The notes under the pieces: generated by a model
What the model was told of the DNA's origin: nothing
Databases searched by the model: none
Seen by the model: the letters and a program-made list of their open reading frames with translations, nothing else
Shown here: piece by piece, positions 1-39,795 of the stretch
How positions within the stretch are numbered: position 1 is the first letter of the stretch
Layout of the letters: every line of letters begins with the position of its first letter
Position numbers and translations under genes: made by a program
Source of the DNA: a virus
IMG/VR virus record: IMGVR_UViG_3300032285_001914
Span: 1-39,795 of that record
DNA length: 39,795 nt
Strand: one strand, 5' to 3'

Positions 1-20
1 CTAGGGACGGGGCGGCATTC

Positions 21-55
21 GAGGGGGGCTTCCGACACGCCGAGAAGCCCTCCTC
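21..55 (+). terminator. Hairpin terminator after the junction-spanning operon
   Basis: Bases 21-31 pair with 45-55 over 11 positions with one G-T wobble, leaving a 13-base loop. It lies 17 bases after the stop codon at 2-4 (39674-39676 in the right copy) and before the first promoter, which is where a terminator is expected. There is no T-run, so intrinsic termination would be weak. Confidence 0.5.
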
Positions 56-62
56 ACCCATA

Positions 63-122
63 TTGACTTGACACGGGGTCAAGGGATATGATTTACTTGA
101 TGTATGGGGTTAAACCGACCCC
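63..122 (+). promoter_or_regulatory. Promoter and leader hairpin for the first gene
   Basis: TTGACA (68-73) is followed by 18 bases and TTTACT (92-97), with an extended -10 TG at 89-90. A second overlapping pair, TTGACT (63-68) and TATGAT (87-92), also has 18-base spacing. Just downstream GGGG (106-109) can pair with CCCC (119-122), and a purine-rich ribosome-binding site precedes the ATG at 141. The same arrangement recurs at several other operon starts. Confidence 0.7.
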
Positions 123-140
123 CAATAGAGGGAGTACCGA

Positions 141-749
141 ATGAACAAGCACATCGTCCGCCACGAAAACGGCACAGCAACCAAGCGCAACAGCGCAAAC
201 CGCACCTACCCTTACGCAATCGAAGTTGGACCAGCCAACGTTGAAATGGTAATTGCAGACGACATCGCTCGCGCAGAAGCACGACTAGCCAAGGCAGAAG
301 CCACACTAGCAGCATTCATCGCTAGCGGCAAAAAGGTCACAATCAAGAGTCGCGGATTCCGCTCTTCACACGAATCTGGCGACATGGACCTAGACTACAA
401 AGGCGAAGCAGCCTACCACTACTTCGAACTACGTATTGCAGGCTCGAACTACGCACAGCACTGCAATAGCAAGGGCGAAAGCACACGCGGCTACCCAGTG
501 CAAACAGTGATCTCGTACGAAAAGAACTGCGCCGAGATCGAAGCAGGACTAATCAACGACGTGGAGTCAGCAAAGGCTAACTTAGCCAATAACCGCGCAC
601 AGACACCAGCCGACATCAAGGACGGCGGCTGGGGAATCGTCACATGGTGTGGTCGCCTAGATCTAGCCCAGAAGCAACTGGACAAGTGGTCAGCGATCTA
701 CGCAGTCACAGGCAACGTGGTCCGAATCGTCGAGACCGAAACCCCATAG
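141..749 (+). CDS. Hypothetical early protein, 202 aa
   Basis: The first gene after the genome junction is a stand-alone transcription unit, with its own promoter at 63-97 and a terminator at 757-785. The ATG at 141 follows the ribosome-binding site AGAGGGAG. The N-terminal part is basic. Residues about 45-62 form an Ala/Glu/Lys-rich segment likely to be helical. The C-terminal half has scattered Trp and Tyr. There is no transmembrane segment or recognisable catalytic motif. Codons end mostly in A or C, as in the other left-side genes. The position suggests an early-expressed protein, but I do not recognise a family. Confidence 0.85.
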   Translation: MNKHIVRHENGTATKRNSANRTYPYAIEVGPANVEMVIADDIARAEARLAKAEATLAAFIASGKKVTIKSRGFRSSHESGDMDLDYKGEAAYHYFELRIAGSNYAQHCNSKGESTRGYPVQTVISYEKNCAEIEAGLINDVESAKANLANNRAQTPADIKDGGWGIVTWCGRLDLAQKQLDKWSAIYAVTGNVVRIVETETP

Positions 750-756
750 AGACCGA

Positions 757-785
757 GGGGGCTGGGCTACAACACGCCAGCCCCC
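757..785 (+). terminator. Hairpin terminator
   Basis: GGGGGCTGG (757-765) and CCAGCCCCC (777-785) form a perfect 9-bp stem around an 11-base loop, 7 bases after the stop codon of the first gene. The T-rich tail is weak (TTCTT). The next promoter begins 17 bases further on. Confidence 0.75.
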
Positions 786-802
786 TTCTTCCCCACCCCA
801 AT

Positions 803-855
803 TTGACAGCAAGACAATCTATACATTAAGATAGACCTACAAGGGCAAACAGCCC
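803..855 (+). promoter_or_regulatory. Promoter and leader hairpin of the PurB operon
   Basis: TTGACA (803-808), 18 bases, TAAGAT (827-832). No TG extension is present. GGGC (843-846) and GCCC (852-855) form a small hairpin at the expected start of the transcript, followed by a GAGAGAG-type ribosome-binding site. This promoter should drive the three genes ending with the adenylosuccinate lyase. Confidence 0.65.
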
Positions 856-879
856 ACACTAATAGAGAGAGTGATTAAC

Positions 880-1515
880 ATGGCACGCAAGACAGTACAG
901 GCAGAAATCGAACTACAGAACCAGATCTTCGACGTACAGATTCACATGGACGACATGGTCGACGTAGGCTGGCGCGAGACCCGCGACCGCAACAACCGCA
1001 AAGGCTGGGTAGGCGTGGTCTACAGCGGCAACACAGACTCCGACCTACTTGGTAGCGAAGTTCAACGCCCATGGCTATTCAGCGAGGACGAAGCCAATCC
1101 AGAACTGCTAGCCAAGTACAAGGTTAAGTACGCCGAATGGTACGCCTACAATCGCAAGGATATCGACACCAAGCGCATTATCCTAGCCAAGGCTGTGCAG
1201 GCAGGTCTAATCGACCTCGACATCGAAGACCTCAAGTGGAGCGGCAACGACGGACACTTCAAGACCACCAAGCGCGGCATGGACATCTGGGTCAGCGTAG
1301 CCCCGCTCGGCTACTTCGCTGATCTGGAAATCCAGATCGAAGCCCAGCGCGTGGCTGGAGAAGCAGCCAAGGCTGAATCGATCCGCAAGGCACTGGAGAT
1401 CTTTGGTCTAGCACCAGAGATCGAGAAGATCATGGTCCGAGTTGAAGGCTGGAGTTCACCATTCTGGTACACTCGCCAAGAGATCGCAGCACTAGACGAA
1501 AACGGAGCGATCTAG
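880..1515 (+). CDS. Hypothetical protein, 211 aa
   Basis: I chose the ATG at 880 because the GAGAGAG ribosome-binding site lies at proper distance; an in-frame GTG at 871 sits almost on top of that site. The protein is soluble and mixed in charge, with many Asp/Trp/Lys residues, and has no membrane segment. Residues about 145-175 look like a continuous helix rich in Ala and Glu. It is the first gene of a three-gene transcript that continues with a Cys-rich peptide and PurB. I do not recognise it. A role near nucleotide metabolism is only suggested by the operon. Confidence 0.85.
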   Translation: MARKTVQAEIELQNQIFDVQIHMDDMVDVGWRETRDRNNRKGWVGVVYSGNTDSDLLGSEVQRPWLFSEDEANPELLAKYKVKYAEWYAYNRKDIDTKRIILAKAVQAGLIDLDIEDLKWSGNDGHFKTTKRGMDIWVSVAPLGYFADLEIQIEAQRVAGEAAKAESIRKALEIFGLAPEIEKIMVRVEGWSSPFWYTRQEIAALDENGAI

Positions 1516-1517
1516 CC

Positions 1518-1724
1518 ATGAAATGCACAGATTGTCACGTGGACTGGCACGCTCCAGACAACGAGATAACCGAGGAGCACTGCGAAGTGGGCATCTGTAC
1601 TAAGATGGTGTTCCACTGCTGCAGTTGCCGCAAGGTCTTGAAGGTTCGAATGATTCACAACCGTCAATGCCAGATCGCGCTGTACGAGGATTTCAACGAA
1701 CGAGAGGACCAAGACGATGATTAG
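1518..1724 (+). CDS. Small Cys-rich, probably zinc-binding protein, 68 aa
   Basis: It starts 2 bases after the previous stop and overlaps the start of PurB by 8 bases, so the three genes are translationally linked. The sequence has CTDC near residue 3, then CEVGIC near 22, then CCSC near 34, with several His. This spacing suggests one or two bound zinc ions. The C-terminus is very acidic (EREDQDDD). Such tiny zinc proteins are common in phages of actinobacteria, but the function is unknown. Confidence 0.75.
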   Translation: MKCTDCHVDWHAPDNEITEEHCEVGICTKMVFHCCSCRKVLKVRMIHNRQCQIALYEDFNEREDQDDD

Positions 1725-2997
1725 TCGATACGAAACCCCAGCGATGGCAGAGATCTGGTCGGACCAGCGACGTCTGGACACGTGGGTGAAGGTCGAGTTA
1801 GCCGTGATCAGCGCACAGGTCGAGACAGGCGTGCTACCAGACTCGGCTTGGAAGCAGGCGATCGGGCTGCCTGCGCCAACTCCCGAGCAGGTAGCCGAGC
1901 GGGAACTGATCACACGGCACGACGTGGTGGCGTTCCTCGATGTCTGGGGCGCAGAGTTCGCGCATCTGGGCATGACCAGCAGTGATCTGGTCGAAACCGC
2001 GCAGTCAATCGCGTTGGTGGAAGCCTCGGGCGTGCTGTTGCTAGCACTGGTCGAACTGTCCACCACCTGCCACAAGCATGCGCTCAATCAGTGGGACACG
2101 CACCGAATCGGACGCACCCACGGACAGCACGGCACTATCGACACTTGGGGTCATCGCATGGCGGACTTCACCACCGCACTGGACCGCCAACTCATGCGAC
2201 TAGCGCGCGCCACACAGGACGTCGGAATAGCCAAGTTGAGCGGACCGACAGGCACGTACGCCGACATCTCACGTGAAGTCGAAATGCGAGCCGCATACGA
2301 GTTGCTGTTGACACCAGCGGACGTGGCTAGCCAGATCTTGATGCGCGACCGTCTAATTCACTGGACGCACGTAGTTGCCGAGACAGTTGGAATCTGCGAA
2401 GCCATCGCCACTGAGATCAGACTGATGGCGCACGGCGACGTAGCCGAAGCACACGAATCATTCGGCAGTTCGCAAAAAGGCTCAAGTTCAATGCCGCACA
2501 AGCGAAATCCGATCACTGCTGAACGCATATGCGGTTTGGCTCGGTTAGCGCGTGCGTATTCCGCTGCAGTTGAACCTAGCATCGTCCAGTGGCACGAACG
2601 CGATATCGCGCACTCAAGCGTGGAGCGTGTGGCGTTAGCAGATCTGTGCCACGTGGCGCACTTTGCTCTGATCGAGACTAACCACTTGATCAACGGGCTG
2701 CGACTCAACGCCTATAAGATGCTGGATAAGGTTGTTAGCGATCTGAACTTGAGCAGCCACCGAGTTCTTGCTGCCCTGATGCGCGCGGGCATTCCACGGG
2801 CTGCCGCCCACGATTACGTCCAAGAAGCCACACGGGAGGCTTGGAGGACCGATCTACGGCGCGAAATAGCCCGAACCCTGCCCAAAGCCTTCCCAGATAC
2901 CGTCCTTGACCTCGAAGAGATATTCTCGCTGTCGGGCGCGACGGCGGGCATGGACTGGATTCGCGACGCGCTGGCGTCCGATGGGGATTTGGCTTGA
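1717..2997 (+). CDS. purB: Adenylosuccinate lyase (PurB), phage-encoded
   Basis: This enzyme of the fumarase/aspartase superfamily cleaves fumarate from succinyl-purine nucleotides. At 426 aa it is near the usual length. Conserved parts are all visible: TSSD at residues 87-90, GRTHGQ at 132-137 with the catalytic His135, the mobile signature loop ending in SSSMPHKRNP at 256-265 with its catalytic Ser, and ERDIAHSS at 294-301. It is therefore probably active. Beside a PurZ-type synthetase in the same genome, the likely substrate is the succinylated 2-amino-deoxyadenylate (dSMP), giving 2-amino-dAMP. Known Z-phages are described as relying on host PurB for this step. Codon use matches neighbouring phage genes, so I see no sign of a very recent host transfer. 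Confidence 0.95.
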   Translation: MISRYETPAMAEIWSDQRRLDTWVKVELAVISAQVETGVLPDSAWKQAIGLPAPTPEQVAERELITRHDVVAFLDVWGAEFAHLGMTSSDLVETAQSIALVEASGVLLLALVELSTTCHKHALNQWDTHRIGRTHGQHGTIDTWGHRMADFTTALDRQLMRLARATQDVGIAKLSGPTGTYADISREVEMRAAYELLLTPADVASQILMRDRLIHWTHVVAETVGICEAIATEIRLMAHGDVAEAHESFGSSQKGSSSMPHKRNPITAERICGLARLARAYSAAVEPSIVQWHERDIAHSSVERVALADLCHVAHFALIETNHLINGLRLNAYKMLDKVVSDLNLSSHRVLAALMRAGIPRAAAHDYVQEATREAWRTDLRREIARTLPKAFPDTVLDLEEIFSLSGATAGMDWIRDALASDGDLA

Positions 2998-3049
2998 CAA
3001 TGGGGCAAGTCATGTGTTTTACTTGGAATATGGGGGCGGACACACCGCC
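2994..3049 (+). promoter_or_regulatory. Promoter and leader hairpin
   Basis: TTGACA (2994-2999), 18 bases, TTTACT (3018-3023) with extended TG at 3015-3016. The -35 box overlaps the PurB stop codon. GGCGG (3035-3039) and CCGCC (3045-3049) form a perfect hairpin with a 5-base loop just before a GAGAGAG ribosome-binding site. The box sequences are almost identical to the promoter at 63-97. Confidence 0.7.
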
Positions 3050-3067
3050 AGAGAGAGAGCAATTCAG

Positions 3068-3310
3068 ATGAGCAAGTACAGCAAGCACAGCGGAATGCAA
3101 ATGCTAGACATTACGCATTTTGACAAAGACCTTAAGCGCGTAGATGAAGTAGTTGTTGGCGACGAGATCTTTTTCATTGGCGAATGGCACACAGTTACTA
3201 ACACACAAAAAGTAAGCAGAACTGGATCACGCAGCACGCGACTTACTTTAGGTGTTGCACCATTTCGCTTTGCAAATAGCACTCACGTTTACGTTAAGGC
3301 TGGTGCATAA
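3068..3310 (+). CDS. Hypothetical protein, 80 aa
   Basis: It is the first gene of the transcript made from the promoter at 2994-3023. The ATG at 3068 has the ribosome-binding site GAGAGAGAG; the longer open frame upstream runs through the promoter and is not likely to be translated. The middle is beta-rich (VVVGDEIFFIGEWHTV), reminiscent of small SH3-like or Hint-like beta proteins, but I cannot assign a family. It has no Cys and no membrane segment. Its stop overlaps the next start as TAATG. Confidence 0.7.
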   Translation: MSKYSKHSGMQMLDITHFDKDLKRVDEVVVGDEIFFIGEWHTVTNTQKVSRTGSRSTRLTLGVAPFRFANSTHVYVKAGA

Positions 3311-3486
3311 TGTACGCACCGATCACTTGCAAGTGTGGTGGCGGCATCAGCAACACGCCAGCGAAAATCAAAGCCCCTCCTATGAAGTTGGCACTCGAGC
3401 ATCTGCAGAGATGCGAACCCGAAAATAACTGGGACTTTGCTGTAACAAGCAAAGGTCAGTGGCATTTAGCAAAGGGGGTGAAATAA
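3310..3486 (+). CDS. Small Cys-containing protein, 58 aa
   Basis: The start ATG shares one base with the preceding stop (TAATG), typical of translational coupling. The product has TCKCGGG near its N-terminus and one further Cys around residue 35 (LQRCE), a possible partial zinc site. No other motif is visible. The support is the tight coupling to both neighbours and codon use like that of the surrounding genes. Confidence 0.6.
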   Translation: MYAPITCKCGGGISNTPAKIKAPPMKLALEHLQRCEPENNWDFAVTSKGQWHLAKGVK

Positions 3487-3488
3487 CA

Positions 3489-3773
3489 ATGTACGACAAC
3501 GCATACAAAGTTGATTCGAATGACCACGCTGGACAACAGGCGATCACCCGAATCAAATTGAAAGGCGTCGGAGAAGTTGTAGCAACCTACCCGTCAGCCG
3601 ATGGACAACGGACGATCTACGCGCTAGCAATACCAGCGTCCGTCTGGCTACTACTCGACGTTCGCAGCGACTTCGACAACTGGACCACCGCCATCTATTA
3701 CAGCGAGGGCGAATGGCGCAGTGACAAGCAAGAAGCCAAGAAGCAAGCACTGATGATCGGAGCAGGCAAATGA
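3489..3773 (+). CDS. Hypothetical protein, 94 aa
   Basis: I chose the ATG at 3489, which lies 2 bases after the upstream stop and follows a GGGGGTG purine stretch; an in-frame start at 3459 would overlap the upstream gene. The protein appears to be an alpha/beta domain with a short hydrophobic beta stretch (YALAIPASVWLLLDV) at about residues 44-58. This is too polar at its edges to be a sure membrane helix. It overlaps the next gene by 4 bases (ATGA). The function is unknown. Confidence 0.7.
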   Translation: MYDNAYKVDSNDHAGQQAITRIKLKGVGEVVATYPSADGQRTIYALAIPASVWLLLDVRSDFDNWTTAIYYSEGEWRSDKQEAKKQALMIGAGK

Positions 3774-4261
3774 GCCAGCATATCAAAGCAGCCGACGGCA
3801 CGAATCTATGTGGCAGCGTCGCACAGAATGAGGGACTCAATCTCTGTATTCTGTGCGACCTGTACAACGGAATCGACCGAGATCACGACTGCAAAGTGGT
3901 GGACATTCGAAACGGATTCCACGCCAACTGCGCTACCTGCGGCTACGAAGGTCGGGTTAAACCCACACCATCGGCAGCCCAAGGAGACGTGAGGGCGCAC
4001 TGGCGCGAAACGCTAGGACACCACACAGAGCCACGAACCAAGAAGCCCGTTCACACCAAGGTCTGCCACTGCGGTTGCACCGAATTGACAGCGGGCGGCA
4101 CATTCAAGGCTGGACACGACGCCAGATGGATTGCGCGGCTACGGCTCGCGGTCATGCAAGGCGAGATGTCAGAGGTCGATGCTAAAATAGCAATCGGCGC
4201 AATTAGCGAAAAATTGCTGCTGAAATTTCAGCACGCACTACAAGGGAGAGTGGTATCGTAA
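3770..4261 (+). CDS. Zinc-binding protein with GHDAR domain, 163 aa
   Basis: The N-terminal half has pairs CILC (residues 26-29) and CATC (about 54-57), likely binding a zinc ion. The C-terminal half has CHCGC near residue 98, followed by GGTFKAGHDAR. This short Cys and GHDAR arrangement recurs, as I recall, in small actinobacterial and actinophage proteins of unknown function. The gene lies between unknown early genes and a Cas4-like nuclease, with a 4-base overlap upstream and a 1-base overlap (TAATG) downstream. A nucleic-acid-binding role is plausible. Confidence 0.75.
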   Translation: MSQHIKAADGTNLCGSVAQNEGLNLCILCDLYNGIDRDHDCKVVDIRNGFHANCATCGYEGRVKPTPSAAQGDVRAHWRETLGHHTEPRTKKPVHTKVCHCGCTELTAGGTFKAGHDARWIARLRLAVMQGEMSEVDAKIAIGAISEKLLLKFQHALQGRVVS

Positions 4262-5130
4262 TGCCAATCATTTCATTCAGCGAACTGGACACGTACCGAC
4301 AGTGTTCATTCAAGCACCAACTAGCGTACGGCGAACGCTGGGTCGCACCAACCGACAGCCCAGCCCTAGATCGCGGTAAGCGCGTCCACACCATTCTGGA
4401 GACTTGGTACGGCTCGCTCCGTGCGGGGTGGCGTGGCGATATTGACGAAGTCATACGCTCCTGCGAAGGCACAGTCTACGACCACAATGGCGAGTTCATC
4501 GACGAGATGGGCGAACTGGTCAAGTGGATTGTCGAAGGCTACGTTCAGAACTACGGATTCGACGACGACTGGAAAGTCATCGAAGTTGAACACGATTTCG
4601 TGCTACCGCTGCCCAAGCCAGACGGCAAGAACAGCAACATCAAGATCAAAGGCAAGATCGATTTACTGGTCGAGTGGAAGGGCAAGTTGTGGGTAGTTGA
4701 TCACAAAACTGCGGCACGCCTACCGACCGACAAAGAACTCGATCTAGACGTCCAGTTCAGCATCTACGCGTGGGCGTTGCGCAAACTCGGCTACCCCGTG
4801 CACGGCATGATCTACAACACGCTACGCACACAGCGCAACAAGGGCGAGATGGAGATGAGTGAGCGATTCAGTCGCACGCTGATCGCCAAGTCCGATGCGG
4901 AACTGACACGCGTAGCACAAGACGCCTACCAAGACGCGTACGAAGCGTACGCTGGAATCCGCAAGTCAAACAAGATCGGCGTGGACCGACCTCGCCATTT
5001 CAACACCGACACGTGTAGGTGGCGTTGCCCGTACACCGAAGCGTGCTTGTTCGGAGCGAAAGACGGACGAGGTGGCACACGTGGCTACCTAGCCGAGACA
5101 GGCTTCGTGCAGAACTTCACGCGACATTAA
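4261..5130 (+). CDS. PD-(D/E)XK exonuclease, Cas4/RecB-like
   Basis: The 289-aa protein has the layout of the Cas4/RecB nuclease family. SFSELDTYRQC with Cys15 is followed by the helix RGKRVHTILE (His43), KIDLLVEW with Asp134, VVDHKT with the catalytic D-x-K at 147-149, and the QxxxY motif (Gln165, Tyr169). Three C-terminal cysteines (252, 256, 262), with Cys15, should hold a 4Fe-4S cluster, as in Cas4 and AddB. It would degrade DNA ends to expose single strands. The Sak4-like ATPase and SSB-like genes that follow suggest a recombination module. Confidence 0.9.
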   Translation: MPIISFSELDTYRQCSFKHQLAYGERWVAPTDSPALDRGKRVHTILETWYGSLRAGWRGDIDEVIRSCEGTVYDHNGEFIDEMGELVKWIVEGYVQNYGFDDDWKVIEVEHDFVLPLPKPDGKNSNIKIKGKIDLLVEWKGKLWVVDHKTAARLPTDKELDLDVQFSIYAWALRKLGYPVHGMIYNTLRTQRNKGEMEMSERFSRTLIAKSDAELTRVAQDAYQDAYEAYAGIRKSNKIGVDRPRHFNTDTCRWRCPYTEACLFGAKDGRGGTRGYLAETGFVQNFTRH

Positions 5131-5158
5131 ATCAAGACTAGCCCACGAGTCACGCTTG

Positions 5159-5202
5159 TGGTAGAGTTTTACCCCTAAACACCGAGCGCAGCGGAACTGC
5201 GC
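5159..5202 (+). promoter_or_regulatory. Probable extended -10 promoter with leader hairpin
   Basis: TGGTAGAGT (5159-5167) fits an extended -10 element, TGn-TAnnnT. No good -35 box lies 17-18 bases upstream, so this may need an activator. GCGCAG (5186-5191) and CTGCGC (5197-5202) form a perfect 6-bp hairpin with a 5-base loop, as in the leaders of the stronger promoters. The 103-base gap holds nothing else I can identify. Confidence 0.45.
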
Positions 5203-5233
5203 AGCGATTAACAAACAACAGGAAGGCAAGACA

Positions 5234-6058
5234 ATGGCGAAGGCAACATCAACACGCGCAACGCTCGCCGACCAGCGTGAAGTAGTGAAGATCCTTTACT
5301 ACGGCGACGCAGGTTCGGGCAAGACAACAGCGATGTCAAGTGCAGCAAACCTCGGACCAGTTCTCTACATAGACGCAGAGAGTGGACTAAAGCGAGGACC
5401 ACTGGCACGGCTCGGAATCCCAACCGACCAGATTCAACCACACCAGCAGATCACATTCGAAGCACTAGAAACACTGTACTTCGAAGTTAAAGGCATGCTA
5501 GAAGACGACCCCGCCGCAATTTCGGCGGTTGTCCTTGACTCAGTAACCGAAATCCAAAAGATCTTACTGGAAAACATCATCGGCAAAGCAGTCAGCAAAG
5601 CAGCAGGACGCGGTATGGACCGCGACCCGTTCATGATTGATCGCGCCGACTGGGGAGTCGTAACAGAACAAATGCGACGACTCACCCGACGCTTCCGTGA
5701 CCTACCATGTCACGTGGCTTTCGGTGCGCTACCCAAGCGCGAAGTGGACGACGACGGCAGCGTCACGTACAGTCCAGCCCTGACACCAGCATTCCAGACA
5801 GATCTCATGGGATACGTTGATGTCATCATTCACACCGAAGTACGCGAGATCGGTGGCAAAGAGTTCCACGTCGGTACGTGCAAGCCAGTAGGAAAGTACA
5901 CTGGCAAAGACCGATTTGGTATCCTACCGCAAACGCTGGTAGACCCAACGCTCGATCGAGTGGTCGCATATGTAAATGGCGAACTCACGAACGACAAAGA
6001 CCCGCGCCAACTCGCAGCACGCGAAGCAGCACGGACCACACCAAACAGCAGCGAATAA
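5234..6058 (+). CDS. Sak4-like RecA-fold ATPase, recombination protein
   Basis: This 274-aa P-loop ATPase has Walker A GDAGSGKT at residues 24-31, LYIDAES at 44-50 and a Walker B-like VVLDS near 99-103. Length and layout match the phage Sak4/AAA_24 family, short RecA-like proteins that promote single-strand annealing or strand exchange together with a phage SSB. The next gene is an SSB-like DUF669 protein, the usual partner, and a Cas4-like exonuclease lies just upstream. The ATG at 5234 follows AGGAAGG. The last residues are polar and probably disordered. Confidence 0.88.
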   Translation: MAKATSTRATLADQREVVKILYYGDAGSGKTTAMSSAANLGPVLYIDAESGLKRGPLARLGIPTDQIQPHQQITFEALETLYFEVKGMLEDDPAAISAVVLDSVTEIQKILLENIIGKAVSKAAGRGMDRDPFMIDRADWGVVTEQMRRLTRRFRDLPCHVAFGALPKREVDDDGSVTYSPALTPAFQTDLMGYVDVIIHTEVREIGGKEFHVGTCKPVGKYTGKDRFGILPQTLVDPTLDRVVAYVNGELTNDKDPRQLAAREAARTTPNSSE

Positions 6059-6079
6059 CTGCAGAAACGAGAAACCAAG

Positions 6080-6520
6080 ATGAAGTTAAACAAGACAATG
6101 GCGTCAGCCGTTGAAGATGCAAGTGGCGGCTCAGGCTTTGAGCCACTACCCGAAGGCGTGTACCCAGTTCGACTACGCGGAGTTGACATTCGCGAAGGAC
6201 AGAAAGCCCCATACTGGGTTTGGGAGTTCGAAATCCCTGAGGGAGAAGAGAACAGCGGTCGTCGCTTCTGGATGAACACCAGCCTAAGCGAAGCAGCACT
6301 GTGGAAGTTGAAGGAAGTCTTCACCGCATTCGGCACAACGCCAGATACCGACACCGACGAATTGCTCGGTAAGCGCGTATCAGCAGTAGTTGTGCAGCGC
6401 GTGATTCAGGCGGGTGCTCGCGCAGGCGAAACCACCAACCAGATCGATCAAGTCCTACCACCGAAGGACGGCGCAGAAGCACCGACTTCAAAGGGCAAGA
6501 CCGACGACTTCGAGTTCTAA
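6080..6520 (+). CDS. DUF669 single-stranded DNA-binding-like protein
   Basis: The 146-aa protein has the layout of DUF669: LPEGVYPVRLRGVDIRE, then WVWEFEIPEG, then FWMNTSL, then a beta-rich segment with GKRVSAVVVQ. The DUF669 family almost always lies beside Sak4-like ATPases and is thought to act as the phage SSB. The C-terminus ends in acidic and aromatic residues (DDFEF), the type of tail that SSBs use to bind partners. It starts 21 bases after the ATPase gene and is followed by a hairpin, so this two-gene unit probably ends here. Confidence 0.85.
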   Translation: MKLNKTMASAVEDASGGSGFEPLPEGVYPVRLRGVDIREGQKAPYWVWEFEIPEGEENSGRRFWMNTSLSEAALWKLKEVFTAFGTTPDTDTDELLGKRVSAVVVQRVIQAGARAGETTNQIDQVLPPKDGAEAPTSKGKTDDFEF

Positions 6521-6538
6521 AAACCCACATACTCAGAG

Positions 6539-6568
6539 GGTCGGCGTTCATCTTGGCGAATGCCGACC
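6539..6568 (+). terminator. Hairpin terminator or attenuator
   Basis: Bases 6539-6549 pair with 6558-6568 over 11 positions with one G-T wobble, around an 8-base loop. It lies 18 bases after the DUF669 stop and 24 bases before the PrimPol start. The T-rich tail (TTCTGTTCT) is poor, so it may only reduce read-through into the primase gene. Confidence 0.6.
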
Positions 6569-6592
6569 TTCTGTTCTCTAGAGAGACCACAC

Positions 6593-8995
6593 ATGCCTAA
6601 TCAAGACACCGCCCTAAAACTCTACGACGCAGGACTCCTGCCACTACCAGCCAAAGGCAAATCGCCAACTGTACCGTGGCGTGACGTAGCCGACAATCGA
6701 CCAAGCCGTGCGCAGATCGCCAGTTGGTTCGACAAAGACCGTAACATCTGGATAGCCACAGGCGTCCCCAGCGGAATCGTAGTAATTGACTGTGACTCAC
6801 GCGGTGGAGACGTGTACTGGCGCGAACGCGTCGGAGCAGAACTGCTCGACATGACCACATGTGTCAAAACCAGCAAGGGCTACCACTACTGGCTTAAACT
6901 ACCAGATGGCGAAACAATGCGCTCTTGGTCCAGCAGTATCTCCCAGCGCGAGAACGGTATCTCCTTTGACATTCGAGGCGACGGTGGTGGCGTCATAGCC
7001 CCGCCCAGCGTCCACGAGTCGGGACACGTCTACGAGTTCATACGAGACCTAAACCACCTAAAGACCGCTCCACTGACCAAAATGCAGCAAGAAGGTGCAG
7101 ATCGAGACGGCGTTGAAGACGGCGGACCGAAAAGCCTGCTGTCCAGCCTGTTATCCGACCCACCAGCCGAAGGCGGACGTGACGTCTGGATAACCCGAGT
7201 GGCAGGACACCTCGCAAAAATCGTCCCCTACCGCGACGCCTACGTGCAGTTGCTACACACCATTAACAACAGCCTCAACGCACCCCTACGCGACGACGAG
7301 ATCGAAAAGAAAGTCGGCGTCTGGGACAAAGAACACGCCAAACCAGACATTCCAACAGCAGACTCAGGTTGGCTGATCGGCGACGGCATGTGGCTGTACA
7401 CCGAAACGCTAACCGAAGTTGCAGGAGCGAAAGTCGCAGGAATTGATCGTTGGTGCAACGCTGACGTTGAAGCCCGTGGCGTGATCGATGGTCCTCTCGG
7501 ACGGACCTACGCAGTTACCGTTCACAGATCTGACGGCGAAGCCCGAGACGACCTGATCAAAGGCGCGATGCTTGGACGCATGAACGACACCCTCGCATGG
7601 CTAGCCAGTCACGGCGTCTCAGTCGTACCACCAAAAAACGACAACCGCGCACGCGTCAGTGCAGGAGCAAGACTGCTGCGCTACCTCGAAAGCCAACAGC
7701 CAACACTGTACAAAGAAGTGCCACACCTCGGTTGGGTTGACGGAATCGGGTTCATCACCCACGAAGGCGTGATCACAGCCGCAGGAATGAAACCGCACGA
7801 AGGATTCATGCCAAGCCCAGCCCTGCAGAACCTCGCCCCAGTGAAATACGGAATGGGCGAAGCAGACCGCGCAGTTGAAGTTCTACGCGAAGTGCTCACA
7901 TTCCACGACGACGTAGTCACCGCTGTGTTCGGGTCGTGGTGGGTAGCCACACTGCTCAAAGGTCAATTCATGGGCGCAGTCGGACACTTCCCGTATTTCG
8001 CAATCGAAGCCGCCAGCGAATCAGGCAAAACACGCGGATTCTTCCGACTGATGCTCAACCTCGCAGGCACAGTGCGCTTCGGCGAATGGACCAAAGCCGC
8101 AACCCGTGACGCAATCGGCGCACACCGAAACGGAATCGTCCACATTGACGACAGCAACCGACTGGACAACATCGCAGATCTGCTCAGGCAGGCAACAGGT
8201 GAAGGCTCAGAAGGAAAGAAAGCCAACGACAACACAGGCACAGTCGACATCAAACTGGTCGCACCAATTCTCGTCAGTGGCGAAAGCCTAGGCGAACTCG
8301 GCGGCGGCGAGAAGGCACAACGCGACAGGCGTGTACTGCTGACCAACGTGCCAAGCCCAGTAGGACGCAAAAGCGTCAAAGGCGACTACCCACAGTGGGA
8401 CGACGTTAAACGACTGGAGCGACTCGAAGGTGACCTGAGCAAATACGCAGGCACAATGGTCATGTTGGCACTTCAGCGTGAACACATGGTCGGCGAAGTG
8501 ACAGATCTGCGCAAAGGACACGGACGTCATCACGAAGTGCTCGCGATCTTGCGATGCTCAGCCCGAATCCTAGCCGACATGGTGGACGACGAAAGCATCG
8601 TCGGACGCGTAGACGCTTGGTGCGAACAGCAACGCGATTTCGGCTCAGAGAACACCCTGATCACCAAACTGCTGCCGTGGGCAATCATCGACGAGTTCGG
8701 CAAAATGGTCGAGCGCATGGGCGGCGAGCCACCAGCGTTCGTCGAGGACGAGATCGTGTACATGCACCCAGACCGCCTAGCGGCGGCTTGGCAGAAAGAA
8801 CTGCGGAAACGTGGTAAGAACGATCGTCTGGATAGTCCAGAAGCCATCAGAGCGCAACTCCGCGCCCTCGGAATAACGGGGTCGGTATTCAAGCGCACTG
8901 GAGTCGGCAGAGACGCTCCGAAAGCCCGTTACGTGGCTCTCGACTCATATTGGTCCGATCGGGTAATCGAAATCGCTAACGGCGGTTGGGAGTAG
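6593..8995 (+). CDS. Primase-polymerase / helicase fusion (PrimPol)
   Basis: The 800-aa replication protein carries an archaeo-eukaryotic PrimPol domain at residues 1-150. Its metal site is seen in VVIDCDSRGG (66-68) and the third motif in DIRGDGGGVIAPPS (126-139), with His98 in SKGYHYW as motif II. A P-loop ATPase follows, with EAASESGKT at 472-480 and Walker B-like GIVHIDD at 514-520, so the protein should both prime and unwind DNA. I chose the ATG at 6593 with its AGAGAG site; an upstream ATG at 6560 lies inside the hairpin. Cyanophage S-2L, a Z-genome phage, also uses a PrimPol. Confidence 0.9.
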   Translation: MPNQDTALKLYDAGLLPLPAKGKSPTVPWRDVADNRPSRAQIASWFDKDRNIWIATGVPSGIVVIDCDSRGGDVYWRERVGAELLDMTTCVKTSKGYHYWLKLPDGETMRSWSSSISQRENGISFDIRGDGGGVIAPPSVHESGHVYEFIRDLNHLKTAPLTKMQQEGADRDGVEDGGPKSLLSSLLSDPPAEGGRDVWITRVAGHLAKIVPYRDAYVQLLHTINNSLNAPLRDDEIEKKVGVWDKEHAKPDIPTADSGWLIGDGMWLYTETLTEVAGAKVAGIDRWCNADVEARGVIDGPLGRTYAVTVHRSDGEARDDLIKGAMLGRMNDTLAWLASHGVSVVPPKNDNRARVSAGARLLRYLESQQPTLYKEVPHLGWVDGIGFITHEGVITAAGMKPHEGFMPSPALQNLAPVKYGMGEADRAVEVLREVLTFHDDVVTAVFGSWWVATLLKGQFMGAVGHFPYFAIEAASESGKTRGFFRLMLNLAGTVRFGEWTKAATRDAIGAHRNGIVHIDDSNRLDNIADLLRQATGEGSEGKKANDNTGTVDIKLVAPILVSGESLGELGGGEKAQRDRRVLLTNVPSPVGRKSVKGDYPQWDDVKRLERLEGDLSKYAGTMVMLALQREHMVGEVTDLRKGHGRHHEVLAILRCSARILADMVDDESIVGRVDAWCEQQRDFGSENTLITKLLPWAIIDEFGKMVERMGGEPPAFVEDEIVYMHPDRLAAAWQKELRKRGKNDRLDSPEAIRAQLRALGITGSVFKRTGVGRDAPKARYVALDSYWSDRVIEIANGGWE

Positions 8996-9087
8996 AAATG
9001 AATCGAATGATGTTCTGGTGGCTCAAACTAGGCTACAAGATGGGCTGAGTCAGTGACGTGGTCTGCTCCACGCACGAAGGTCTACCA

Positions 9088-9165
9088 ATGACAGATCTGG
9101 AAGAACTGGACTGGGAACGAGGCGGCGACCCTTGTGCGCACGTTGTGAGAGTGTGGACATCGTGA
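9088..9165 (+). CDS. Possible small protein, 25 aa
   Basis: A short open frame begins at ATG 9088 with a good ribosome-binding site (GAAGG, 7 bases upstream). The peptide is acidic, with one Cys in GGDPCAHVV. A 16-aa frame at 8998-9048 and a hairpin (9057-9061 with 9068-9072) lie just before it. Coding is uncertain because the region is otherwise regulatory in appearance. Confidence 0.3.
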   Translation: MTDLEELDWERGGDPCAHVVRVWTS

Positions 9166-9401
9166 CACAGACCGTGGCACGGGGTGAGACACAGTTGGAA
9201 CTTGACTACGAGGCTGATTGTGTCTCGGATTCGAACCTATTGGAGCACATATCGTGCCACAGAGGGGTTGAGACACAACAGAACCCGAAACGACGGGCTA
9301 AAAAAACTGGTGTCTCGGTGTCTCATACAAAAAAATAAAATAAGTTACATGCGTGCGCGCGCGCGCCCGAACAGCCCCGTTCACTCCGAAAGGTGAGACA
9401 C
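9166..9401. other. Putative replication origin with TGAGACACA iterons
   Basis: This non-coding stretch between PrimPol and DNA polymerase holds five copies of TGAGACAC or its complement GTGTCTCA, some with one change: 9185-9193 (+), 9220-9227 (-), 9269-9277 (+), 9310-9317 (-) and 9318-9325 (-). A sixth copy at 9394-9402 (+) runs into the polymerase start codon. GTGGCACG near 9174 is matched in inverse by CGTGCCAC near 9253. An A-rich tract (9328-9346) is followed by 20 bases of perfectly alternating purine and pyrimidine (9347-9366, mostly GC repeats). Iterons, a flexible tract and flanking replication genes suggest an origin. Operator sites controlling the polymerase are the alternative. Confidence 0.6.
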
Positions 9402-11243
9402 ATGAAAGTCCTAAAACCAAGCGAAATCCTGCCAGATCTGGAAGGGCTGTACGTAGCCGTAGACACCGAAACCAGCGGACTGTTCGTAGATGATGGCGCG
9501 CGAGTCTCCATTGTTAGTGTGGCGTGGCGCGAAAGTGGACAGCCAAGGCTCGGAGCAGGCATAGTCACCTACGCATTCCCGTTCGACCAAGGACGCTACG
9601 CCGAAAAGACAGGCACAACCGAAAGCGCATTCGACGTCGACTACAACCTTGATCAGACTGAATGGGAGTTCTTACTCCAGTGGCTAACCAAGCACAACCT
9701 GATCATGCACAACGCCAAATTCGACCTGCACATGCTCCGCACAGGCACACGGCACTGGACAGGCGTGAACCTAGTCGACCAAGTCATCTGGGACACCCAA
9801 GTAACACACAACCTGTTCGAACCGCTACTGACCAGCAGCCTCAAGCCCACTAGCGCAAGGTTATTTGGGGAAGATGTGGTGCAAGAAAGCCGCGATATCC
9901 AGAACGCCCTACGCAAACAAGGCACAGGACTAACCAAACGCTACGATCTGGTCGACTGGTCAATCGTCGGACCGTACGCAGCACAAGACACCGCCCTGAC
10001 CCTACGGCTGTACGAATGGCAGCAACGCAGGCTCGAAACCGACGACCAGCACCTCGGAGTTCTCGCCCAGCGCGAAGTCGATCTCATGAAAGTGTTGTAC
10101 AAAATGGAAACCCGAGGCATCGGATTCGACGCCGAACGAGCCGAACAATCCGCCAGCAAACTGCGCGCCCTCAAGATCAAACTGCAAGAACAACTGCCGT
10201 TCAAGCCCACACTGCCAGCCGCCAAACAATACTACTTCGGAGATCTGGGGCTGATTCCTAGCAAAGTTGGCGCAAGTGGAGCACCAAGCCTCGACAACGA
10301 GACCATTAAGAAACTAGCCAAAAAGAACACCCCACACGCCGAGACCTTCCTGCGATGGACCGAAGTGAAAAGCGCACTAGAGAAATGGTACGACAACTGG
10401 GGATCGATGGTCGGACCAGATGGACGGCTGCGCACCTCGTTCCGACAGACTAAAGTGGTCAGCGGTCGCTTGAGTGTCGAACGTGTGCAACTGCAAGCAA
10501 TCCCGCACGACTACCAACTGAACCAATTGTTTGGTGAAGGAGTCGAAGGTGTGCGAGCGTTCTTCCAGCCAAAAGAAGGACACCAACTCTGGGAAATCGA
10601 CATCAGTCAAGCCGAGATCAGAGTCGCAACTGCTGTGGCGCACTGCCAGAACATGCGCGACCGACTGGAAGCAGGACAAGATGCACACGACGCTACAACA
10701 CAGTTGGTGTTCGGAATTGAAAAAGACGACCCTGAATGGGACAAGTACCGATCAGTGGGTAAACGGTTGACCTTTGGCATGCTGTACGGCGCAGGAGTTC
10801 GCACAACCCGCGAACAGATCAAACTGTACACAGGTGTTGACGCTAGTGAAGGTCAAGTACGCGAATGGGTAGAAGCGTACCGAACTGCGTTCCCCGAGTT
10901 CGTGCAAGCAGCAAGGTACGCAGACAACGCTGTGCAAAAACGCGGATATGTTAGACTAATAACAGGGCGGCTACGGCATTGGGGTCTTGATGAACAAGGT
11001 CACAAAGCATTCAACGCTGTTATACAAGGTGGCGTAGCGGAAACTATGAAGATCGCGATGATAGAAGTCGAGACACGGTTTCCAGACATCTTGCTCTTGC
11101 AGATTCACGACTCGATGGTCATCGAAGTTCCTGATGCCGTAGCGCAGTCCGTTGTCATTCAAGTGCGTGACACGTTGACTCAGATCTTCGAGTCGATGTT
11201 CAACATCGAGTTCAAGGCAGACTACAAACAATGGGCAAAATGA
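9402..11243 (+). CDS. Family A DNA polymerase with 3'-5' exonuclease (DpoZ-like)
   Basis: The 613-aa protein is the phage replicase, with the layout of a Klenow fragment and no 5'-3' nuclease domain. Proofreading motifs are intact: AVDTETSG (Asp21, Glu23), NAKFD (Asp108) and YAAQD (Asp196). Polymerase motifs are intact too: motif A with Asp400 (EIDISQAEIR), motif B with Arg450, Lys454, Phe458 and Tyr462 (GKRLTFGMLYG), and motif C IHD with Asp570. In Z-genome siphoviruses a polymerase of this type and size (DpoZ) accompanies PurZ and favours 2-aminoadenine. That preference is inferred here from context. The ATG at 9402 has the strong site AAAGGTGAG. Confidence 0.93.
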   Translation: MKVLKPSEILPDLEGLYVAVDTETSGLFVDDGARVSIVSVAWRESGQPRLGAGIVTYAFPFDQGRYAEKTGTTESAFDVDYNLDQTEWEFLLQWLTKHNLIMHNAKFDLHMLRTGTRHWTGVNLVDQVIWDTQVTHNLFEPLLTSSLKPTSARLFGEDVVQESRDIQNALRKQGTGLTKRYDLVDWSIVGPYAAQDTALTLRLYEWQQRRLETDDQHLGVLAQREVDLMKVLYKMETRGIGFDAERAEQSASKLRALKIKLQEQLPFKPTLPAAKQYYFGDLGLIPSKVGASGAPSLDNETIKKLAKKNTPHAETFLRWTEVKSALEKWYDNWGSMVGPDGRLRTSFRQTKVVSGRLSVERVQLQAIPHDYQLNQLFGEGVEGVRAFFQPKEGHQLWEIDISQAEIRVATAVAHCQNMRDRLEAGQDAHDATTQLVFGIEKDDPEWDKYRSVGKRLTFGMLYGAGVRTTREQIKLYTGVDASEGQVREWVEAYRTAFPEFVQAARYADNAVQKRGYVRLITGRLRHWGLDEQGHKAFNAVIQGGVAETMKIAMIEVETRFPDILLLQIHDSMVIEVPDAVAQSVVIQVRDTLTQIFESMFNIEFKADYKQWAK

Positions 11244-11668
11244 AAAACCTGCACGTGATGAGCGTTGACCCAGCAGACAAGCACGTAGGCATGTGCGCAT
11301 GGATTGGCGGTCAGATCGTAGAAGCAAAAACGATCACGCCGCTAGAAATGTGTGCGATTGTTGAGAGCGTGCAGTTCGACATGTTGGTGATCGAGGAGTT
11401 CAGGCTTTACCCGTGGATGGCGAAAAATCTCGGATTCAACGACATGAAAACGAGCCAGATGATCGGTGCGATGAAGTGGCTAGCACAACGCAACAACACA
11501 CCAGTAACAATGCAAGGTGCAGCGATCAAGAAGCCAGCATTTGCACGCATGAAAGACGAAGGATTCGAACTGCCGAAAGGCACACAACACATGAAGGACG
11601 CTGCCGCTCATGGGTGGTGGTGGCACTATGGCTCGGAAAGCCCGTCGTTACGGGGCGACACGCCCTAA
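11231..11668 (+). CDS. RuvC-like Holliday junction resolvase
   Basis: The 145-aa protein has an RNase H-type fold signature: MSVDPADKHVG with Asp13, MLVIEEF with Glu55/Glu56, and HMKDAAAHG with His120 and Asp123. These four acidic and His positions match the RuvC active site. Phage RuvC-like enzymes cut branched replication or recombination intermediates before packaging. The start overlaps the polymerase end by 13 bases, so the two are translated together; an alternative ATG is at 11240. The last 15 or so residues run through a small hairpin sequence and are not conserved in character. Confidence 0.8.
   Translation: MGKMKNLHVMSVDPADKHVGMCAWIGGQIVEAKTITPLEMCAIVESVQFDMLVIEEFRLYPWMAKNLGFNDMKTSQMIGAMKWLAQRNNTPVTMQGAAIKKPAFARMKDEGFELPKGTQHMKDAAAHGWWWHYGSESPSLRGDTP
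11653..11665 (+). terminator. Small hairpin at the end of the replication block
   Basis: GGGCG (11653-11657) and CGCCC (11661-11665) pair around ACA, followed by TAATTTG. It lies at the resolvase stop codon and directly upstream of a new promoter. As a terminator it is short and only weakly T-rich. Confidence 0.35.
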
Positions 11669-11669
11669 T

Positions 11670-11725
11670 TTGACAAGGTGACAAGATCTGTGGTAAGATA
11701 GTTATATAAGGGCAGGGAAGCCCTT
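11670..11725 (+). promoter_or_regulatory. Promoter and leader hairpin of the methyltransferase/PurZ block
   Basis: TTGACA (11670-11675), 18 bases, TAAGAT (11694-11699) with extended TG at 11691-11692. AAGGGC (11708-11713) and GCCCTT (11720-11725) form a perfect 6-bp leader hairpin, followed by the ribosome-binding site AAAGGAGAG. An AGATCT palindrome lies in the spacer at 11684-11689. This should start the transcript that includes the methyltransferase and perhaps PurZ. Confidence 0.75.
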
Positions 11726-11743
11726 CTAATAAAGGAGAGAGTA

Positions 11744-11992
11744 ATGGCAACAAAGCAAAAAGTAACAAAAGCACTAACAGAACTAGGTGCGACTTTTAGT
11801 CAAGATGCAGGCAAGTATCACTATGACGAAATCGAACTAGTAGCACCAACTGGTAAAGTGTGGTCTGCCAATTTATGTGGAGTCTTGTGTTACACGTTTG
11901 ACAAGTACAGCATGACCAAAGCAGAGTTTTGGGATGAAGCCCTAATTGATATAGAGCAGGGCTTACTTGATGAATCGGAAGCAGGTCAATAA
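11744..11992 (+). CDS. Hypothetical protein, 82 aa, MATKQ paralogue 1
   Basis: A strong Shine-Dalgarno (AAAGGAGAG) precedes the ATG. The protein starts MATKQKVTKALTEL and appears alpha/beta, with an acidic C-terminal helix containing EFWDEALIDIEQG. The protein encoded two genes downstream starts MATKQQLLNKAS and also has a helix-then-beta pattern, so the two may be distant paralogues. No catalytic motif is visible. Confidence 0.75.
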   Translation: MATKQKVTKALTELGATFSQDAGKYHYDEIELVAPTGKVWSANLCGVLCYTFDKYSMTKAEFWDEALIDIEQGLLDESEAGQ

Positions 11993-11994
11993 AT

Positions 11995-12174
11995 ATGAAA
12001 ATCAAAGTCACCTACACGATTCAACTTGCACAGCACATGAACCCACAAGATCTGCGCGTCACATTCGACACTCGAGCAGAAGCAGACAAGTGGATAGCCG
12101 ACTGCAACCTGATCGCAGAGAACGGCACAGTTCCAACACGATTCACCGTGAAATCGATCGAGGAGGTACAGTAA
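11995..12174 (+). CDS. Hypothetical protein, 59 aa
   Basis: The ATG at 11995 lies 2 bases after the upstream stop, and the TAA at 12172-12174 shares a base with the next start (TAATG). The peptide reads as beta-alpha-beta (KIKVTYTIQL, RAEADKWIADCN, TRFTVKSIEEV), a compact single domain. Coupling on both sides supports real translation. I do not recognise a family. Confidence 0.65.
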   Translation: MKIKVTYTIQLAQHMNPQDLRVTFDTRAEADKWIADCNLIAENGTVPTRFTVKSIEEVQ

Positions 12175-12416
12175 TGGCAACAAAGCAACAGTTATTAAAC
12201 AAGGCAAGTAAGGCAAACGTTGAAATCGAAATCGAATTTGGCGACGGGTACGTTGTGGTAATGATGGACGCGTGGAATCAACAGTGGCGTGGATACGAAG
12301 ACGGTCATGGGTTCAGCGCATCAGGTGACACAGCAAAAGAAGCCTACGCAGACGCAGTGTTACAGTTAAGCACTCTTGTGCCGTGCGCTGGATGCAGTGA
12401 CAAATACCACCGATAA
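12174..12416 (+). CDS. Hypothetical protein, 80 aa, MATKQ paralogue 2
   Basis: It starts on the last base of the preceding stop with the strong site GAGGAGG. Like the protein at 11744 it begins MATKQ. The middle (IEIEFGDGYVVVMMDAWNQQW) is beta-rich, followed by a helix (DTAKEAYADAVLQL). The C-terminus carries CAGC and a His, possibly a half zinc site. The open frame extends upstream to 11967, but only this start has a good ribosome-binding site. The function is unknown. Confidence 0.7.
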   Translation: MATKQQLLNKASKANVEIEIEFGDGYVVVMMDAWNQQWRGYEDGHGFSASGDTAKEAYADAVLQLSTLVPCAGCSDKYHR

Positions 12417-12443
12417 ACAATTTGCAGCAAAGGACTAGGAACA

Positions 12444-13364
12444 ATGAGTAAAGCAACAATAATAGTCGGTGACGTTAGGACTGCGTTGCAGTCTGTTCCA
12501 GATCGATCGATTCAAACGTGTGTTACGTCTCCCCCTTATTGGGGGCTTCGTGATTACGGCACGAACGATCAAATCGGATTAGAAGAAACGCCAGATGAGT
12601 ATGTTGATCAAATGGTACAAGTATTTAAAGAGGTGTGGCGCGTATTAAAAGACGACGGCACGCTTTGGTTAAATGTCGGTGATAGTTACGCAGGAAATAT
12701 GAGTAGAGCAAGTAACAACGGTCGCGCTGGCTACGGAACTGAACGCGAAGGCGTATTTAATCGAATACCCGACGGGCTAAAAGCAAAAGACTTAGTTGGT
12801 ATCCCGTGGCGGCTAGCGTTTGCGCTGCAGGCTGATGGATGGTACTTAAGACAAGACATTATTTGGGCTAAGCCTAATCCAATGCCTGAATCAGTCACGG
12901 ACAGATGTACTAAATCGCACGAATATATTTTTCTTATGAGCAAGTCTCGCAAGTATTTTTACGATCACAAATCCATTAAAGAACCAGCCCGAGATTGGGG
13001 AGTACGAGACAGAACGGACGGCAAGTATCACAATGAAGGAACTGGACTAACGCCTCATTCTGGATTAACCAAATCGTACGAAACCAAAAACAAGCGCGAT
13101 GTTTGGTATGTTCCAACCAAATCCTATAAAGGCGCGCATTTTGCTGTAATGCCTGAGGCGTTGGTTGAGCCCTGCATTCTTGCTGGCTCGTCCGTTGGTG
13201 ACACAGTGCTAGACCCTTTTATGGGTTCTGGAACTGTGGGTGTGGTTGCTCTCCGACACGGTAGAGAGTTTGTGGGCACGGAATTAAATCCAGATTACGC
13301 CGATCTTGCAGCAAGCCGAATTTCTAACGATGCACCGTTATTAAACGAAGTGGAGTCAAAATGA
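12444..13364 (+). CDS. DNA methyltransferase, beta class (TSPPY; N4-cytosine or N6-adenine)
   Basis: In this 306-aa S-adenosylmethionine-dependent DNA methyltransferase the catalytic motif TSPPYW is at residues 28-33. The cofactor-binding motif follows at the C-terminus (DPFMGSGT, 257-264, then FVGTELNPDYA), the order of the beta class. SPPY is usual in N4-cytosine enzymes but also occurs in some N6-adenine enzymes. The middle (about 85-230) should be the target recognition region. No restriction nuclease is nearby, so it probably modifies phage DNA for protection or signalling. If the genome carries 2-aminoadenine, cytosine is the simpler target. AGATCT, which is unusually frequent in this genome, is a candidate site. 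Confidence 0.92.
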   Translation: MSKATIIVGDVRTALQSVPDRSIQTCVTSPPYWGLRDYGTNDQIGLEETPDEYVDQMVQVFKEVWRVLKDDGTLWLNVGDSYAGNMSRASNNGRAGYGTEREGVFNRIPDGLKAKDLVGIPWRLAFALQADGWYLRQDIIWAKPNPMPESVTDRCTKSHEYIFLMSKSRKYFYDHKSIKEPARDWGVRDRTDGKYHNEGTGLTPHSGLTKSYETKNKRDVWYVPTKSYKGAHFAVMPEALVEPCILAGSSVGDTVLDPFMGSGTVGVVALRHGREFVGTELNPDYADLAASRISNDAPLLNEVESK

Positions 13365-13564
13365 GCAAAATCACGATTGATATCGACCCCGAAGAACTGA
13401 TGGAGTTCGTCATCTGGCTGGACACCGAGATCATCACCAGCCAACCCGAACTGCCAGCAGACCACATAGCGTGGCTAACCAAAGTCGCAGACGCGATCAG
13501 CAAAAGCGTCAGCGAACTGGCAGGCTACGAACACATCAAACTTGAAGACGCGATTAAAGCGTAG
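13361..13564 (+). CDS. Hypothetical acidic protein, 67 aa
   Basis: It overlaps the methyltransferase stop by 4 bases (ATGA). The product is acidic (pI low by inspection) and mostly helical, with IDIDPEELMEFVIWLD near the N-terminus. It has no Cys and no membrane segment. The tight coupling suggests it is made in proportion to the methyltransferase, but any partnership is inference. Confidence 0.7.
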   Translation: MSKITIDIDPEELMEFVIWLDTEIITSQPELPADHIAWLTKVADAISKSVSELAGYEHIKLEDAIKA

Positions 13565-13574
13565 CAAGACTTGA

Positions 13575-13597
13575 CCAGCCTGCAAATGGTAGGCTGG
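13575..13597 (+). promoter_or_regulatory. Inverted repeat upstream of PurZ
   Basis: CCAGCCT (13575-13581) and AGGCTGG (13591-13597) form a perfect 7-bp stem with a 9-base loop in the 61-base gap before PurZ. A TTGACC at 13571-13576 overlaps its left arm, but no -10 box lies at 17-18 bases. It could be a leader hairpin of the kind seen at other promoters, an operator, or a weak terminator. The PurZ ribosome-binding site GGAAGGAAA follows. Confidence 0.5.
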
Positions 13598-13625
13598 ACC
13601 AAAACACCCAGACGGAAGGAAACCA

Positions 13626-14663
13626 GTGGGCAGAGTAAGCGTAGTAGTCGGAGGACAATTCGGCTCAGAAGGCAAAGGCGCAGTAGCAGGCTACCTAAGC
13701 ACCAATAAAGACGAGAACGTCATCGGCGTTCGAGTCGCAGGACCAAACGCAGGACACACAGTGTACGGCGACGGACCAGACGGCGAAATCGGCACATATG
13801 CGTGGAAACTGCGCACAGTGCCAGTCACAGCCGTCACCAACCCAGACAGCAAAATCGTCATAGCCGCAGGCTCAGAAATCGAGTTCGCAGTGCTAGACGA
13901 CGAACTGGACCGACTAGACCGCGCAGGCTACAACGGGACAGAGCGCATTATCATCGACGATCAAGCAACCGTGCTAGAAGATCGACACAAGCAAGTGGAG
14001 CAAGACGCAGATCTGACCGCCTTACTCGGCTCAACCAGCAAAGGCATCGGCGCAGCCCGCGCAGATCGCCTACTCCGAGGAGCGTCCCTAAATGGGGGTG
14101 GCGTTGATACCGCCGCACTACTGGCGCAAGAACTCAAAGACTACAACACCCACGTGATCATCGAAGGCACACAAGGCTACGGACTAGGGCTGCACGCAGG
14201 CTACTACCCATTCTGCACTTCCAGCGACTGCCGAGCCATTGACTTCCTAGCCATGGCAGGCGTGAACCCGTGGCAATACGGAGCAGCCGACGTAGACGTC
14301 TGGGTAGTCGCACGCACCTACCCGATTCGCGTGGCAGGAAACAGCGGTCCGTTGTCAAACGAGACCACATGGGACAAACTGGGCTTCGAACCAGAACGAA
14401 CCACAGTCACCAACAAGATCAGACGCGTAGGCGAATGGGACAGTGAACTCGTACGCGAAGCCGTCCGAGCCAACGGCGGCGCACCGACCGTCAAACTAGC
14501 CCTAACCATGTTCGACTACGTGTTCCCCGAACTCGCAGGTGCTACAATAGTCCCACAAGATCAGAAATACTGGGACTACATCGAAAAGATCGAAAAAGAG
14601 ACAGGAGCGAAGGTTGCGTTAGTTGGCACAAGCCCAACAACAATGGCGTACACCTACCACTAA
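13626..14663 (+). CDS. purZ: PurZ: adenylosuccinate synthetase-like, 2-aminoadenine pathway
   Basis: At 345 aa it is shorter than bacterial PurA (about 430). It should join aspartate to dGMP to make dSMP, the first step toward 2-amino-dATP. The phosphate-binding loop reads GGQFGSEGKG (residues 9-18): Ser14 stands where PurA has a catalytic Asp (WGDEGKGK), the change I recall as diagnostic of PurZ because it makes room for the 2-amino group. GPNAGHTV (39-46), EGTQGYGLGLH (180-190) and TYPIRVAGNSGP (231-242) match other family regions. The GTG start has GGAAGGAAA upstream. It heads a run of nucleotide-metabolism genes, and PurB lies elsewhere in the genome. Confidence 0.93.
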   Translation: MGRVSVVVGGQFGSEGKGAVAGYLSTNKDENVIGVRVAGPNAGHTVYGDGPDGEIGTYAWKLRTVPVTAVTNPDSKIVIAAGSEIEFAVLDDELDRLDRAGYNGTERIIIDDQATVLEDRHKQVEQDADLTALLGSTSKGIGAARADRLLRGASLNGGGVDTAALLAQELKDYNTHVIIEGTQGYGLGLHAGYYPFCTSSDCRAIDFLAMAGVNPWQYGAADVDVWVVARTYPIRVAGNSGPLSNETTWDKLGFEPERTTVTNKIRRVGEWDSELVREAVRANGGAPTVKLALTMFDYVFPELAGATIVPQDQKYWDYIEKIEKETGAKVALVGTSPTTMAYTYH

Positions 14664-14666
14664 AAC

Positions 14667-14927
14667 ATGAGCCTCGGATACCACTGCGACGGTCCAGAAT
14701 GCGACGAATACGTACTCACACACCAGAGTGCCGCCGCTGACTGGATCGTCGTTGTGGACGAAACCCAACAGACCTTTCACTTCTGTACGGGCTGGCACAT
14801 GACACGCTGGGGAGCAGCAGAATACGAACCTGCTAACGAACAGCCAGAAGAACAAGGGCAATTCATAGTCGTAGTTCACATGGACGAAGAATATGAAGAA
14901 GATGAAGACGAGGACGAAGAAGCATGA
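14667..14927 (+). CDS. Small zinc-binding-like protein with acidic tail, 86 aa
   Basis: It starts 3 bases after the PurZ stop. HCDGPEC near the N-terminus and HFCTGWH around residues 38-44 supply Cys and His for one zinc ion, a small beta-hairpin zinc fold often found in actinophages. The last 15 residues are almost all Asp and Glu (YEEDEDEDEEA). This acidic tail could mimic DNA or act as a binding tail. The next start overlaps its stop by ATGA. Confidence 0.75.
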   Translation: MSLGYHCDGPECDEYVLTHQSAAADWIVVVDETQQTFHFCTGWHMTRWGAAEYEPANEQPEEQGQFIVVVHMDEEYEEDEDEDEEA

Positions 14928-15013
14928 GCACAATCGCACCAGTAAAACCACTGAGAGTGGACCAACCAACCGTACCAGACAGTGAGATCTGGGACGACGA
15001 CGACGAAGACTAA
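14924..15013 (+). CDS. Very small acidic protein, 29 aa
   Basis: A 29-codon frame coupled by ATGA to the upstream gene and ending in an acidic tail (IWDDDDED). The acidic end resembles that of the preceding protein. Short, Pro-containing and probably unstructured. Its position in a tightly packed operon supports it, but coding is not certain. Confidence 0.5.
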   Translation: MSTIAPVKPLRVDQPTVPDSEIWDDDDED

Positions 15014-15029
15014 AACGAAGGAGAGGGCT

Positions 15030-15374
15030 ATGGAAGGCTCAAATCAAGACAAAAACACACGGATATTCGAGTTCATGGAGTGGTGGAACGCCCATTCTGA
15101 AGACTCACTAGGCGCAATCCTGCCAAAAGTGCGCGAATACGGCAGCACCGACTTGCACATCGTCGGCGAAGCCCTGCTAAAAATGATGCCGCAACTTGAA
15201 GGCAAAGTCCACGCAGCAGAACTGGGCATCTCGTTCTACCTGCTAGGCAAAGTCGGACGAATCATCGGCGGCTACGCAGACGGACACGCACCCAGCGACG
15301 ACACGTGGTACGACACAGGCATCTACGCACTGATGGCACAACGCGTACGCGCGACAGGTGGCATCTTTCCATGA
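15030..15374 (+). CDS. mazZ: MazG-like nucleotide pyrophosphohydrolase, MazZ candidate
   Basis: The 114-aa protein has the pattern I know from actinophage MazG-like proteins: LPKVREYGSTDLHIVG at about residues 31-46, an AAELGISFYLLGKVGR helix at 62-77 and SDDTWYDTGIY at 89-99. Glu and Asp at 36, 64, 90, 91 and 95 could bind the metal ions. In Z-genome phages the MazG-like enzyme MazZ converts dGTP to dGMP, which is the PurZ substrate. Lying three genes after PurZ in the same operon, it fits that role well. The classical MazG ExxE...ExxD spacing is not exact, so the family call is moderate. The start has GGAGAGG. Confidence 0.7.
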   Translation: MEGSNQDKNTRIFEFMEWWNAHSEDSLGAILPKVREYGSTDLHIVGEALLKMMPQLEGKVHAAELGISFYLLGKVGRIIGGYADGHAPSDDTWYDTGIYALMAQRVRATGGIFP

Positions 15375-15784
15375 TCGTGTACCTAGCAGGACCAATCGAC
15401 AACGCACAAGATCACAGCAACGTACACAACGTACGCAACGTACGCCAAGATCTGCACACGCTACTGAAAAACCACGTTGTATTCGACCCATCAGCAGCGT
15501 GGACCGTAGCAAGCACCCAAAAACCGCGACCAGCCCTACAAGAGATCAACGACTACGCACTGGAATCATGCGACATGGTCGTGGCGTTCCTAATGCCAAA
15601 CGTTCTCACAATCGGCACAATCATGGAAATCCAACTGGCAAGCACGCTCGGCAAAACCGTGTTGCTGTACGCACCAGACATCAAGCCAAGTTGGGCATTG
15701 GAAGGGCTGCGTGGAGTAATCCACTGCACCGATCGCGAAGTGCTAAAAGACATCATCGACTCAATGGAAGCAGTTATCGGCTAA
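15371..15784 (+). CDS. Nucleoside 2-deoxyribosyltransferase-like protein
   Basis: In this 137-aa Rossmann-like protein, IVYLAGPIDN opens the fold. DMVVAFL and GTIMEIQLA (Gly82-Thr83, Glu86) match the conserved region with the catalytic Glu of nucleoside 2-deoxyribosyltransferases and the related deoxynucleotide N-hydrolases (DNPH1/RCL). It would cleave or exchange the base of a deoxynucleoside or its monophosphate. In this operon it might remove dAMP or dGMP by-products and could replace the missing dATPase DatZ; that is speculation. It starts at ATG 15371, overlapping the MazZ-like stop (ATGA). Residues about 18-25 are encoded by three near-identical 9-base units. Confidence 0.75.
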   Translation: MIVYLAGPIDNAQDHSNVHNVRNVRQDLHTLLKNHVVFDPSAAWTVASTQKPRPALQEINDYALESCDMVVAFLMPNVLTIGTIMEIQLASTLGKTVLLYAPDIKPSWALEGLRGVIHCTDREVLKDIIDSMEAVIG

Positions 15785-15858
15785 TGGAACTCGGAATCGT
15801 CGTACTAGTGACCTTCGGGCTGTTAGCCATAACGCTTTACATTAATAGGGATCAATAA
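15784..15858 (+). CDS. Short single-pass membrane peptide, 24 aa
   Basis: It is coupled on both sides by TAATG overlaps. The sequence is one hydrophobic helix (GIVVLVTFGLLAITLYI) with a polar C-terminus (NRDQ). Such peptides can be small inhibitors or membrane anchors. The overlaps argue that it is translated. Confidence 0.55.
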   Translation: MELGIVVLVTFGLLAITLYINRDQ

Positions 15859-16079
15859 TGACACAAGAAGAGACAGAGTTGCTAGAACTGATCGCGCGAA
15901 TTGACGAAGCAGACAAGCATTACTCGTATTACAAAACCGATTACGGCTTGGCTTGTAAGTACTGCAGCGACAAAGCGCGCGACAAATCAGAAAACAAAAA
16001 CGTTTTCGTTATGAGTCCGTGTTTAGAACTTGACGCGATCTACAAGACCATCAAAACACCAGACAGAGAGCAACAATGA
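15858..16079 (+). CDS. Hypothetical protein, 73 aa
   Basis: It is coupled by TAATG upstream and overlaps dUTPase by 4 bases. The N-terminus is a Glu/Leu helix (ETELLELIARIDEADKHY). A CKYC pair at about residues 33-36 and a later Cys in MSPCLELD may bind a metal. I do not recognise it. It is located between the nucleotide-metabolism genes but has no visible catalytic motif. Confidence 0.65.
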   Translation: MTQEETELLELIARIDEADKHYSYYKTDYGLACKYCSDKARDKSENKNVFVMSPCLELDAIYKTIKTPDREQQ

Positions 16080-16495
16080 ACAACAAACTGCTGTACATCG
16101 GAACAGCACCAACACGTGCACATCACGACGACGCGGGCTTCGATCTGTACGTCAATGGCGACTGGACCGTAGAGCCAAACTCGTTCGTAGACATCGACCT
16201 CAACTGTGCAGTGGCGTTCCCAGCAGGAACATGGGGACTGCTCACAGGACGCAGCAGCACACTACGCAAACGCGGACTGCTCGTAGCCCAAGGCATCATC
16301 GACACAGGCTACACAGGACCACTGTTCGCAGGAGTGCAAAACCTGACCAGCAAACCTGTTCACGTTGAGCACGGCGAGCGAATAGCCCAACTGGTAATAA
16401 TGGCGAACCTAGCGATGCTCGTAGAACTGGAAGAAACCACCGAACTACCAGACACAACGAGAGGCGCAAATGGATTCGGTTCAACAGGCAACTAG
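16076..16495 (+). CDS. dut: dUTPase (dUTP diphosphatase), trimeric type
   Basis: The 139-aa protein has all five dUTPase motifs in order: AGFDLY (20-25), GRSSTLRKRGL (58-68), GIIDTGYTG (73-81, catalytic Asp76), GERIAQLV (100-107) and RGANGFGSTG (129-138). It hydrolyses dUTP to dUMP and pyrophosphate, keeping uracil out of phage DNA and feeding dTMP synthesis. It closes the nucleotide block that begins with PurZ. The ATG overlaps the upstream stop by 4 bases. Length and motifs indicate a complete enzyme. Confidence 0.93.
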   Translation: MNNKLLYIGTAPTRAHHDDAGFDLYVNGDWTVEPNSFVDIDLNCAVAFPAGTWGLLTGRSSTLRKRGLLVAQGIIDTGYTGPLFAGVQNLTSKPVHVEHGERIAQLVIMANLAMLVELEETTELPDTTRGANGFGSTGN

Positions 16496-17054
16496 CCCAA
16501 AAGACAACAACCGCTTAAGCACGACCCTTAGACAACTCGCAACCCTATACAAAGACCTCAAAACGCATCTGCAGCCTTCCAATAGCCTTTCTCGGGGCGG
16601 AAGAAGTACTCCGAGCAGCCGCCCGCCGATACGCATTGACGTGCTGGACCTGATCATCGAGATCGAATACTGTGCGCACGTGTGGACTCATCGGGCGCGA
16701 GTGCTGGCTAACATCGACCCGCTCACCTCACGAATACGAGACACCGATCTGATGTTGTATTGGGTGGCGGACTACGCTTCCACAACAGACGCACTAGACA
16801 TGGTAGGGGAGACAGCAGCAGATCTGGTCGCACGTGCGAAACTCGCAGTAGGCGAAACCGAACGCCCACAGAAACTGGAGATTCACTGTCCCTACTGCAA
16901 CAGCCGACTGCGTGCATATCCAACGCAAGGTGTCGTGTTCTGTGTGAACAAAGAATGCAAATGCGACGACACCGAATGCAAACACAAACACAGATGGACT
17001 GAACTGGAATGGCAAGATCTGGGATTGCTTATTCAACTGCAAGGCACAGATTGA
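16470..17054 (+). CDS. Hypothetical protein with C-terminal zinc ribbon, 194 aa
   Basis: It starts inside the end of dUTPase (26-base overlap) with GAGAGG upstream. The N-terminal 140 residues look helical and include YCAHVWTHRARVL. The C-terminal part has CPYC, then CVNKEC and further CKCDDTECKHKH, enough Cys and His for one or two zinc ions. Proteins of this layout are commonly encoded just before the small terminase in actinophages. The ending HRWTELEWQDLG suggests a nucleic-acid or protein-binding zinc finger. The exact role is unknown. Confidence 0.8.
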   Translation: MDSVQQATSPKDNNRLSTTLRQLATLYKDLKTHLQPSNSLSRGGRSTPSSRPPIRIDVLDLIIEIEYCAHVWTHRARVLANIDPLTSRIRDTDLMLYWVADYASTTDALDMVGETAADLVARAKLAVGETERPQKLEIHCPYCNSRLRAYPTQGVVFCVNKECKCDDTECKHKHRWTELEWQDLGLLIQLQGTD

Positions 17055-17102
17055 CCCAGTGGCACAAGTCGTGATTTACTGGAGAATTACGGCACAGCCG
17101 TA
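17051..17102 (+). promoter_or_regulatory. Late promoter and leader hairpin before terminase
   Basis: TTGACC (17051-17056) overlaps the end of the upstream gene, followed by 18 bases and TTTACT (17075-17080), with extended TG at 17072-17073. TACGGC (17088-17093) and GCCGTA (17097-17102) form a perfect leader hairpin with a 3-base loop. It precedes the packaging and structural genes and is probably their main promoter. Confidence 0.7.
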
Positions 17103-17114
17103 TCTGAGGTTCAT

Positions 17115-17612
17115 ATGACAAACAAAGACCGACTCGAAAAAGCCGAGAACAAAGCCATGCGCGCTATGGCGATGAGACTCGACGGTCACACCTATCCCGA
17201 GATCGCCGAAGCATGTGGGTACGCAACCGAATCCGCAGCGTCCATGGCGGTCCGCAAAATCATCAACTCCACCAAACGCGAAATGTCCGACGAAATGCGC
17301 GTTATCGAAGCCGAGCGTCTGGACCAAGCGACCCAAATCGCATGGGAGATCGCACGAAATCCGAAAAGTGCACCGCTCACCAAACTAGCCGCACTAGATC
17401 GCATCATCAAACTGCAAGAACGACGAACCAAGTATTTCGGGCTGGACAGACCAGACAAGCACGAACACATCGTCAGGAGCGAACTTGACCACGAAATCGA
17501 ACGACTCATGGCAGAACTGGGACGAAGCATCGAAACAGCAACTGTTGAAGAGGCTAAGACTGCAGGAACAGGAACAGATCTGGCAGCAGACGTTAGCCAA
17601 ACGACGACCTGA
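17115..17612 (+). CDS. terS: Terminase small subunit
   Basis: The 165-aa protein lies directly before the large terminase. The N-terminal part (residues about 20-50) has a helix-turn-helix pattern, LDGHTYPEIAEACGY followed by SAASMAVRKII, expected to bind the packaging start site. The middle (60-115) is a long helical region for oligomerisation, including IKLQERRTKYFGLD, a phrase common in phage TerS proteins. The C-terminus is Thr/Ala-rich. It overlaps the large terminase by 128 bases, which is long for this pair. Confidence 0.85.
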   Translation: MTNKDRLEKAENKAMRAMAMRLDGHTYPEIAEACGYATESAASMAVRKIINSTKREMSDEMRVIEAERLDQATQIAWEIARNPKSAPLTKLAALDRIIKLQERRTKYFGLDRPDKHEHIVRSELDHEIERLMAELGRSIETATVEEAKTAGTGTDLAADVSQTTT

Positions 17613-18930
17613 ACAAATCGAACCTAAAGGCGACTGGAACATCTGGCTGATCAAGTCAGGACGTGGCTGGGGCAAAACGTGGACAGGCGCAATCACAATC
17701 ATCGACTGGGCAAGACAAAACGCAGGCGAATATGCAGTGGTGGCGTACAAATACGCAGACGCGAGAGACGTCTGTGCAGAAGGACCATCAGGCATCTTGC
17801 GACTAATGCCAAAAGAATGGTTGATCTCGTACAACCGTTCGCTCGGTGAGATCTTCATCAGATGCGCCGACGGAGTGAGCGTCAGCAAAATCCACCTAAT
17901 TGCAGCCGACAACCCAGACACAGCACGCGGTCTTAACCTGTCAGGTGCGTGGTGTGACGAACCTGTGAAATGGCGATACATCGAGTCGTGGACAGAAGGC
18001 TTAATCCCAGCAGTTCGTATCGGTGACCACCCGCGCGTGATCGTGACGACAACTCCAAAAAACACACCTTTGATTAAGATGTTAGTTAAACGAGTTAATG
18101 ACGGCGACGGCTCATTCATCATGACCAGCGGTTCGACCTTCGAAAACGCAGCCAACCTCAGCGAAACCGCACTAATCGAACTGCGAGCCAGATACGAAGG
18201 CACACGCGTCGGACGACAAGAACTGTACGGCGAACTGCTAGAAGACATCGAGGGCGCACTGTGGGCGCAAAGCCAACTGGACCGAGACCGACTGGACAAA
18301 GAACCCACACGCCTCGCACGTGTAGTCGTAGCCGTCGACCCAGCGGCAACCGCTAACGAAGGCTCAGACGAAACAGGCATCGTAGTCGCAGGCAAAGACC
18401 CACAAGGACGCGGGTACGTGCTAGCAGACTACACAACAAAGGCGTCCCCACTTGAGTGGGCAAAACGAGTTGTCGACGCATACGACGCCCACGACGCAGA
18501 CGCGGTCGTAGTCGAAGTTAACAATGGTGGCGATATGATACCGACGCTCCTGCGACAAGTACGACCAAGCCTTCCGATCAGATCAGTGCGAGCCACACGC
18601 GGTAAGCAACTGCGAGCCGAACCGATAGCGGCGATGTACGAACAAGGGCGGATTTCGCACGTAGGCACGTATGAGAAACTTGAAGAACAAATGACTTCAT
18701 GGACACCCGATGACCCGAAATCGCCCGACCGACTGGACGCACTGGTCTGGGCTATGACAGATCTGATGACAGGCTCATCGATCACAGGATACTTAGGCAT
18801 GTTGGCTATATGGTGCGACACATGTAACCTGCCGATGCCGAAAAACGCCACCACTTGCAACTCTTGTGGTGGTAAACTTGAAACTGCGGACTCTGACGAG
18901 CCGCACATACTTAGCAACCTAGGAGCATAA
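17485..18930 (+). CDS. terL: Terminase large subunit
   Basis: This is the packaging motor. ATPase: SGRGWGKT at residues 58-65 (Walker A) and SGAWCDE at 153-159 (Walker B with catalytic Glu). Nuclease: VVAVDPA with Asp285, VVVEVNNGGD with Glu344, and SPDRLDALVWA with Asp416 and Asp419. A C-terminal zinc ribbon (CDTC at 444-447, CNSCGGK at 458-464) is added to the usual fold. There is no ATG in the N-terminal stretch. The TTG at 17485, inside terS, gives 481 aa; a later TTG at codon 21 is possible. Residues from about 40 (RRPEQIEPKGDW) match typical TerL starts. Confidence 0.93.
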   Translation: MTTKSNDSWQNWDEASKQQLLKRLRLQEQEQIWQQTLAKRRPEQIEPKGDWNIWLIKSGRGWGKTWTGAITIIDWARQNAGEYAVVAYKYADARDVCAEGPSGILRLMPKEWLISYNRSLGEIFIRCADGVSVSKIHLIAADNPDTARGLNLSGAWCDEPVKWRYIESWTEGLIPAVRIGDHPRVIVTTTPKNTPLIKMLVKRVNDGDGSFIMTSGSTFENAANLSETALIELRARYEGTRVGRQELYGELLEDIEGALWAQSQLDRDRLDKEPTRLARVVVAVDPAATANEGSDETGIVVAGKDPQGRGYVLADYTTKASPLEWAKRVVDAYDAHDADAVVVEVNNGGDMIPTLLRQVRPSLPIRSVRATRGKQLRAEPIAAMYEQGRISHVGTYEKLEEQMTSWTPDDPKSPDRLDALVWAMTDLMTGSSITGYLGMLAIWCDTCNLPMPKNATTCNSCGGKLETADSDEPHILSNLGA

Positions 18931-18931
18931 C

Positions 18932-20815
18932 GTGGCTATCTTGCCTTGGCGCAACAATCGCATAGAGAAGGCAGCACCACCACTCCCATCTGGAGCACAG
19001 GTCACCCAATTCACCGCAGAAGAACTGCAAGGAATCAACAACCAGCAGCAAGCCGCTGGCGTATTTCAGGCGTTATCGCGTATGGGAATCCTGCCTAGTG
19101 TTCCATTTGGACCAAGCAATCCTCTAACCCCGTCCGCGATCAACCCAGTTGGCGAAGACGGACGACCAGACCCACGCCGCTGGGAATACCCAGTTGCATG
19201 GAACATTTTTGTCACTGAGCAGAGGCTCGTCCCGTGGAAAGTGCTGCGCGTTGCCGCAGATCAGATCGACATTTTACGTCGCTGTGTTGAAGTGGTCAAG
19301 AACAAAACCGTCGCACTGGACTGGGATTTCGCGTTCAGCGAGTCCGCATCTGAGATGATCGCACGGAGCAGCGGAAAAGACCACATTCGTGCGATGCAAG
19401 AAGCGCGAGACAAGTACACCGACGACATCGCTCGCATGCGCGACTTCTGGACTACCCCAGACCGTATTAACGGCTTGAACTTCGGCGACTGGCTGGTGAT
19501 GGTGCTAGAAGAAGTGCTTGTACTAGACGCTCTCGCTATCTACCCACACCCTGACATGAAGGGCGATCTGCACAGCCTTGAAATCCTCGACGGCAGCACG
19601 ATCAAGCCGTTGCTGGACGACCGAGGCATGCGACCACAAAACCCGTTCCCTGCTTATCAACAAATGCTGTACGGCTTCCCACGTGGCGAGTTCCTAGCAA
19701 CCAGCGATGACCCATCAATGGACGGCAACTACAGCGCGGACGAACTGATTTATGCAATTCGCAACCGACGCACCCACACGCCTTACGGTTACAGCCCAGT
19801 TGAACGCGCACTTCCACTAGCCGATATCTACCTGCGCCGCCAACAGTGGCTACGCGCCGAGTTCACGGACGGTGTCACTCCAGATCTGATGTTCCTTGCA
19901 AACGAAGTATTCGGCTCGAATCCAGATTTGTTGCGCGCTTGGGAAAACGTCTTTAACGACGACATGTCAGGTCAGACTGAGCAACGCAAGCGCATGCGCA
20001 TTATCCCAGATGGCTTGACTCCTGTCGATCTGACTGGTCACAGCGAGAAGTTCAGCCCGACTGTCGACGAATACTTGATCAAGGGCATTTCAGGTCACTT
20101 TGGCGTAATGCCAACTGAGATCGGCTACACACCCGCTAGCGGTCTTGGTGGTCAAGGTCATCAAGATGGCGAAGCCGAATCTGGCTCAGTTATCGGCATG
20201 CAGCCTCTTTGGGGTTGGCTAGAAGATCTGATCTCGGACATCTCGTACAAGTTCCTCGGCTGCCCACGCGAACTGCAGTTCCAATTCGATGGTGGACGCA
20301 AGAGCGAAACCCTAGCGGACGCTCAACGTCGCGATACCGAATTGAAGGGCGCACAGCGTTCGATCAACGAGGCACGCGCTGAACTTGGTTTGCCGTTGAT
20401 CGATTCTCCTGAGGCTGACGCCCCAATGTTGGTCACAAGCAACGGTCTGTATTTCGTTACCGAGGCGGGCGTTGTGGCGGCTGGTGCTCAAGCACAGGCT
20501 ACCCCACAGGAAGGTCAGGAAGGTACTTCGGAAGCCTCGGAATCCCCGACTGGCACTGACGCACCCCCGACAGATCAGAATGACTCGGAGACACCCCCGA
20601 AGCCTGAGGGCAACCAGCCTAGTCAAACCGACTCCACGGACGAAGTTAAGGCGTTCCTCAAGTGGGCTAAAAAAGGCAACACCAGCCGAGACTTTGAGTT
20701 CAAAACCCTAGACCCAATGACCGCCAGTGCGTTCAACCGTGCAGCGATCAACGGCGACATGGAATTGGTCAAGTCGCTTGCCGACGTGGTGCTGGGAAAA
20801 GCATTGAGCGCATAG
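18932..20815 (+). CDS. Portal protein
   Basis: The 627-aa protein follows the large terminase with one base between them. It forms the dodecameric ring at the DNA-entry vertex. VAADQIDILRRCVEVV and KNKTVALDWDF near residue 120, then YPHPDMKGDLHSLEILDG around 209 and SADELIYAIRNRRTHTPYG near 270, are typical portal features of siphoviruses. The last 100 residues are low complexity, rich in Gln, Glu, Pro and Thr (about 520-575), ending in a short helical domain. The GTG start has AGGAG six bases upstream. Confidence 0.88.
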   Translation: MAILPWRNNRIEKAAPPLPSGAQVTQFTAEELQGINNQQQAAGVFQALSRMGILPSVPFGPSNPLTPSAINPVGEDGRPDPRRWEYPVAWNIFVTEQRLVPWKVLRVAADQIDILRRCVEVVKNKTVALDWDFAFSESASEMIARSSGKDHIRAMQEARDKYTDDIARMRDFWTTPDRINGLNFGDWLVMVLEEVLVLDALAIYPHPDMKGDLHSLEILDGSTIKPLLDDRGMRPQNPFPAYQQMLYGFPRGEFLATSDDPSMDGNYSADELIYAIRNRRTHTPYGYSPVERALPLADIYLRRQQWLRAEFTDGVTPDLMFLANEVFGSNPDLLRAWENVFNDDMSGQTEQRKRMRIIPDGLTPVDLTGHSEKFSPTVDEYLIKGISGHFGVMPTEIGYTPASGLGGQGHQDGEAESGSVIGMQPLWGWLEDLISDISYKFLGCPRELQFQFDGGRKSETLADAQRRDTELKGAQRSINEARAELGLPLIDSPEADAPMLVTSNGLYFVTEAGVVAAGAQAQATPQEGQEGTSEASESPTGTDAPPTDQNDSETPPKPEGNQPSQTDSTDEVKAFLKWAKKGNTSRDFEFKTLDPMTASAFNRAAINGDMELVKSLADVVLGKALSA

Positions 20816-20862
20816 AAGCGCACAATCAAAAAACCGACATCAAACTGGCAACACAAAACGCT

Positions 20863-21624
20863 GTGATTGTCATGTCCGCACTGCGCGCGATGATCAAAGA
20901 TCCGATTGCCCTTGCAGAGAAATGGCTAGCCCACGAACATCGCGGCGAAAAGTCACCAGTCTCAGACGGAGCGATCTCTTGGGTGGAAGTTAACGCCAGC
21001 CTGACCACCGAACAACTTGAGTCTGCTTTGCGCGTTGTGTACGGTGACGGCTACGTGTTAGGCGCGGATATCGCTAAAGATCTGCTAACAGGCAAAGTGC
21101 TCACAAACTGGGACACATGGACCGCAGGCAACCGTGCAGCAAGCGCGCTACTGAAAGAACCCGACGGCTTGCGCAAGTTACTAGCCAACCGTGGTGTTGT
21201 GATCAACAGCGTAAAAGACACCACCTACAAAAGACTAGGCTCAGTTCTTGCCGATACAGTAGGTCAAGGATTCACAGCGCGCCAAACAGCACGCGCCATT
21301 GAAGACGAATTGACCGACCCGTCGCGCGCCATGATGATTGCGCTAACTGAAACGCGAGCCGCAGTATCAACAGCGTCAATGGATTTCTACCGCGAAGCAG
21401 GCGTGGAGCAGGTCGAATGGCTAATCGCAGAAAGCGAAGCGTTGTGTGATCTTTGCTCAGAAAACGCCGACGCTTCACCGATCGACTTCAACACTGATTT
21501 CCCAAGTGGGGACACACAACCACCAGCGCACCCCAACTGTCGTTGTGCTATCTCCCCAGTAGTGAGCACGGAGTTCACAGGTGATTTTGCTGACTTCCTC
21601 GGTGGAGATGGCGAAGAAGAATAA
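20863..21624 (+). CDS. MuF-like minor capsid protein
   Basis: The 253-aa protein after the portal has the Mu gpF-like region: RQTARAIEDELTDP, then ALTETRAAVSTASMDFYREAG around residues 157-180, then CDLCSENA and PPAHPNCRC near the C-terminus. MuF proteins bind the portal inside the head. The GTG at 20863 and ATG at 20872 both lack a clear ribosome-binding site, and the frame stays open upstream into the portal gene, so the true start may be earlier or depend on coupling. The four Cys could bind zinc. Confidence 0.85.
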   Translation: MIVMSALRAMIKDPIALAEKWLAHEHRGEKSPVSDGAISWVEVNASLTTEQLESALRVVYGDGYVLGADIAKDLLTGKVLTNWDTWTAGNRAASALLKEPDGLRKLLANRGVVINSVKDTTYKRLGSVLADTVGQGFTARQTARAIEDELTDPSRAMMIALTETRAAVSTASMDFYREAGVEQVEWLIAESEALCDLCSENADASPIDFNTDFPSGDTQPPAHPNCRCAISPVVSTEFTGDFADFLGGDGEEE

Positions 21625-21643
21625 AACGCGCCGATTAGGTGAA

Positions 21644-21672
21644 TTGACCCTGACATCAAGTTAGTGTACAAT
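21644..21672 (+). promoter_or_regulatory. Promoter for capsid-maturation genes
   Basis: TTGACC (21644-21649), 17 bases, TACAAT (21667-21672), the best -10 match to the bacterial consensus in the window. It lies between the MuF-like gene and the decoration-like gene and probably boosts protease and capsid expression. The leader to the ATG at 21713 ends in AGAGGAG; no clear hairpin is seen here. Confidence 0.7.
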
Positions 21673-21712
21673 AGACCTAAGGACGGCGACCTATATCTAG
21701 AGGAGTTTAGCC

Positions 21713-21994
21713 ATGTCCTTGTTCCACGGCAACGCGTCGTCGACCACAACCGCACAGCCACTTGTTACCATCGGTCCAGTAAAAGACTATGTAGCGGTTT
21801 CAATTCAAAACAACCACAGTGCGTCTGTTTTCGTTGGCGATAAAACTATCACCACATCAGGCGCAACACAAGGACACACAATCGCAGCAGGCGCAACTTA
21901 CCAACTTTGGCTAAGCGCGGGCGACACGGTTTATGTGATCTCCGCAGCATCGACCGCCGCAGGCGCGATCTCAGTTCTCTACTCAGGAGCATAA
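21713..21994 (+). CDS. Small beta-rich head protein, decoration-like
   Basis: In this 93-aa protein VAVSIQNNHSASVFVGDKTIT and AAGATYQLWLSAGDTVYVIS follow the pattern of small beta-sandwich proteins found in many phage head operons. They are thought to decorate capsids or act as head fibre parts. It has a strong Shine-Dalgarno (AGAGGAG) and is the first gene after the promoter at 21644-21672, suggesting high expression. The assignment rests on pattern and position. Confidence 0.6.
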   Translation: MSLFHGNASSTTTAQPLVTIGPVKDYVAVSIQNNHSASVFVGDKTITTSGATQGHTIAAGATYQLWLSAGDTVYVISAASTAAGAISVLYSGA

Positions 21995-21998
21995 TAAC

Positions 21999-23330
21999 AT
22001 GGCAGTAATCGATAACACAGCAGCGTACGTTGCAATCGCTAAGTTCGAGGAGCAAGAAGACGGCACACTGATGGTGTTCGGCAAAGCCACCGATCAGTCG
22101 CTAGACGCTGATCAGCAGATCTGCGACCCTGAATGGCTGAAAAACGCCATGCCTGAGTGGTTCAAGTACGGCAACATTCGCGAACAGCACAGTTCGATCG
22201 CCGCTGGAGTGGCAACCGAATACGAACATCGCGAGGACGGTCACTACATCAGTGCGCACGTAATCGACCCTAACTCCGTGAAGAAAGTCAAAGCACGTGT
22301 CCTCAAAGGTTTCTCAATTGGCATCAAAGGTCCACGCGTAGTTAAAGACAACAAGGCTGCAGGCGGTCGCATTATCGACGGCTCAATCGTTGAGATCAGC
22401 CTAGTTGACCGACCAGCCAACCCAGCGTGCATGCTAACCATGGCGAAGTCAGTCGGATTCGACGTAGTCAAGACCGAAGAGTACACCGAAAATCTGGACA
22501 ACCACGCTAGCCACATCATAGAAACGTCCGCCAAGTTCTCCGCAGGAGACATCACCAAGTTTGACCAAGCAGCATTCGACGACGCACGTCGCGCACTCGC
22601 TACTCTTATTCAGGTCGAAGCAGAAGAAATGAAGCAGCAAGGCGGAGACGAGATCTACTCGCTCGCTTGTCTGCTGTCCGCTGTACATTCATTAATGGAA
22701 TGGTACGAAGGAGAAGTCCACGAAGGAGAAGTAGCACCAATGCCAGAAATGGAACAGGAGATGGAAATGGCTATCGAGCCAGAAAACGTCAAAGAAAACC
22801 CGTTTGCAAAAGATCACCACGACGAGAAAATGTGCGACAAGTGCAACAAGTCAATGGACGAATGCAAATGCTCAGACATGAAGTCAGAAGACCCAGACAC
22901 TGCAGTGAAATGCCTTGAATGCGGCTGTCATCAGCCAGCAAACGACCACGGCAGAGACGACGTCACAACCGCTGTGATCGTCGAGTCAGGTATGAAGTCT
23001 GACAACCCAGAAGTTTCCGATATCCGATCAATCGTTGAAGATATCGTAAAATCGTTGCTCCCAGTCACCGAATCAACAGGTGGCGAGAGTGTCGTGACGA
23101 AGTCCGCTGAATCCGAACGCATTGAGGCGTTGGAATCAGAGTTGGAACAGGTCAAGGCTCTTGCTGCTCCAAGCGGTCCACGCCGCATGGGTGTGGTGAG
23201 TAACACAACGCCTAACGCCAATCTGACCAAAGCAGCGATGTATCGTGCTAAGGCAGACACAACGTTAGACAAGGCACTCGCTGACGGCTACCGTCAGATG
23301 GCTGCCGACCTTGAAACCGAAACCAACTAA
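21999..23330 (+). CDS. Prohead protease fused to scaffold-like region
   Basis: The N-terminal 160 residues resemble the XkdF/HK97 prohead protease family: IREQHS with His64, GFSIGI with Ser106, and GSIVEISLVDRPANPAC at 128-144. The enzyme trims capsid and scaffold during head maturation. The C-terminal half is acidic and helical, with a predicted coiled coil (ERIEALESELEQVKAL), fitting a built-in scaffold. Between them lies a Cys-rich patch, MCDKCNKSMDECKC followed by CLECGC near residues 277-310, an unusual possible zinc site. It stands just before the major capsid gene. Confidence 0.87.
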   Translation: MAVIDNTAAYVAIAKFEEQEDGTLMVFGKATDQSLDADQQICDPEWLKNAMPEWFKYGNIREQHSSIAAGVATEYEHREDGHYISAHVIDPNSVKKVKARVLKGFSIGIKGPRVVKDNKAAGGRIIDGSIVEISLVDRPANPACMLTMAKSVGFDVVKTEEYTENLDNHASHIIETSAKFSAGDITKFDQAAFDDARRALATLIQVEAEEMKQQGGDEIYSLACLLSAVHSLMEWYEGEVHEGEVAPMPEMEQEMEMAIEPENVKENPFAKDHHDEKMCDKCNKSMDECKCSDMKSEDPDTAVKCLECGCHQPANDHGRDDVTTAVIVESGMKSDNPEVSDIRSIVEDIVKSLLPVTESTGGESVVTKSAESERIEALESELEQVKALAAPSGPRRMGVVSNTTPNANLTKAAMYRAKADTTLDKALADGYRQMAADLETETN

Positions 23331-23348
23331 TCACAGAAAGGACTTCTC

Positions 23349-25013
23349 ATGGCAGAAGCCCCAAAGGTCTCCGATTTATTCGGCGACCTACCATCACGTG
23401 AGTTAGCGTCTCGTCAGGAAGAATACCTGTCAGCATTGAACAAGTCGGCATCTGCGCCGATCGACCCAATGTCCCTAATGACTGGTGCTCCTGCAGCCGC
23501 TCTCCCACAATCCGCCACTGGTGCAATTGAAGCCGTTCTCGGCAACGCATCAATGGTTAAGTCAATGTCCCCTGACGCTCTTGCTTCGCTAGGCTCAGCA
23601 CTTGAGTCACAGCGTGCAATCGGCGCAGACATCGTTAAGGATTTGACACTTACAAGCCCAATATCAAGCGGTCTTGTAGCGTTCGATCTTGAAGCACCAG
23701 CCAAGTTGCTGACCCCACGCCCAACTCCTTTGCGTAACAAGATTCCACGCAAGAAGGGTGTAGGCACAAGCCACCGCATCAAGGTAATCTCAGGTTACAC
23801 TGGTACGGGAACTGGCGGAGTCGGCAACACTTTTCCTGGAATTACCGACAGCACCACAACAACCTTCGGCTCAATCAACTACTTGCGCGGTCCAAAGATC
23901 TCGTACGCTGGTTACGACAAGGCTGTTAACTACAAGCAGTTCTCACTATCGGACGCTGTACCGTTCTCGGCACAGTTCCAAGGTCAGGGCTACCAAGATA
24001 TCCGTCAACTTTCGCAGACAAGCGTTCTTTACGCTTCAATGCTCATGGAAGAGCGCATGCTCCTCATGGGTCGCGGAACTGACTCAGGCTTCTCTGGTGC
24101 GCTTGCTGCTCCAACCATCTCGCTAACCGCACGCACCGCTGCTGCTGGCGAATCTGCTATCACAGGCGCAACAACCAAGGTCTGGGTTTACGTAACCTCT
24201 GACGCTGGCGCGTTTGGTCAGTCTGTTCTTTCTTCACAGGCTAACGTAGCAGTATCGGCAGGTCAAGTTGTTGACGTTGCAATCACAGACGCCACTGGTG
24301 CTCTTGGTTACCGCGTTTACGTTGGTACTGGCGCAACTGCACCAGCCGACTCAGCAATCTGGTACGACGGTCGCACAGGCTACAACCTTTACACGATTGA
24401 TGGCGCGTTGCCAACATCGGGTATCGCTGCTAGCACGATCACTGCAGACACCTCAGCATATGCAACAGGCTACGACGGCATTCTGCCTACCGTACTTGGC
24501 GCAGACAGCGGCAAGGTCAACCGTATCAACGCTGCTCTTAGCACCTCTAATCCAGGCGTTGAGTTCCAAGTTGTATTCAACGCTCTGTACGACGCTGTAA
24601 AGGCTGACCCAGACGAGGTACTACTTAACGGCGCAGATCGTCGTCAGTTGTCTGACGCGATCAAGTCAGGCTCAACTGCTAACTACCGTTTGAATATCTC
24701 ACAAGATGAAATCGGTGGCGTTGTACTTGGTGACGTTGTTACTGGTCTGCAGAACGAAACCACAGGCAAGGGCGTTTCTCTAACGGTTCACCCATGGCTA
24801 CCGCAGGGCGTTGCCCCAGTATTGTCATACACGCTCCCAATCCCAGATACAAACGTATCTGACGTTTGGGCTGTATTCAATACACAGGATTACATGGCAA
24901 TTGAATGGCCCGTAACCCAGTTTGCGTACGAAACCAGCACATACTGGAACGGTACTTTCCAGTGCCAAGCACCAGCATGGAACGGCGTAGTTGCAGGCAT
25001 CAAGGCAGTCTAA
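23349..25013 (+). CDS. Major capsid protein with Ig-like insertion
   Basis: The 554-aa protein lies after the protease, the normal place of the HK97-fold capsid subunit. The N-terminal 100 residues are probably a scaffold-like delta region removed on maturation. Residues about 105-250 and 375-554 carry typical capsid sequence (KIPRKKGVGTSHRIKV, FSAQFQGQGYQDIRQL, YDAVKADPDEVLLNGADRRQL). Between them, about 253-373 is a Ser/Thr/Ala/Gly-rich beta domain (TKVWVYVTSDAG, LGYRVYVGTGAT), like an Ig or fibronectin type III fold on the capsid surface. The site AGAAAGGA precedes the ATG. Confidence 0.85.
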   Translation: MAEAPKVSDLFGDLPSRELASRQEEYLSALNKSASAPIDPMSLMTGAPAAALPQSATGAIEAVLGNASMVKSMSPDALASLGSALESQRAIGADIVKDLTLTSPISSGLVAFDLEAPAKLLTPRPTPLRNKIPRKKGVGTSHRIKVISGYTGTGTGGVGNTFPGITDSTTTTFGSINYLRGPKISYAGYDKAVNYKQFSLSDAVPFSAQFQGQGYQDIRQLSQTSVLYASMLMEERMLLMGRGTDSGFSGALAAPTISLTARTAAAGESAITGATTKVWVYVTSDAGAFGQSVLSSQANVAVSAGQVVDVAITDATGALGYRVYVGTGATAPADSAIWYDGRTGYNLYTIDGALPTSGIAASTITADTSAYATGYDGILPTVLGADSGKVNRINAALSTSNPGVEFQVVFNALYDAVKADPDEVLLNGADRRQLSDAIKSGSTANYRLNISQDEIGGVVLGDVVTGLQNETTGKGVSLTVHPWLPQGVAPVLSYTLPIPDTNVSDVWAVFNTQDYMAIEWPVTQFAYETSTYWNGTFQCQAPAWNGVVAGIKAV

Positions 25014-25032
25014 CTCGCACGAATAAAGTCGT

Positions 25033-25062
25033 CCCTGCACTCACGAATGGGTGGGTGCAGGG
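25033..25062 (+). terminator. Hairpin after the capsid gene
   Basis: CCCTGCAC (25033-25040) and GTGCAGGG (25055-25062) pair perfectly, with further wobble pairs inside. It lies 20 bases after the capsid stop. There is no T-run. It may partly stop transcription or protect capsid mRNA from 3' decay. Confidence 0.5.
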
Positions 25063-25086
25063 GCGCACTTCAAGTTAGGAAACGGA

Positions 25087-25374
25087 ATGGCAAAATATTT
25101 CGCAAGTGATCGTAGAGCAGTGGAAGTGACGATCGAAGGTGCACGAACTGGTACAACGCGCACGTTACGCGCGGACAGTAAAGGATTTTACGACGTCTCG
25201 AACAGTCGGGACGCAAAAGCGTTGAAGGAGTCGGGTTTTGTTGAAGCGTCTCTTATGGGAACGACCTCTGCGCGCGTTGGTTACGATTGTTCTAAATGCG
25301 GCTTCGGTTCTTGGTTCGCAACATGTAGCAGATGTGGAACTAACAACGAACGGACAGACGATGCTAACGCCTGA
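25087..25374 (+). CDS. Small zinc-ribbon protein in head operon, 95 aa
   Basis: I chose the ATG at 25087; the open frame upstream runs through the hairpin. The first 60 residues are beta-rich (AVEVTIEGARTGTTRTLRAD; YDVSNSRDAKALKESGF). The C-terminal part has CSKCGFGSWFATCSRCG, a clear CxxC...CxxC zinc ribbon. Position after the capsid suggests a head accessory protein or connector partner. Function unknown. Confidence 0.75.
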   Translation: MAKYFASDRRAVEVTIEGARTGTTRTLRADSKGFYDVSNSRDAKALKESGFVEASLMGTTSARVGYDCSKCGFGSWFATCSRCGTNNERTDDANA

Positions 25375-25486
25375 TCAGATGAAGGTCGTTTCGGCTGACT
25401 CTGACAAAAAAGCACATTCAAATTGGTGTGCGGTAAACTTCTCGCCTTACGGCGAGTGCGACTGCGAGGATACGGACAATGGCTAA
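25361..25486 (+). CDS. Small protein, 41 aa
   Basis: It starts inside the end of the zinc-ribbon gene (14-base overlap) and overlaps the next gene by 8 bases. The peptide is polar, ending in CDCEDTDNG after a Cys in SNWCAVNF. Tight packing and overlaps support translation. No function can be given. Confidence 0.5.
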   Translation: MLTPDQMKVVSADSDKKAHSNWCAVNFSPYGECDCEDTDNG

Positions 25487-26372
25487 CCTGTACGGAAACA
25501 CCACACGTCAGTTCTCTACGCCTTATCTTACTGTTGCCGAGTACAAGCAAGCCCCAACTGCGATCGATTACGACAACTTGGTGTCGGCTTCAAGCGACCC
25601 TACTGTACAGGACGCTGAATTGGCGAACGTGATCGCCCGCGCAAGTTCCGCGATGGACGTCTACTGTAACCAGATTCTTGGCTCAACAACGGATATCGAA
25701 CAGCAACGTACGCGTTTGCGTCCAGATGGCATGATTGCAGTTCACTGTAAGAACTTTCCGATCATTGAACTTTTGTCGTTTGCGTATGGCGTGACTCCTA
25801 ACGATTTGATCACGTACACCGACCCGTCACAGGGCTGGATTGAAGATCAGTCGATTATCCTTCCGTACAGCACTATTAACACTTCGTATTCGTCGCAAGG
25901 TCCGCTCCAGTTTGGTATGCCTGCAACTCCACGATCTCCTGTGTTCTGTCGTTACACTTACGTGAACGGCTACCCGACAACGTTGCTTGCTGCTAGTTCC
26001 AGTGCAAGTGCTACCACCCTGCAGTTGTCGAACACAATCGGTATTATCGCAGGCACGCAGATGACGATTTACGACGGTTCTAAAACCGAAAACGTCACGG
26101 TCAACACGGTCACAGACGCTACTCACGTAACGCTAACCGTTGGTACGCTTTACGCTCATTCGTCTGGTGTTAGCATCTCCGCGTTGCCGCCTGCCGTAAA
26201 AGAAGCCGCTATTCTTATGACTACCGCGTTTTTGAAGGTTCGTGGCGACAACAGCATGGTGATGGACGTTTTAAGTTCTCCAACGCGCATGGGCGGTCAT
26301 GATACTCAAAAGATCTCGTCCGACATGGGCTTGGCGAAAGAATTACTGAAACCGTTCCGCAGGATTCGATAG
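25479..26372 (+). CDS. Head-tail connector protein (gp6-like adaptor)
   Basis: In this 297-aa protein the N-terminal region is helical, with AELANVIARASSAMDVYCNQIL near residues 46-65, as in gp6-like connector proteins that sit under the portal. A C-terminal helix (PAVKEAAILMTTAFLKVRGD) completes that fold. Between them, about residues 165-230 form an inserted beta-domain rich in Ser and Thr (LLAASSSASATTLQL, TENVTVNTVTDATHVTL). The gene lies after the capsid and before the tail terminator-like gene, which supports the call. Confidence 0.75.
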   Translation: MANLYGNTTRQFSTPYLTVAEYKQAPTAIDYDNLVSASSDPTVQDAELANVIARASSAMDVYCNQILGSTTDIEQQRTRLRPDGMIAVHCKNFPIIELLSFAYGVTPNDLITYTDPSQGWIEDQSIILPYSTINTSYSSQGPLQFGMPATPRSPVFCRYTYVNGYPTTLLAASSSASATTLQLSNTIGIIAGTQMTIYDGSKTENVTVNTVTDATHVTLTVGTLYAHSSGVSISALPPAVKEAAILMTTAFLKVRGDNSMVMDVLSSPTRMGGHDTQKISSDMGLAKELLKPFRRIR

Positions 26373-26373
26373 T

Positions 26374-26859
26374 ATGAGCAGAGCAGCCGTCCGAAATCAA
26401 CTTACGACGTTCCTGTCTGGCACTCCGATCAGTGGGGTGGTGCAAGTCCATTCGTCTTTTCCGAATCGCCTTGAGTTTCAGAAAGGTTCAACCGCTGGAC
26501 AGAAATCGCGCGCTATTGCGGTGGTGTTTATTGAGTCTGAGGACGAATCTCGGCTTGCTTTTGGTGGAGCGACCAGCGGTAAGAAACGAATTGACTACGG
26601 GTTGGTGGTGCAAGTATTCCACCATTCTTTGCAGAACGACGCCACCGACGCGATGGACGATTTTGACGTCACGATTGACGGCATCAAGAACTTGCTTCGT
26701 TCAGACCATCGCTTCGGCGACACGTCTGGCACGATCGTATGGCAAGGTGCTGAGCCTTCGATCAGCGTTTCGTACGGAACACCCAAGAAAATCAACGGTG
26801 GTGCTACGGAGTCGTGGGCTGCTATCAGGTTTGTTGTTACAGAGATGATTAATGCGTAA
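26374..26859 (+). CDS. Head-tail joining / tail terminator-like protein
   Basis: The 161-aa protein's order of helix, beta (SRAIAVVFIESEDESRLAFGG, then RIDYGLVVQVFHHS), helix (MDDFDVTIDGIKNLLRSD) and a final beta strand (WAAIRFVVTEMI) resembles phage tail terminator or minor head-tail proteins of about this length. It starts 1 base after the connector stop. The neighbouring HK97 gp10-like gene makes a neck role likely. The assignment is by pattern and position only. Confidence 0.6.
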   Translation: MSRAAVRNQLTTFLSGTPISGVVQVHSSFPNRLEFQKGSTAGQKSRAIAVVFIESEDESRLAFGGATSGKKRIDYGLVVQVFHHSLQNDATDAMDDFDVTIDGIKNLLRSDHRFGDTSGTIVWQGAEPSISVSYGTPKKINGGATESWAAIRFVVTEMINA

Positions 26860-26871
26860 CAACGCAAGAAC

Positions 26872-26910
26872 GACCAACCCTCAAGTCCGCCTTCCACTTG
26901 GGGGTTGGTC
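26872..26910 (+). promoter_or_regulatory. 15-bp hairpin next to a start codon, possible translation control
   Basis: Bases 26872-26886 pair with 26896-26910 over 15 positions with one G-T wobble and a 9-base loop, the longest stem seen in the window. The 3' arm holds the only purine-rich run (GGGGG) before the ATG at 26913, so the ribosome-binding site is paired in the RNA. There is no T-run. It could also act as a transcription block. Confidence 0.7.
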
Positions 26911-26912
26911 TC

Positions 26913-27365
26913 ATGCCTAACATATCTGGCTCGTTTCATGGTGTTAGAGAAGCCCAAAATGCTATCGGAAAAATGACTGCAAAAGCAGATCTGGCGGTCA
27001 AGGTGGCTATTAGTCGCATGGCGGCTGAGGCTGAACGAGAAGTTAAAAACCAGATTCAACCGAAGCACAACGACGGTCGTATCAGATCAGACGGTCGCAC
27101 GACGGACGCGGTAATCGGCGGACCGCCAATGACTCGCAGTGGAGATCTCCGCGCAAGCATTCAATCCGAAGTTGCTCGCGAAGGATTTGGTTCTTATATC
27201 GCAGCCGTTGGACCGACGATTGTTTATGGTCGTGCGGTTGAACTTGGTGCGCCTAACTGGGGCAGCGATGTTAAATATCCGTTTGTTGGTCCAGCGTACA
27301 AGAAACTGTCCGAAACGGGCAAGTTGCGCGAGATCTACATGAGCGTTATGAAAGCAGCACTCTAA
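26913..27365 (+). CDS. HK97 gp10-like neck protein
   Basis: The 150-aa protein has helix AKADLAVKVAISRMAAEAEREVKNQI followed by GPPMTRSGDLRASIQSEV, then AAVGPTIVYGRAVELGAPNW and YPFVGPAYKK, the standard pattern of the HK97 gp10-like family (head closure or tail completion). I use the ATG at 26913 rather than an in-frame TTG at 26898, which lies inside the hairpin stem. The ribosome-binding site is poor and buried in that stem. Confidence 0.85.
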   Translation: MPNISGSFHGVREAQNAIGKMTAKADLAVKVAISRMAAEAEREVKNQIQPKHNDGRIRSDGRTTDAVIGGPPMTRSGDLRASIQSEVAREGFGSYIAAVGPTIVYGRAVELGAPNWGSDVKYPFVGPAYKKLSETGKLREIYMSVMKAAL

Positions 27366-27379
27366 CTAAAGGAACAGAA

Positions 27380-27568
27380 ATGCCAAAGTATAAATCAATT
27401 AATTCCGACACACGGATTTACCCAACGTTGGGACTCGTTATAGAACCCAATGGTGTGGTAGACTTGGACTTACCAGTGGACGCTGCTGGTCTCGAACTGG
27501 TCAGCGACGAGAAGGCAAAAAGCAAGCCCGACACTGCCGCACCTGCGGCTGACTCAGAAGGAGCGTAG
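27380..27568 (+). CDS. Small protein before major tail protein, 62 aa
   Basis: AAAGGAACAGAA precedes the ATG. The first 40 residues are beta-like (SDTRIYPTLGLVIEPNGVVDLDL) and the rest is a low-complexity tail rich in Ala, Asp and Lys. Small proteins of this shape are common just before the tail tube gene in actinophages. No function is known to me. Confidence 0.7.
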   Translation: MPKYKSINSDTRIYPTLGLVIEPNGVVDLDLPVDAAGLELVSDEKAKSKPDTAAPAADSEGA

Positions 27569-27573
27569 AGCAT

Positions 27574-28761
27574 ATGGCTCTCCCACGGTATAAATCCTTT
27601 CTTGGCATCGCTAAGGAAGCCACGCGTAACGCAGGCGTAAACCCAACAGCGGTGTCAGCATCTGACTATATTCCTATCACCAGTATCACGCCTTTCGACA
27701 ACATCAAGTATCTTGAGGACAAGAACTGGCGTGGATCGATGGTTGAGGACTACAACGTAGTTCAGGCTAATCGGTTTTCCGAAATGGAGTTCGGTGGCGA
27801 CGCGTTTGCGGACACAATCGGCTACGTGCTTTCTGGCGTTCTTGGCGATGTAGTCACAACTGGTGCGTCTGCTCCTTACACTCACGCGATTGCAGTGAAG
27901 AACAGCGGCAACGGTCAAGCGACTTCTTACACCATTACTGACTACAATGCGGTAAACGCTCGTCAGGCTGCTGGAATTCAATTCCACGATATTGATTTCA
28001 AGTTCAATGCAGATGGTCTTCTTGAATACACGGCTAAAGGCACAGGCTACATGTCTGCTGTCAGTGCAACGATCACAACCGCTACGGGGTCTGCTGGTAC
28101 AGTTACTTACACTGCTCCTAACAACTTCTACGTTGGTCAGGTTGTGTCGATCACAGGCAACTCGTTGTCCGCACTTAACCTTTCAAGCCAGACAATCGTA
28201 ACCGCCACACCAACTCAGTTCACGGTTTCTAACGCTGCAACTGGTACAGGCACAGGCGGTACGGCACTTGTTGTTACGCCGACCAACTCATACAGCACTG
28301 TTGCTGTTATTCCTGTTTGGACTGGTACGACCACTCTTGGCGGCACTCTTTCCTCAGCACTTGAAGAAGGGTCGATCTCGATCAAGCGTCCAGCCACACC
28401 AATTTGGACTGTTGATGGAAACCAAGACCCATATCAGATCTTCCAAGGCGCAGTAATGGTCGAAGGTTCGCTAACTTGGGTTGTTGAAGATGACACCATC
28501 CTCTCCAACTACCTAAACAACAGCCAGCCATCTCTTGCCATTGACTTCTCACAAGGTACAGGCGCAACTGCAACCCAGATCAAGTTCAACATGACCAAGT
28601 GCGCGTTCACAGTCGCTAAGATTGAACGCGGCAAGGACTACGTCGAATTGACAGTGGACTTCAAGGGGATAGCGAACACCGCCGACGCTGGAGCAAGCGC
28701 AGGTTATTCGCCGATCAAGGTAACATTAAAGAACGCTAAGGCATCAGGTACTTACGTCTAA
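27574..28761 (+). CDS. Major tail (tube) protein with beta-domain insertion
   Basis: The 395-aa protein lies directly before the tail chaperone genes, the conserved position of the tube subunit. The N-terminal half (ARNAG-like start, ITSITPFDNIKYLEDKNWRGS, FGGDAFADTIGYVLSGVLGD) and the C-terminal half (EGSISIKRPATPIWTV, SLTWVVEDDTILSNYLNN, IERGKDYVELTVDFKG) look like tube-fold sequence. Residues about 155-235 are a Thr-rich inserted beta-domain (GTVTYTAPNNFYVGQVVSITG) with TG repeats, probably displayed outside the tube. Confidence 0.85.
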   Translation: MALPRYKSFLGIAKEATRNAGVNPTAVSASDYIPITSITPFDNIKYLEDKNWRGSMVEDYNVVQANRFSEMEFGGDAFADTIGYVLSGVLGDVVTTGASAPYTHAIAVKNSGNGQATSYTITDYNAVNARQAAGIQFHDIDFKFNADGLLEYTAKGTGYMSAVSATITTATGSAGTVTYTAPNNFYVGQVVSITGNSLSALNLSSQTIVTATPTQFTVSNAATGTGTGGTALVVTPTNSYSTVAVIPVWTGTTTLGGTLSSALEEGSISIKRPATPIWTVDGNQDPYQIFQGAVMVEGSLTWVVEDDTILSNYLNNSQPSLAIDFSQGTGATATQIKFNMTKCAFTVAKIERGKDYVELTVDFKGIANTADAGASAGYSPIKVTLKNAKASGTYV

Positions 28762-28786
28762 ACAAACGAAGGAAGGTAAACAAAAA

Positions 28787-29149
28787 ATGTCAGATCAAAC
28801 ACCAGTACACGGCGGTTGGGTTTCACTACGAAGCCCCGATCTAGTCCCCGAGCGTCTGCGTCGTCCTTTAGTGGCGCAGACTGCTGCGGGTGCTAAAATG
28901 CTAGACGGAATGGACGAGGAGTCGGAAGTAGATTCCGATGTTCTCGCGTTCTGGAACGGCTACAACGATCTGCTAGCGATAGCGATGATCGAGTCTTGGT
29001 CGTTTAACGGTAGCATCTCGCTAGAGGGTTTGCTTGATCTTCCTGCGAAATCGTACGACGATATTCAAAAGTTGGTCGCTCCGTTCATTTCTGAACTGAT
29101 GCCGAACTTTGAGGCGACTGACGACCCAAAAGCAACCACCGCCAACTAA
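28787..29149 (+). CDS. Tail assembly chaperone, short form (G)
   Basis: The 120-aa product of normal termination. It lies between the tube and tape-measure genes, where lambda G and its analogues are always found. It is acidic and helical (LLAIAMIESWSFNG, LPAKSYDDIQKLVAPFI). The last codons contain the slippery sequence CCCAAAA, where some ribosomes shift to make the longer GT form. Chaperones of this type coat the tape measure during tail assembly and are not in the virion. Confidence 0.9.
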   Translation: MSDQTPVHGGWVSLRSPDLVPERLRRPLVAQTAAGAKMLDGMDEESEVDSDVLAFWNGYNDLLAIAMIESWSFNGSISLEGLLDLPAKSYDDIQKLVAPFISELMPNFEATDDPKATTAN

Positions 29150-29337
29150 AACGCCTACGTTGGGCGTTGAAAGGCAGCGTACCTCTTGAGCCACTGACCC
29201 CGTATTACCGAGACTACGTTCTAGCCTCGGAGTTCGGGTGGACGAAAAGCCAGATCGAAGACCAGCCAGCCGTTTGGTTAGATTGGATAATGGAAATCCG
29301 CAACGTGGTTAAAGACGTAGAATCCGAGGAGCAATAA
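28787..29337 (+). CDS. Tail assembly chaperone, frameshifted long form (GT)
   Basis: A -1 shift at 29125-29131 joins 115 residues of the first frame to 68 residues encoded in the second frame up to the TAA at 29335-29337, giving about 183 aa. The second-frame part reads SNHRQLKRLRW, then PLTPYYRDYVLASEFGW and PAVWLDWIMEIRNVV, which is typical of the T domain. This domain binds the tape measure. It has no start codon of its own in a good context, which supports the fusion. Confidence 0.9.
29125..29131 (+). other. Programmed -1 ribosomal frameshift site CCCAAAA
   Basis: The heptamer reads C CCA AAA in the frame of the short chaperone, a perfect X-XXY-YYZ slippery sequence. After slippage the ribosome reads CCC AAA then AGC and avoids the TAA at 29147-29149. 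The position near the end of the first chaperone gene matches lambda and most siphoviruses. Confidence 0.92.
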
Positions 29338-29338
29338 C

Positions 29339-31537
29339 ATGAGCATGGGCGAGTTTTTACCCCCAGTTGTCATGGAGTTGCGTGCAACTATTGGCGAGTT
29401 CTCCGCCAAGATGCAAGAGGCAAAGCACGAACTAACTTCTCTTGAGAAGGCGGGCGCATCTTCTGGCACGCGTTTTGCTACTGCTTTGAAGTTGGGGGCG
29501 ATGGCGGGCAGTGCTGCCGTAGTTGCTGGTTTGACGATTGCAGTTCACGAGGCACAGAAACTTGAAGAGGCTCAAGTTCGTTTGAAAACTGCGTTGCAAG
29601 GTCAAAAGCAACCCGTTGAAGAGGTTATGGCGCAGGTTGAAGCGTTGGGCGGTCGTTTCGAAAAACTTGGTTTTAGCCAAACTGACGTAACTGACGGCTT
29701 TGGTCGTCTAGAATTAGCGTTGCAAAGTCCAGAAAAAGCCATGAAATTAATGGGCGTAACGGCGGATTACGCTCGTTTTAAGCATATTAGCCTTGCTGAC
29801 TCGGCGCGCATTATGGCGCGAGCGTCTCAGGGTTCAGCACGTGCGTTCAAAGAACTTGGTATCTCGATGGATAAAAACATCAAAGATCCTCAAGCGCGTG
29901 CGGCTGCAGCATTTGAAGAATTAAAGAAACGGCTTAGTGGTCAATCAACAGCGTACACTAAGACGTTTGCTGGTCAGTTAACTGTGATCAAGACTCAATT
30001 CGAGGCTCTGGCTGAAAAGATCGGCATGAAGGTCATTCCTATTCTGTCTAAGATCTTGCAGTACATAACTGACAACATACCAAAGTGGGAAGAATGGGCT
30101 GGCAAACTGCAGCCTATCGGCGATTTTTTGGTGTCAGTTGGTAAGGGTCTTGAGAAAGTGGCTAATCTACTAGAACGCAATAAAAACGTTCTTATCCCGT
30201 TAACTGCTGCGTTTGTTACGTGGTACACCACAATGAAAATCGTAAGTGCAGTGACCACCGCGTACAAGGCGGTTCAACAGGCATACGCTTTTTACACTTA
30301 TTCGCAAGCCGCTTCAACTGGAGTGTTGACTGCCGCCATGAATGCGCTAAAAATCGCACTTTTGGCGAATCCGATTGGTCTTATTGTTGCGGCGTTAGTG
30401 GCGTTGGGTGCTGGACTAATCTACGCATACAAGCATTCTGAGACGTTCCGCAAGATCGTAGACAACGCGTTTAAAGTTGTAAAAAACGCAGCCAGTTCGG
30501 TGTTGAACTTTTTTAAGAACAACTGGAAGAACATCTTGATCTTCTTGACTGGTCCAGTCGGTATCGCAGTTGCTTTGATCGTTAAGCACTGGGACAAGAT
30601 CAAAGAACTCGGGTCTAAGGCTCTTGGGTGGGGCAAAGACATTATTACAGGCTTGATCAACGGAATCAAAAACGCTATCGGCAGTATTAAGGCTATTATA
30701 GGAGACGTGGCGCACTCGGTGATCGACACGTTTAAGTCGGCGTTGGGCATTTCGTCGCCTTCTAAAGTGTTTGACATGTTTGGTCAAGAAACGATCAACG
30801 GCTACGTCAAGGGCTTAAGCAAAGGCAAAAAGAAGATCTACGAGGCTGCTAAGGCTGCTGCCGACGCTGCTAAAAAGGCATTAGTTGACGCAAAGCAAGA
30901 ACTGACTGACTACAAGATTAATATAGCGGATTCGCTTACGGGCGGTTTTGACGCGAACGCCACATTCAAGCAAAACGTACAAGACGCTACTGACGCTTAC
31001 AAAAAAGCACAAGATGATGCTCGTGCAAAAGTTCAAGAACGAGGCGGCACTCAAGAGGAAGAAGACAGGGCGGCACGCGCTGTTAAGCCTCCTGCACAGG
31101 CTTCGATCATGTCTACTATGAGGGCGCAACTAGAAAAATTGAAGCAGTTCAGTGCTGGTATGAAGAGACTGGCTAAGGCTGGGTTGAACAGGTCGATGTT
31201 CCAACAGTTGTTGCAGGCTGGTCCTGATGCGTTGCCTGCTGTAAACGAGATTTTGGCTAGTGGCGTGGGCGATTTTAATAAGTTACAATCGGAGATAACG
31301 CAAGTGTCGGCTGAACTTGCTGGCACTGGTGCGTCTAACGCTGGTTTGACTGCAAAAGCAGCCACCGCTCAAGCAAAATTGAACGCGGCTAATAAAAGAG
31401 GGCAGGAGATCGTTTTGAATCAAACCACTCATTTAGACGGCAAGGTGGTTCACAAGTCAGTACAACACCATTCTTTGAAGCACAACCGTCGCAACGTGGC
31501 TAACAACTTGACTATTCCACATGGAGCGGCTCTCTAA
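29339..31537 (+). CDS. Tape measure protein
   Basis: The 732-aa protein is mostly helical, located right after the tail chaperone genes. MELRATIGEFSAKMQEAKHEL starts the usual N-terminal coiled region. A strongly hydrophobic segment at about residues 338-363 (ALLANPIGLIVAALVALGAG) should enter the host membrane. The motif ISSPSKVFDMFG near 477-488 is found in many tape measures. With about 0.15 nm per residue the tail would be roughly 110 nm. The site GAGGAG precedes the ATG at 29339, and the stop overlaps the next start (TAATG). Confidence 0.93.
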   Translation: MSMGEFLPPVVMELRATIGEFSAKMQEAKHELTSLEKAGASSGTRFATALKLGAMAGSAAVVAGLTIAVHEAQKLEEAQVRLKTALQGQKQPVEEVMAQVEALGGRFEKLGFSQTDVTDGFGRLELALQSPEKAMKLMGVTADYARFKHISLADSARIMARASQGSARAFKELGISMDKNIKDPQARAAAAFEELKKRLSGQSTAYTKTFAGQLTVIKTQFEALAEKIGMKVIPILSKILQYITDNIPKWEEWAGKLQPIGDFLVSVGKGLEKVANLLERNKNVLIPLTAAFVTWYTTMKIVSAVTTAYKAVQQAYAFYTYSQAASTGVLTAAMNALKIALLANPIGLIVAALVALGAGLIYAYKHSETFRKIVDNAFKVVKNAASSVLNFFKNNWKNILIFLTGPVGIAVALIVKHWDKIKELGSKALGWGKDIITGLINGIKNAIGSIKAIIGDVAHSVIDTFKSALGISSPSKVFDMFGQETINGYVKGLSKGKKKIYEAAKAAADAAKKALVDAKQELTDYKINIADSLTGGFDANATFKQNVQDATDAYKKAQDDARAKVQERGGTQEEEDRAARAVKPPAQASIMSTMRAQLEKLKQFSAGMKRLAKAGLNRSMFQQLLQAGPDALPAVNEILASGVGDFNKLQSEITQVSAELAGTGASNAGLTAKAATAQAKLNAANKRGQEIVLNQTTHLDGKVVHKSVQHHSLKHNRRNVANNLTIPHGAAL

Positions 31538-34500
31538 TGCGCGATTTGCCTTACGTGGGTGTGTCTCTCGCACATCAAGTCAAGCCAAATGACTACTGGA
31601 ACTTGTTAACCAAAGTTAAGTCTGGTGTGGTTGCTCCGTCTAATCCGTTCAATTTCGGTACGGGGTTTTCTTACGCGAACGTGCCGTCGTCTTTCGGTTA
31701 CTCAATTGGCGGACGAGTTTACTCATTTGATTGTGGACGCGGACGAACTTACGAATTGGGCAGACTTGAGGCTGGTGAGGCGTCTTTTCGCGTAGACAAT
31801 TCCGATGGTTTGTTTGATCCGAACAACACGTCAAGCCCTCTTTACGGCAACGTCGCTCCGTACCGCCCCGTTCAGATCATGGCTGCTTACACCGCTCCAG
31901 CCAATCGCACAGACGCAAATAACGTGGTGTCTGGCAACATTCTAAACGACACCAACCACGTTAATTCGTTAAATCCTTACAGTTTAACTTCAAGTACGAG
32001 CGTTGGGCTTTCTGACTACAACGCGTACCGCATTCGAGTGTGTGCTAAAGACAGTAATTTTGAAGGTGCTACTCCGTACAACTGGTACAGTCCTAACACT
32101 AACGGCAACGTTTTTCCAAGCATTGTCACGTCGCAGTCTCATTCTGGTACGTCTTCGTTGCAGTTTGGTTACGGTACTTATGGTTGTTCAACTGCCGCTT
32201 TACAAGTGCCTGTAGTGGCTGGTAAGACGATCACGATCAGTTATTGGTATTTGAACACGGGTGCGTCTACAGCGGCTCACGTTTGCAAGATCTACGAATC
32301 GCCACTGATCGATTGGTCGCGTCCTACCGCTGCTGCCACTGTTACTTCAGCAAAAGCAAACACTGGTACGTGGTTGCGTAACACGGTAACTTTGACGCCT
32401 AGTACAAACTTTGTCGTTATTTCTATGGAAATGCAGAACACCACCAACATCGTTAACGATTTTACGTACATTGACGACGTGATGGTTGAGTTTGGACCGT
32501 CTGCGTCGGCTAGTGTGGTGCAAACAGGTCCAACGCTTTACCCGTTGTGGACTGGTCACGTTGAACGCTACCCACAGTCGTACCAAGCACCTAACCGTGG
32601 TGAGGCTAATCTTGTTGCGACAGACGTTTTTGCGTCGTTAAGTCAGGTTAGCATGGAGACTTTGTATGACGCTTATTGTAACTCTCAGATATCGCCGTCT
32701 GGTACTGCTTCTTGTTACTATTATTACCCGATGTCTGAGCCTGCTGGGTCTACAGCGGCTTATAACAAAACGTCGTACTCTCAAAACCCGTTAGTTGCAA
32801 CTTCGATCAACGCAGTGGGCAACGGAATTACTTTTGGTCAAAACGCAGCAAACACCAAAGATCTGATCGGCATGGGCGGAACAACCGTTCCATACTTCTA
32901 TAATTCGGGTTTATTTGGGGCTGGCAACGTTCCGTACGGAACTTATTTGGGCGTCAACAACATAACTGACATCAATTTCAATGCAAGTACCACCATTTCG
33001 TTTTGGGTTTACCTTGGCGACGACCCGACTGATATTGCTCTTTCTACCGTTTTTTCGCTTGGCGATAAGTCTGGAGTTAAATGGCTGTCGGTGCGGGTGG
33101 GTACGGGTGGCATTCTCAGTATCGATTGGGTGAAAAACGGAACTGCTACGAACGTTACTACAGGCAGTTGGGATTTTGGTTACTTTAACTTTGTCACTCT
33201 TACATTTAGCGGCGGTCAAGTGTCTGCCGCGTCGATATCCACTTTACGTGGCGGCGGTTCAACCACTAACTTGTCGATCACTTCAGTGAGTCCGCTATTT
33301 ACTAGTCCAAGCCAAATGATCGCTGGAACTGCAAGTAACTTTGGCGTTAGTTCAGTTGGACACCTTTCTGTGTTCCAAAATCCGCCTAATACGTTCAGTT
33401 CGTCGCATTTGTTTAACTTGGGCAAATACGGACAGATCACTAGCAGTACAACTGCCGAGTCTACGGGCGTTCGTTTCCGAAACACGCTGTTCAACATCAC
33501 TGGTTTTCAGTTCACTCCGTTTATCTATGATAAGGGAGTGTCTCAAATGCAGGCACTCAATCCGAGCGGAGAGTCTGTGGCGGATTACGTTCAAGACGTG
33601 TCTGACACCGAAGGCGGCTCGTGGTACATAGATTCAAGTGGTTATATCGTTTTCCAAGATCGAGCAGACAGGCAACAGAACTTTGCTCCAGCGGCGATTT
33701 TTGGTGACAACGTTGCAGCGGGCGAGATCCCTTATGATGCGATCAATTTGTCGATTGATTACGACCCTCAATTTGTCTATAACGAGGTTGAGATCGTAAG
33801 AGCAAATGGAGCGACGAACTCGCTTAAAGACATCAACAGCATTAAACAGTACTTCCGACGCACGTTCAGTCGGACTATTTACAATACTAGCGATACGGAA
33901 GCCCGCGACGCTGGCTATTTCATTTTGTCGCGTTCAAAAGACCCGCACCCACGACCTATTCAAATTGTGTTGACTCCTAGTAGCAACACAGCCATTTGGA
34001 ACACGGCTCTTGGCATGGAAATCGATACGTTGATCAGGGTGCGATTAAAGCCGTTAAACACTGCGGCTGCGCAGATTTCGATTGACTGTTTTGTGGAGAA
34101 AGTTGATCACAGTTTTGACGCACAGTCGGGTGATTGGAAAACGACTCTTACGATCACTCCAGCGATCACCAACTACTGGAATATGAGTCCGTTGCGTCTT
34201 ACTACAAGTGGCGCAAACGGTTCTGGTTTTGTTCTTCCTAGATCTGGCTCTGCAACTCCGATTGACGCCAACACTTTTATTGGCGGTTATTCTCATCTTT
34301 TGCAGTACGCAGTCAGTGGAACATATTATCGTGCTGTGACTATTCCAAGTCAAACGACTCTGTCAGGCAGTACTGCGTTTAACGTCAATGCGTTTTCAAC
34401 ACAAACTGTCGGAACTAACTCATCTGGTCCTTTGAACGGTTACAAGAGCACGGCTGCGTTTACTCCTTCGGCTTCATCTTTAGCGACTGACAGCACGTCG

Positions 34501-35343
34501 GGGGTTGTGGCGTCTCAGGTGTATTGGTGTAATGGGGAAATGTTCACTGCGTCTAAGGACGCCAGTAACGTTTTGCAGATCACGGCTCGCGGATTGTACA
34601 GCACAACACCGACTTCTGCTCCTGTCGGTTCGGCGATTGTTCCTGTTGGTGCTATTCCTGCCACTATTAGTACGGCTGCTGGTGTGGTCGTAACTGATTG
34701 GTATTCAAACGTTGTCAACAGTAATGGCGGTTACTCGATGCCTAGTATTACGTTTGACGATGTAACTTCTGTGATCGGACAGTGGTCTACGGTCACTTAC
34801 AGTGCGCCTACTAATACGACTTCAGCAACTCCGTATGTGGTCAACGCTCAATTAGCACTCAATCCAGACAATTTCAATCCTGCTGCTGCAGATCTGTGCA
34901 TTGGTCAGAACTTGAGTTTTGTTTCGACCAGTGGAGCGGTGGAGACTTTAGCCGTCACTTCTCAGCCAGTGCTTAATTCGAGCGGGTATCTTTCTTTTAC
35001 TGGTTACAAGATCACGGATTCAGGGCTAACGTTAGCAGCGGACGCTCCTCATTCTTTAGTCACACTTAACGTTGCGGCAACACCACCATCTAGTGGTACG
35101 ATCATTCTAATAGGTAACGAGTTCATGACGGTGGGTGGTGGCTCGTCGGGTGCGTGGTCTGTGGTACGCGGGTGCACGTCTTTGACTGGTGTTCCGCTTT
35201 CAATAGGTGGACATCGAGCCTATGATAAGATTTTTTATATGAGTAATACGGGCTTTACTGGAACTTATGCGGCGAACGGGAAAGTGTATGAAGGGTTTAA
35301 CGTTTCGTCTGCTGTTACTGGCACTACAAGATTAGGGTATTAA
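31537..35343 (+). CDS. Large tail tip protein with sugar-binding domains
   Basis: A 1268-aa protein follows the tape measure. The first 110 residues (FSYANVPSSF, GEASFRVDNSDGLFDPNN) look like a distal tail protein. Residues about 165-320 resemble a carbohydrate-binding jelly roll (SGTSSLQFGYGTYG; GKTITISYWYLNTG). About 390-620 resembles a LamG/concanavalin-like fold (STTISFWVYLGDDP, GGILSIDWVKNG). About 680-880 may be the baseplate hub region (QALNPSGESVADYVQDVSDTE is shorter in family terms). The rest is beta-rich. It probably joins tail tip, hub and receptor binding in one chain. Codons end mostly in T. Confidence 0.8.
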   Translation: MRDLPYVGVSLAHQVKPNDYWNLLTKVKSGVVAPSNPFNFGTGFSYANVPSSFGYSIGGRVYSFDCGRGRTYELGRLEAGEASFRVDNSDGLFDPNNTSSPLYGNVAPYRPVQIMAAYTAPANRTDANNVVSGNILNDTNHVNSLNPYSLTSSTSVGLSDYNAYRIRVCAKDSNFEGATPYNWYSPNTNGNVFPSIVTSQSHSGTSSLQFGYGTYGCSTAALQVPVVAGKTITISYWYLNTGASTAAHVCKIYESPLIDWSRPTAAATVTSAKANTGTWLRNTVTLTPSTNFVVISMEMQNTTNIVNDFTYIDDVMVEFGPSASASVVQTGPTLYPLWTGHVERYPQSYQAPNRGEANLVATDVFASLSQVSMETLYDAYCNSQISPSGTASCYYYYPMSEPAGSTAAYNKTSYSQNPLVATSINAVGNGITFGQNAANTKDLIGMGGTTVPYFYNSGLFGAGNVPYGTYLGVNNITDINFNASTTISFWVYLGDDPTDIALSTVFSLGDKSGVKWLSVRVGTGGILSIDWVKNGTATNVTTGSWDFGYFNFVTLTFSGGQVSAASISTLRGGGSTTNLSITSVSPLFTSPSQMIAGTASNFGVSSVGHLSVFQNPPNTFSSSHLFNLGKYGQITSSTTAESTGVRFRNTLFNITGFQFTPFIYDKGVSQMQALNPSGESVADYVQDVSDTEGGSWYIDSSGYIVFQDRADRQQNFAPAAIFGDNVAAGEIPYDAINLSIDYDPQFVYNEVEIVRANGATNSLKDINSIKQYFRRTFSRTIYNTSDTEARDAGYFILSRSKDPHPRPIQIVLTPSSNTAIWNTALGMEIDTLIRVRLKPLNTAAAQISIDCFVEKVDHSFDAQSGDWKTTLTITPAITNYWNMSPLRLTTSGANGSGFVLPRSGSATPIDANTFIGGYSHLLQYAVSGTYYRAVTIPSQTTLSGSTAFNVNAFSTQTVGTNSSGPLNGYKSTAAFTPSASSLATDSTSGVVASQVYWCNGEMFTASKDASNVLQITARGLYSTTPTSAPVGSAIVPVGAIPATISTAAGVVVTDWYSNVVNSNGGYSMPSITFDDVTSVIGQWSTVTYSAPTNTTSATPYVVNAQLALNPDNFNPAAADLCIGQNLSFVSTSGAVETLAVTSQPVLNSSGYLSFTGYKITDSGLTLAADAPHSLVTLNVAATPPSSGTIILIGNEFMTVGGGSSGAWSVVRGCTSLTGVPLSIGGHRAYDKIFYMSNTGFTGTYAANGKVYEGFNVSSAVTGTTRLGY

Positions 35344-35898
35344 ATGATCGTCCCACAAACACGCACATTCACGGCTGGTGAATTGGAGACGGCTGCTTAT
35401 CTTAACAGTTCCGTTTCTGCTGTCGGCAATTTCCTTCTTGGTAAGCCTGTTTTTTCTGCGTACAGCACTGCTACTACTGCTTTGTCTGCTACGGCAACGT
35501 TGTTGCCTCTTGCTAACGAAACTATTGACCGCGATAACGGTCACAGCACAGTTACAAACACGGACCGTTATACGTCACAGACGGCTGGGTGGTATTTTGT
35601 CAGCGGTGCTATCGGTTTGGCTGGTAACGCTGCTGCAACCACTGATATTTTAAGAACTCGTTCTCTTACAATTAATAATAACGGTTCTGCTGGTGGTGGT
35701 GCGGTTGGTGTGGGTCGTTTGATTTCGTCTACTGCTAGTGTGACGGTCACTGCGGAAATAAGCACTTTGATGTATCTTAATGTTGGCGATTATATATCGT
35801 TACAGGCTTATTGTGGTACTGGTGCTACTGGCACTTTGGCTGCCATGCCTTATACGGGTGCGACTGCCATTTTAAACGTGATCTGGGTCAGTTCATAA
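35344..35898 (+). CDS. Tail fibre-like protein with C1q/TNF-like head
   Basis: The 184-aa protein starts immediately after the tail tip gene. RTFTAGELETAAYLN is a typical start for small actinophage tail proteins that trimerise. The later part, SQTAGWYFVSGAIGLAGN and LNVGDYISLQAYCGTGAT, has the Gly/aromatic spacing of C1q/TNF-like jelly rolls, which often bind the receptor. It overlaps the next gene by one base. It is a plausible host-range determinant. Confidence 0.65.
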   Translation: MIVPQTRTFTAGELETAAYLNSSVSAVGNFLLGKPVFSAYSTATTALSATATLLPLANETIDRDNGHSTVTNTDRYTSQTAGWYFVSGAIGLAGNAAATTDILRTRSLTINNNGSAGGGAVGVGRLISSTASVTVTAEISTLMYLNVGDYISLQAYCGTGATGTLAAMPYTGATAILNVIWVSS

Positions 35899-36218
35899 TG
35901 GCTAGCCTTGACACGGCTTCCAGCATAGCCCAAATTGCGTCGTTTGTTGCGCCAGCGGTGATTGGTGTGTACGCCATTTGGCGTCGTATTGACAAACGAC
36001 AAACCGAATCACACATCGCAGCGGTTCGCATAGGCGATCGTTTAGAAAATATGCAAAAGCAGTTAGACGTGCAGTTCGGTGGGAACGGCGGTGGTTTGCG
36101 TGAAGCGGTCAACACGATCAAGGACGACATGAAGGTAATGGATTTAAAAGTCGATAAAGCAACCGCTGATATCGCGTCGTTGGCAGGCAAGTTCGAACAA
36201 CATGTTAGGGAAAACTAA
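35898..36218 (+). CDS. Membrane protein with coiled coil, holin-associated
   Basis: The 106-aa product starts at ATG 35898, one base shared with the upstream stop. One hydrophobic segment (IASFVAPAVIGVYAIW, residues about 13-28) is followed by a long charged coiled coil (DRLENMQKQLDVQF; TIKDDMKVMDLKVDKATADIASL). This resembles XhlA-like proteins and DUF2746 proteins found in lysis cassettes. It may help the holin or anchor the tail. It overlaps the next gene by one base as well. Confidence 0.65.
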   Translation: MASLDTASSIAQIASFVAPAVIGVYAIWRRIDKRQTESHIAAVRIGDRLENMQKQLDVQFGGNGGGLREAVNTIKDDMKVMDLKVDKATADIASLAGKFEQHVREN

Positions 36219-36520
36219 TGGCAACACCAGAAAAGAAGACACCAGCAAAAAAGACAGCCGCTAAAGCACCCGTGGTCGCTCCCGTGGTCTCGGAAGTACC
36301 TTCCGTGGGCTTGAAGGACCGTGTTTTGCAGTGGCTCGCTGTACACCCGATCGGCACAGCAGTTAAGGTGGGCGTTGGAGCAGGGCTCGCATGGGTTCTT
36401 AACAACATCGCATCTTTAAATCTCAATCCGACCGAAACTGCAGCCGTGATCATGGTGGTCAACATCGCTATCAATGCGCTGAACCCGCAGGACACACGCT
36501 ACGGGGTAGGCAGCAACTAA
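36218..36520 (+). CDS. Holin
   Basis: The 100-aa protein has a Lys/Ala/Pro-rich cytoplasmic N-terminus of about 35 residues and then two hydrophobic segments (AVKVGVGAGLAWVLNNIA at about 48-65 and AAVIMVVNIAINAL at about 75-88). Size, topology and position just before the lysin gene fit a small two-helix holin that makes lesions in the membrane at lysis time. No conserved motif exists for this class, so the call rests on topology and context. Confidence 0.7.
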   Translation: MATPEKKTPAKKTAAKAPVVAPVVSEVPSVGLKDRVLQWLAVHPIGTAVKVGVGAGLAWVLNNIASLNLNPTETAAVIMVVNIAINALNPQDTRYGVGSN

Positions 36521-36930
36521 TGACACAATTAACTGGAGTTCAGGCTTACGCCAACATGCGCAAGCACATGGTCAATCACGAATCAGGCTTTCAAGGTCGC
36601 TGTCACGCTACCTGCCAAAATGCGTGGGGTTTGCCCGTGAAATACGCCAGCGCAATTGACGCTTGGAATCACGTGCCTAAGGCTGCTCGCCACGCTGACC
36701 CAAGCAAAGCCCCGATCGGTGCTCCGCATTTCTACAGTGGCGGCAAGTATGGTCACGTGGTTTTGCAATCAGACAAGAAGGGCGTAGTCATCTCCACTGA
36801 CGCGCCAACCACGAACTACGTCGGCGAAGTTGCAACTAATTGGTTTGTTCAACACTGGGGCAAGACGTACCTCGGTTGGGCTAGCGTCTACAACGACGTG
36901 GCACTTCAACTGACGGACATGCCGAAGTAA
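36520..36930 (+). CDS. Endolysin-like cysteine peptidase (CHAP/NlpC-type)
   Basis: The 136-aa protein begins on the last base of the holin stop. Likely active-site residues are a Cys in RCHATCQNAWG (Cys28 or Cys32) and His79 in GGKYGHVVLQ, preceded by PIGAPHFYSGG. This Cys then GAPHFY then GHV order is that of CHAP/NlpC-like peptidoglycan peptidases. It has no separate cell-wall binding domain and no signal peptide, so it needs the holin for export. It would cut peptide bonds in the cell wall. Confidence 0.75.
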   Translation: MTQLTGVQAYANMRKHMVNHESGFQGRCHATCQNAWGLPVKYASAIDAWNHVPKAARHADPSKAPIGAPHFYSGGKYGHVVLQSDKKGVVISTDAPTTNYVGEVATNWFVQHWGKTYLGWASVYNDVALQLTDMPK

Positions 36931-36934
36931 CTTT

Positions 36935-37129
36935 ATGCCAGCGGCAGGCTGCGCGGTAGGCAAGTTGCGCAAGAAACTGAGCACAGACGACGCCAAGGCG
37001 TTAGATCGTTTGCTTGAATCGGAACTATCTGCGCGAGCGGTGATCACTGTGATCGCCGAACATCTGAATGCCGACATCGGTCCTCAGACGGTTGCCAAAC
37101 ACCGAGGAAGGGTGTGTAGGTGTGAGTAA
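36935..37129 (+). CDS. Small helix-turn-helix protein, 64 aa
   Basis: The sequence KLRKKLSTDDAKALDRLLESELSARAVITVIAEHLNAD is helical, followed by IGPQTVAKHRGRVCRC, a recognition-helix pattern that ends with a Cys pair. Actinophages often have such a protein before a metallophosphoesterase gene. It overlaps the next gene by 8 bases. It probably binds DNA. There is no strong Shine-Dalgarno, so it may be translated by coupling to the lysin gene. Confidence 0.7.
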   Translation: MPAAGCAVGKLRKKLSTDDAKALDRLLESELSARAVITVIAEHLNADIGPQTVAKHRGRVCRCE

Positions 37130-38324
37130 GTTTAGCGACAGGGTTGAGGAGTTACTTCAACCAGCGGAGCGTCGGGCGTTGCCTGTAGCGGTCTCCGCAA
37201 GCAGATCAGATGCCACCCACGAACCCAATGGCTGGACCGCTGGTGTGGTGGTGGACGGTAGCCGTGGCACATTAACCACTAAACCGTCAGACGGACCTGT
37301 CCAGAATTGGGACGACGAACTCAGGGCTTGGGGTTTCGACCCTGCTCTCTACGAGGTGGTCGAACCCGTGCGCATGTCCACGTGGCAGACGTACGACGAA
37401 CGCCAACTGTGGGCGTACAAGGCTCAAATCCGCACCCGATTGTCTGGTCTGGCTGCGTCCGAGATCGAAGCGATGACTGAACCCGTGAAGCGTGACCGCC
37501 GCAAGGCTCGTCCACGTCCAACGGGTTCATCTGCGTTTGTTGTTCCGATTGGTGACTGGCAGGTTGGAAAGCCTGACGGCGATGGACTGGATGGCACGGT
37601 TGCTCGCATTGAGGCTTCTATCGTTGCTGTGGTGGAGCGTGCAGAGTTCTTGCGCGACAGCGGCTACGAACTTGGGCATCTGGTGGTCACTTCCGCTGGA
37701 GATCTGGGCGAAGGCTGCGACGGTCACTACGCCCAGCAGACTTTCGGTGTTGAGGTGGACCGACGTGATCAGAACAAGATCATTCGCCGCATGGCTCGCA
37801 ACGCATTAATGGAGTGGTCTCCGCTGTTTGATCGCGTGACGGTCGCTGCAGTTGGCGGTAATCATGGCGAGAATAGGCGTGGTGGCAAATCGTTCACTAG
37901 TACCAATGACAACGATGATGTAGCGGTGTGGGAAGCGGTTGCTGAGACTTTGGCTGTGCGCGACGATTTATACGGTCATGTGGAGTGGCTTTTGCCTCGC
38001 GATGAACTTTCGGTCTCGTTTGCTGTTGGCGACAGGATTGTTGGTCTTGCTCATGGTCATCAAGCCAGATCTGGCGATATTGGTAAGTGGTGGCAGGGTC
38101 AGGCTCTTGGCAACCGTGCTGTTGCTGACGCTGATCTGCTGATCACTGGGCATTTTCACCATTTTCGCATGATTGAAGTGACGGACAATCGCTGGTGGCT
38201 TCAAGTGCCTGCGCAGGATGGCGGGTCTGACTGGTTCTCTGAGATGAGCGGTAATTCGAACTCAACTGGTCAGGTGACGTTCGTTTTGGACGAATCTGGC
38301 TGGCGTGAACTCGCAATTTTGTAA
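37122..38324 (+). CDS. Metallophosphoesterase (calcineurin-like)
   Basis: The 400-aa protein has the metal-binding motifs of calcineurin-like enzymes: PIGDWQVGK with Asp145, SAGDLGEG with Asp194, GGNHGEN with Asn247 and His248, GLAHGHQ with His311 and His313, and TGHFHHF with His344 and His346. The aspect IGDWQ in place of the usual DxH is common in the phage group. The first 135 residues have no known fold. It may be a DNA nuclease of the Mre11/SbcD type or a nucleotide phosphatase. I chose the GTG at 37122 after GAGGAAGG. Confidence 0.88.
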   Translation: MSKFSDRVEELLQPAERRALPVAVSASRSDATHEPNGWTAGVVVDGSRGTLTTKPSDGPVQNWDDELRAWGFDPALYEVVEPVRMSTWQTYDERQLWAYKAQIRTRLSGLAASEIEAMTEPVKRDRRKARPRPTGSSAFVVPIGDWQVGKPDGDGLDGTVARIEASIVAVVERAEFLRDSGYELGHLVVTSAGDLGEGCDGHYAQQTFGVEVDRRDQNKIIRRMARNALMEWSPLFDRVTVAAVGGNHGENRRGGKSFTSTNDNDDVAVWEAVAETLAVRDDLYGHVEWLLPRDELSVSFAVGDRIVGLAHGHQARSGDIGKWWQGQALGNRAVADADLLITGHFHHFRMIEVTDNRWWLQVPAQDGGSDWFSEMSGNSNSTGQVTFVLDESGWRELAIL

Positions 38325-38325
38325 G

Positions 38326-38354
38326 TTGACAGCGAGGCTAGCCTCTGGTTAACT
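38326..38354 (+). promoter_or_regulatory. Promoter of the XRE regulator with internal operator
   Basis: TTGACA (38326-38331), 17 bases, TTAACT (38349-38354), extended TG at 38346-38347. The spacer contains the 12-base perfect palindrome GAGGCTAGCCTC (38334-38345). A protein bound there would cover both promoter boxes, so this looks like an autoregulated promoter. The ribosome-binding site AAAGGAG and ATG 38378 follow. Confidence 0.75.
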
Positions 38355-38377
38355 TGTGGTAACGAAAGGAGTCAGTA

Positions 38378-38614
38378 ATGGCTGTAACGAACGAGGAGTT
38401 CGCCGAGCGCGTAGGCGTGCATTTCACTATGGCGTCGCGAATGCGTAATGGCAACCGACTCCCAAGCGTGAAGACGATGATCAGCATTTCGAATGCGTTC
38501 GATCTTAAGATGGACGACCTGTCCGACGCGTATGCGGCTGGTCCAGATCAGTTCGGGGAGTTCTTGCGAGAGAATATCTTCGACTCTATTCCCAATCCGA
38601 GTCTAGTAGCCTAG
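38378..38614 (+). CDS. XRE-family helix-turn-helix regulator, 78 aa
   Basis: The N-terminal 55 residues match the Cro/CI fold: NEEFAERVGVHFTMASRMRNG as helices 2 and 3 with the recognition helix, then RLPSVKTMISISNAFDLKMDDL. The protein is short, with no peptidase or dimerisation domain beyond a 20-residue tail, so it is more like Cro than a full repressor. Its own promoter holds a palindrome of the right size for a dimer. It stands at the boundary between the late genes and the small-gene operon and may control early transcription. Confidence 0.85.
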   Translation: MAVTNEEFAERVGVHFTMASRMRNGNRLPSVKTMISISNAFDLKMDDLSDAYAAGPDQFGEFLRENIFDSIPNPSLVA

Positions 38615-38630
38615 TCTCACCCCTTAAGCC

Positions 38631-38702
38631 GCCCGTCGGCGTAAGTTCCGAGCAGTTCCCACTCTCTCCTGCTTGTTGAGCGACACGCCGACGGGCTTTT
38701 TT
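38631..38702 (+). terminator. Strong terminator or small RNA hairpin
   Basis: GCCCGTCGGCGT (38631-38642) and ACGCCGACGGGC (38685-38696) pair perfectly over 12 bp and are followed by six T. This is the only hairpin in the window with a proper T-run. The 42-base loop is long for a plain terminator and contains no clear second stem. It lies between the XRE gene and the next promoter. Confidence 0.8.
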
Positions 38703-38714
38703 GTGTCCCCCGAC

Positions 38715-38768
38715 TTGACTCAGTGGCATGGGGTGTGCTTTACTTGGTGTATGGGCAGGGAACGCCCA
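38715..38768 (+). promoter_or_regulatory. Promoter and leader hairpin of the junction-spanning operon
   Basis: TTGACT (38715-38720), 18 bases, TTTACT (38739-38744) with extended TG at 38736-38737. TGGGC (38752-38756) and GCCCA (38764-38768) form the leader hairpin, followed by AAGGAGAG. The layout is the same as in the promoters at 63, 2994 and 17051. Confidence 0.72.
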
Positions 38769-38785
38769 CCGACCAAGGAGAGACA

Positions 38786-39088
38786 ATGACTAGTTACTTT
38801 AGCGATTCAGTCACCAACGACACCATCACGCAAGCAGGCAAGCCAAGCATCGACGATCTAGACACGATGATCGACTGGCTGTACATGATGTGGGAATGTG
38901 GCGCACTTCCAGACAGCAGAGACGAGATCAGTGGCGATATTGCTGGTCCAGCCCTGCGCTTGATCAATATGCTATGCACAACCGTACAGGCACGCGAGAA
39001 ATCAGCACGTATCACGGCAGCCAAGAAAGCCTACGCAGCCGAGCACGGCATTCCATTTAACCAAGTGCGCTACGGCGCAAGCAAATAG
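38786..39088 (+). CDS. Hypothetical protein, 100 aa
   Basis: It starts at ATG 38786 after AAGGAGAGA. The open frame upstream runs through the promoter. The sequence is helical and acidic at first (SIDDLDTMIDWLYMMWECG) and ends in a basic stretch (REKSARITAAKKAYAAEHG) that could bind DNA. It is the first gene of a four-gene small operon that ends at the contig junction. I do not recognise it. Confidence 0.75.
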   Translation: MTSYFSDSVTNDTITQAGKPSIDDLDTMIDWLYMMWECGALPDSRDEISGDIAGPALRLINMLCTTVQAREKSARITAAKKAYAAEHGIPFNQVRYGASK

Positions 39089-39099
39089 AGGAGAGAATC

Positions 39100-39387
39100 A
39101 TGGCACACGCAACACGCGCAGGAGTCCTTAAAGCCACCAATTACAGCAAGGTGGAGTGGGCAATCGGTCACAAGCGCGACTTCAAGCACAGCACGATGAC
39201 AGGCTATTGGGTCAAGTCAGTTGACACCTACTACATAGCGTCATACGGCAGAGTTATCGGATTTTACGACGCATCAGCAGATCGCTGGTACGCACTGGAT
39301 ATGGGATTCAGTGTGACAACAACGCGCCATCAAAATCTGATGCGCAAGGTGATCAAGGAAGGCAGCGAAGAATGCTTGAGTTACTAG
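39100..39387 (+). CDS. Hypothetical protein, 95 aa
   Basis: AGGAGAGAA precedes the ATG. The product is basic and rich in Tyr, Trp and His, with a repeated beta-hairpin appearance (YWVKSVDTYYIASYGRVIGFYD; ADRWYALDMGFSVTTT). It has no Cys and no membrane segment. It overlaps the following small gene by 16 bases. The function is unknown. Confidence 0.75.
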   Translation: MAHATRAGVLKATNYSKVEWAIGHKRDFKHSTMTGYWVKSVDTYYIASYGRVIGFYDASADRWYALDMGFSVTTTRHQNLMRKVIKEGSEECLSY

Positions 39388-39494
39388 AACGACTGGGCCA
39401 GTGGTGGTACTACTACCGCTTCGGCAAGGAGACGCCGATCTACTACGAACTCGCTCGCAAATACGGATTCGACCCACTGGACGGGGGTGAATAG
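39372..39494 (+). CDS. Small aromatic-rich protein, 40 aa
   Basis: A 40-codon frame starts inside the end of the previous gene. It contains GQWWYYYRFG and PIYYELARKYGFDP, an unusually high share of Trp and Tyr. The next start follows its stop by 2 bases. Packing and codon use support it, but its role cannot be guessed. Confidence 0.55.
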   Translation: MLELLERLGQWWYYYRFGKETPIYYELARKYGFDPLDGGE

Positions 39495-39496
39495 AG

Positions 39497-39676
39497 ATGC
39501 ATTTGACACTCAATGGAATCGTGCTGATCATCTGGCTGATAGCGTGCCTGATGTTCTGGCGCATGGGCTTCACCGCTGGCAAGAACGCGGTCCGTCGCTA
39601 CAACCGCCGAGAGCGCGGAATCGAGGCGGCTCAAGCCCGTCACCCGTCCATCACGTACGCCCAGAAGTTCCGCTAG
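39497..39676 (+). CDS. Small membrane protein spanning the genome junction, 59 aa
   Basis: Residues 5-21 (LNGIVLIIWLIACLMFW) form one membrane helix, followed by a strongly basic region (RRYNRRERGIE) that should stay in the cytoplasm. The stop codon TAG lies in the terminal repeat, and the same TAG is at bases 2-4 of the window. The hairpin just downstream probably ends the transcript. Function unknown. Confidence 0.65.
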   Translation: MHLTLNGIVLIIWLIACLMFWRMGFTAGKNAVRRYNRRERGIEAAQARHPSITYAQKFR

Positions 39677-39795
39677 GGACGGGGCGGCATTCGAGGGGGG
39701 CTTCCGACACGCCGAGAAGCCCTCCTCACCCATATTGACTTGACACGGGGTCAAGGGATATGATTTACTTGATGTATGGGGTTAAACCGACCCCC
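39673..39795. repeat. Terminal direct repeat, right copy
   Basis: Identical to bases 1-123, including the terminator hairpin (39693-39727) and the promoter for the first gene. The upstream gene's stop codon is inside the repeat, and the promoter in it reads into the gene at 141 when the ends are joined. The window is therefore a complete circular map or has short terminal redundancy. Confidence 0.95.

What the first reader, a model, noticed from the sequence alone, without database searches (positions are those of the whole stretch)
1..39795. The palindrome AGATCT is strongly over-represented
By hand I count about 44 AGATCT sites (for example 923, 1751, 9093, 11684, 17576, 34240, 38067); about 10 would be expected by chance in 39.8 kb. 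They occur in all three codon phases (Q-I-F at 923, T-D-L at 9093, R-S at 34240) and inside a promoter spacer at 11684, so codon choice alone does not explain them. Most phages avoid palindromes cut by host enzymes; this one seems to collect one.
Basis: seen in the sequence. Interest (0 to 1): 0.7.

Follow-up and report, generated by a model that had tools for sequence, protein, structure and literature searches.

The report
Phage favours GATC that relatives ban
This virus of bacteria uses the DNA word GATC (above all as AGATCT) far more often than its genes require, although its closest relatives have purged the same word almost completely and it purges about nine other restriction-enzyme words itself; the likeliest reason is that it carries a DNA-marking (methyltransferase) gene that the relatives lack.

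Summary
The count is right: 45 AGATCT sites (reader: about 44), against 6.7 (order-1 Markov) and 13-21 (codon shuffles). But AGATCT is not the unit. GATC itself is doubled (275 vs 136) and is the most over-used of about 131 tetranucleotides against a constrained codon shuffle (1.54x; next 1.27x). It is enriched in all three codon phases, mostly with A or T flanks, while GGATC is avoided. The peak is CAGATCTG (15 vs 3.8).

The same genome has 0 AGCT, 0 CCGG, 2 GGCC, 0 GGNNCC, 0 RGCGCY and 2 CCWGG. The window is a complete 2-aminoadenine (Z-genome type) phage with PurZ, DpoZ and PurB. Its closest relatives, also PurZ+, use GATC at 2 of 777 and 0 of 471 synonymously possible places; the window uses 255 of 773.

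The gene that fits is an orphan DNA methyltransferase (12444-13364), absent from both sisters. The most likely reading is a switch from GATC avoidance to GATC protected by self-methylation. Excess above neutrality and AGATCT spacing (no two sites within 150 bp, P about 0.0002) hint that GATC is also favoured for an unknown reason. MTase specificity is unproven; distant homologues do not predict GATC status.

The parts
1..39795 (.). whole phage genome: 45 AGATCT and 275 GATC sites, spread over all genes; AGATCT at 659, 923, 1397, 1751, 2333, 2640, 3165, 5559, 5800, 7526, 8176, 8503, 9093, 9434, 10241, 11182, 11684, 12048, 14009, 14985, 15448, 16820, 17015, 17576, 17849, 18759, 19882, 20224, 21078, 22117, 22651, 23896, 26311, 26987, 27143, 27331, 28436, 30051, 30834, 32288, 32859, 34240, 34890, 37700, 38067
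12444..13364 (+). orphan DNA methyltransferase (beta-class N6/N4 family, TSPPYW and DPFMGSGT motifs), candidate GATC methylase
   Evidence: PF01555 E 6e-56; PADLOC Type II MTase E 3e-112; absent from sisters G001 and G002
13626..14663 (+). PurZ, 2-aminoadenylosuccinate synthetase of the Z-genome pathway (GGQFGSEGKG active site)
   Evidence: NF038379 336.6 bits, cut-off 300; sequence
9393..11243 (+). DpoZ, aminoadenine-incorporating DNA polymerase
   Evidence: NF038381 354.2 bits, cut-off 350
1717..2997 (+). phage PurB, adenylosuccinate lyase (next step after PurZ)
   Evidence: TIGR00928 337.5 bits, cut-off 326.2
2639..2646 (.). CAGATCTG, strongest palindromic octamer (15 copies: 2639, 7525, 8175, 8502, 9092, 9433, 14008, 16819, 17575, 18758, 19881, 22116, 26986, 34889, 38066)
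   Evidence: 15 vs 3.8 expected; next palindromic octamers 5
11670..11699 (+). promoter-like TTGACA-18-TAAGAT whose spacer holds AGATCT 11684

Best explanation
The genome has been shaped word by word by restriction. Its lineage meets hosts with many restriction enzymes and has removed nearly every AGCT, CCGG, GGCC, GGNNCC, RGCGCY, CCWGG and GGATC (shown). GATC belongs to the words its nearest relatives remove (shown). This phage acquired an orphan DNA methyltransferase (gene presence shown, acquisition inferred). The enzyme probably methylates GATC, well with A or T flanks and badly after G (inferred), so GATC became safe and returned by synonymous mutation across the whole genome (pattern shown, cause inferred). 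Because GATC ends up above the neutral level, the methylated site is probably also favoured, for example as a self mark or binding site (inferred, weak). AGATCT and CAGATCTG are the best-favoured contexts of this one word.
For: GATC is the only word fully purged in sisters G001, G002 and G003 and abundant here: 275/136 vs 2/116, 0/71 and 1/32; the rest of the purged set is largely shared. 0 of 177 and 0 of 88 aligned GATC sites are GATC in G001 and G002, while a median 4-mer is kept in 32-38% of cases. Synonymous use: 255/773 here, 2/777 and 0/471 in the sisters. The MTase and its small neighbours are the clear gene-content difference between DpoZ and PurZ. Among the longer relatives (G000-G008 apart from the fragment G003), the three with GATC (G000, G004, G006) carry an MTase-like gene and the five without GATC (G001, G002, G005, G007, G008) do not. 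The two closest MTases (L080 80%, L085 77% identity) sit in phages with GATC 1.44x and 1.58x by the order-1 model. Asp codon choice flips to GAT when AGATC would result (41 GAT:23 GAC, against 227:547 overall), and Ile after NAG is 61 ATC:12 ATT:3 ATA.
Against: The specificity of the MTase is not known. Homologues at 50-70% identity are found in phages with no GATC at all, e.g. L078 and L079 (0 sites), L079 with 79% identity in residues 170-232. G004 and G006 carry MTase-like genes of other subfamilies, and the G004 match is only 35 residues. L080 and L085 are near neutral against a codon shuffle (1.07, 1.04). Phages with known GATC methylases (P1, phiCh1) show no GATC excess in the same test (1.03, 1.08), so protection alone should give about 1.0 and not 1.4-1.5. 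The MTase bears the SPPY motif often seen in N4-cytosine enzymes (own knowledge).
Confidence: 0.5

Rival explanations
1. Host change without methylation: this phage now infects hosts that do not restrict GATC, so avoidance was relaxed, and codon-context habits of the new host raise GATC. The MTase has another target.
For: Family members G009 and G011 (fragments) have GATC at about the neutral level without a found MTase. G001, G002 and the window also differ in GCCGC, RAATTY and CTCGAG, as expected if host ranges differ. MTase homologues do not predict GATC.
Against: Relaxation predicts about 1.0; the window is 1.36-1.54 against codon shuffles. Ordinary phages and an 80-kb piece of the one near candidate host MAG lie at 1.01-1.15. 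The host itself is not known.
Confidence: 0.25
2. AGATCT/GATC sites are a positively selected, distributed functional element (methyl mark, protein binding or genome organisation), independent of restriction history.
For: CAGATCTG 15 vs 3.8. AGATCT shows the strongest short-range repulsion of 264 words with similar counts: no gap under 156 bp, 6.5-6.9 gaps under 150 bp expected, P about 0.0002. Enriched in all codon phases. GATC spacing is even: var/mean 0.40 in 2-kb bins, rank 2 of 122 words.
Against: Relatives with GATC excess (G004, G010) show no AGATCT preference and only weak or no evenness. AGAACT is second in the same spacing test without an obvious function. The spacing test was chosen after seeing the data. 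G001 lives without any AGATCT.
Confidence: 0.15
3. Side effect of purging other words: codons pushed out of forbidden words pile up in permitted ones, GATC among them.
For: Escape words do exist: AGCC is 1.3-1.7x in AGCT-avoiding relatives, and AATC 1.5-1.6x and GACC 1.3x in GATC-avoiding sisters.
Against: The excess stays or grows when the purged words are forbidden in the null (275 vs 179). No purged word is one step from GATC; its one-step neighbours are mildly reduced together rather than one being missing. Relatives with the same purges and neutral GATC exist (G006, G009).
Confidence: 0.07
4. Chance, base composition or codon usage.
For: Given GATC and its flanks, AGATCT is only 1.3x.
Against: z 9-13 against codon shuffles. 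Among 1136 palindrome-by-phage cases GATC in this genome is third by z; the 99th percentile ratio is 1.30.
Confidence: 0.01

Closest known systems
Restriction-site avoidance in phages (Rusinov et al. 2018, PMC6286503)
   Same: Near-total loss of orthodox Type II words (AGCT, GGCC, CCGG, GGNNCC, CCWGG); GATC was under-represented in all 46 phages whose hosts carry the Type IIM GATC enzyme.
   Different: Here one word switches from zero in sisters to clear excess. The passages read in that paper (found by term search) do not report a switch of that kind.
Phages with their own GATC methylases (P1 Dam; Natrialba phage phiCh1; lactococcal 936 phages, PMC4190342)
   Same: Orphan phage MTase that can protect GATC.
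   Different: P1 and phiCh1 show no GATC excess in the test used here (1.03, 1.08); beta-class enzyme here, not the D12 Dam family.
Z-genome (2-aminoadenine) phages: S-2L, phiVC8, SH-Ab 15497, Arthrobacter phage Wayne, Streptomyces phage Hiyaa
   Same: PurZ and DpoZ above curated cut-offs; PurB-like gene as in Hiyaa.
   Different: No DatZ or MazZ model matched among the ORFs scanned; Z status cannot explain GATC, since the GATC-free sisters G001 and G002 also have PurZ.
phiX174 GATC avoidance and mismatch repair (PMC5014478)
   Same: GATC number as a selected genome-wide trait of a phage.
   Different: Opposite sign. The candidate hosts by portal relatives are Actinomycetota, which lack Dam-directed repair (own knowledge).

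Membership tests
Z-genome (2-aminoadenine) phage | PurZ with the catalytic Asp of PurA replaced | tested here: met
   NF038379 336.6 bits over cut-off 300; GGQFGSEGKG, Ser where PurA has Asp (sequence; role of the residue from own knowledge)
Z-genome (2-aminoadenine) phage | DpoZ polymerase | tested here: met
   NF038381 354.2 over cut-off 350
Z-genome (2-aminoadenine) phage | dATP removal (DatZ) or MazZ | tested here: inconclusive
   no such model among the ORFs scanned; not every small ORF was scanned
Z-genome (2-aminoadenine) phage | A replaced by Z in virion DNA | not testable with these tools
   needs virion DNA
restriction-site avoidance | Type II words depleted beyond codon and composition models | tested here: met
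   AGCT 0/137, GGNNCC 0/82, GGCC 2/60, CCGG 0/59, RGCGCY 0/50, GGATC 11/50
restriction-site avoidance | host encodes the matching enzymes | not tested
   host unknown; portal relatives in genomes are mostly Actinomycetota
phage-encoded GATC methyltransferase | DNA methyltransferase fold and motifs | tested here: met
   PF01555 E 6e-56; PDB hits 2zie, CcrM
phage-encoded GATC methyltransferase | specificity for GATC | tested here: inconclusive
   genome-level correlation in close relatives for, distant homologues against
Dam family (D12 class) | match to PF02086 or PF05869 | tested here: not met
   no match in the window
phage-encoded R-M system | restriction nuclease beside the MTase | tested here: not met
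   neighbouring ORFs have no nuclease domain by Pfam or PADLOC

The most novel reading that the evidence does not exclude
GATC, with AGATCT/CAGATCTG as its best form, is positively selected as an evenly spread, phage-methylated self mark or binding site: a phage that turned a forbidden restriction word into a working genome-wide signal.
Probability: 0.2. Interest if true: 0.75.

Novelty: new variant of a known kind. Interest (0 to 1): 0.5.

Why it matters
Phages are known to lose restriction words. Here sister phages with the same proteins and about the same number of opportunities differ completely in one word: 0.3% and 0% against 33% of possible places used. The main matching gene difference is one methyltransferase. 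It also suggests a cheap way to guess the target of orphan phage methyltransferases: look for the word that flips between sisters.

Tried and rejected
AGATCT as an independent unit: rejected as primary, since CAGATC scores higher and GATC explains most of it. MTase family as a general GATC predictor: 80 IMG/VR loci with homologues show every GATC state. GGATC avoidance as a fingerprint of this MTase: seen in the window, Smarc2, L085 and L076, but not in L080, and also in G006 with another MTase; left open. Escape from other purged words: constrained shuffles reject it. Host codon habit: the one candidate host MAG is 1.08, but the host is not established. Even GATC spacing as a family trait: not clearly repeated in G004, G006 or G010. 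Regulatory use only: only 3 of 45 AGATCT sites are intergenic in my gene calls. Vsr-like or nuclease partner beside the MTase: no domain found. No close isolate or near-identical phage in the annotated collection. A viral-contig scan with PurZ alone found nothing.

Full report
Observation. Expectations range from 6.7 (order-1 Markov) through 12.7 and 15.8 (codon shuffles) to 20.7 (codon shuffle that keeps neighbouring bases and also keeps the purged words out). Only a maximal-order model, which already contains AGATC and GATCT, comes close (34.6). The excess is real, but most of it is an excess of GATC: 275 against 136, or 179-207 in the context-keeping codon nulls that keep some purged words out. 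GATC is the most over-used of 131 tetranucleotide classes against the constrained null (1.54x, next 1.27x). It is enriched in all three codon phases (83/71, 18/6.8, 162/89). Flanks matter: A-GATC 198/116, T-GATC 176/109, C-GATC 165/132, while GGATC plus GATCC is 11/50. The best context is CAGATC (83 vs 40); the palindromic octamer CAGATCTG occurs 15 times (3.8 expected), three times as often as any other palindromic octamer.

What else the word counts show. The same genome has no AGCT (about 150 expected), no CCGG, 2 GGCC, no GGNNCC, no RGCGCY and 2 CCWGG, and few GGATC, GGATG and RAATTY. These look like Type II recognition words, so the phage is under strong restriction pressure and does avoid palindromes; GATC is the exception.

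What the genome is. A complete phage genome with a 123-bp terminal repeat. PurZ (NF038379) and DpoZ (NF038381) exceed curated cut-offs, and a PurB lyase does so as well, so it very probably makes 2-aminoadenine DNA. Terminase, portal, head and tape-measure genes are present. A beta-class DNA methyltransferase lies at 12444-13364 with no nuclease beside it.

Comparison with relatives. G001 (41.6 kb) and G002 (25.7 kb) share PurZ, DpoZ and most genes at about 60-88% amino-acid identity. They avoid GATC almost completely (2/116, 0/71). At aligned positions none of 177 and none of 88 window GATC sites is GATC in them, whereas a median tetramer is kept in 32-38% of cases; the sister forms are AATC, GACC and GATT, about half of them synonymous. 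The proteins offer nearly the same opportunities: 255 of 773 used here, 2 of 777 and 0 of 471 there. GATC is the only word that flips completely; GCCGC differs partly. Wider relatives are bimodal: G003, G005, G007 and G008 are near zero; G006, G009 and G011 near neutral; G004 and G010 in excess.

Candidate cause. The gene difference that fits is the methyltransferase, absent from both sisters, in a variable slot between DpoZ and PurZ where G001 has an XF1762-family-like ORF. Among the longer relatives (G000-G008 apart from the fragment G003), the three with GATC carry an MTase-like gene and the five without do not, but the three genes are of different subfamilies, so this is correlation. The two closest homologues of the window MTase are in GATC-tolerant phages, but several more distant ones are in GATC-free phages, one of them (L079) similar in residues 170-232. 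Specificity is therefore inferred, not shown.

Excess above neutral. Ordinary phages, two phages with GATC methylases and a candidate host MAG all give 1.01-1.15 in the same codon-shuffle test; the 99th percentile over 1136 palindrome-by-phage cases is 1.30, and the three highest z values are GATC in G010, G004 and this window. Codon choice shows a pull: Asp is GAT in 41 of 64 cases between A and C, against 29% overall, and Ile after NAG is ATC in 61 of 76. AGATCT sites also keep apart: minimum gap 156 bp, none of 6.5 expected gaps under 150 bp, P about 0.0002 even when drawn from the places where the proteins allow the word; first of 264 words. I chose that test after seeing the data, and AGAACT comes second, so I treat it as a hint.

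Verdict. Observation confirmed; interpretation partly supported. Best explanation: a switch from restriction avoidance to methylation-protected GATC, with an unexplained preference on top. Confidence 0.5. The hosts are unknown; portal relatives in genomes are mostly Actinomycetota.

Noticed in passing
window 1-39795: Total or near-total loss of AGCT, CCGG, GGCC, GGNNCC, RGCGCY and CCWGG, plus strong loss of GGATC, GGATG and RAATTY: at least nine words in one 40-kb phage.
   Followed up: partly
window 1717-2997: Phage-encoded PurB (adenylosuccinate lyase) above the curated cut-off, shared with sisters and with Streptomyces phage Hiyaa; it may complete the Z pathway without the host.
   Followed up: partly
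G001:C1 about 31828-32490 (L057:11828-12490): In the slot where the window has its MTase, sister G001 has an ORF resembling the XF1762 family (E 5e-7, below cut-off); possibly another DNA-modification gene.
   Followed up: partly
L109: GATC is depleted (15 vs 48), yet 9 of the 15 are CGATCG: looks like protection of CGATCG only.
   Followed up: no
L041 and L040: GGATCC is strongly over-represented (18 vs 2.6 and 8 vs 1.2 by codon shuffle) in portal relatives in which no MTase was found on the searched contigs.
   Followed up: no
L039 (record G013): C5 methyltransferase; GGCC, CCGG and CCAGG are above order-1 expectation where most relatives have almost none, reminiscent of multispecific phage methylases such as M.SPR (own knowledge).
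   Followed up: partly
L165 (Serratia phage Smarc2): GGATC is purged (6 vs 65) while GATC is not; the phage carries a homologue of the window MTase, and the window shows the same combination.
   Followed up: partly
window, AGAACT/AGTTCT (43 sites): Second most evenly spaced word of 264 (minimum gap 141 bp), mildly in excess, unexplained.
   Followed up: no

Follow-up and report, generated by a model that had tools for sequence, protein, structure and literature searches.

The synthesis of 2-aminoadenine (Z) nucleotides by phages is usually drawn as PurZ plus host enzymes. In the systems of phiVC8, S-2L and SH-Ab 15497, PurZ has Ser in place of Asp13, a Z-selective polymerase is mostly present, no phage PurB was found, and the lyase that turns dSMP into dZMP is the host's (PMC12884076; PMC12783734), one source calling it the 'bacterial adenylosuccinate lyase (PurB)' (PMC12783734). 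An earlier note on the DNA studied here had taken the host enzyme as the described rule, and both papers bear this out. Among the PurZ0 phages with the enzymes DutZ and DmtZ, both characterised in PMC12884076, Wayne has DUF5664 and no PurB, whereas in Ghobes gene 36, which adjoins the DNA polymerase (DpoZ) gene, is annotated as adenylosuccinate lyase. The words 'PurB' and 'lyase' are absent from the main text of the 2026 Ghobes study (PMC12884076), which leaves a gap in the open-access literature, as the very phage used for that biochemistry has purB beside its polymerase. GenBank records already call the phage family 'PurB-like', and no published function was found in the open-access literature for the proteins of this family in Streptomyces and Gordonia phages.

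The DNA analysed here (the window) is a 39,795-base virus record which, like the genomes of Wayne and Ghobes, has PurZ, DpoZ and homologues of dmtZ and dutZ, and which has a PurB of its own, unlike phiVC8, S-2L and SH-Ab 15497. We consider it probable, at roughly 80%, that the second enzyme of Z synthesis is one that this phage makes for itself. The enzyme family and the pathway are known; what appears to be undescribed in the open-access literature, a scope that excludes the 2021 Science and 2023 PurZ0 papers, is that phages recurrently encode the second step themselves and inherit it together with the rest of the pathway. In a large, deeply rooted group of Z-phages the lyase, too, appears to come from the phage. 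This alters the steps on which host range can depend, offers engineered cells a second enzyme for Z-nucleotide production and allows PurZ0 phages that have PurB to be compared cleanly with those that lack it.

In the proposed scheme, PurZ would couple aspartate and dGMP to give dSMP (N6-succino-2-amino-dAMP), the phage PurB would remove fumarate from dSMP to give dZMP, and host kinases would convert dZMP into dZTP, the substrate for DpoZ, while DutZ and DmtZ would drain dATP and dAMP. We infer that dSMP is a substrate of the window PurB and that most of the flux runs through this enzyme and not through the PurB of the host.

purB and the Z-pathway genes of the window

The first and last 123 nt of the window are a terminal repeat (1-123 = 39673-39795), which points to a circular assembly of a 39.7-kb phage genome with an arbitrary cut point; the position of purB 'near the left end', to which the earlier note had drawn attention, is therefore an artefact, there being no meaningful left end. 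All major genes are on the + strand (Table 1).

Table 1. Features of the window discussed in the text
Feature	Position	Strand	Basis or remark
Putative promoter-leader element, variant third copy	63-115	+	Sequence repeat
Putative promoter-leader element, TTGACA-N18-TAAGAT, GC hairpin, AGAGAGAG	803-855	+	Precedes the 871-1515/purB unit
ORF preceding purB, same putative unit	871-1515	+	No family match
purB, adenylosuccinate lyase (proposed dSMP lyase)	1717-2997	+	426 aa; TIGR00928, catalytic residues, fold
Putative promoter-leader element, partial copy	2993-3060		Directly behind purB
PrimPol-type primase/polymerase, replication block	6560-8995	+	Pfam Prim-Pol 83 bits
dpoZ, family A DNA polymerase, DpoZ_2 type	9393-11243	+	NF038381 354.2 bits, cut-off 350, narrow margin
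Putative promoter-leader element, near-identical to the 803 copy	11670-11722	+	Precedes the unit leading to purZ
purZ, PurZ0-like succino-2-amino-deoxyadenylate synthase	13626-14663	+	345 aa; NF038379 336.6 bits, cut-off 300
orfX, small helical protein	14982-15374	+	Homologues beside purZ in PurB-bearing Z-phages
dmtZ homologue	15371-15784	+	137 aa; YLAGPID motif; ATG overlaps the orfX stop
dutZ homologue, dUTPase fold	16076-16495	+	dUTPase Pfam 91.8 bits; 51-57% identity to the Wayne DutZ domain

The purB reading frame fills exactly the interval listed, is intact and starts with an ATG preceded by the purine-rich GAGAGG. Its product scored 337.5 bits against TIGR00928 (purB), above the NCBI equivalog cut-off of 326.2, which several of its Z-phage relatives do not reach (148-257 bits); in Pfam, Lyase_1 matched and ADSL_C was slightly under its cut-off. 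The catalytic set defined in Staphylococcus aureus PurB, from which the residue roles including the nucleotide contacts are taken (PMC2917274), is complete (His68, Ser94, His141, Gln212, Ser262, Lys268, Asn270 and Glu275 in S. aureus numbering), and Ser306 and Arg310 are likewise present. In window numbering, the nucleotide contacts are R4, Y5, S89, Q206, S300 and R304, corresponding to Arg4, Tyr5, Thr/Ser95, Gln212, Ser306 and Arg310. His141, Ser262, Lys268 and Glu275 occur in 58 of 58 Z-phage PurBs and His68 in 57, the remaining row having a gap. An ordinary PurB beta-elimination would then have S256, on the mobile loop, as general base and H135 as general acid (S. aureus S262 and H141), with K262 and N264 (S. 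aureus K268 and N270) holding the succinyl carboxylates.

Enzymes of the PurB family are homotetramers in which three subunits contribute to each active site. An AlphaFold2 monomer model of the window protein (pLDDT 94.1, pTM 0.92) has the fumarase/aspartase-superfamily fold, and its nearest PDB entries are bacterial PurBs (2pfm, Z 42.8, with 2pfm_A matched over 420 residues; 1c3u, 42.7; 2x75, 41.7). With the bacterial PurBs of the TIGR00928 type (B. subtilis, S. aureus 2x75, T. maritima 1c3c and B. anthracis 2pfm) it shares the whole-length fold (Z 42), the catalytic residues and the above-cut-off score; it differs in being only 32-33% identical to them, in its SGPxG loop and Gln137, in a C-terminal domain that diverges after about residue 380 and in being phage-borne. 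Taking the TIGR00928 score, the residues and the fold together, the proposal that a phage with PurZ and DpoZ carries a PurB with intact catalytic motifs is confirmed, far above chance. Judged from its sequence, the gene is a real, intact, phage-borne PurB, and its membership of the Z pathway is argued from linkage and descent. Another reaction of the fumarase superfamily, for example that of 3-carboxymuconate cycloisomerase or nitrosuccinate lyase, is very improbable: models of the PcaB, XcbD and CreD type gave weaker matches, as expected within the superfamily, but the PurB model alone passes its curated cut-off, the nucleotide-phosphate ligands R4, Y5, S300 and R304 are present, the nearest structures are PurBs, and the PurZ of the same genome would make a PurB-type substrate.

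The window PurZ has the motif GGQFGSEGKG, with Ser at the position of the catalytic Asp13 of PurA, and is 51-57% identical to the PurZs of Archimedes, Wayne and Hiyaa and about 30-33% identical to those of phiVC8 and S-2L; Archimedes PurZ is a PurZ0 (PDB 7VF6; PMC12884076), the subgroup being a PurZ clade that prefers ATP/dATP. Downstream of purZ run orf86, orfX, dmtZ and dutZ, and purB lies 10.6 kb upstream. The dmtZ product is 32% identical to the N-terminal domain of Wayne DmtZ-DutZ (E 2e-12), and by homology dmtZ and dutZ would encode dATP/dGTP pool enzymes of the PurZ0-phage kind. The window phage is predicted to swap adenine for 2-aminoadenine in its DNA. Sak4-like and Cas4-like exonuclease genes are also present, and the capsid protein gave distant matches only.

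Association of phage PurB with PurZ

We searched 50,697 phage records of INPHARED by tblastn with three different PurBs. Eight plausible annotated phages with PurB were obtained: Streptomyces phages Hiyaa, Keanu, Spocter and Galactica, and Gordonia phages Archimedes, Ghobes, Frizzle and Sapo. The corresponding PurZ search matched 201 records, including 5 of Streptomyces and 6 of Gordonia phages, numbers equal to those given by the PurB search. Galactica, Spocter, Hiyaa, Keanu, Archimedes and Ghobes were found by name among the PurZ matches listed, and the assignment of Frizzle and Sapo rests on the equal Gordonia record counts; on this basis all eight isolate phages with PurB belong to PurZ-bearing groups (Streptomyces Hiyaa; Gordonia Archimedes/Ghobes). 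At tblastn sensitivity, no PurB was found in the Arthrobacter, Microbacterium, Vibrio and Acinetobacter Z-phages or in S-2L, suggesting that host PurB suffices there.

Several INPHARED records labelled as phage have bacterial-looking purB regions (OR845001, OR846592, OR846755 and MW495066). As evidence of phage PurB without PurZ we set aside Listeria LM 4-11-1, in which purE-purK-purB-purC-purQ (genes recognised by eye) look bacterial; Enterococcus Efs 1-1-1, with a bacterial-looking purK-purB pair; Staphylococcus SA 1306 Kay, in which the start of PurB is identical to that of S. aureus PurB; and 'Microcystis phage MaAM05', in which metG, mtaB, glgX and ftsH surround purB. Beyond the eight phages above, the PurB hits that were checked one by one, a set without the faecal scaffolds that lack annotation, the Acinetobacter contigs and the Pseudomonas Y5 record, look like bacterial contamination.

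In IMG/VR, single-sequence PurB and PurZ queries gave no match and alignment queries did. Relatives of the phage PurB alignment were encoded on 102 stretches, the best 80 of which were kept. From these, 35 PurB contigs of 30-100 kb were tallied by hand: 21 had PurZ above the cut-off (20 plus Hiyaa), two more had a Ser-type PurZ below it, and about a third were without canonical PurZ. Conversely, PurB was present in 17 of 31 PurZ0-type contigs of at least 30 kb, again a hand count. These metagenome figures lean towards Z-phages, whose PurBs made up the query alignment; the INPHARED result is independent of that alignment. PurB thus occurs in other PurZ-encoding genomes, in IMG/VR as well as in the Streptomyces and Gordonia isolate groups. 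The earlier note had named an equal occurrence of phage PurB in phages without PurZ as an outcome that would speak against its proposal; in both INPHARED and IMG/VR, PurB instead tracks PurZ. Not all Z-phages have it, and it also occurs outside this group.

In five contigs (L142, L146, L147, L151 and L155), purZ, a 103-aa orfX and purB follow one another on one strand, with a dmtZ::dutZ fusion after purB where the contig extends that far. Neighbouring genes of the L147 cassette overlap by a few bases (1868/1878, 2170/2179, 3267/3270), and purZ and purB look co-transcribed in this lineage. The order purZ-orfX-purB-dmtZ::dutZ, which places the putative lyase between the synthetase and the pool enzymes, is the strongest functional argument for a role in Z synthesis. 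It also bears on the possibility that phage PurB gives general purine support, boosting host de novo synthesis by cleaving SAICAR and SAMP in the manner of an auxiliary metabolic gene, with a secondary link to PurZ. Cellular PurB is bifunctional and PurB does occur in viral contigs in which no PurZ was found, including small ones with a cyanobacterium-like PurB; nevertheless, we consider such a role improbable, because purB lies inside the purZ-dmtZ-dutZ cassette in one lineage, because extra AMP would counteract the dATP depletion practised by these phages, and because neither the ORF list nor the family profiles revealed a purine-pathway gene besides purB and purZ in the window.

Several contigs found in these searches stand apart. 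Two PurZ contigs (G113, 14320-15117; G126, 7070-7783, L157) gave PurB matches in pieces only, in one open frame; their PurB is perhaps very divergent or shortened and heading for loss. In 4.9-6.2-kb viral contigs (L041, L043 and L047), PurB branches with Prochlorococcus/Synechococcus and is either a cyanophage auxiliary gene or contamination. Contigs L247, L248, L251, L253-L257 and L261 (13-427 kb, mostly of jumbo-phage size) encode PurB together with divergent PurA/PurZ-like proteins that score below the PurZ cut-off and have the catalytic Asp replaced by Ser (GSSGKG, GSCGKG, GSEAKG); the latter possibly form a third PurZ class.

Descent and active site of the Z-phage PurBs

In a PurB tree of 131 rows, one branch (SH-aLRT 93, below the starred level of the tool) parts the Z-phage PurBs (61 rows, all but L063) from 44 cellular and 26 other viral PurBs; it persists after removal of long rows (SH-aLRT 92.8). 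No full PurZ was found for 14 of the 61 rows, mostly fragments of the same lineages. The closest kin of the window PurB, at 65% (L010) and 60% (L011) identity, are both in PurZ contigs. On the same branch lie the PurB-like proteins of Hiyaa, Galactica and Keanu (Streptomyces) and Archimedes, Ghobes and Sapo (Gordonia), likewise from PurZ-bearing groups; the window protein is 29-38% identical to them over the whole alignment, and the Gordonia forms, at 365 aa, are missing the greater part of the C-terminal domain. Placed against cells, the window gene falls beside the cellular PurBs, not within them. We rejected a recent acquisition from a sampled host, since the nearest cellular PurBs, from Nocardiopsidaceae and Actinomadura, are 43-44% identical and branch apart.

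PurZ and PurB distances were correlated across 31 dereplicated pairs (r 0.61; 0 of 5000 permutations as high). Such a correlation would be expected from long joint descent, and ordinary vertical phage descent would yield the same. Most pairs gave purB dN/dS values of 0.04-0.16, and the Streptomyces and Gordonia pairs gave 0.31; such low values indicate that purB is maintained under purifying selection.

Near the active site, departures of the window PurB from S. aureus PurB include Glu146 to Thr, Pro147 to Ile, Val143 to Gln and Ala183 to Pro. Three positions (S. aureus numbering) separate Z-phage from cellular PurBs: at 183, where SGAVG becomes SGPxG, Pro is found in 57 of 58 Z-phage PurBs and 3 of 44 cells; at 143, beside the catalytic acid, Gln replaces Val/Ile in 46 of 58 against 1 of 44; and His144 is retained in 3 of 58 against 40 of 44. 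In S. aureus PurB the carbonyl of Ala183 holds Gln212 in place for its contact with the purine N6 (PMC2917274), so that the loop change sits where specificity could be affected, a suggestive location. It is possible, if somewhat doubtful, that the pocket has been changed to favour the 2-amino-2'-deoxy substrate over SAMP and SAICAR, which would avoid feeding AMP and dATP synthesis. Shared ancestry would account for the signature equally well, and the signature does not by itself amount to proof of tuning, because two nearby cellular PurBs (L167 and L170) also have Pro. Elsewhere in the superfamily, as in the E. coli-type PurB, Gln is common at position 143, which weakens its weight as a mark of specialisation; nor can the groups be told apart by the N1-contacting residue (Ser89 in the window).

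The same data bear on an ordinary PurB of unchanged specificity that raises flux when little host PurB is available or during host shutdown, a reading to which we give not quite an even chance. It overlaps the explanation that we prefer, namely that the phage makes its own second-step enzyme, and differs from it on specificity only. Such a redundant enzyme would fit both the catalytic set, which is the same as that of cellular PurB, and the patchy occurrence among PurZ0 phages, if the benefit depends on the host; the deep separate branch and the common pocket changes, however, exceed what a recent copy would show. We suggest only tentatively that a PurB subfamily specialised as dSMP lyase has arisen in Z-phages, with a reshaped purine loop and a preference for the 2-amino-2'-deoxy substrate. 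Together with PurZ, DutZ and DmtZ it would take dGMP to dZMP independently of the host, and actinophage and metagenomic lineages would have inherited the whole set as a single module.

Putative promoter-leader elements and neighbours of purZ

The putative promoter-leader elements of Table 1 consist of TTGAC-N5-G(T/A)CAA over the -35 region, which is operator-like, an 18-base spacer and a -10 sequence, followed by a GC hairpin and an AGAGRGAG Shine-Dalgarno sequence (AGAGAG-type). Three full elements were observed in the window against 0.01 expected from Markov resamples, and none on the other strand. The related contig L011 also has three (7228, 7961 and 9254), one of them about 750 bases upstream of its purB.

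The earlier note had placed purB in a transcription unit different from that of purZ, so that the two steps might be timed separately. Separate transcripts are quite possible, given the promoter-like elements at 803 and 11670, while strand offers no evidence for them, all major genes being on the + strand. The idea of separate timing is weak: a near-identical type of promoter on both units argues against it, as does the apparent co-transcription in the cassette lineage. These sequence features suggest that the purB and purZ units may be under the same control.

Homologues of orfX lie beside purZ in the L147 class (L147, 1868-2179), in Archimedes (gp51; L003, 2956-3342), in Hiyaa and in L090/L091, and none was found in Wayne. 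The family shares the motifs EYGSxDL ... SDDTWxD, and the model is helical (pLDDT 78). Family and fold searches gave no significant match, the best MazG-type row of the fold search being S-2L 7ody (E 5.7). A MazG identity is thus not accepted and stays a motif-based lead, by which orfX could possibly be MazG-like and supply dGMP from dGTP.

Directly upstream of purZ, at 12444-13364, lies an N6/N4 DNA methyltransferase gene, in a genome predicted to hold Z, not A.

Follow-up and report, generated by a model that had tools for sequence, protein, structure and literature searches.

Where does DNA replication begin in a phage that very probably carries 2-aminoadenine DNA, and could the short non-coding gap between its PrimPol and DNA polymerase genes be the starting point? 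The question is raised by IMG/VR virus record IMGVR_UViG_3300032285_001914, whose 39,795 bases were analysed as a whole and are referred to here as the window. In the open-access literature found, represented mostly by its listings and in part by passages (including PMC7102993, PMC8065100, PMC8342488, PMC12884076 and PMC8599871), neither the replication start of 2-aminoadenine phages nor an origin of the type considered here in such phages is described. The replication block of the window is ordered as exonuclease, Sak4-like protein, DUF669-like protein, PrimPol, gap and family A polymerase, with PurZ further on, its main features being:

6080-6520, DUF669-like protein gene, neighbour of PrimPol
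6560-8995, + strand, PrimPol, with AEP Prim-Pol domain, PriCT_1 helix bundle, Walker-A-like ESGKT region and C-terminal predicted winged helix; proposed initiator
8663-8992, + strand, PrimPol C-terminal domain, winged-helix-like by prediction, proposed repeat reader
8996-9401, non-coding gap from PrimPol to polymerase; no other gap of the window has a repeat cluster
9402-11243, + strand, family A DNA polymerase of DpoZ type (NCBIfam DpoZ_2, 353.8 bits against a cut-off of 350)
13626-14663, + strand, PurZ, which makes the 2-aminoadenine precursor (NCBIfam, 336.6 bits against a cut-off of 300)

The protein encoded upstream of the gap is a member of the PrimPol (AEP) family, both the Prim-Pol (Pfam, 3.7e-23) and the PriCT_1 helix-bundle (4.6e-9) domains being present above cut-off. 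PurZ and DpoZ also exceed their NCBIfam cut-offs, DpoZ narrowly, as does a PurB-type adenylosuccinate lyase at 1717-2997 (337.5 against 326.2); thus, the window genome very probably carries 2-aminoadenine, in agreement with the initial annotation. An annotated lyase is likewise found in Ghobes and Archimedes. PurZ was detected in 27 of the 33 virus records of this PrimPol class that were searched (G000 and 32 others, covering part of the 39 clusters described below), a strong association of the class with 2-aminoadenine phages. Elsewhere in the window, 16470-17054 encodes a DUF7341 protein weakly matching the zinc-finger region of NAD-dependent DNA ligase. Regarding the polymerase, the ORF listing gives an in-frame GTG at 9393 as its start, but ATG 9402 appears likelier, since the matching GTG in one close relative (L003, see below) is out of frame with the ATG.

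Within the gap, the 7-mer GAGACAC occurs six times, three per orientation, over 216 bp, which agrees with the stretch of about 220 bases initially described between both genes. The early description of six copies of one word in both orientations stands for this common 7-mer; the exact TGAGACAC accounts for four of them, while the other two read CGAGACAC. The elements of the gap are arranged as follows:

9160-9402, conserved origin-like cassette, non-coding DNA aligned with two close relatives
9162-9168 and 9174-9180, two palindromic GTGNCAC motifs, possible degenerate sites
9185-9192, + strand, repeat 1, TGAGACAC
9220-9227, - strand, repeat 2, CGAGACAC
9254-9260, third GTGNCAC motif, conserved as GTGCCAC or GTGTCAC
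9269-9276, + strand, repeat 3, TGAGACAC
9310-9317, - strand, repeat 4, CGAGACAC, in tandem with repeat 5, GTGTCTCGGTGTCTCATA being invariant in three genomes
9318-9325, - strand, repeat 5, TGAGACAC
9321-9350, A/T-rich segment, candidate unwinding region
9346-9366, purine-pyrimidine alternation of 21 bases
9367-9393, conserved block after the tract, aligning locally to the gaps of Goodman, JackieB and Intolerant
9394-9401, + strand, repeat 6, TGAGACAC, overlapping the ribosome-binding region and touching ATG 9402

These six copies form the densest 7-mer cluster of the window, and a comparable one is absent from all its other non-coding gaps. When 60 genomes were simulated, the maximum number of copies of a 7-mer per 250 bp was 3 in 39 of them, 4 in 20 and 5 in a single one. 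Over the whole window, GAGACAC is found 11 times, and the count of the exact TGAGACAC is unremarkable (5 against 2.3 expected, with 8 of 100 shuffles reaching 5).

The A-rich stretch reported after the repeats is present, 25 of the 30 bases at 9321-9350 being A or T. The perfect alternation reported next to it is also real and is the longest of the window, although its extent had to be corrected from 20 bases (9347-9366) to 21 (9346-9366). Its length alone proves little, because 9 of 100 simulated genomes contain a run of at least 21; it is notable because it is conserved in relatives. Among three genomes, 6 of 20 aligned columns of the tract vary, all by transitions, which represent 47% of the differences elsewhere in the cassette (P about 0.01 if columns are independent). 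In other relatives the letters differ and the alternation is kept, as in L155 at +137 and L166 at +135, and in most Korravirus genomes the tract directly follows the A/T-rich segment. Very long tracts, rich in CA/TG steps, were also observed 3' of the PrimPol stop in L146 (+115, 43 bases) and L128 (+217, 33 bases).

The three genomes just mentioned are the window and two metagenomic relatives, IMGVR_UViG_3300032242_001495 (L002) and IMGVR_UViG_3300028392_000269 (L003), whose polymerases are 78% and 75% identical to that of the window. Between the tandem repeat and the end of the tract, a stretch that includes the A/T-rich segment and a TAAAAT-like box, the three show no insertion or deletion, and the genes upstream of the cassette in L003 differ from those of the window. 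In this latter record (also L083), about 1.7 kb of small genes separate PrimPol from the cassette, which stays with the polymerase. The search for the same repeats in related phages, advised at the outset, thus found the block kept in both relatives, and other words in more distant ones. The exact 17-mer GTGTCTCGGTGTCTCAT matched only these two known relatives in IMG/VR, and nothing was matched by 8800-9700 in an INPHARED DNA search or by 8900-9600 in Rfam. The block that follows the tract reaches further: when the window or L002 served as reference, an alignment as good to the gaps of Goodman, JackieB and Intolerant was never reached in 300 shuffles, and with L003 the same held for Goodman (0/300), with P of 0.007 for JackieB and 0.017 for Intolerant. 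Most of the other gaps tested showed no alignment to it beyond P 0.02. PrimPols of these three phages are 31-32% identical to that of the window, and a repeat placed after the tract, like repeat 6, is also found in JackieB, Intolerant and Microdon.

Equivalent gaps were then compared across more distant genomes. A 7-mer cluster beyond simulation (P<=0.015) was present in 15 of the 24 gaps examined (window, L002, L003, Preamble, Greenhouse, Bennie, Urla, Ghobes, Archimedes, Hiyaa, Galactica, Goodman, Microdon, Intolerant and Olihed), while the other nine (Aledel, Pumancara, Joann, Herb, Parvaparticeps, Cicada, Htur, JackieB and Aramis) showed no significant one; the longest alternating run of the locus fell in the gap in 12 of the 24. 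Each lineage appears to use its own word, as illustrated by GGGTAAC in Hiyaa (11 copies, in both orientations, over 350 bp), and by TCTAGCA in Goodman, GTGAACA in Ghobes and GACACAC in Olihed, with six copies each. When restricted to annotated records, at least four copies in 300 bp were found in 7 of 12 candidate gaps and in none of 14 other non-coding gaps, and the same split was obtained for an alternation of at least 12 (Fisher P 0.0012 in each case), the candidate gaps being longer on average than the others.

In the wider survey, 75 of 78 IMG/VR PrimPol loci were entered (L144, L172 and L184, with their match at or near the locus end, were omitted), and the 71 with a PrimPol stop were grouped into 39 clusters, with 70% identity across the 300 C-terminal residues as threshold. 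In 14 of the 39 clusters, one 7-mer reached more copies in the 500 bp that follow the PrimPol stop than in every other window of the locus; random windows achieved this in 0 of 39 clusters for 15 of the 16 trials and in 1 of 39 for the other. The longest alternating tract of the locus lay in the same 500 bp in 16 of the 39, against a random mean of 1.26 and a maximum of 5 over 200 trials. Eight clusters showed both features and 22 at least one, relative to control windows of any coding state, the non-coding control being the smaller annotated-gap set above. The window's own cluster counts here as a miss, because its representative, L108, has the cassette at a displaced position. Nonetheless, location 3' of PrimPol is not a universal rule, since 25 of the 39 clusters fail to beat all their controls and 9 of the 24 gaps lack a significant cluster. 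Differences in placement were also seen: Ghobes and Archimedes have the cluster beside the polymerase block instead of beside PrimPol, whereas in Hiyaa, Goodman and JackieB it lies 3' of PrimPol and away from the polymerase start.

Which protein might read the repeats is addressed by the Korravirus gaps, where seven of seven aligned sites read TGTAAC in Urla and Greenhouse and TGTTAC in Preamble. Bennie has six of these seven sites, and Aledel, Herb, Pumancara and Joann present mixtures (alignment A2 omits Pumancara, which is nearly identical to Herb). Such a concerted change of word points to one reader protein for all copies. The DUF669-like neighbour is unlikely to be this reader, because it is 95% identical between Urla and Preamble despite their differing words. 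As for PrimPol, its family profile had pRN1 ORF904 as sole match in the PDB (E 5e-4), and its C-terminus is weakly predicted to form a winged helix. An earlier model of this region (pLDDT 50.8) was too poor for structure search; the AF2 model built on a 52-sequence alignment, with a mean pLDDT of 61.7, shows the order b-b-a-a-b-b-a, and 51 of 54 loci entered alignment A5 (L134, L082 and L113 were left out). This low-confidence model gave weak matches, mostly to winged helices, with a best Z of 5.0 and values of 4.2 for SaPIBov1 Rep (8tch), 3.7 for Orc1 and 3.5 for Cch (5dgk), and Foldseek on the second model returned nothing at E<=0.001. In 5 of the 7 pairs compared, conservation of PrimPol is at or close to its lowest in the 60 C-terminal residues (0.60-0.77 against 0.86-0.92 overall). 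The link between word and C-terminus is weak: Urla and Bennie, which share their word, differ in that region about as much as Urla and Preamble.

Taken together, we consider the cassette at 9160-9402 to be a replication origin with PrimPol as its repeat-binding initiator, with a probability of roughly 70%. Features of iteron-type origins are found here, namely a repeat cluster in a non-coding gap 3' of PrimPol and an A/T-rich segment beside the repeats; GC skew showed no turn at the cassette. PrimPol, encoded just upstream, would bind the six GAGACAC repeats through its C-terminal winged helix, and its helicase part would assemble on the cassette DNA. PrimPol would next melt the A/T-rich segment adjoining the alternating tract and synthesise primers at this site, which DpoZ, the polymerase of the neighbouring gene, would extend. 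We infer the role of PrimPol as binder, the start of replication at this site and the order of these steps. The origin proposed in the initial annotation is backed by comparison, the block being kept in two relatives and two-orientation repeats and long tracts occurring 3' of PrimPol far more often than in random windows, but not by the argument from a 2-aminoadenine genome that accompanied it, discussed below.

Among other readings, the one that survives best, though we judge it unlikely, is that the repeats are operators at which a repressor or activator controls the polymerase operon, with the A/T-rich segment as promoter and a hairpin formed by the tract at the mRNA 5' end. It would account for repeat 6, which overlaps the ribosome-binding region and, as initially described, abuts ATG 9402, as well as for the indel-free spacing from tandem repeat to TAAAAT-like box to tract in the three genomes, and a small HTH_3 protein encoded at 38378-38614 could provide the regulator. 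However, no sigma-70-like promoter was found at 8950-9500, the HTH gene has none of the window's 11 GAGACAC in its vicinity, and the eleven two-orientation copies spread over 350 bp in Hiyaa are many for an operator. Moreover, repressor sites alone, the outcome that would have spoken against an origin, fit worse with Hiyaa, Goodman and JackieB, whose cluster is found 3' of PrimPol, away from where the polymerase gene begins. The repeats may also serve both as origin and as operator.

Less probable still is that the repeats are template start sites for the PrimPol primase rather than docking sites. According to the accessible passages of the respective reports, NrS-1 PrimPol starts at TTTGGTTA and GTG sites (PMC8718748) and the pRN1 primase at GTG, although pRN1 GTG mutants still replicate (PMC4234260). 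CAC/GTG lies inside every GAGACAC and is over-represented across the cassette (17 occurrences, mean 8.9), but GTG/CAC is missing from the words of other genera (TCTAGCA, GGGTAAC, CTTACCA and CAGAACA), so that GTG priming was set aside as their general meaning. Least probable, by a little, is another cis-acting site for packaging, recombination or partition, where two-orientation repeat clusters also occur: exonuclease and Sak4 genes are close by, but the position of the cassette tracks replication genes, and no terminase gene is among the ten genes scanned around it.

Returning to the origin with PrimPol as initiator, the contribution of the alternating tract deserves separate consideration. 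Z:T pairs are harder to melt, and the initial annotation had reasoned that an origin in a 2-aminoadenine genome may depend on other structures, such as a left-handed tract, in place of easily melted AT-rich DNA. This rationale found no support, since the A/T-rich segment persists, tracts occur in four of the six records with no detected PurZ (L112, L132, L146 and L178, two of them short records), and Hiyaa and Galactica have PurZ and no long alternating tract. The tract may nonetheless have a structural role, because 2-aminoadenine lowers the cost of Z-DNA formation, as stated in a review (PMC9867160). The tract may be left-handed DNA, part of the opening region or a protein site. We tentatively propose, as a possibility that we hold to be doubtful, that in origins of PrimPol replicons the alternation itself, and not its letters, is selected: tracts some 10 to 43 bases long, which in several lineages directly follow the A/T-rich segment, would become left-handed or otherwise unwound under negative supercoiling, helping the PrimPol initiator to open the origin, an effect that could matter most with 2-aminoadenine. 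If the tract is structural, it would represent a conserved non-B element at phage origins.

As judged from sequence comparison, these data suggest that relatives share a start-site design in which each lineage has its own repeat word. They give a testable location, a lineage repeat word and a candidate initiator for cultured phages, and a simple rule for origin hunting in PrimPol phages, which is to look 3' of PrimPol.

Known systems resemble parts of this arrangement, here compared as far as the accessible text of each source describes them. In phage NrS-1, too, there is a PrimPol, and the specific sequences at which it starts have been proposed as origin; however, its genome contains two copies of an 8-nt site, and neither a cluster nor an alternating tract is described in that text. 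ORF904 of pRN1 is likewise a PrimPol protein, and pRN1 has GTG/CAC motifs and an essential region, its putative origin, 3' of the PrimPol gene (PMC4234260), but that element is a large stem-loop devoid of iterons, whereas the window cassette has them. A large stem-loop of the pRN1 type was rejected for the window, the DNA fold of 9130-9402 having a z of -1.57 with 17 of 200 shuffles folding as well. Phage P4 alpha, likened by description, is also a multidomain primase-helicase whose winged helix binds repeats, its primase being of the TOPRIM type and not AEP as here (PMC4234260). In SaPIs, the origin directly follows rep, and its iterons are recognised by the C-terminus of Rep (PMC7581432). 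As in SaPIBov1 Rep/ori and SCCmec Cch/Cch2, the window would combine an initiator helicase, with a C-terminal DNA-binding domain (here proposed), and short repeats directly downstream. The DUF927-type helicase domain of the SaPI/Cch initiators was weakly matched in 4 of 20 relatives and unmatched, at E 10, in the 511 C-terminal residues of the window PrimPol. Overall, the cassette is best read as an origin of the SaPI/P4-like iteron type, with binding, initiation and left-handed DNA as presumed components, which differs from SaPI and Cch in that its proposed initiator is fused to an AEP primase-polymerase, it belongs to a phage encoding PurZ and DpoZ, and its A/T-rich segment is followed by an alternating tract.

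What the first reader, a model, noticed from the sequence alone, without database searches (positions are those of the whole stretch)
13626..15784. PurZ operon: the phage probably replaces adenine with 2-aminoadenine
The synthetase at 13626 has the PurZ signature GGQFGSEGKG with Ser14 in place of the PurA Asp, and it is short (345 aa). A MazG-like protein that fits MazZ lies three genes downstream, and a 613-aa Klenow-type polymerase like DpoZ is 2.4 kb upstream. Published Z-phages (S-2L, phiVC8, SH-Ab 15497) carry this combination. The Z:T pair has three hydrogen bonds, so the DNA would be unusually stable and resist many restriction enzymes.
Basis: partly seen in the sequence, partly recalled or inferred. 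Interest (0 to 1): 0.95.

Follow-up and report, generated by a model that had tools for sequence, protein, structure and literature searches.

The report
Complete PurZ0-type Z-DNA phage genome
This metagenomic phage carries almost a complete kit for making DNA with 2-aminoadenine in place of adenine, including an adenylosuccinate lyase that textbook examples borrow from the host, and the kit contains one unexplained gene that so far travels only with this chemistry.

Summary
The headline of the finding holds. The 345-aa protein at 13626-14663 is a PurZ: it passes NCBI's curated PurZ model and falls inside the PurZ0 clade (100/100) with the Wayne and Ghobes phages. The polymerase at 9402-11243 falls in the DpoZ clade of PurZ0 phages (100/100). 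The record has an exact 123-bp terminal repeat, so it is very probably a complete genome.

Two corrections. The gene three places downstream (15371-15784) is not MazG-like but DmtZ, a nucleoside deoxyribosyltransferase-family enzyme with all six checked functional residues. No DatZ, classical MazZ or DUF5664 was found: this is the PurZ0 gene set (PurZ0, DmtZ, DutZ, DpoZ), not the S-2L/phiVC8 set. The Ser signature alone is not diagnostic, because many bacterial chromosomes carry it.

Two features go beyond the published scheme. The phage encodes its own PurB (1717-2997), as about half of the PurZ0 records searched do. The gene at 15030-15374 belongs to an unnamed family that follows purZ wherever it could be checked (63 of 63 further contigs). 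It may be a third MazG-like nucleotide pyrophosphohydrolase; fold evidence is suggestive only. A new member of a known kind; virion chemistry is untested.

The parts
13626..14663 (+). purZ (PurZ0 type): predicted succino-2-amino-dAMP synthetase (dGMP + Asp -> dSMP), 345 aa, GTG start
   Evidence: NF038379 336.6 bits > 300; best PDB relative 7vf6, PurA-like adenylosuccinate synthetase, E 4e-86; tree: inside the 28-row phage PurZ0 clade 100/100; Ser14 and His44 at the catalytic positions
1717..2997 (+). purB: adenylosuccinate lyase, predicted to turn dSMP into dZMP, 426 aa
   Evidence: TIGR00928 337.5 bits > cut-off 326.2; intact lyase signature GSSSMPHKRN; groups with PurB of other PurZ0 phages against bacterial PurB (98 SH-aLRT, quick tree, few bacterial rows); 65% and 61% identical PurB in the two closest relatives
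9402..11243 (+). dpoZ: family A DNA polymerase with 3'-5' exonuclease domain, 613 aa (616 aa if GTG 9393 is used)
   Evidence: NF038381 DpoZ 354.2 bits > 350; PF00476 and PF01612; one 22-row clade of PurZ0-phage polymerases 100/100, apart from seven non-Z polymerases
15030..15374 (+). Unnamed purZ-partner family, 114 aa, candidate MazG-like dNTP pyrophosphohydrolase (inferred); ATGA overlap with dmtZ
   Evidence: no HMM hit; behind purZ in 87 of 89 distinct PurZ loci and in 63 of 63 IMG/VR contigs found with the partner itself as query where it could be checked; AF2 pLDDT 88.8, nearest PDB rows S-2L MazZ Z 6.1, DCTPP1 5.2, iMazG 5.1; AAGGAGA before ATG 15030
15371..15784 (+). dmtZ: predicted dAMP hydrolase / deoxyribose-5-phosphate transferase to the Z base, 137 aa
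   Evidence: PF05014 E 5e-9; 35% identical to the Wayne DmtZ domain; Tyr4, Asp10, Pro40, Asn60, Glu86, Trp108 match Ghobes Y6, D12, P57, N77, E103, W124
16076..16495 (+). dutZ: dUTPase-fold enzyme predicted to hydrolyse dATP, dGTP and dUTP, 139 aa
   Evidence: PF00692 E 4e-26; 56% identical to the Wayne DutZ domain and 58% to Parvaparticeps
14667..14927 (+). 86-aa Cys/His-containing ORF between purZ and the partner gene; function unknown, found only in the window and its two closest relatives
   Evidence: no family hit; HMM hits only window, L010, L011
6560..8995 (+). primase-polymerase, probably part of the replication module
   Evidence: PF09250 Prim-Pol E 4e-23, PriCT_1
12444..13364 (+). 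DNA methyltransferase with SPPY motif upstream of purZ; membership in the Z module uncertain
   Evidence: PF01555 E 6e-56; not found at other PurZ0 loci
1..123 (.). exact direct terminal repeat (with 39673-39795), shows a circularly closed assembly
39673..39795 (.). second copy of the 123-bp terminal repeat

Best explanation
The window is a complete genome of a tailed phage with PurZ0-type Z-DNA metabolism. Predicted pathway: DutZ, perhaps with the 15030 protein, hydrolyses dGTP to dGMP and dATP to dAMP. PurZ0 joins dGMP with aspartate to give dSMP. The phage's own PurB splits off fumarate to give dZMP. Host kinases make dZTP. DpoZ builds Z into DNA in preference to A. DmtZ destroys the dAMP made by DutZ and can rebuild dZMP from salvaged Z base. 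The result would be adenine replaced by 2-aminoadenine, with Z:T pairs of three hydrogen bonds and DNA that resists many restriction enzymes. Shown here: gene identities, phylogenetic placement, conserved functional residues, completeness, gene linkage. Inferred from characterised relatives: all enzyme activities. Not shown: Z in virion DNA, the activity of PurB on dSMP, and the role of the 15030 protein.
For: Curated PurZ, DpoZ and PurB models all passed. PurZ inside the PurZ0 clade with Wayne and Ghobes, 100/100. Polymerase inside the PurZ0-phage DpoZ clade, 100/100. DmtZ functional residues all kept; DutZ 56-58% to relatives including the characterised Wayne enzyme; activities of Wayne and Ghobes enzymes measured in PMC12884076. 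The two closest relatives share purZ, the partner gene, dmtZ, dutZ, dpoZ and purB. Exact 123-bp terminal repeat, so absence of DatZ, MazZ and DUF5664 is informative.
Against: DpoZ passes its curated cut-off only narrowly (354.2 against 350). The Z-selectivity of this polymerase subfamily rests on literature and no residue is known to be diagnostic (PMC8599892). Ser at the catalytic position also occurs in a chromosomal family that is not phage-linked. No virion chemistry exists for a metagenomic contig. In vitro the Wayne and Ghobes phosphohydrolases also act on dUTP, so substrate ranges cannot be read from sequence.
Confidence: 0.9

Rival explanations
1. The synthetase is an ordinary PurA, or a member of the chromosomal Ser-type PurZ-like family with another role, and the phage uses normal adenine.
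For: A scan of bacterial and archaeal genomes found 329 relatives; of the 80 kept, nearly all carry the same GSEGKG motif.
Against: PurA models score far below their cut-offs while the PurZ model passes. The window lies in the phage clade, apart from the chromosomal clade. DpoZ, DmtZ and DutZ accompany it, whereas the chromosomal proteins sit in a different cassette.
Confidence: 0.04
2. Z replaces adenine only in part, because the phage lacks DatZ and DpoZ is leaky.
For: No DatZ in a complete genome. phiVC8 DpoZ still incorporates A when dATP is present (PMC8599892).
Against: DutZ and DmtZ are measured dATP and dAMP destroyers in relatives and would take over the DatZ role (PMC12884076).
Confidence: 0.1
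3. (Rival for the 15030 gene only.) The 15030 protein is not an enzyme but an accessory subunit or regulator of PurZ0.
For: Strict adjacency to purZ; no sequence match to any MazG family by profile comparison; a second model of the family shows no clear MazG preference.
Against: Arthrobacter phage Wayne carries the dATP/dGTP pyrophosphohydrolase DUF5664 in the same place, and the window protein's best PDB and viral-model matches include MazZ, iMazG, DCTPP1, DUF6378 and Nmad1.
Confidence: 0.35

Closest known systems
PurZ0 actinophages: Gordonia phage Ghobes (Ghobesvirus)
   Same: purZ0, 15030-family gene, dmtZ, dutZ in the same order as separate genes, DpoZ, primase-polymerase, own PurB
   Different: Only 45% PurZ identity; purB and part of the replication genes lie on the opposite strand; the window's methyltransferase family was not found there
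Streptomyces phages Galactica, Hiyaa, Keanu (Hiyaavirus)
   Same: Closest annotated PurZ (51-55%), own PurB, 15030-family domain
   Different: 82-kb genomes; dmtZ and dutZ fused; the 15030-family domain carries a long N-terminal extension
Arthrobacter phage Wayne (Korravirus)
   Same: PurZ0, DpoZ, DmtZ and DutZ; activities characterised in PMC12884076
   Different: dmtZ-dutZ fusion; DUF5664 instead of the 15030 family behind purZ; no PurB match
Cyanophage S-2L, vibriophage phiVC8, Acinetobacter SH-Ab 15497 (PurZ group)
   Same: PurZ-based Z-DNA synthesis
   Different: They carry DatZ and MazZ or DUF5664-DUF550, not found here; S-2L has no DpoZ; host enzymes do the lyase step (PMC8342488)

Membership tests
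PurZ (succino-amino-deoxyadenylate synthase) | passes the curated family model | tested here: met
   NF038379 336.6 > 300 bits
PurZ (succino-amino-deoxyadenylate synthase) | Ser in place of the PurA catalytic Asp | tested here: met
   Ser14 aligned with E. coli PurA Asp; not exclusive to phage PurZ
PurZ (succino-amino-deoxyadenylate synthase) | uses dGMP | not testable with these tools
   needs an enzyme assay
PurZ0 subgroup | phylogenetic placement with Wayne/Ghobes PurZ0 and apart from PurZ of S-2L/phiVC8 | tested here: met
   28-row clade 100/100
PurZ0 subgroup | phosphate-donor preference | not tested
   no residue-level test was conclusive
DpoZ | passes curated model and groups with DpoZ of Z phages | tested here: met
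   354.2 > 350 bits; 22-row clade 100/100
DpoZ | prefers dZTP over dATP | not testable with these tools
   no diagnostic residue known (PMC8599892)
DmtZ | NDT family protein with Tyr6, Asp12, Pro57, Asn77, Glu103, Trp124 (Ghobes numbering) | tested here: met
   PF05014; all six conserved
DutZ | dUTPase domain close to characterised DutZ, near dmtZ in a PurZ0 phage | tested here: met
   56% to the Wayne DutZ domain
   no hit in the window; profile comparison of the 15030 family negative
all-alpha NTP pyrophosphohydrolase (MazG) superfamily, for 15030-15374 | four-helix MazG fold | tested here: inconclusive
   window model: S-2L MazZ Z 6.1, 2.6 A over 60 residues, DCTPP1 5.2, iMazG 5.1; second family model: iMazG ranks 16 at Z 5.4, tied with unrelated helical proteins; viral models: DUF6378 prob 0.97, Nmad1
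DatZ | HD-domain dATP triphosphohydrolase gene present | tested here: not met
   no hit with S-2L, phiVC8 and Bhz9 DatZ queries
adenylosuccinate lyase PurB | passes curated model with intact signature | tested here: met
   TIGR00928 337.5 > 326.2; GSSSMPHKRN

The most novel reading that the evidence does not exclude
The gene behind purZ (15030-15374) founds a third, previously unnamed class of dNTP pyrophosphohydrolase dedicated to Z-DNA synthesis, which supplies dGMP to PurZ0. It is found so far only behind purZ0 and is replaced by DUF5664 in Arthrobacter phages. Together with the phage's own PurB it makes this lineage independent of the host for every step from dGTP to dZMP.
Probability: 0.45. 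Interest if true: 0.65.

Novelty: new member of a known kind. Interest (0 to 1): 0.45.

Why it matters
Z-DNA is the most complete natural replacement of a DNA base. This genome and its many metagenomic relatives show that PurZ0 phages reach well beyond cultured actinophages. They also point to two parts missing from the published PurZ0 scheme: a phage PurB lineage and an unnamed strict purZ0 partner. The partner is a small single-domain protein, so its activity can be tested directly. If it is a dGTP-to-dGMP enzyme, it completes the substrate supply of PurZ0 and gives a compact gene set for making Z-DNA.

Tried and rejected
Close DNA relatives among phage records: none. A scan of viral contigs with the single PurZ sequence found nothing; the alignment query worked. 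MazG identity of 15371-15784: rejected, it is an NDT-family protein. DatZ, MazZ and DUF5664 in the window: not found. Sequence homology of the 15030 family to MazG, MazZ-1, DUF5664 and DUF1599: no support by hhalign, DUF1599 score within the shuffled range. The first DUF1599 set contained wrong ORFs and was redone. Comparison with DUF6378 gave only a faint match to one member. Foldseek against the PDB had no significant hit; the second family model gave no clear MazG signal, so the MazG assignment is kept as a hypothesis. PDB sequence search with the family profile: only designed helical proteins, E near 1. Family search on plasmids: none. I considered the Ser14 motif as proof of PurZ and rejected it, because the chromosomal relatives share it. 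Restriction-site avoidance was not computed because host effects would confound it. The PurB tree is a quick one with few bacterial rows and several long branches, so a single origin of phage PurB is not established.

Full report
What is there. The window is a virus record of 39,795 bases with an exact 123-bp direct repeat at its ends, so it is very probably a closed, complete genome. It has terminase, portal, primase-polymerase, a PD-(D/E)XK nuclease and an AAA protein. No phage record resembles its 9-24 kb stretch at the DNA level. The synthetase at 13626-14663 is 345 aa and carries GGQFGSEGKG. It passes the curated PurZ model, 336.6 bits against a cut-off of 300, while every PurA model scores far below its own cut-off.

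Placement of PurZ. In a tree of 63 sequences the window protein lies in a phage clade of 28 rows (100/100) that holds Wayne and Ghobes, whose PurZ is the PurZ0 type (PMC12884076), and apart from S-2L, phiVC8 and Acinetobacter PurZ. The best solved relative is 7vf6, a PurA-like adenylosuccinate synthetase. The Ser14 motif alone would not have settled this. A scan of bacterial and archaeal genomes gave 329 relatives, and of the 80 kept nearly all have the same GSEGKG motif. Those form separate branches outside the phage clade.

Polymerase. The family A polymerase at 9402-11243 passes the curated DpoZ model narrowly (354.2 against 350). The tree is decisive: 22 PurZ0-phage polymerases including the window form one clade (100/100) on a long branch, separate from seven ordinary polymerases and from phiVC8-type DpoZ.

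The pool-managing genes. The gene three places after purZ, 15371-15784, is a nucleoside deoxyribosyltransferase-family protein. It matches DmtZ, the PurZ0-phage enzyme that hydrolyses dAMP and moves deoxyribose 5-phosphate to the Z base (PMC12884076). The catalytic Tyr, Asn and Glu, the Asp tied to substrate, the Pro and the lid Trp are all present. The dUTPase-like protein at 16076-16495 is 56% identical to the DutZ domain of Wayne, which hydrolyses dATP, dGTP and dUTP. DatZ, MazZ and DUF5664 were not found. The gene set is therefore that of PurZ0 phages and not of S-2L or phiVC8.

Own PurB. Published schemes assign this step to the host (PMC8342488; PMC12783734), and PMC12884076 does not mention PurB. 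PurB is nevertheless annotated in Ghobes and Hiyaavirus, and 17 of 30 PurZ phage records searched whole have a match. Phage PurBs fall on one side of a branch against the few bacterial ones sampled (quick tree).

The partner gene. The gene 15030-15374 (114 aa, ATG after AAGGAGA, overlapping dmtZ by ATGA) belongs to a family without any Pfam, PHROG, NCBIfam or PADLOC model hit. In the window an 86-aa ORF lies between it and purZ; elsewhere it usually follows purZ directly. It occurs behind purZ in 87 of the 89 distinct PurZ loci first collected. The two exceptions are Wayne, which has DUF5664 there, and a Bacillus phage outside the PurZ0 clade. Searching phage records with this protein hit 31 records. 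Their host genera and counts equal those of the non-Arthrobacter actinophage PurZ records as far as those are listed, and none is an Arthrobacter phage. A scan of IMG/VR with the partner family itself gave 66 newly cut loci: 63 had purZ upstream, 3 were too short to tell, none lacked it. Many of these contigs are the same ones found earlier through purZ, so the counts are not independent of the first set, but the query was.

What the partner may be. The AlphaFold model (pLDDT 88.8) has four helices. Its three best structural rows are S-2L MazZ (Z 6.1, 2.6 A over 60 residues), DCTPP1 and iMazG, all MazG-type enzymes. Among viral models the best non-family matches are DUF6378, Nmad1 and similar proteins. 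Against this, sequence profile comparison with MazG, MazZ, DUF5664 and DUF1599 is negative, Z near 6 is weak for a helical bundle, and a model of another family member does not favour MazG. I treat a MazG-like dNTP pyrophosphohydrolase as the leading hypothesis at about even odds.

Mechanism. DutZ and perhaps the partner make dGMP and dAMP; PurZ0 makes dSMP; phage PurB makes dZMP; host kinases make dZTP; DpoZ incorporates it; DmtZ removes dAMP and can salvage Z. Identities and linkage are shown here; activities are inferred from relatives; virion chemistry is untested.

Novelty. The system is a new lineage of a known kind, Z-DNA phages of the PurZ0 type. What I did not find described in the papers I could read are the strict partner gene and the spread of phage PurB. 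Subscription papers, among them Pezo 2021 and Tong 2023, could not be read, so this is not proof that they are unreported.

Noticed in passing
L145:7891-12152, L103:8016-11161, L092:7956-11855 and other loci L091-L169: Bacterial and archaeal chromosomes carry Ser-type PurZ-like proteins (GGQ[FY]GSEGKG) in a conserved cassette: an upstream RNase_H_2 / DUF429 / P-loop kinase protein, the PurZ-like gene, and a dCTP-deaminase-like gene (62 of 79 loci share a downstream family); some PurZ-like proteins are fused to a P-loop kinase domain. A few lie near what look like type I restriction genes. No PADLOC system matches well; possibly a nucleotide-based defence or salvage system.
   Followed up: partly
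records behind L013, L018, L027, L028, L033, L059, L062, L066, L069 (G302-G306, G312, G315, G318, G319): Nine PurZ0 phage records of 32-43 kb have no family A polymerase at all, although most of their loci carry a primase-polymerase. They may replicate Z-DNA without DpoZ, as S-2L does, unless the contigs are incomplete.
   Followed up: partly
12444-13364: DNA methyltransferase with an SPPY motif, which is more typical of N4-cytosine enzymes; it would suit a genome without normal adenine. Not found in other PurZ0 loci.
   Followed up: no
L003:22693-23178 (Ghobes gp53): Annotated as deoxyuridine triphosphatase but the sequence is the DmtZ protein (NDT family); the dUTPase-like gene is gp55.
   Followed up: yes
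L236:11763-13187 and 36988-37338 (Salmonella phage 9NA): A DUF6378 protein, the nearest non-family viral fold match of the 15030 protein, lies next to a putative dUTPase gene; the genome also has a nucleoside deoxyribosyltransferase beside a DNA methyltransferase.
   Followed up: no
1-24000 of the window: Strong positive AT skew (0.15-0.31, A over T on the coding strand) through the early and replication half, dropping near zero in the structural half.
   Followed up: no
L009 (Bacillus phage vB_BpsS-140) 12027-13148: A Ser-type PurZ-like protein that branches with the S-2L/phiVC8 PurZ group on a long branch, with an adenylate kinase and a dUTPase gene nearby but no DpoZ relative in the stretch read.
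   Followed up: no
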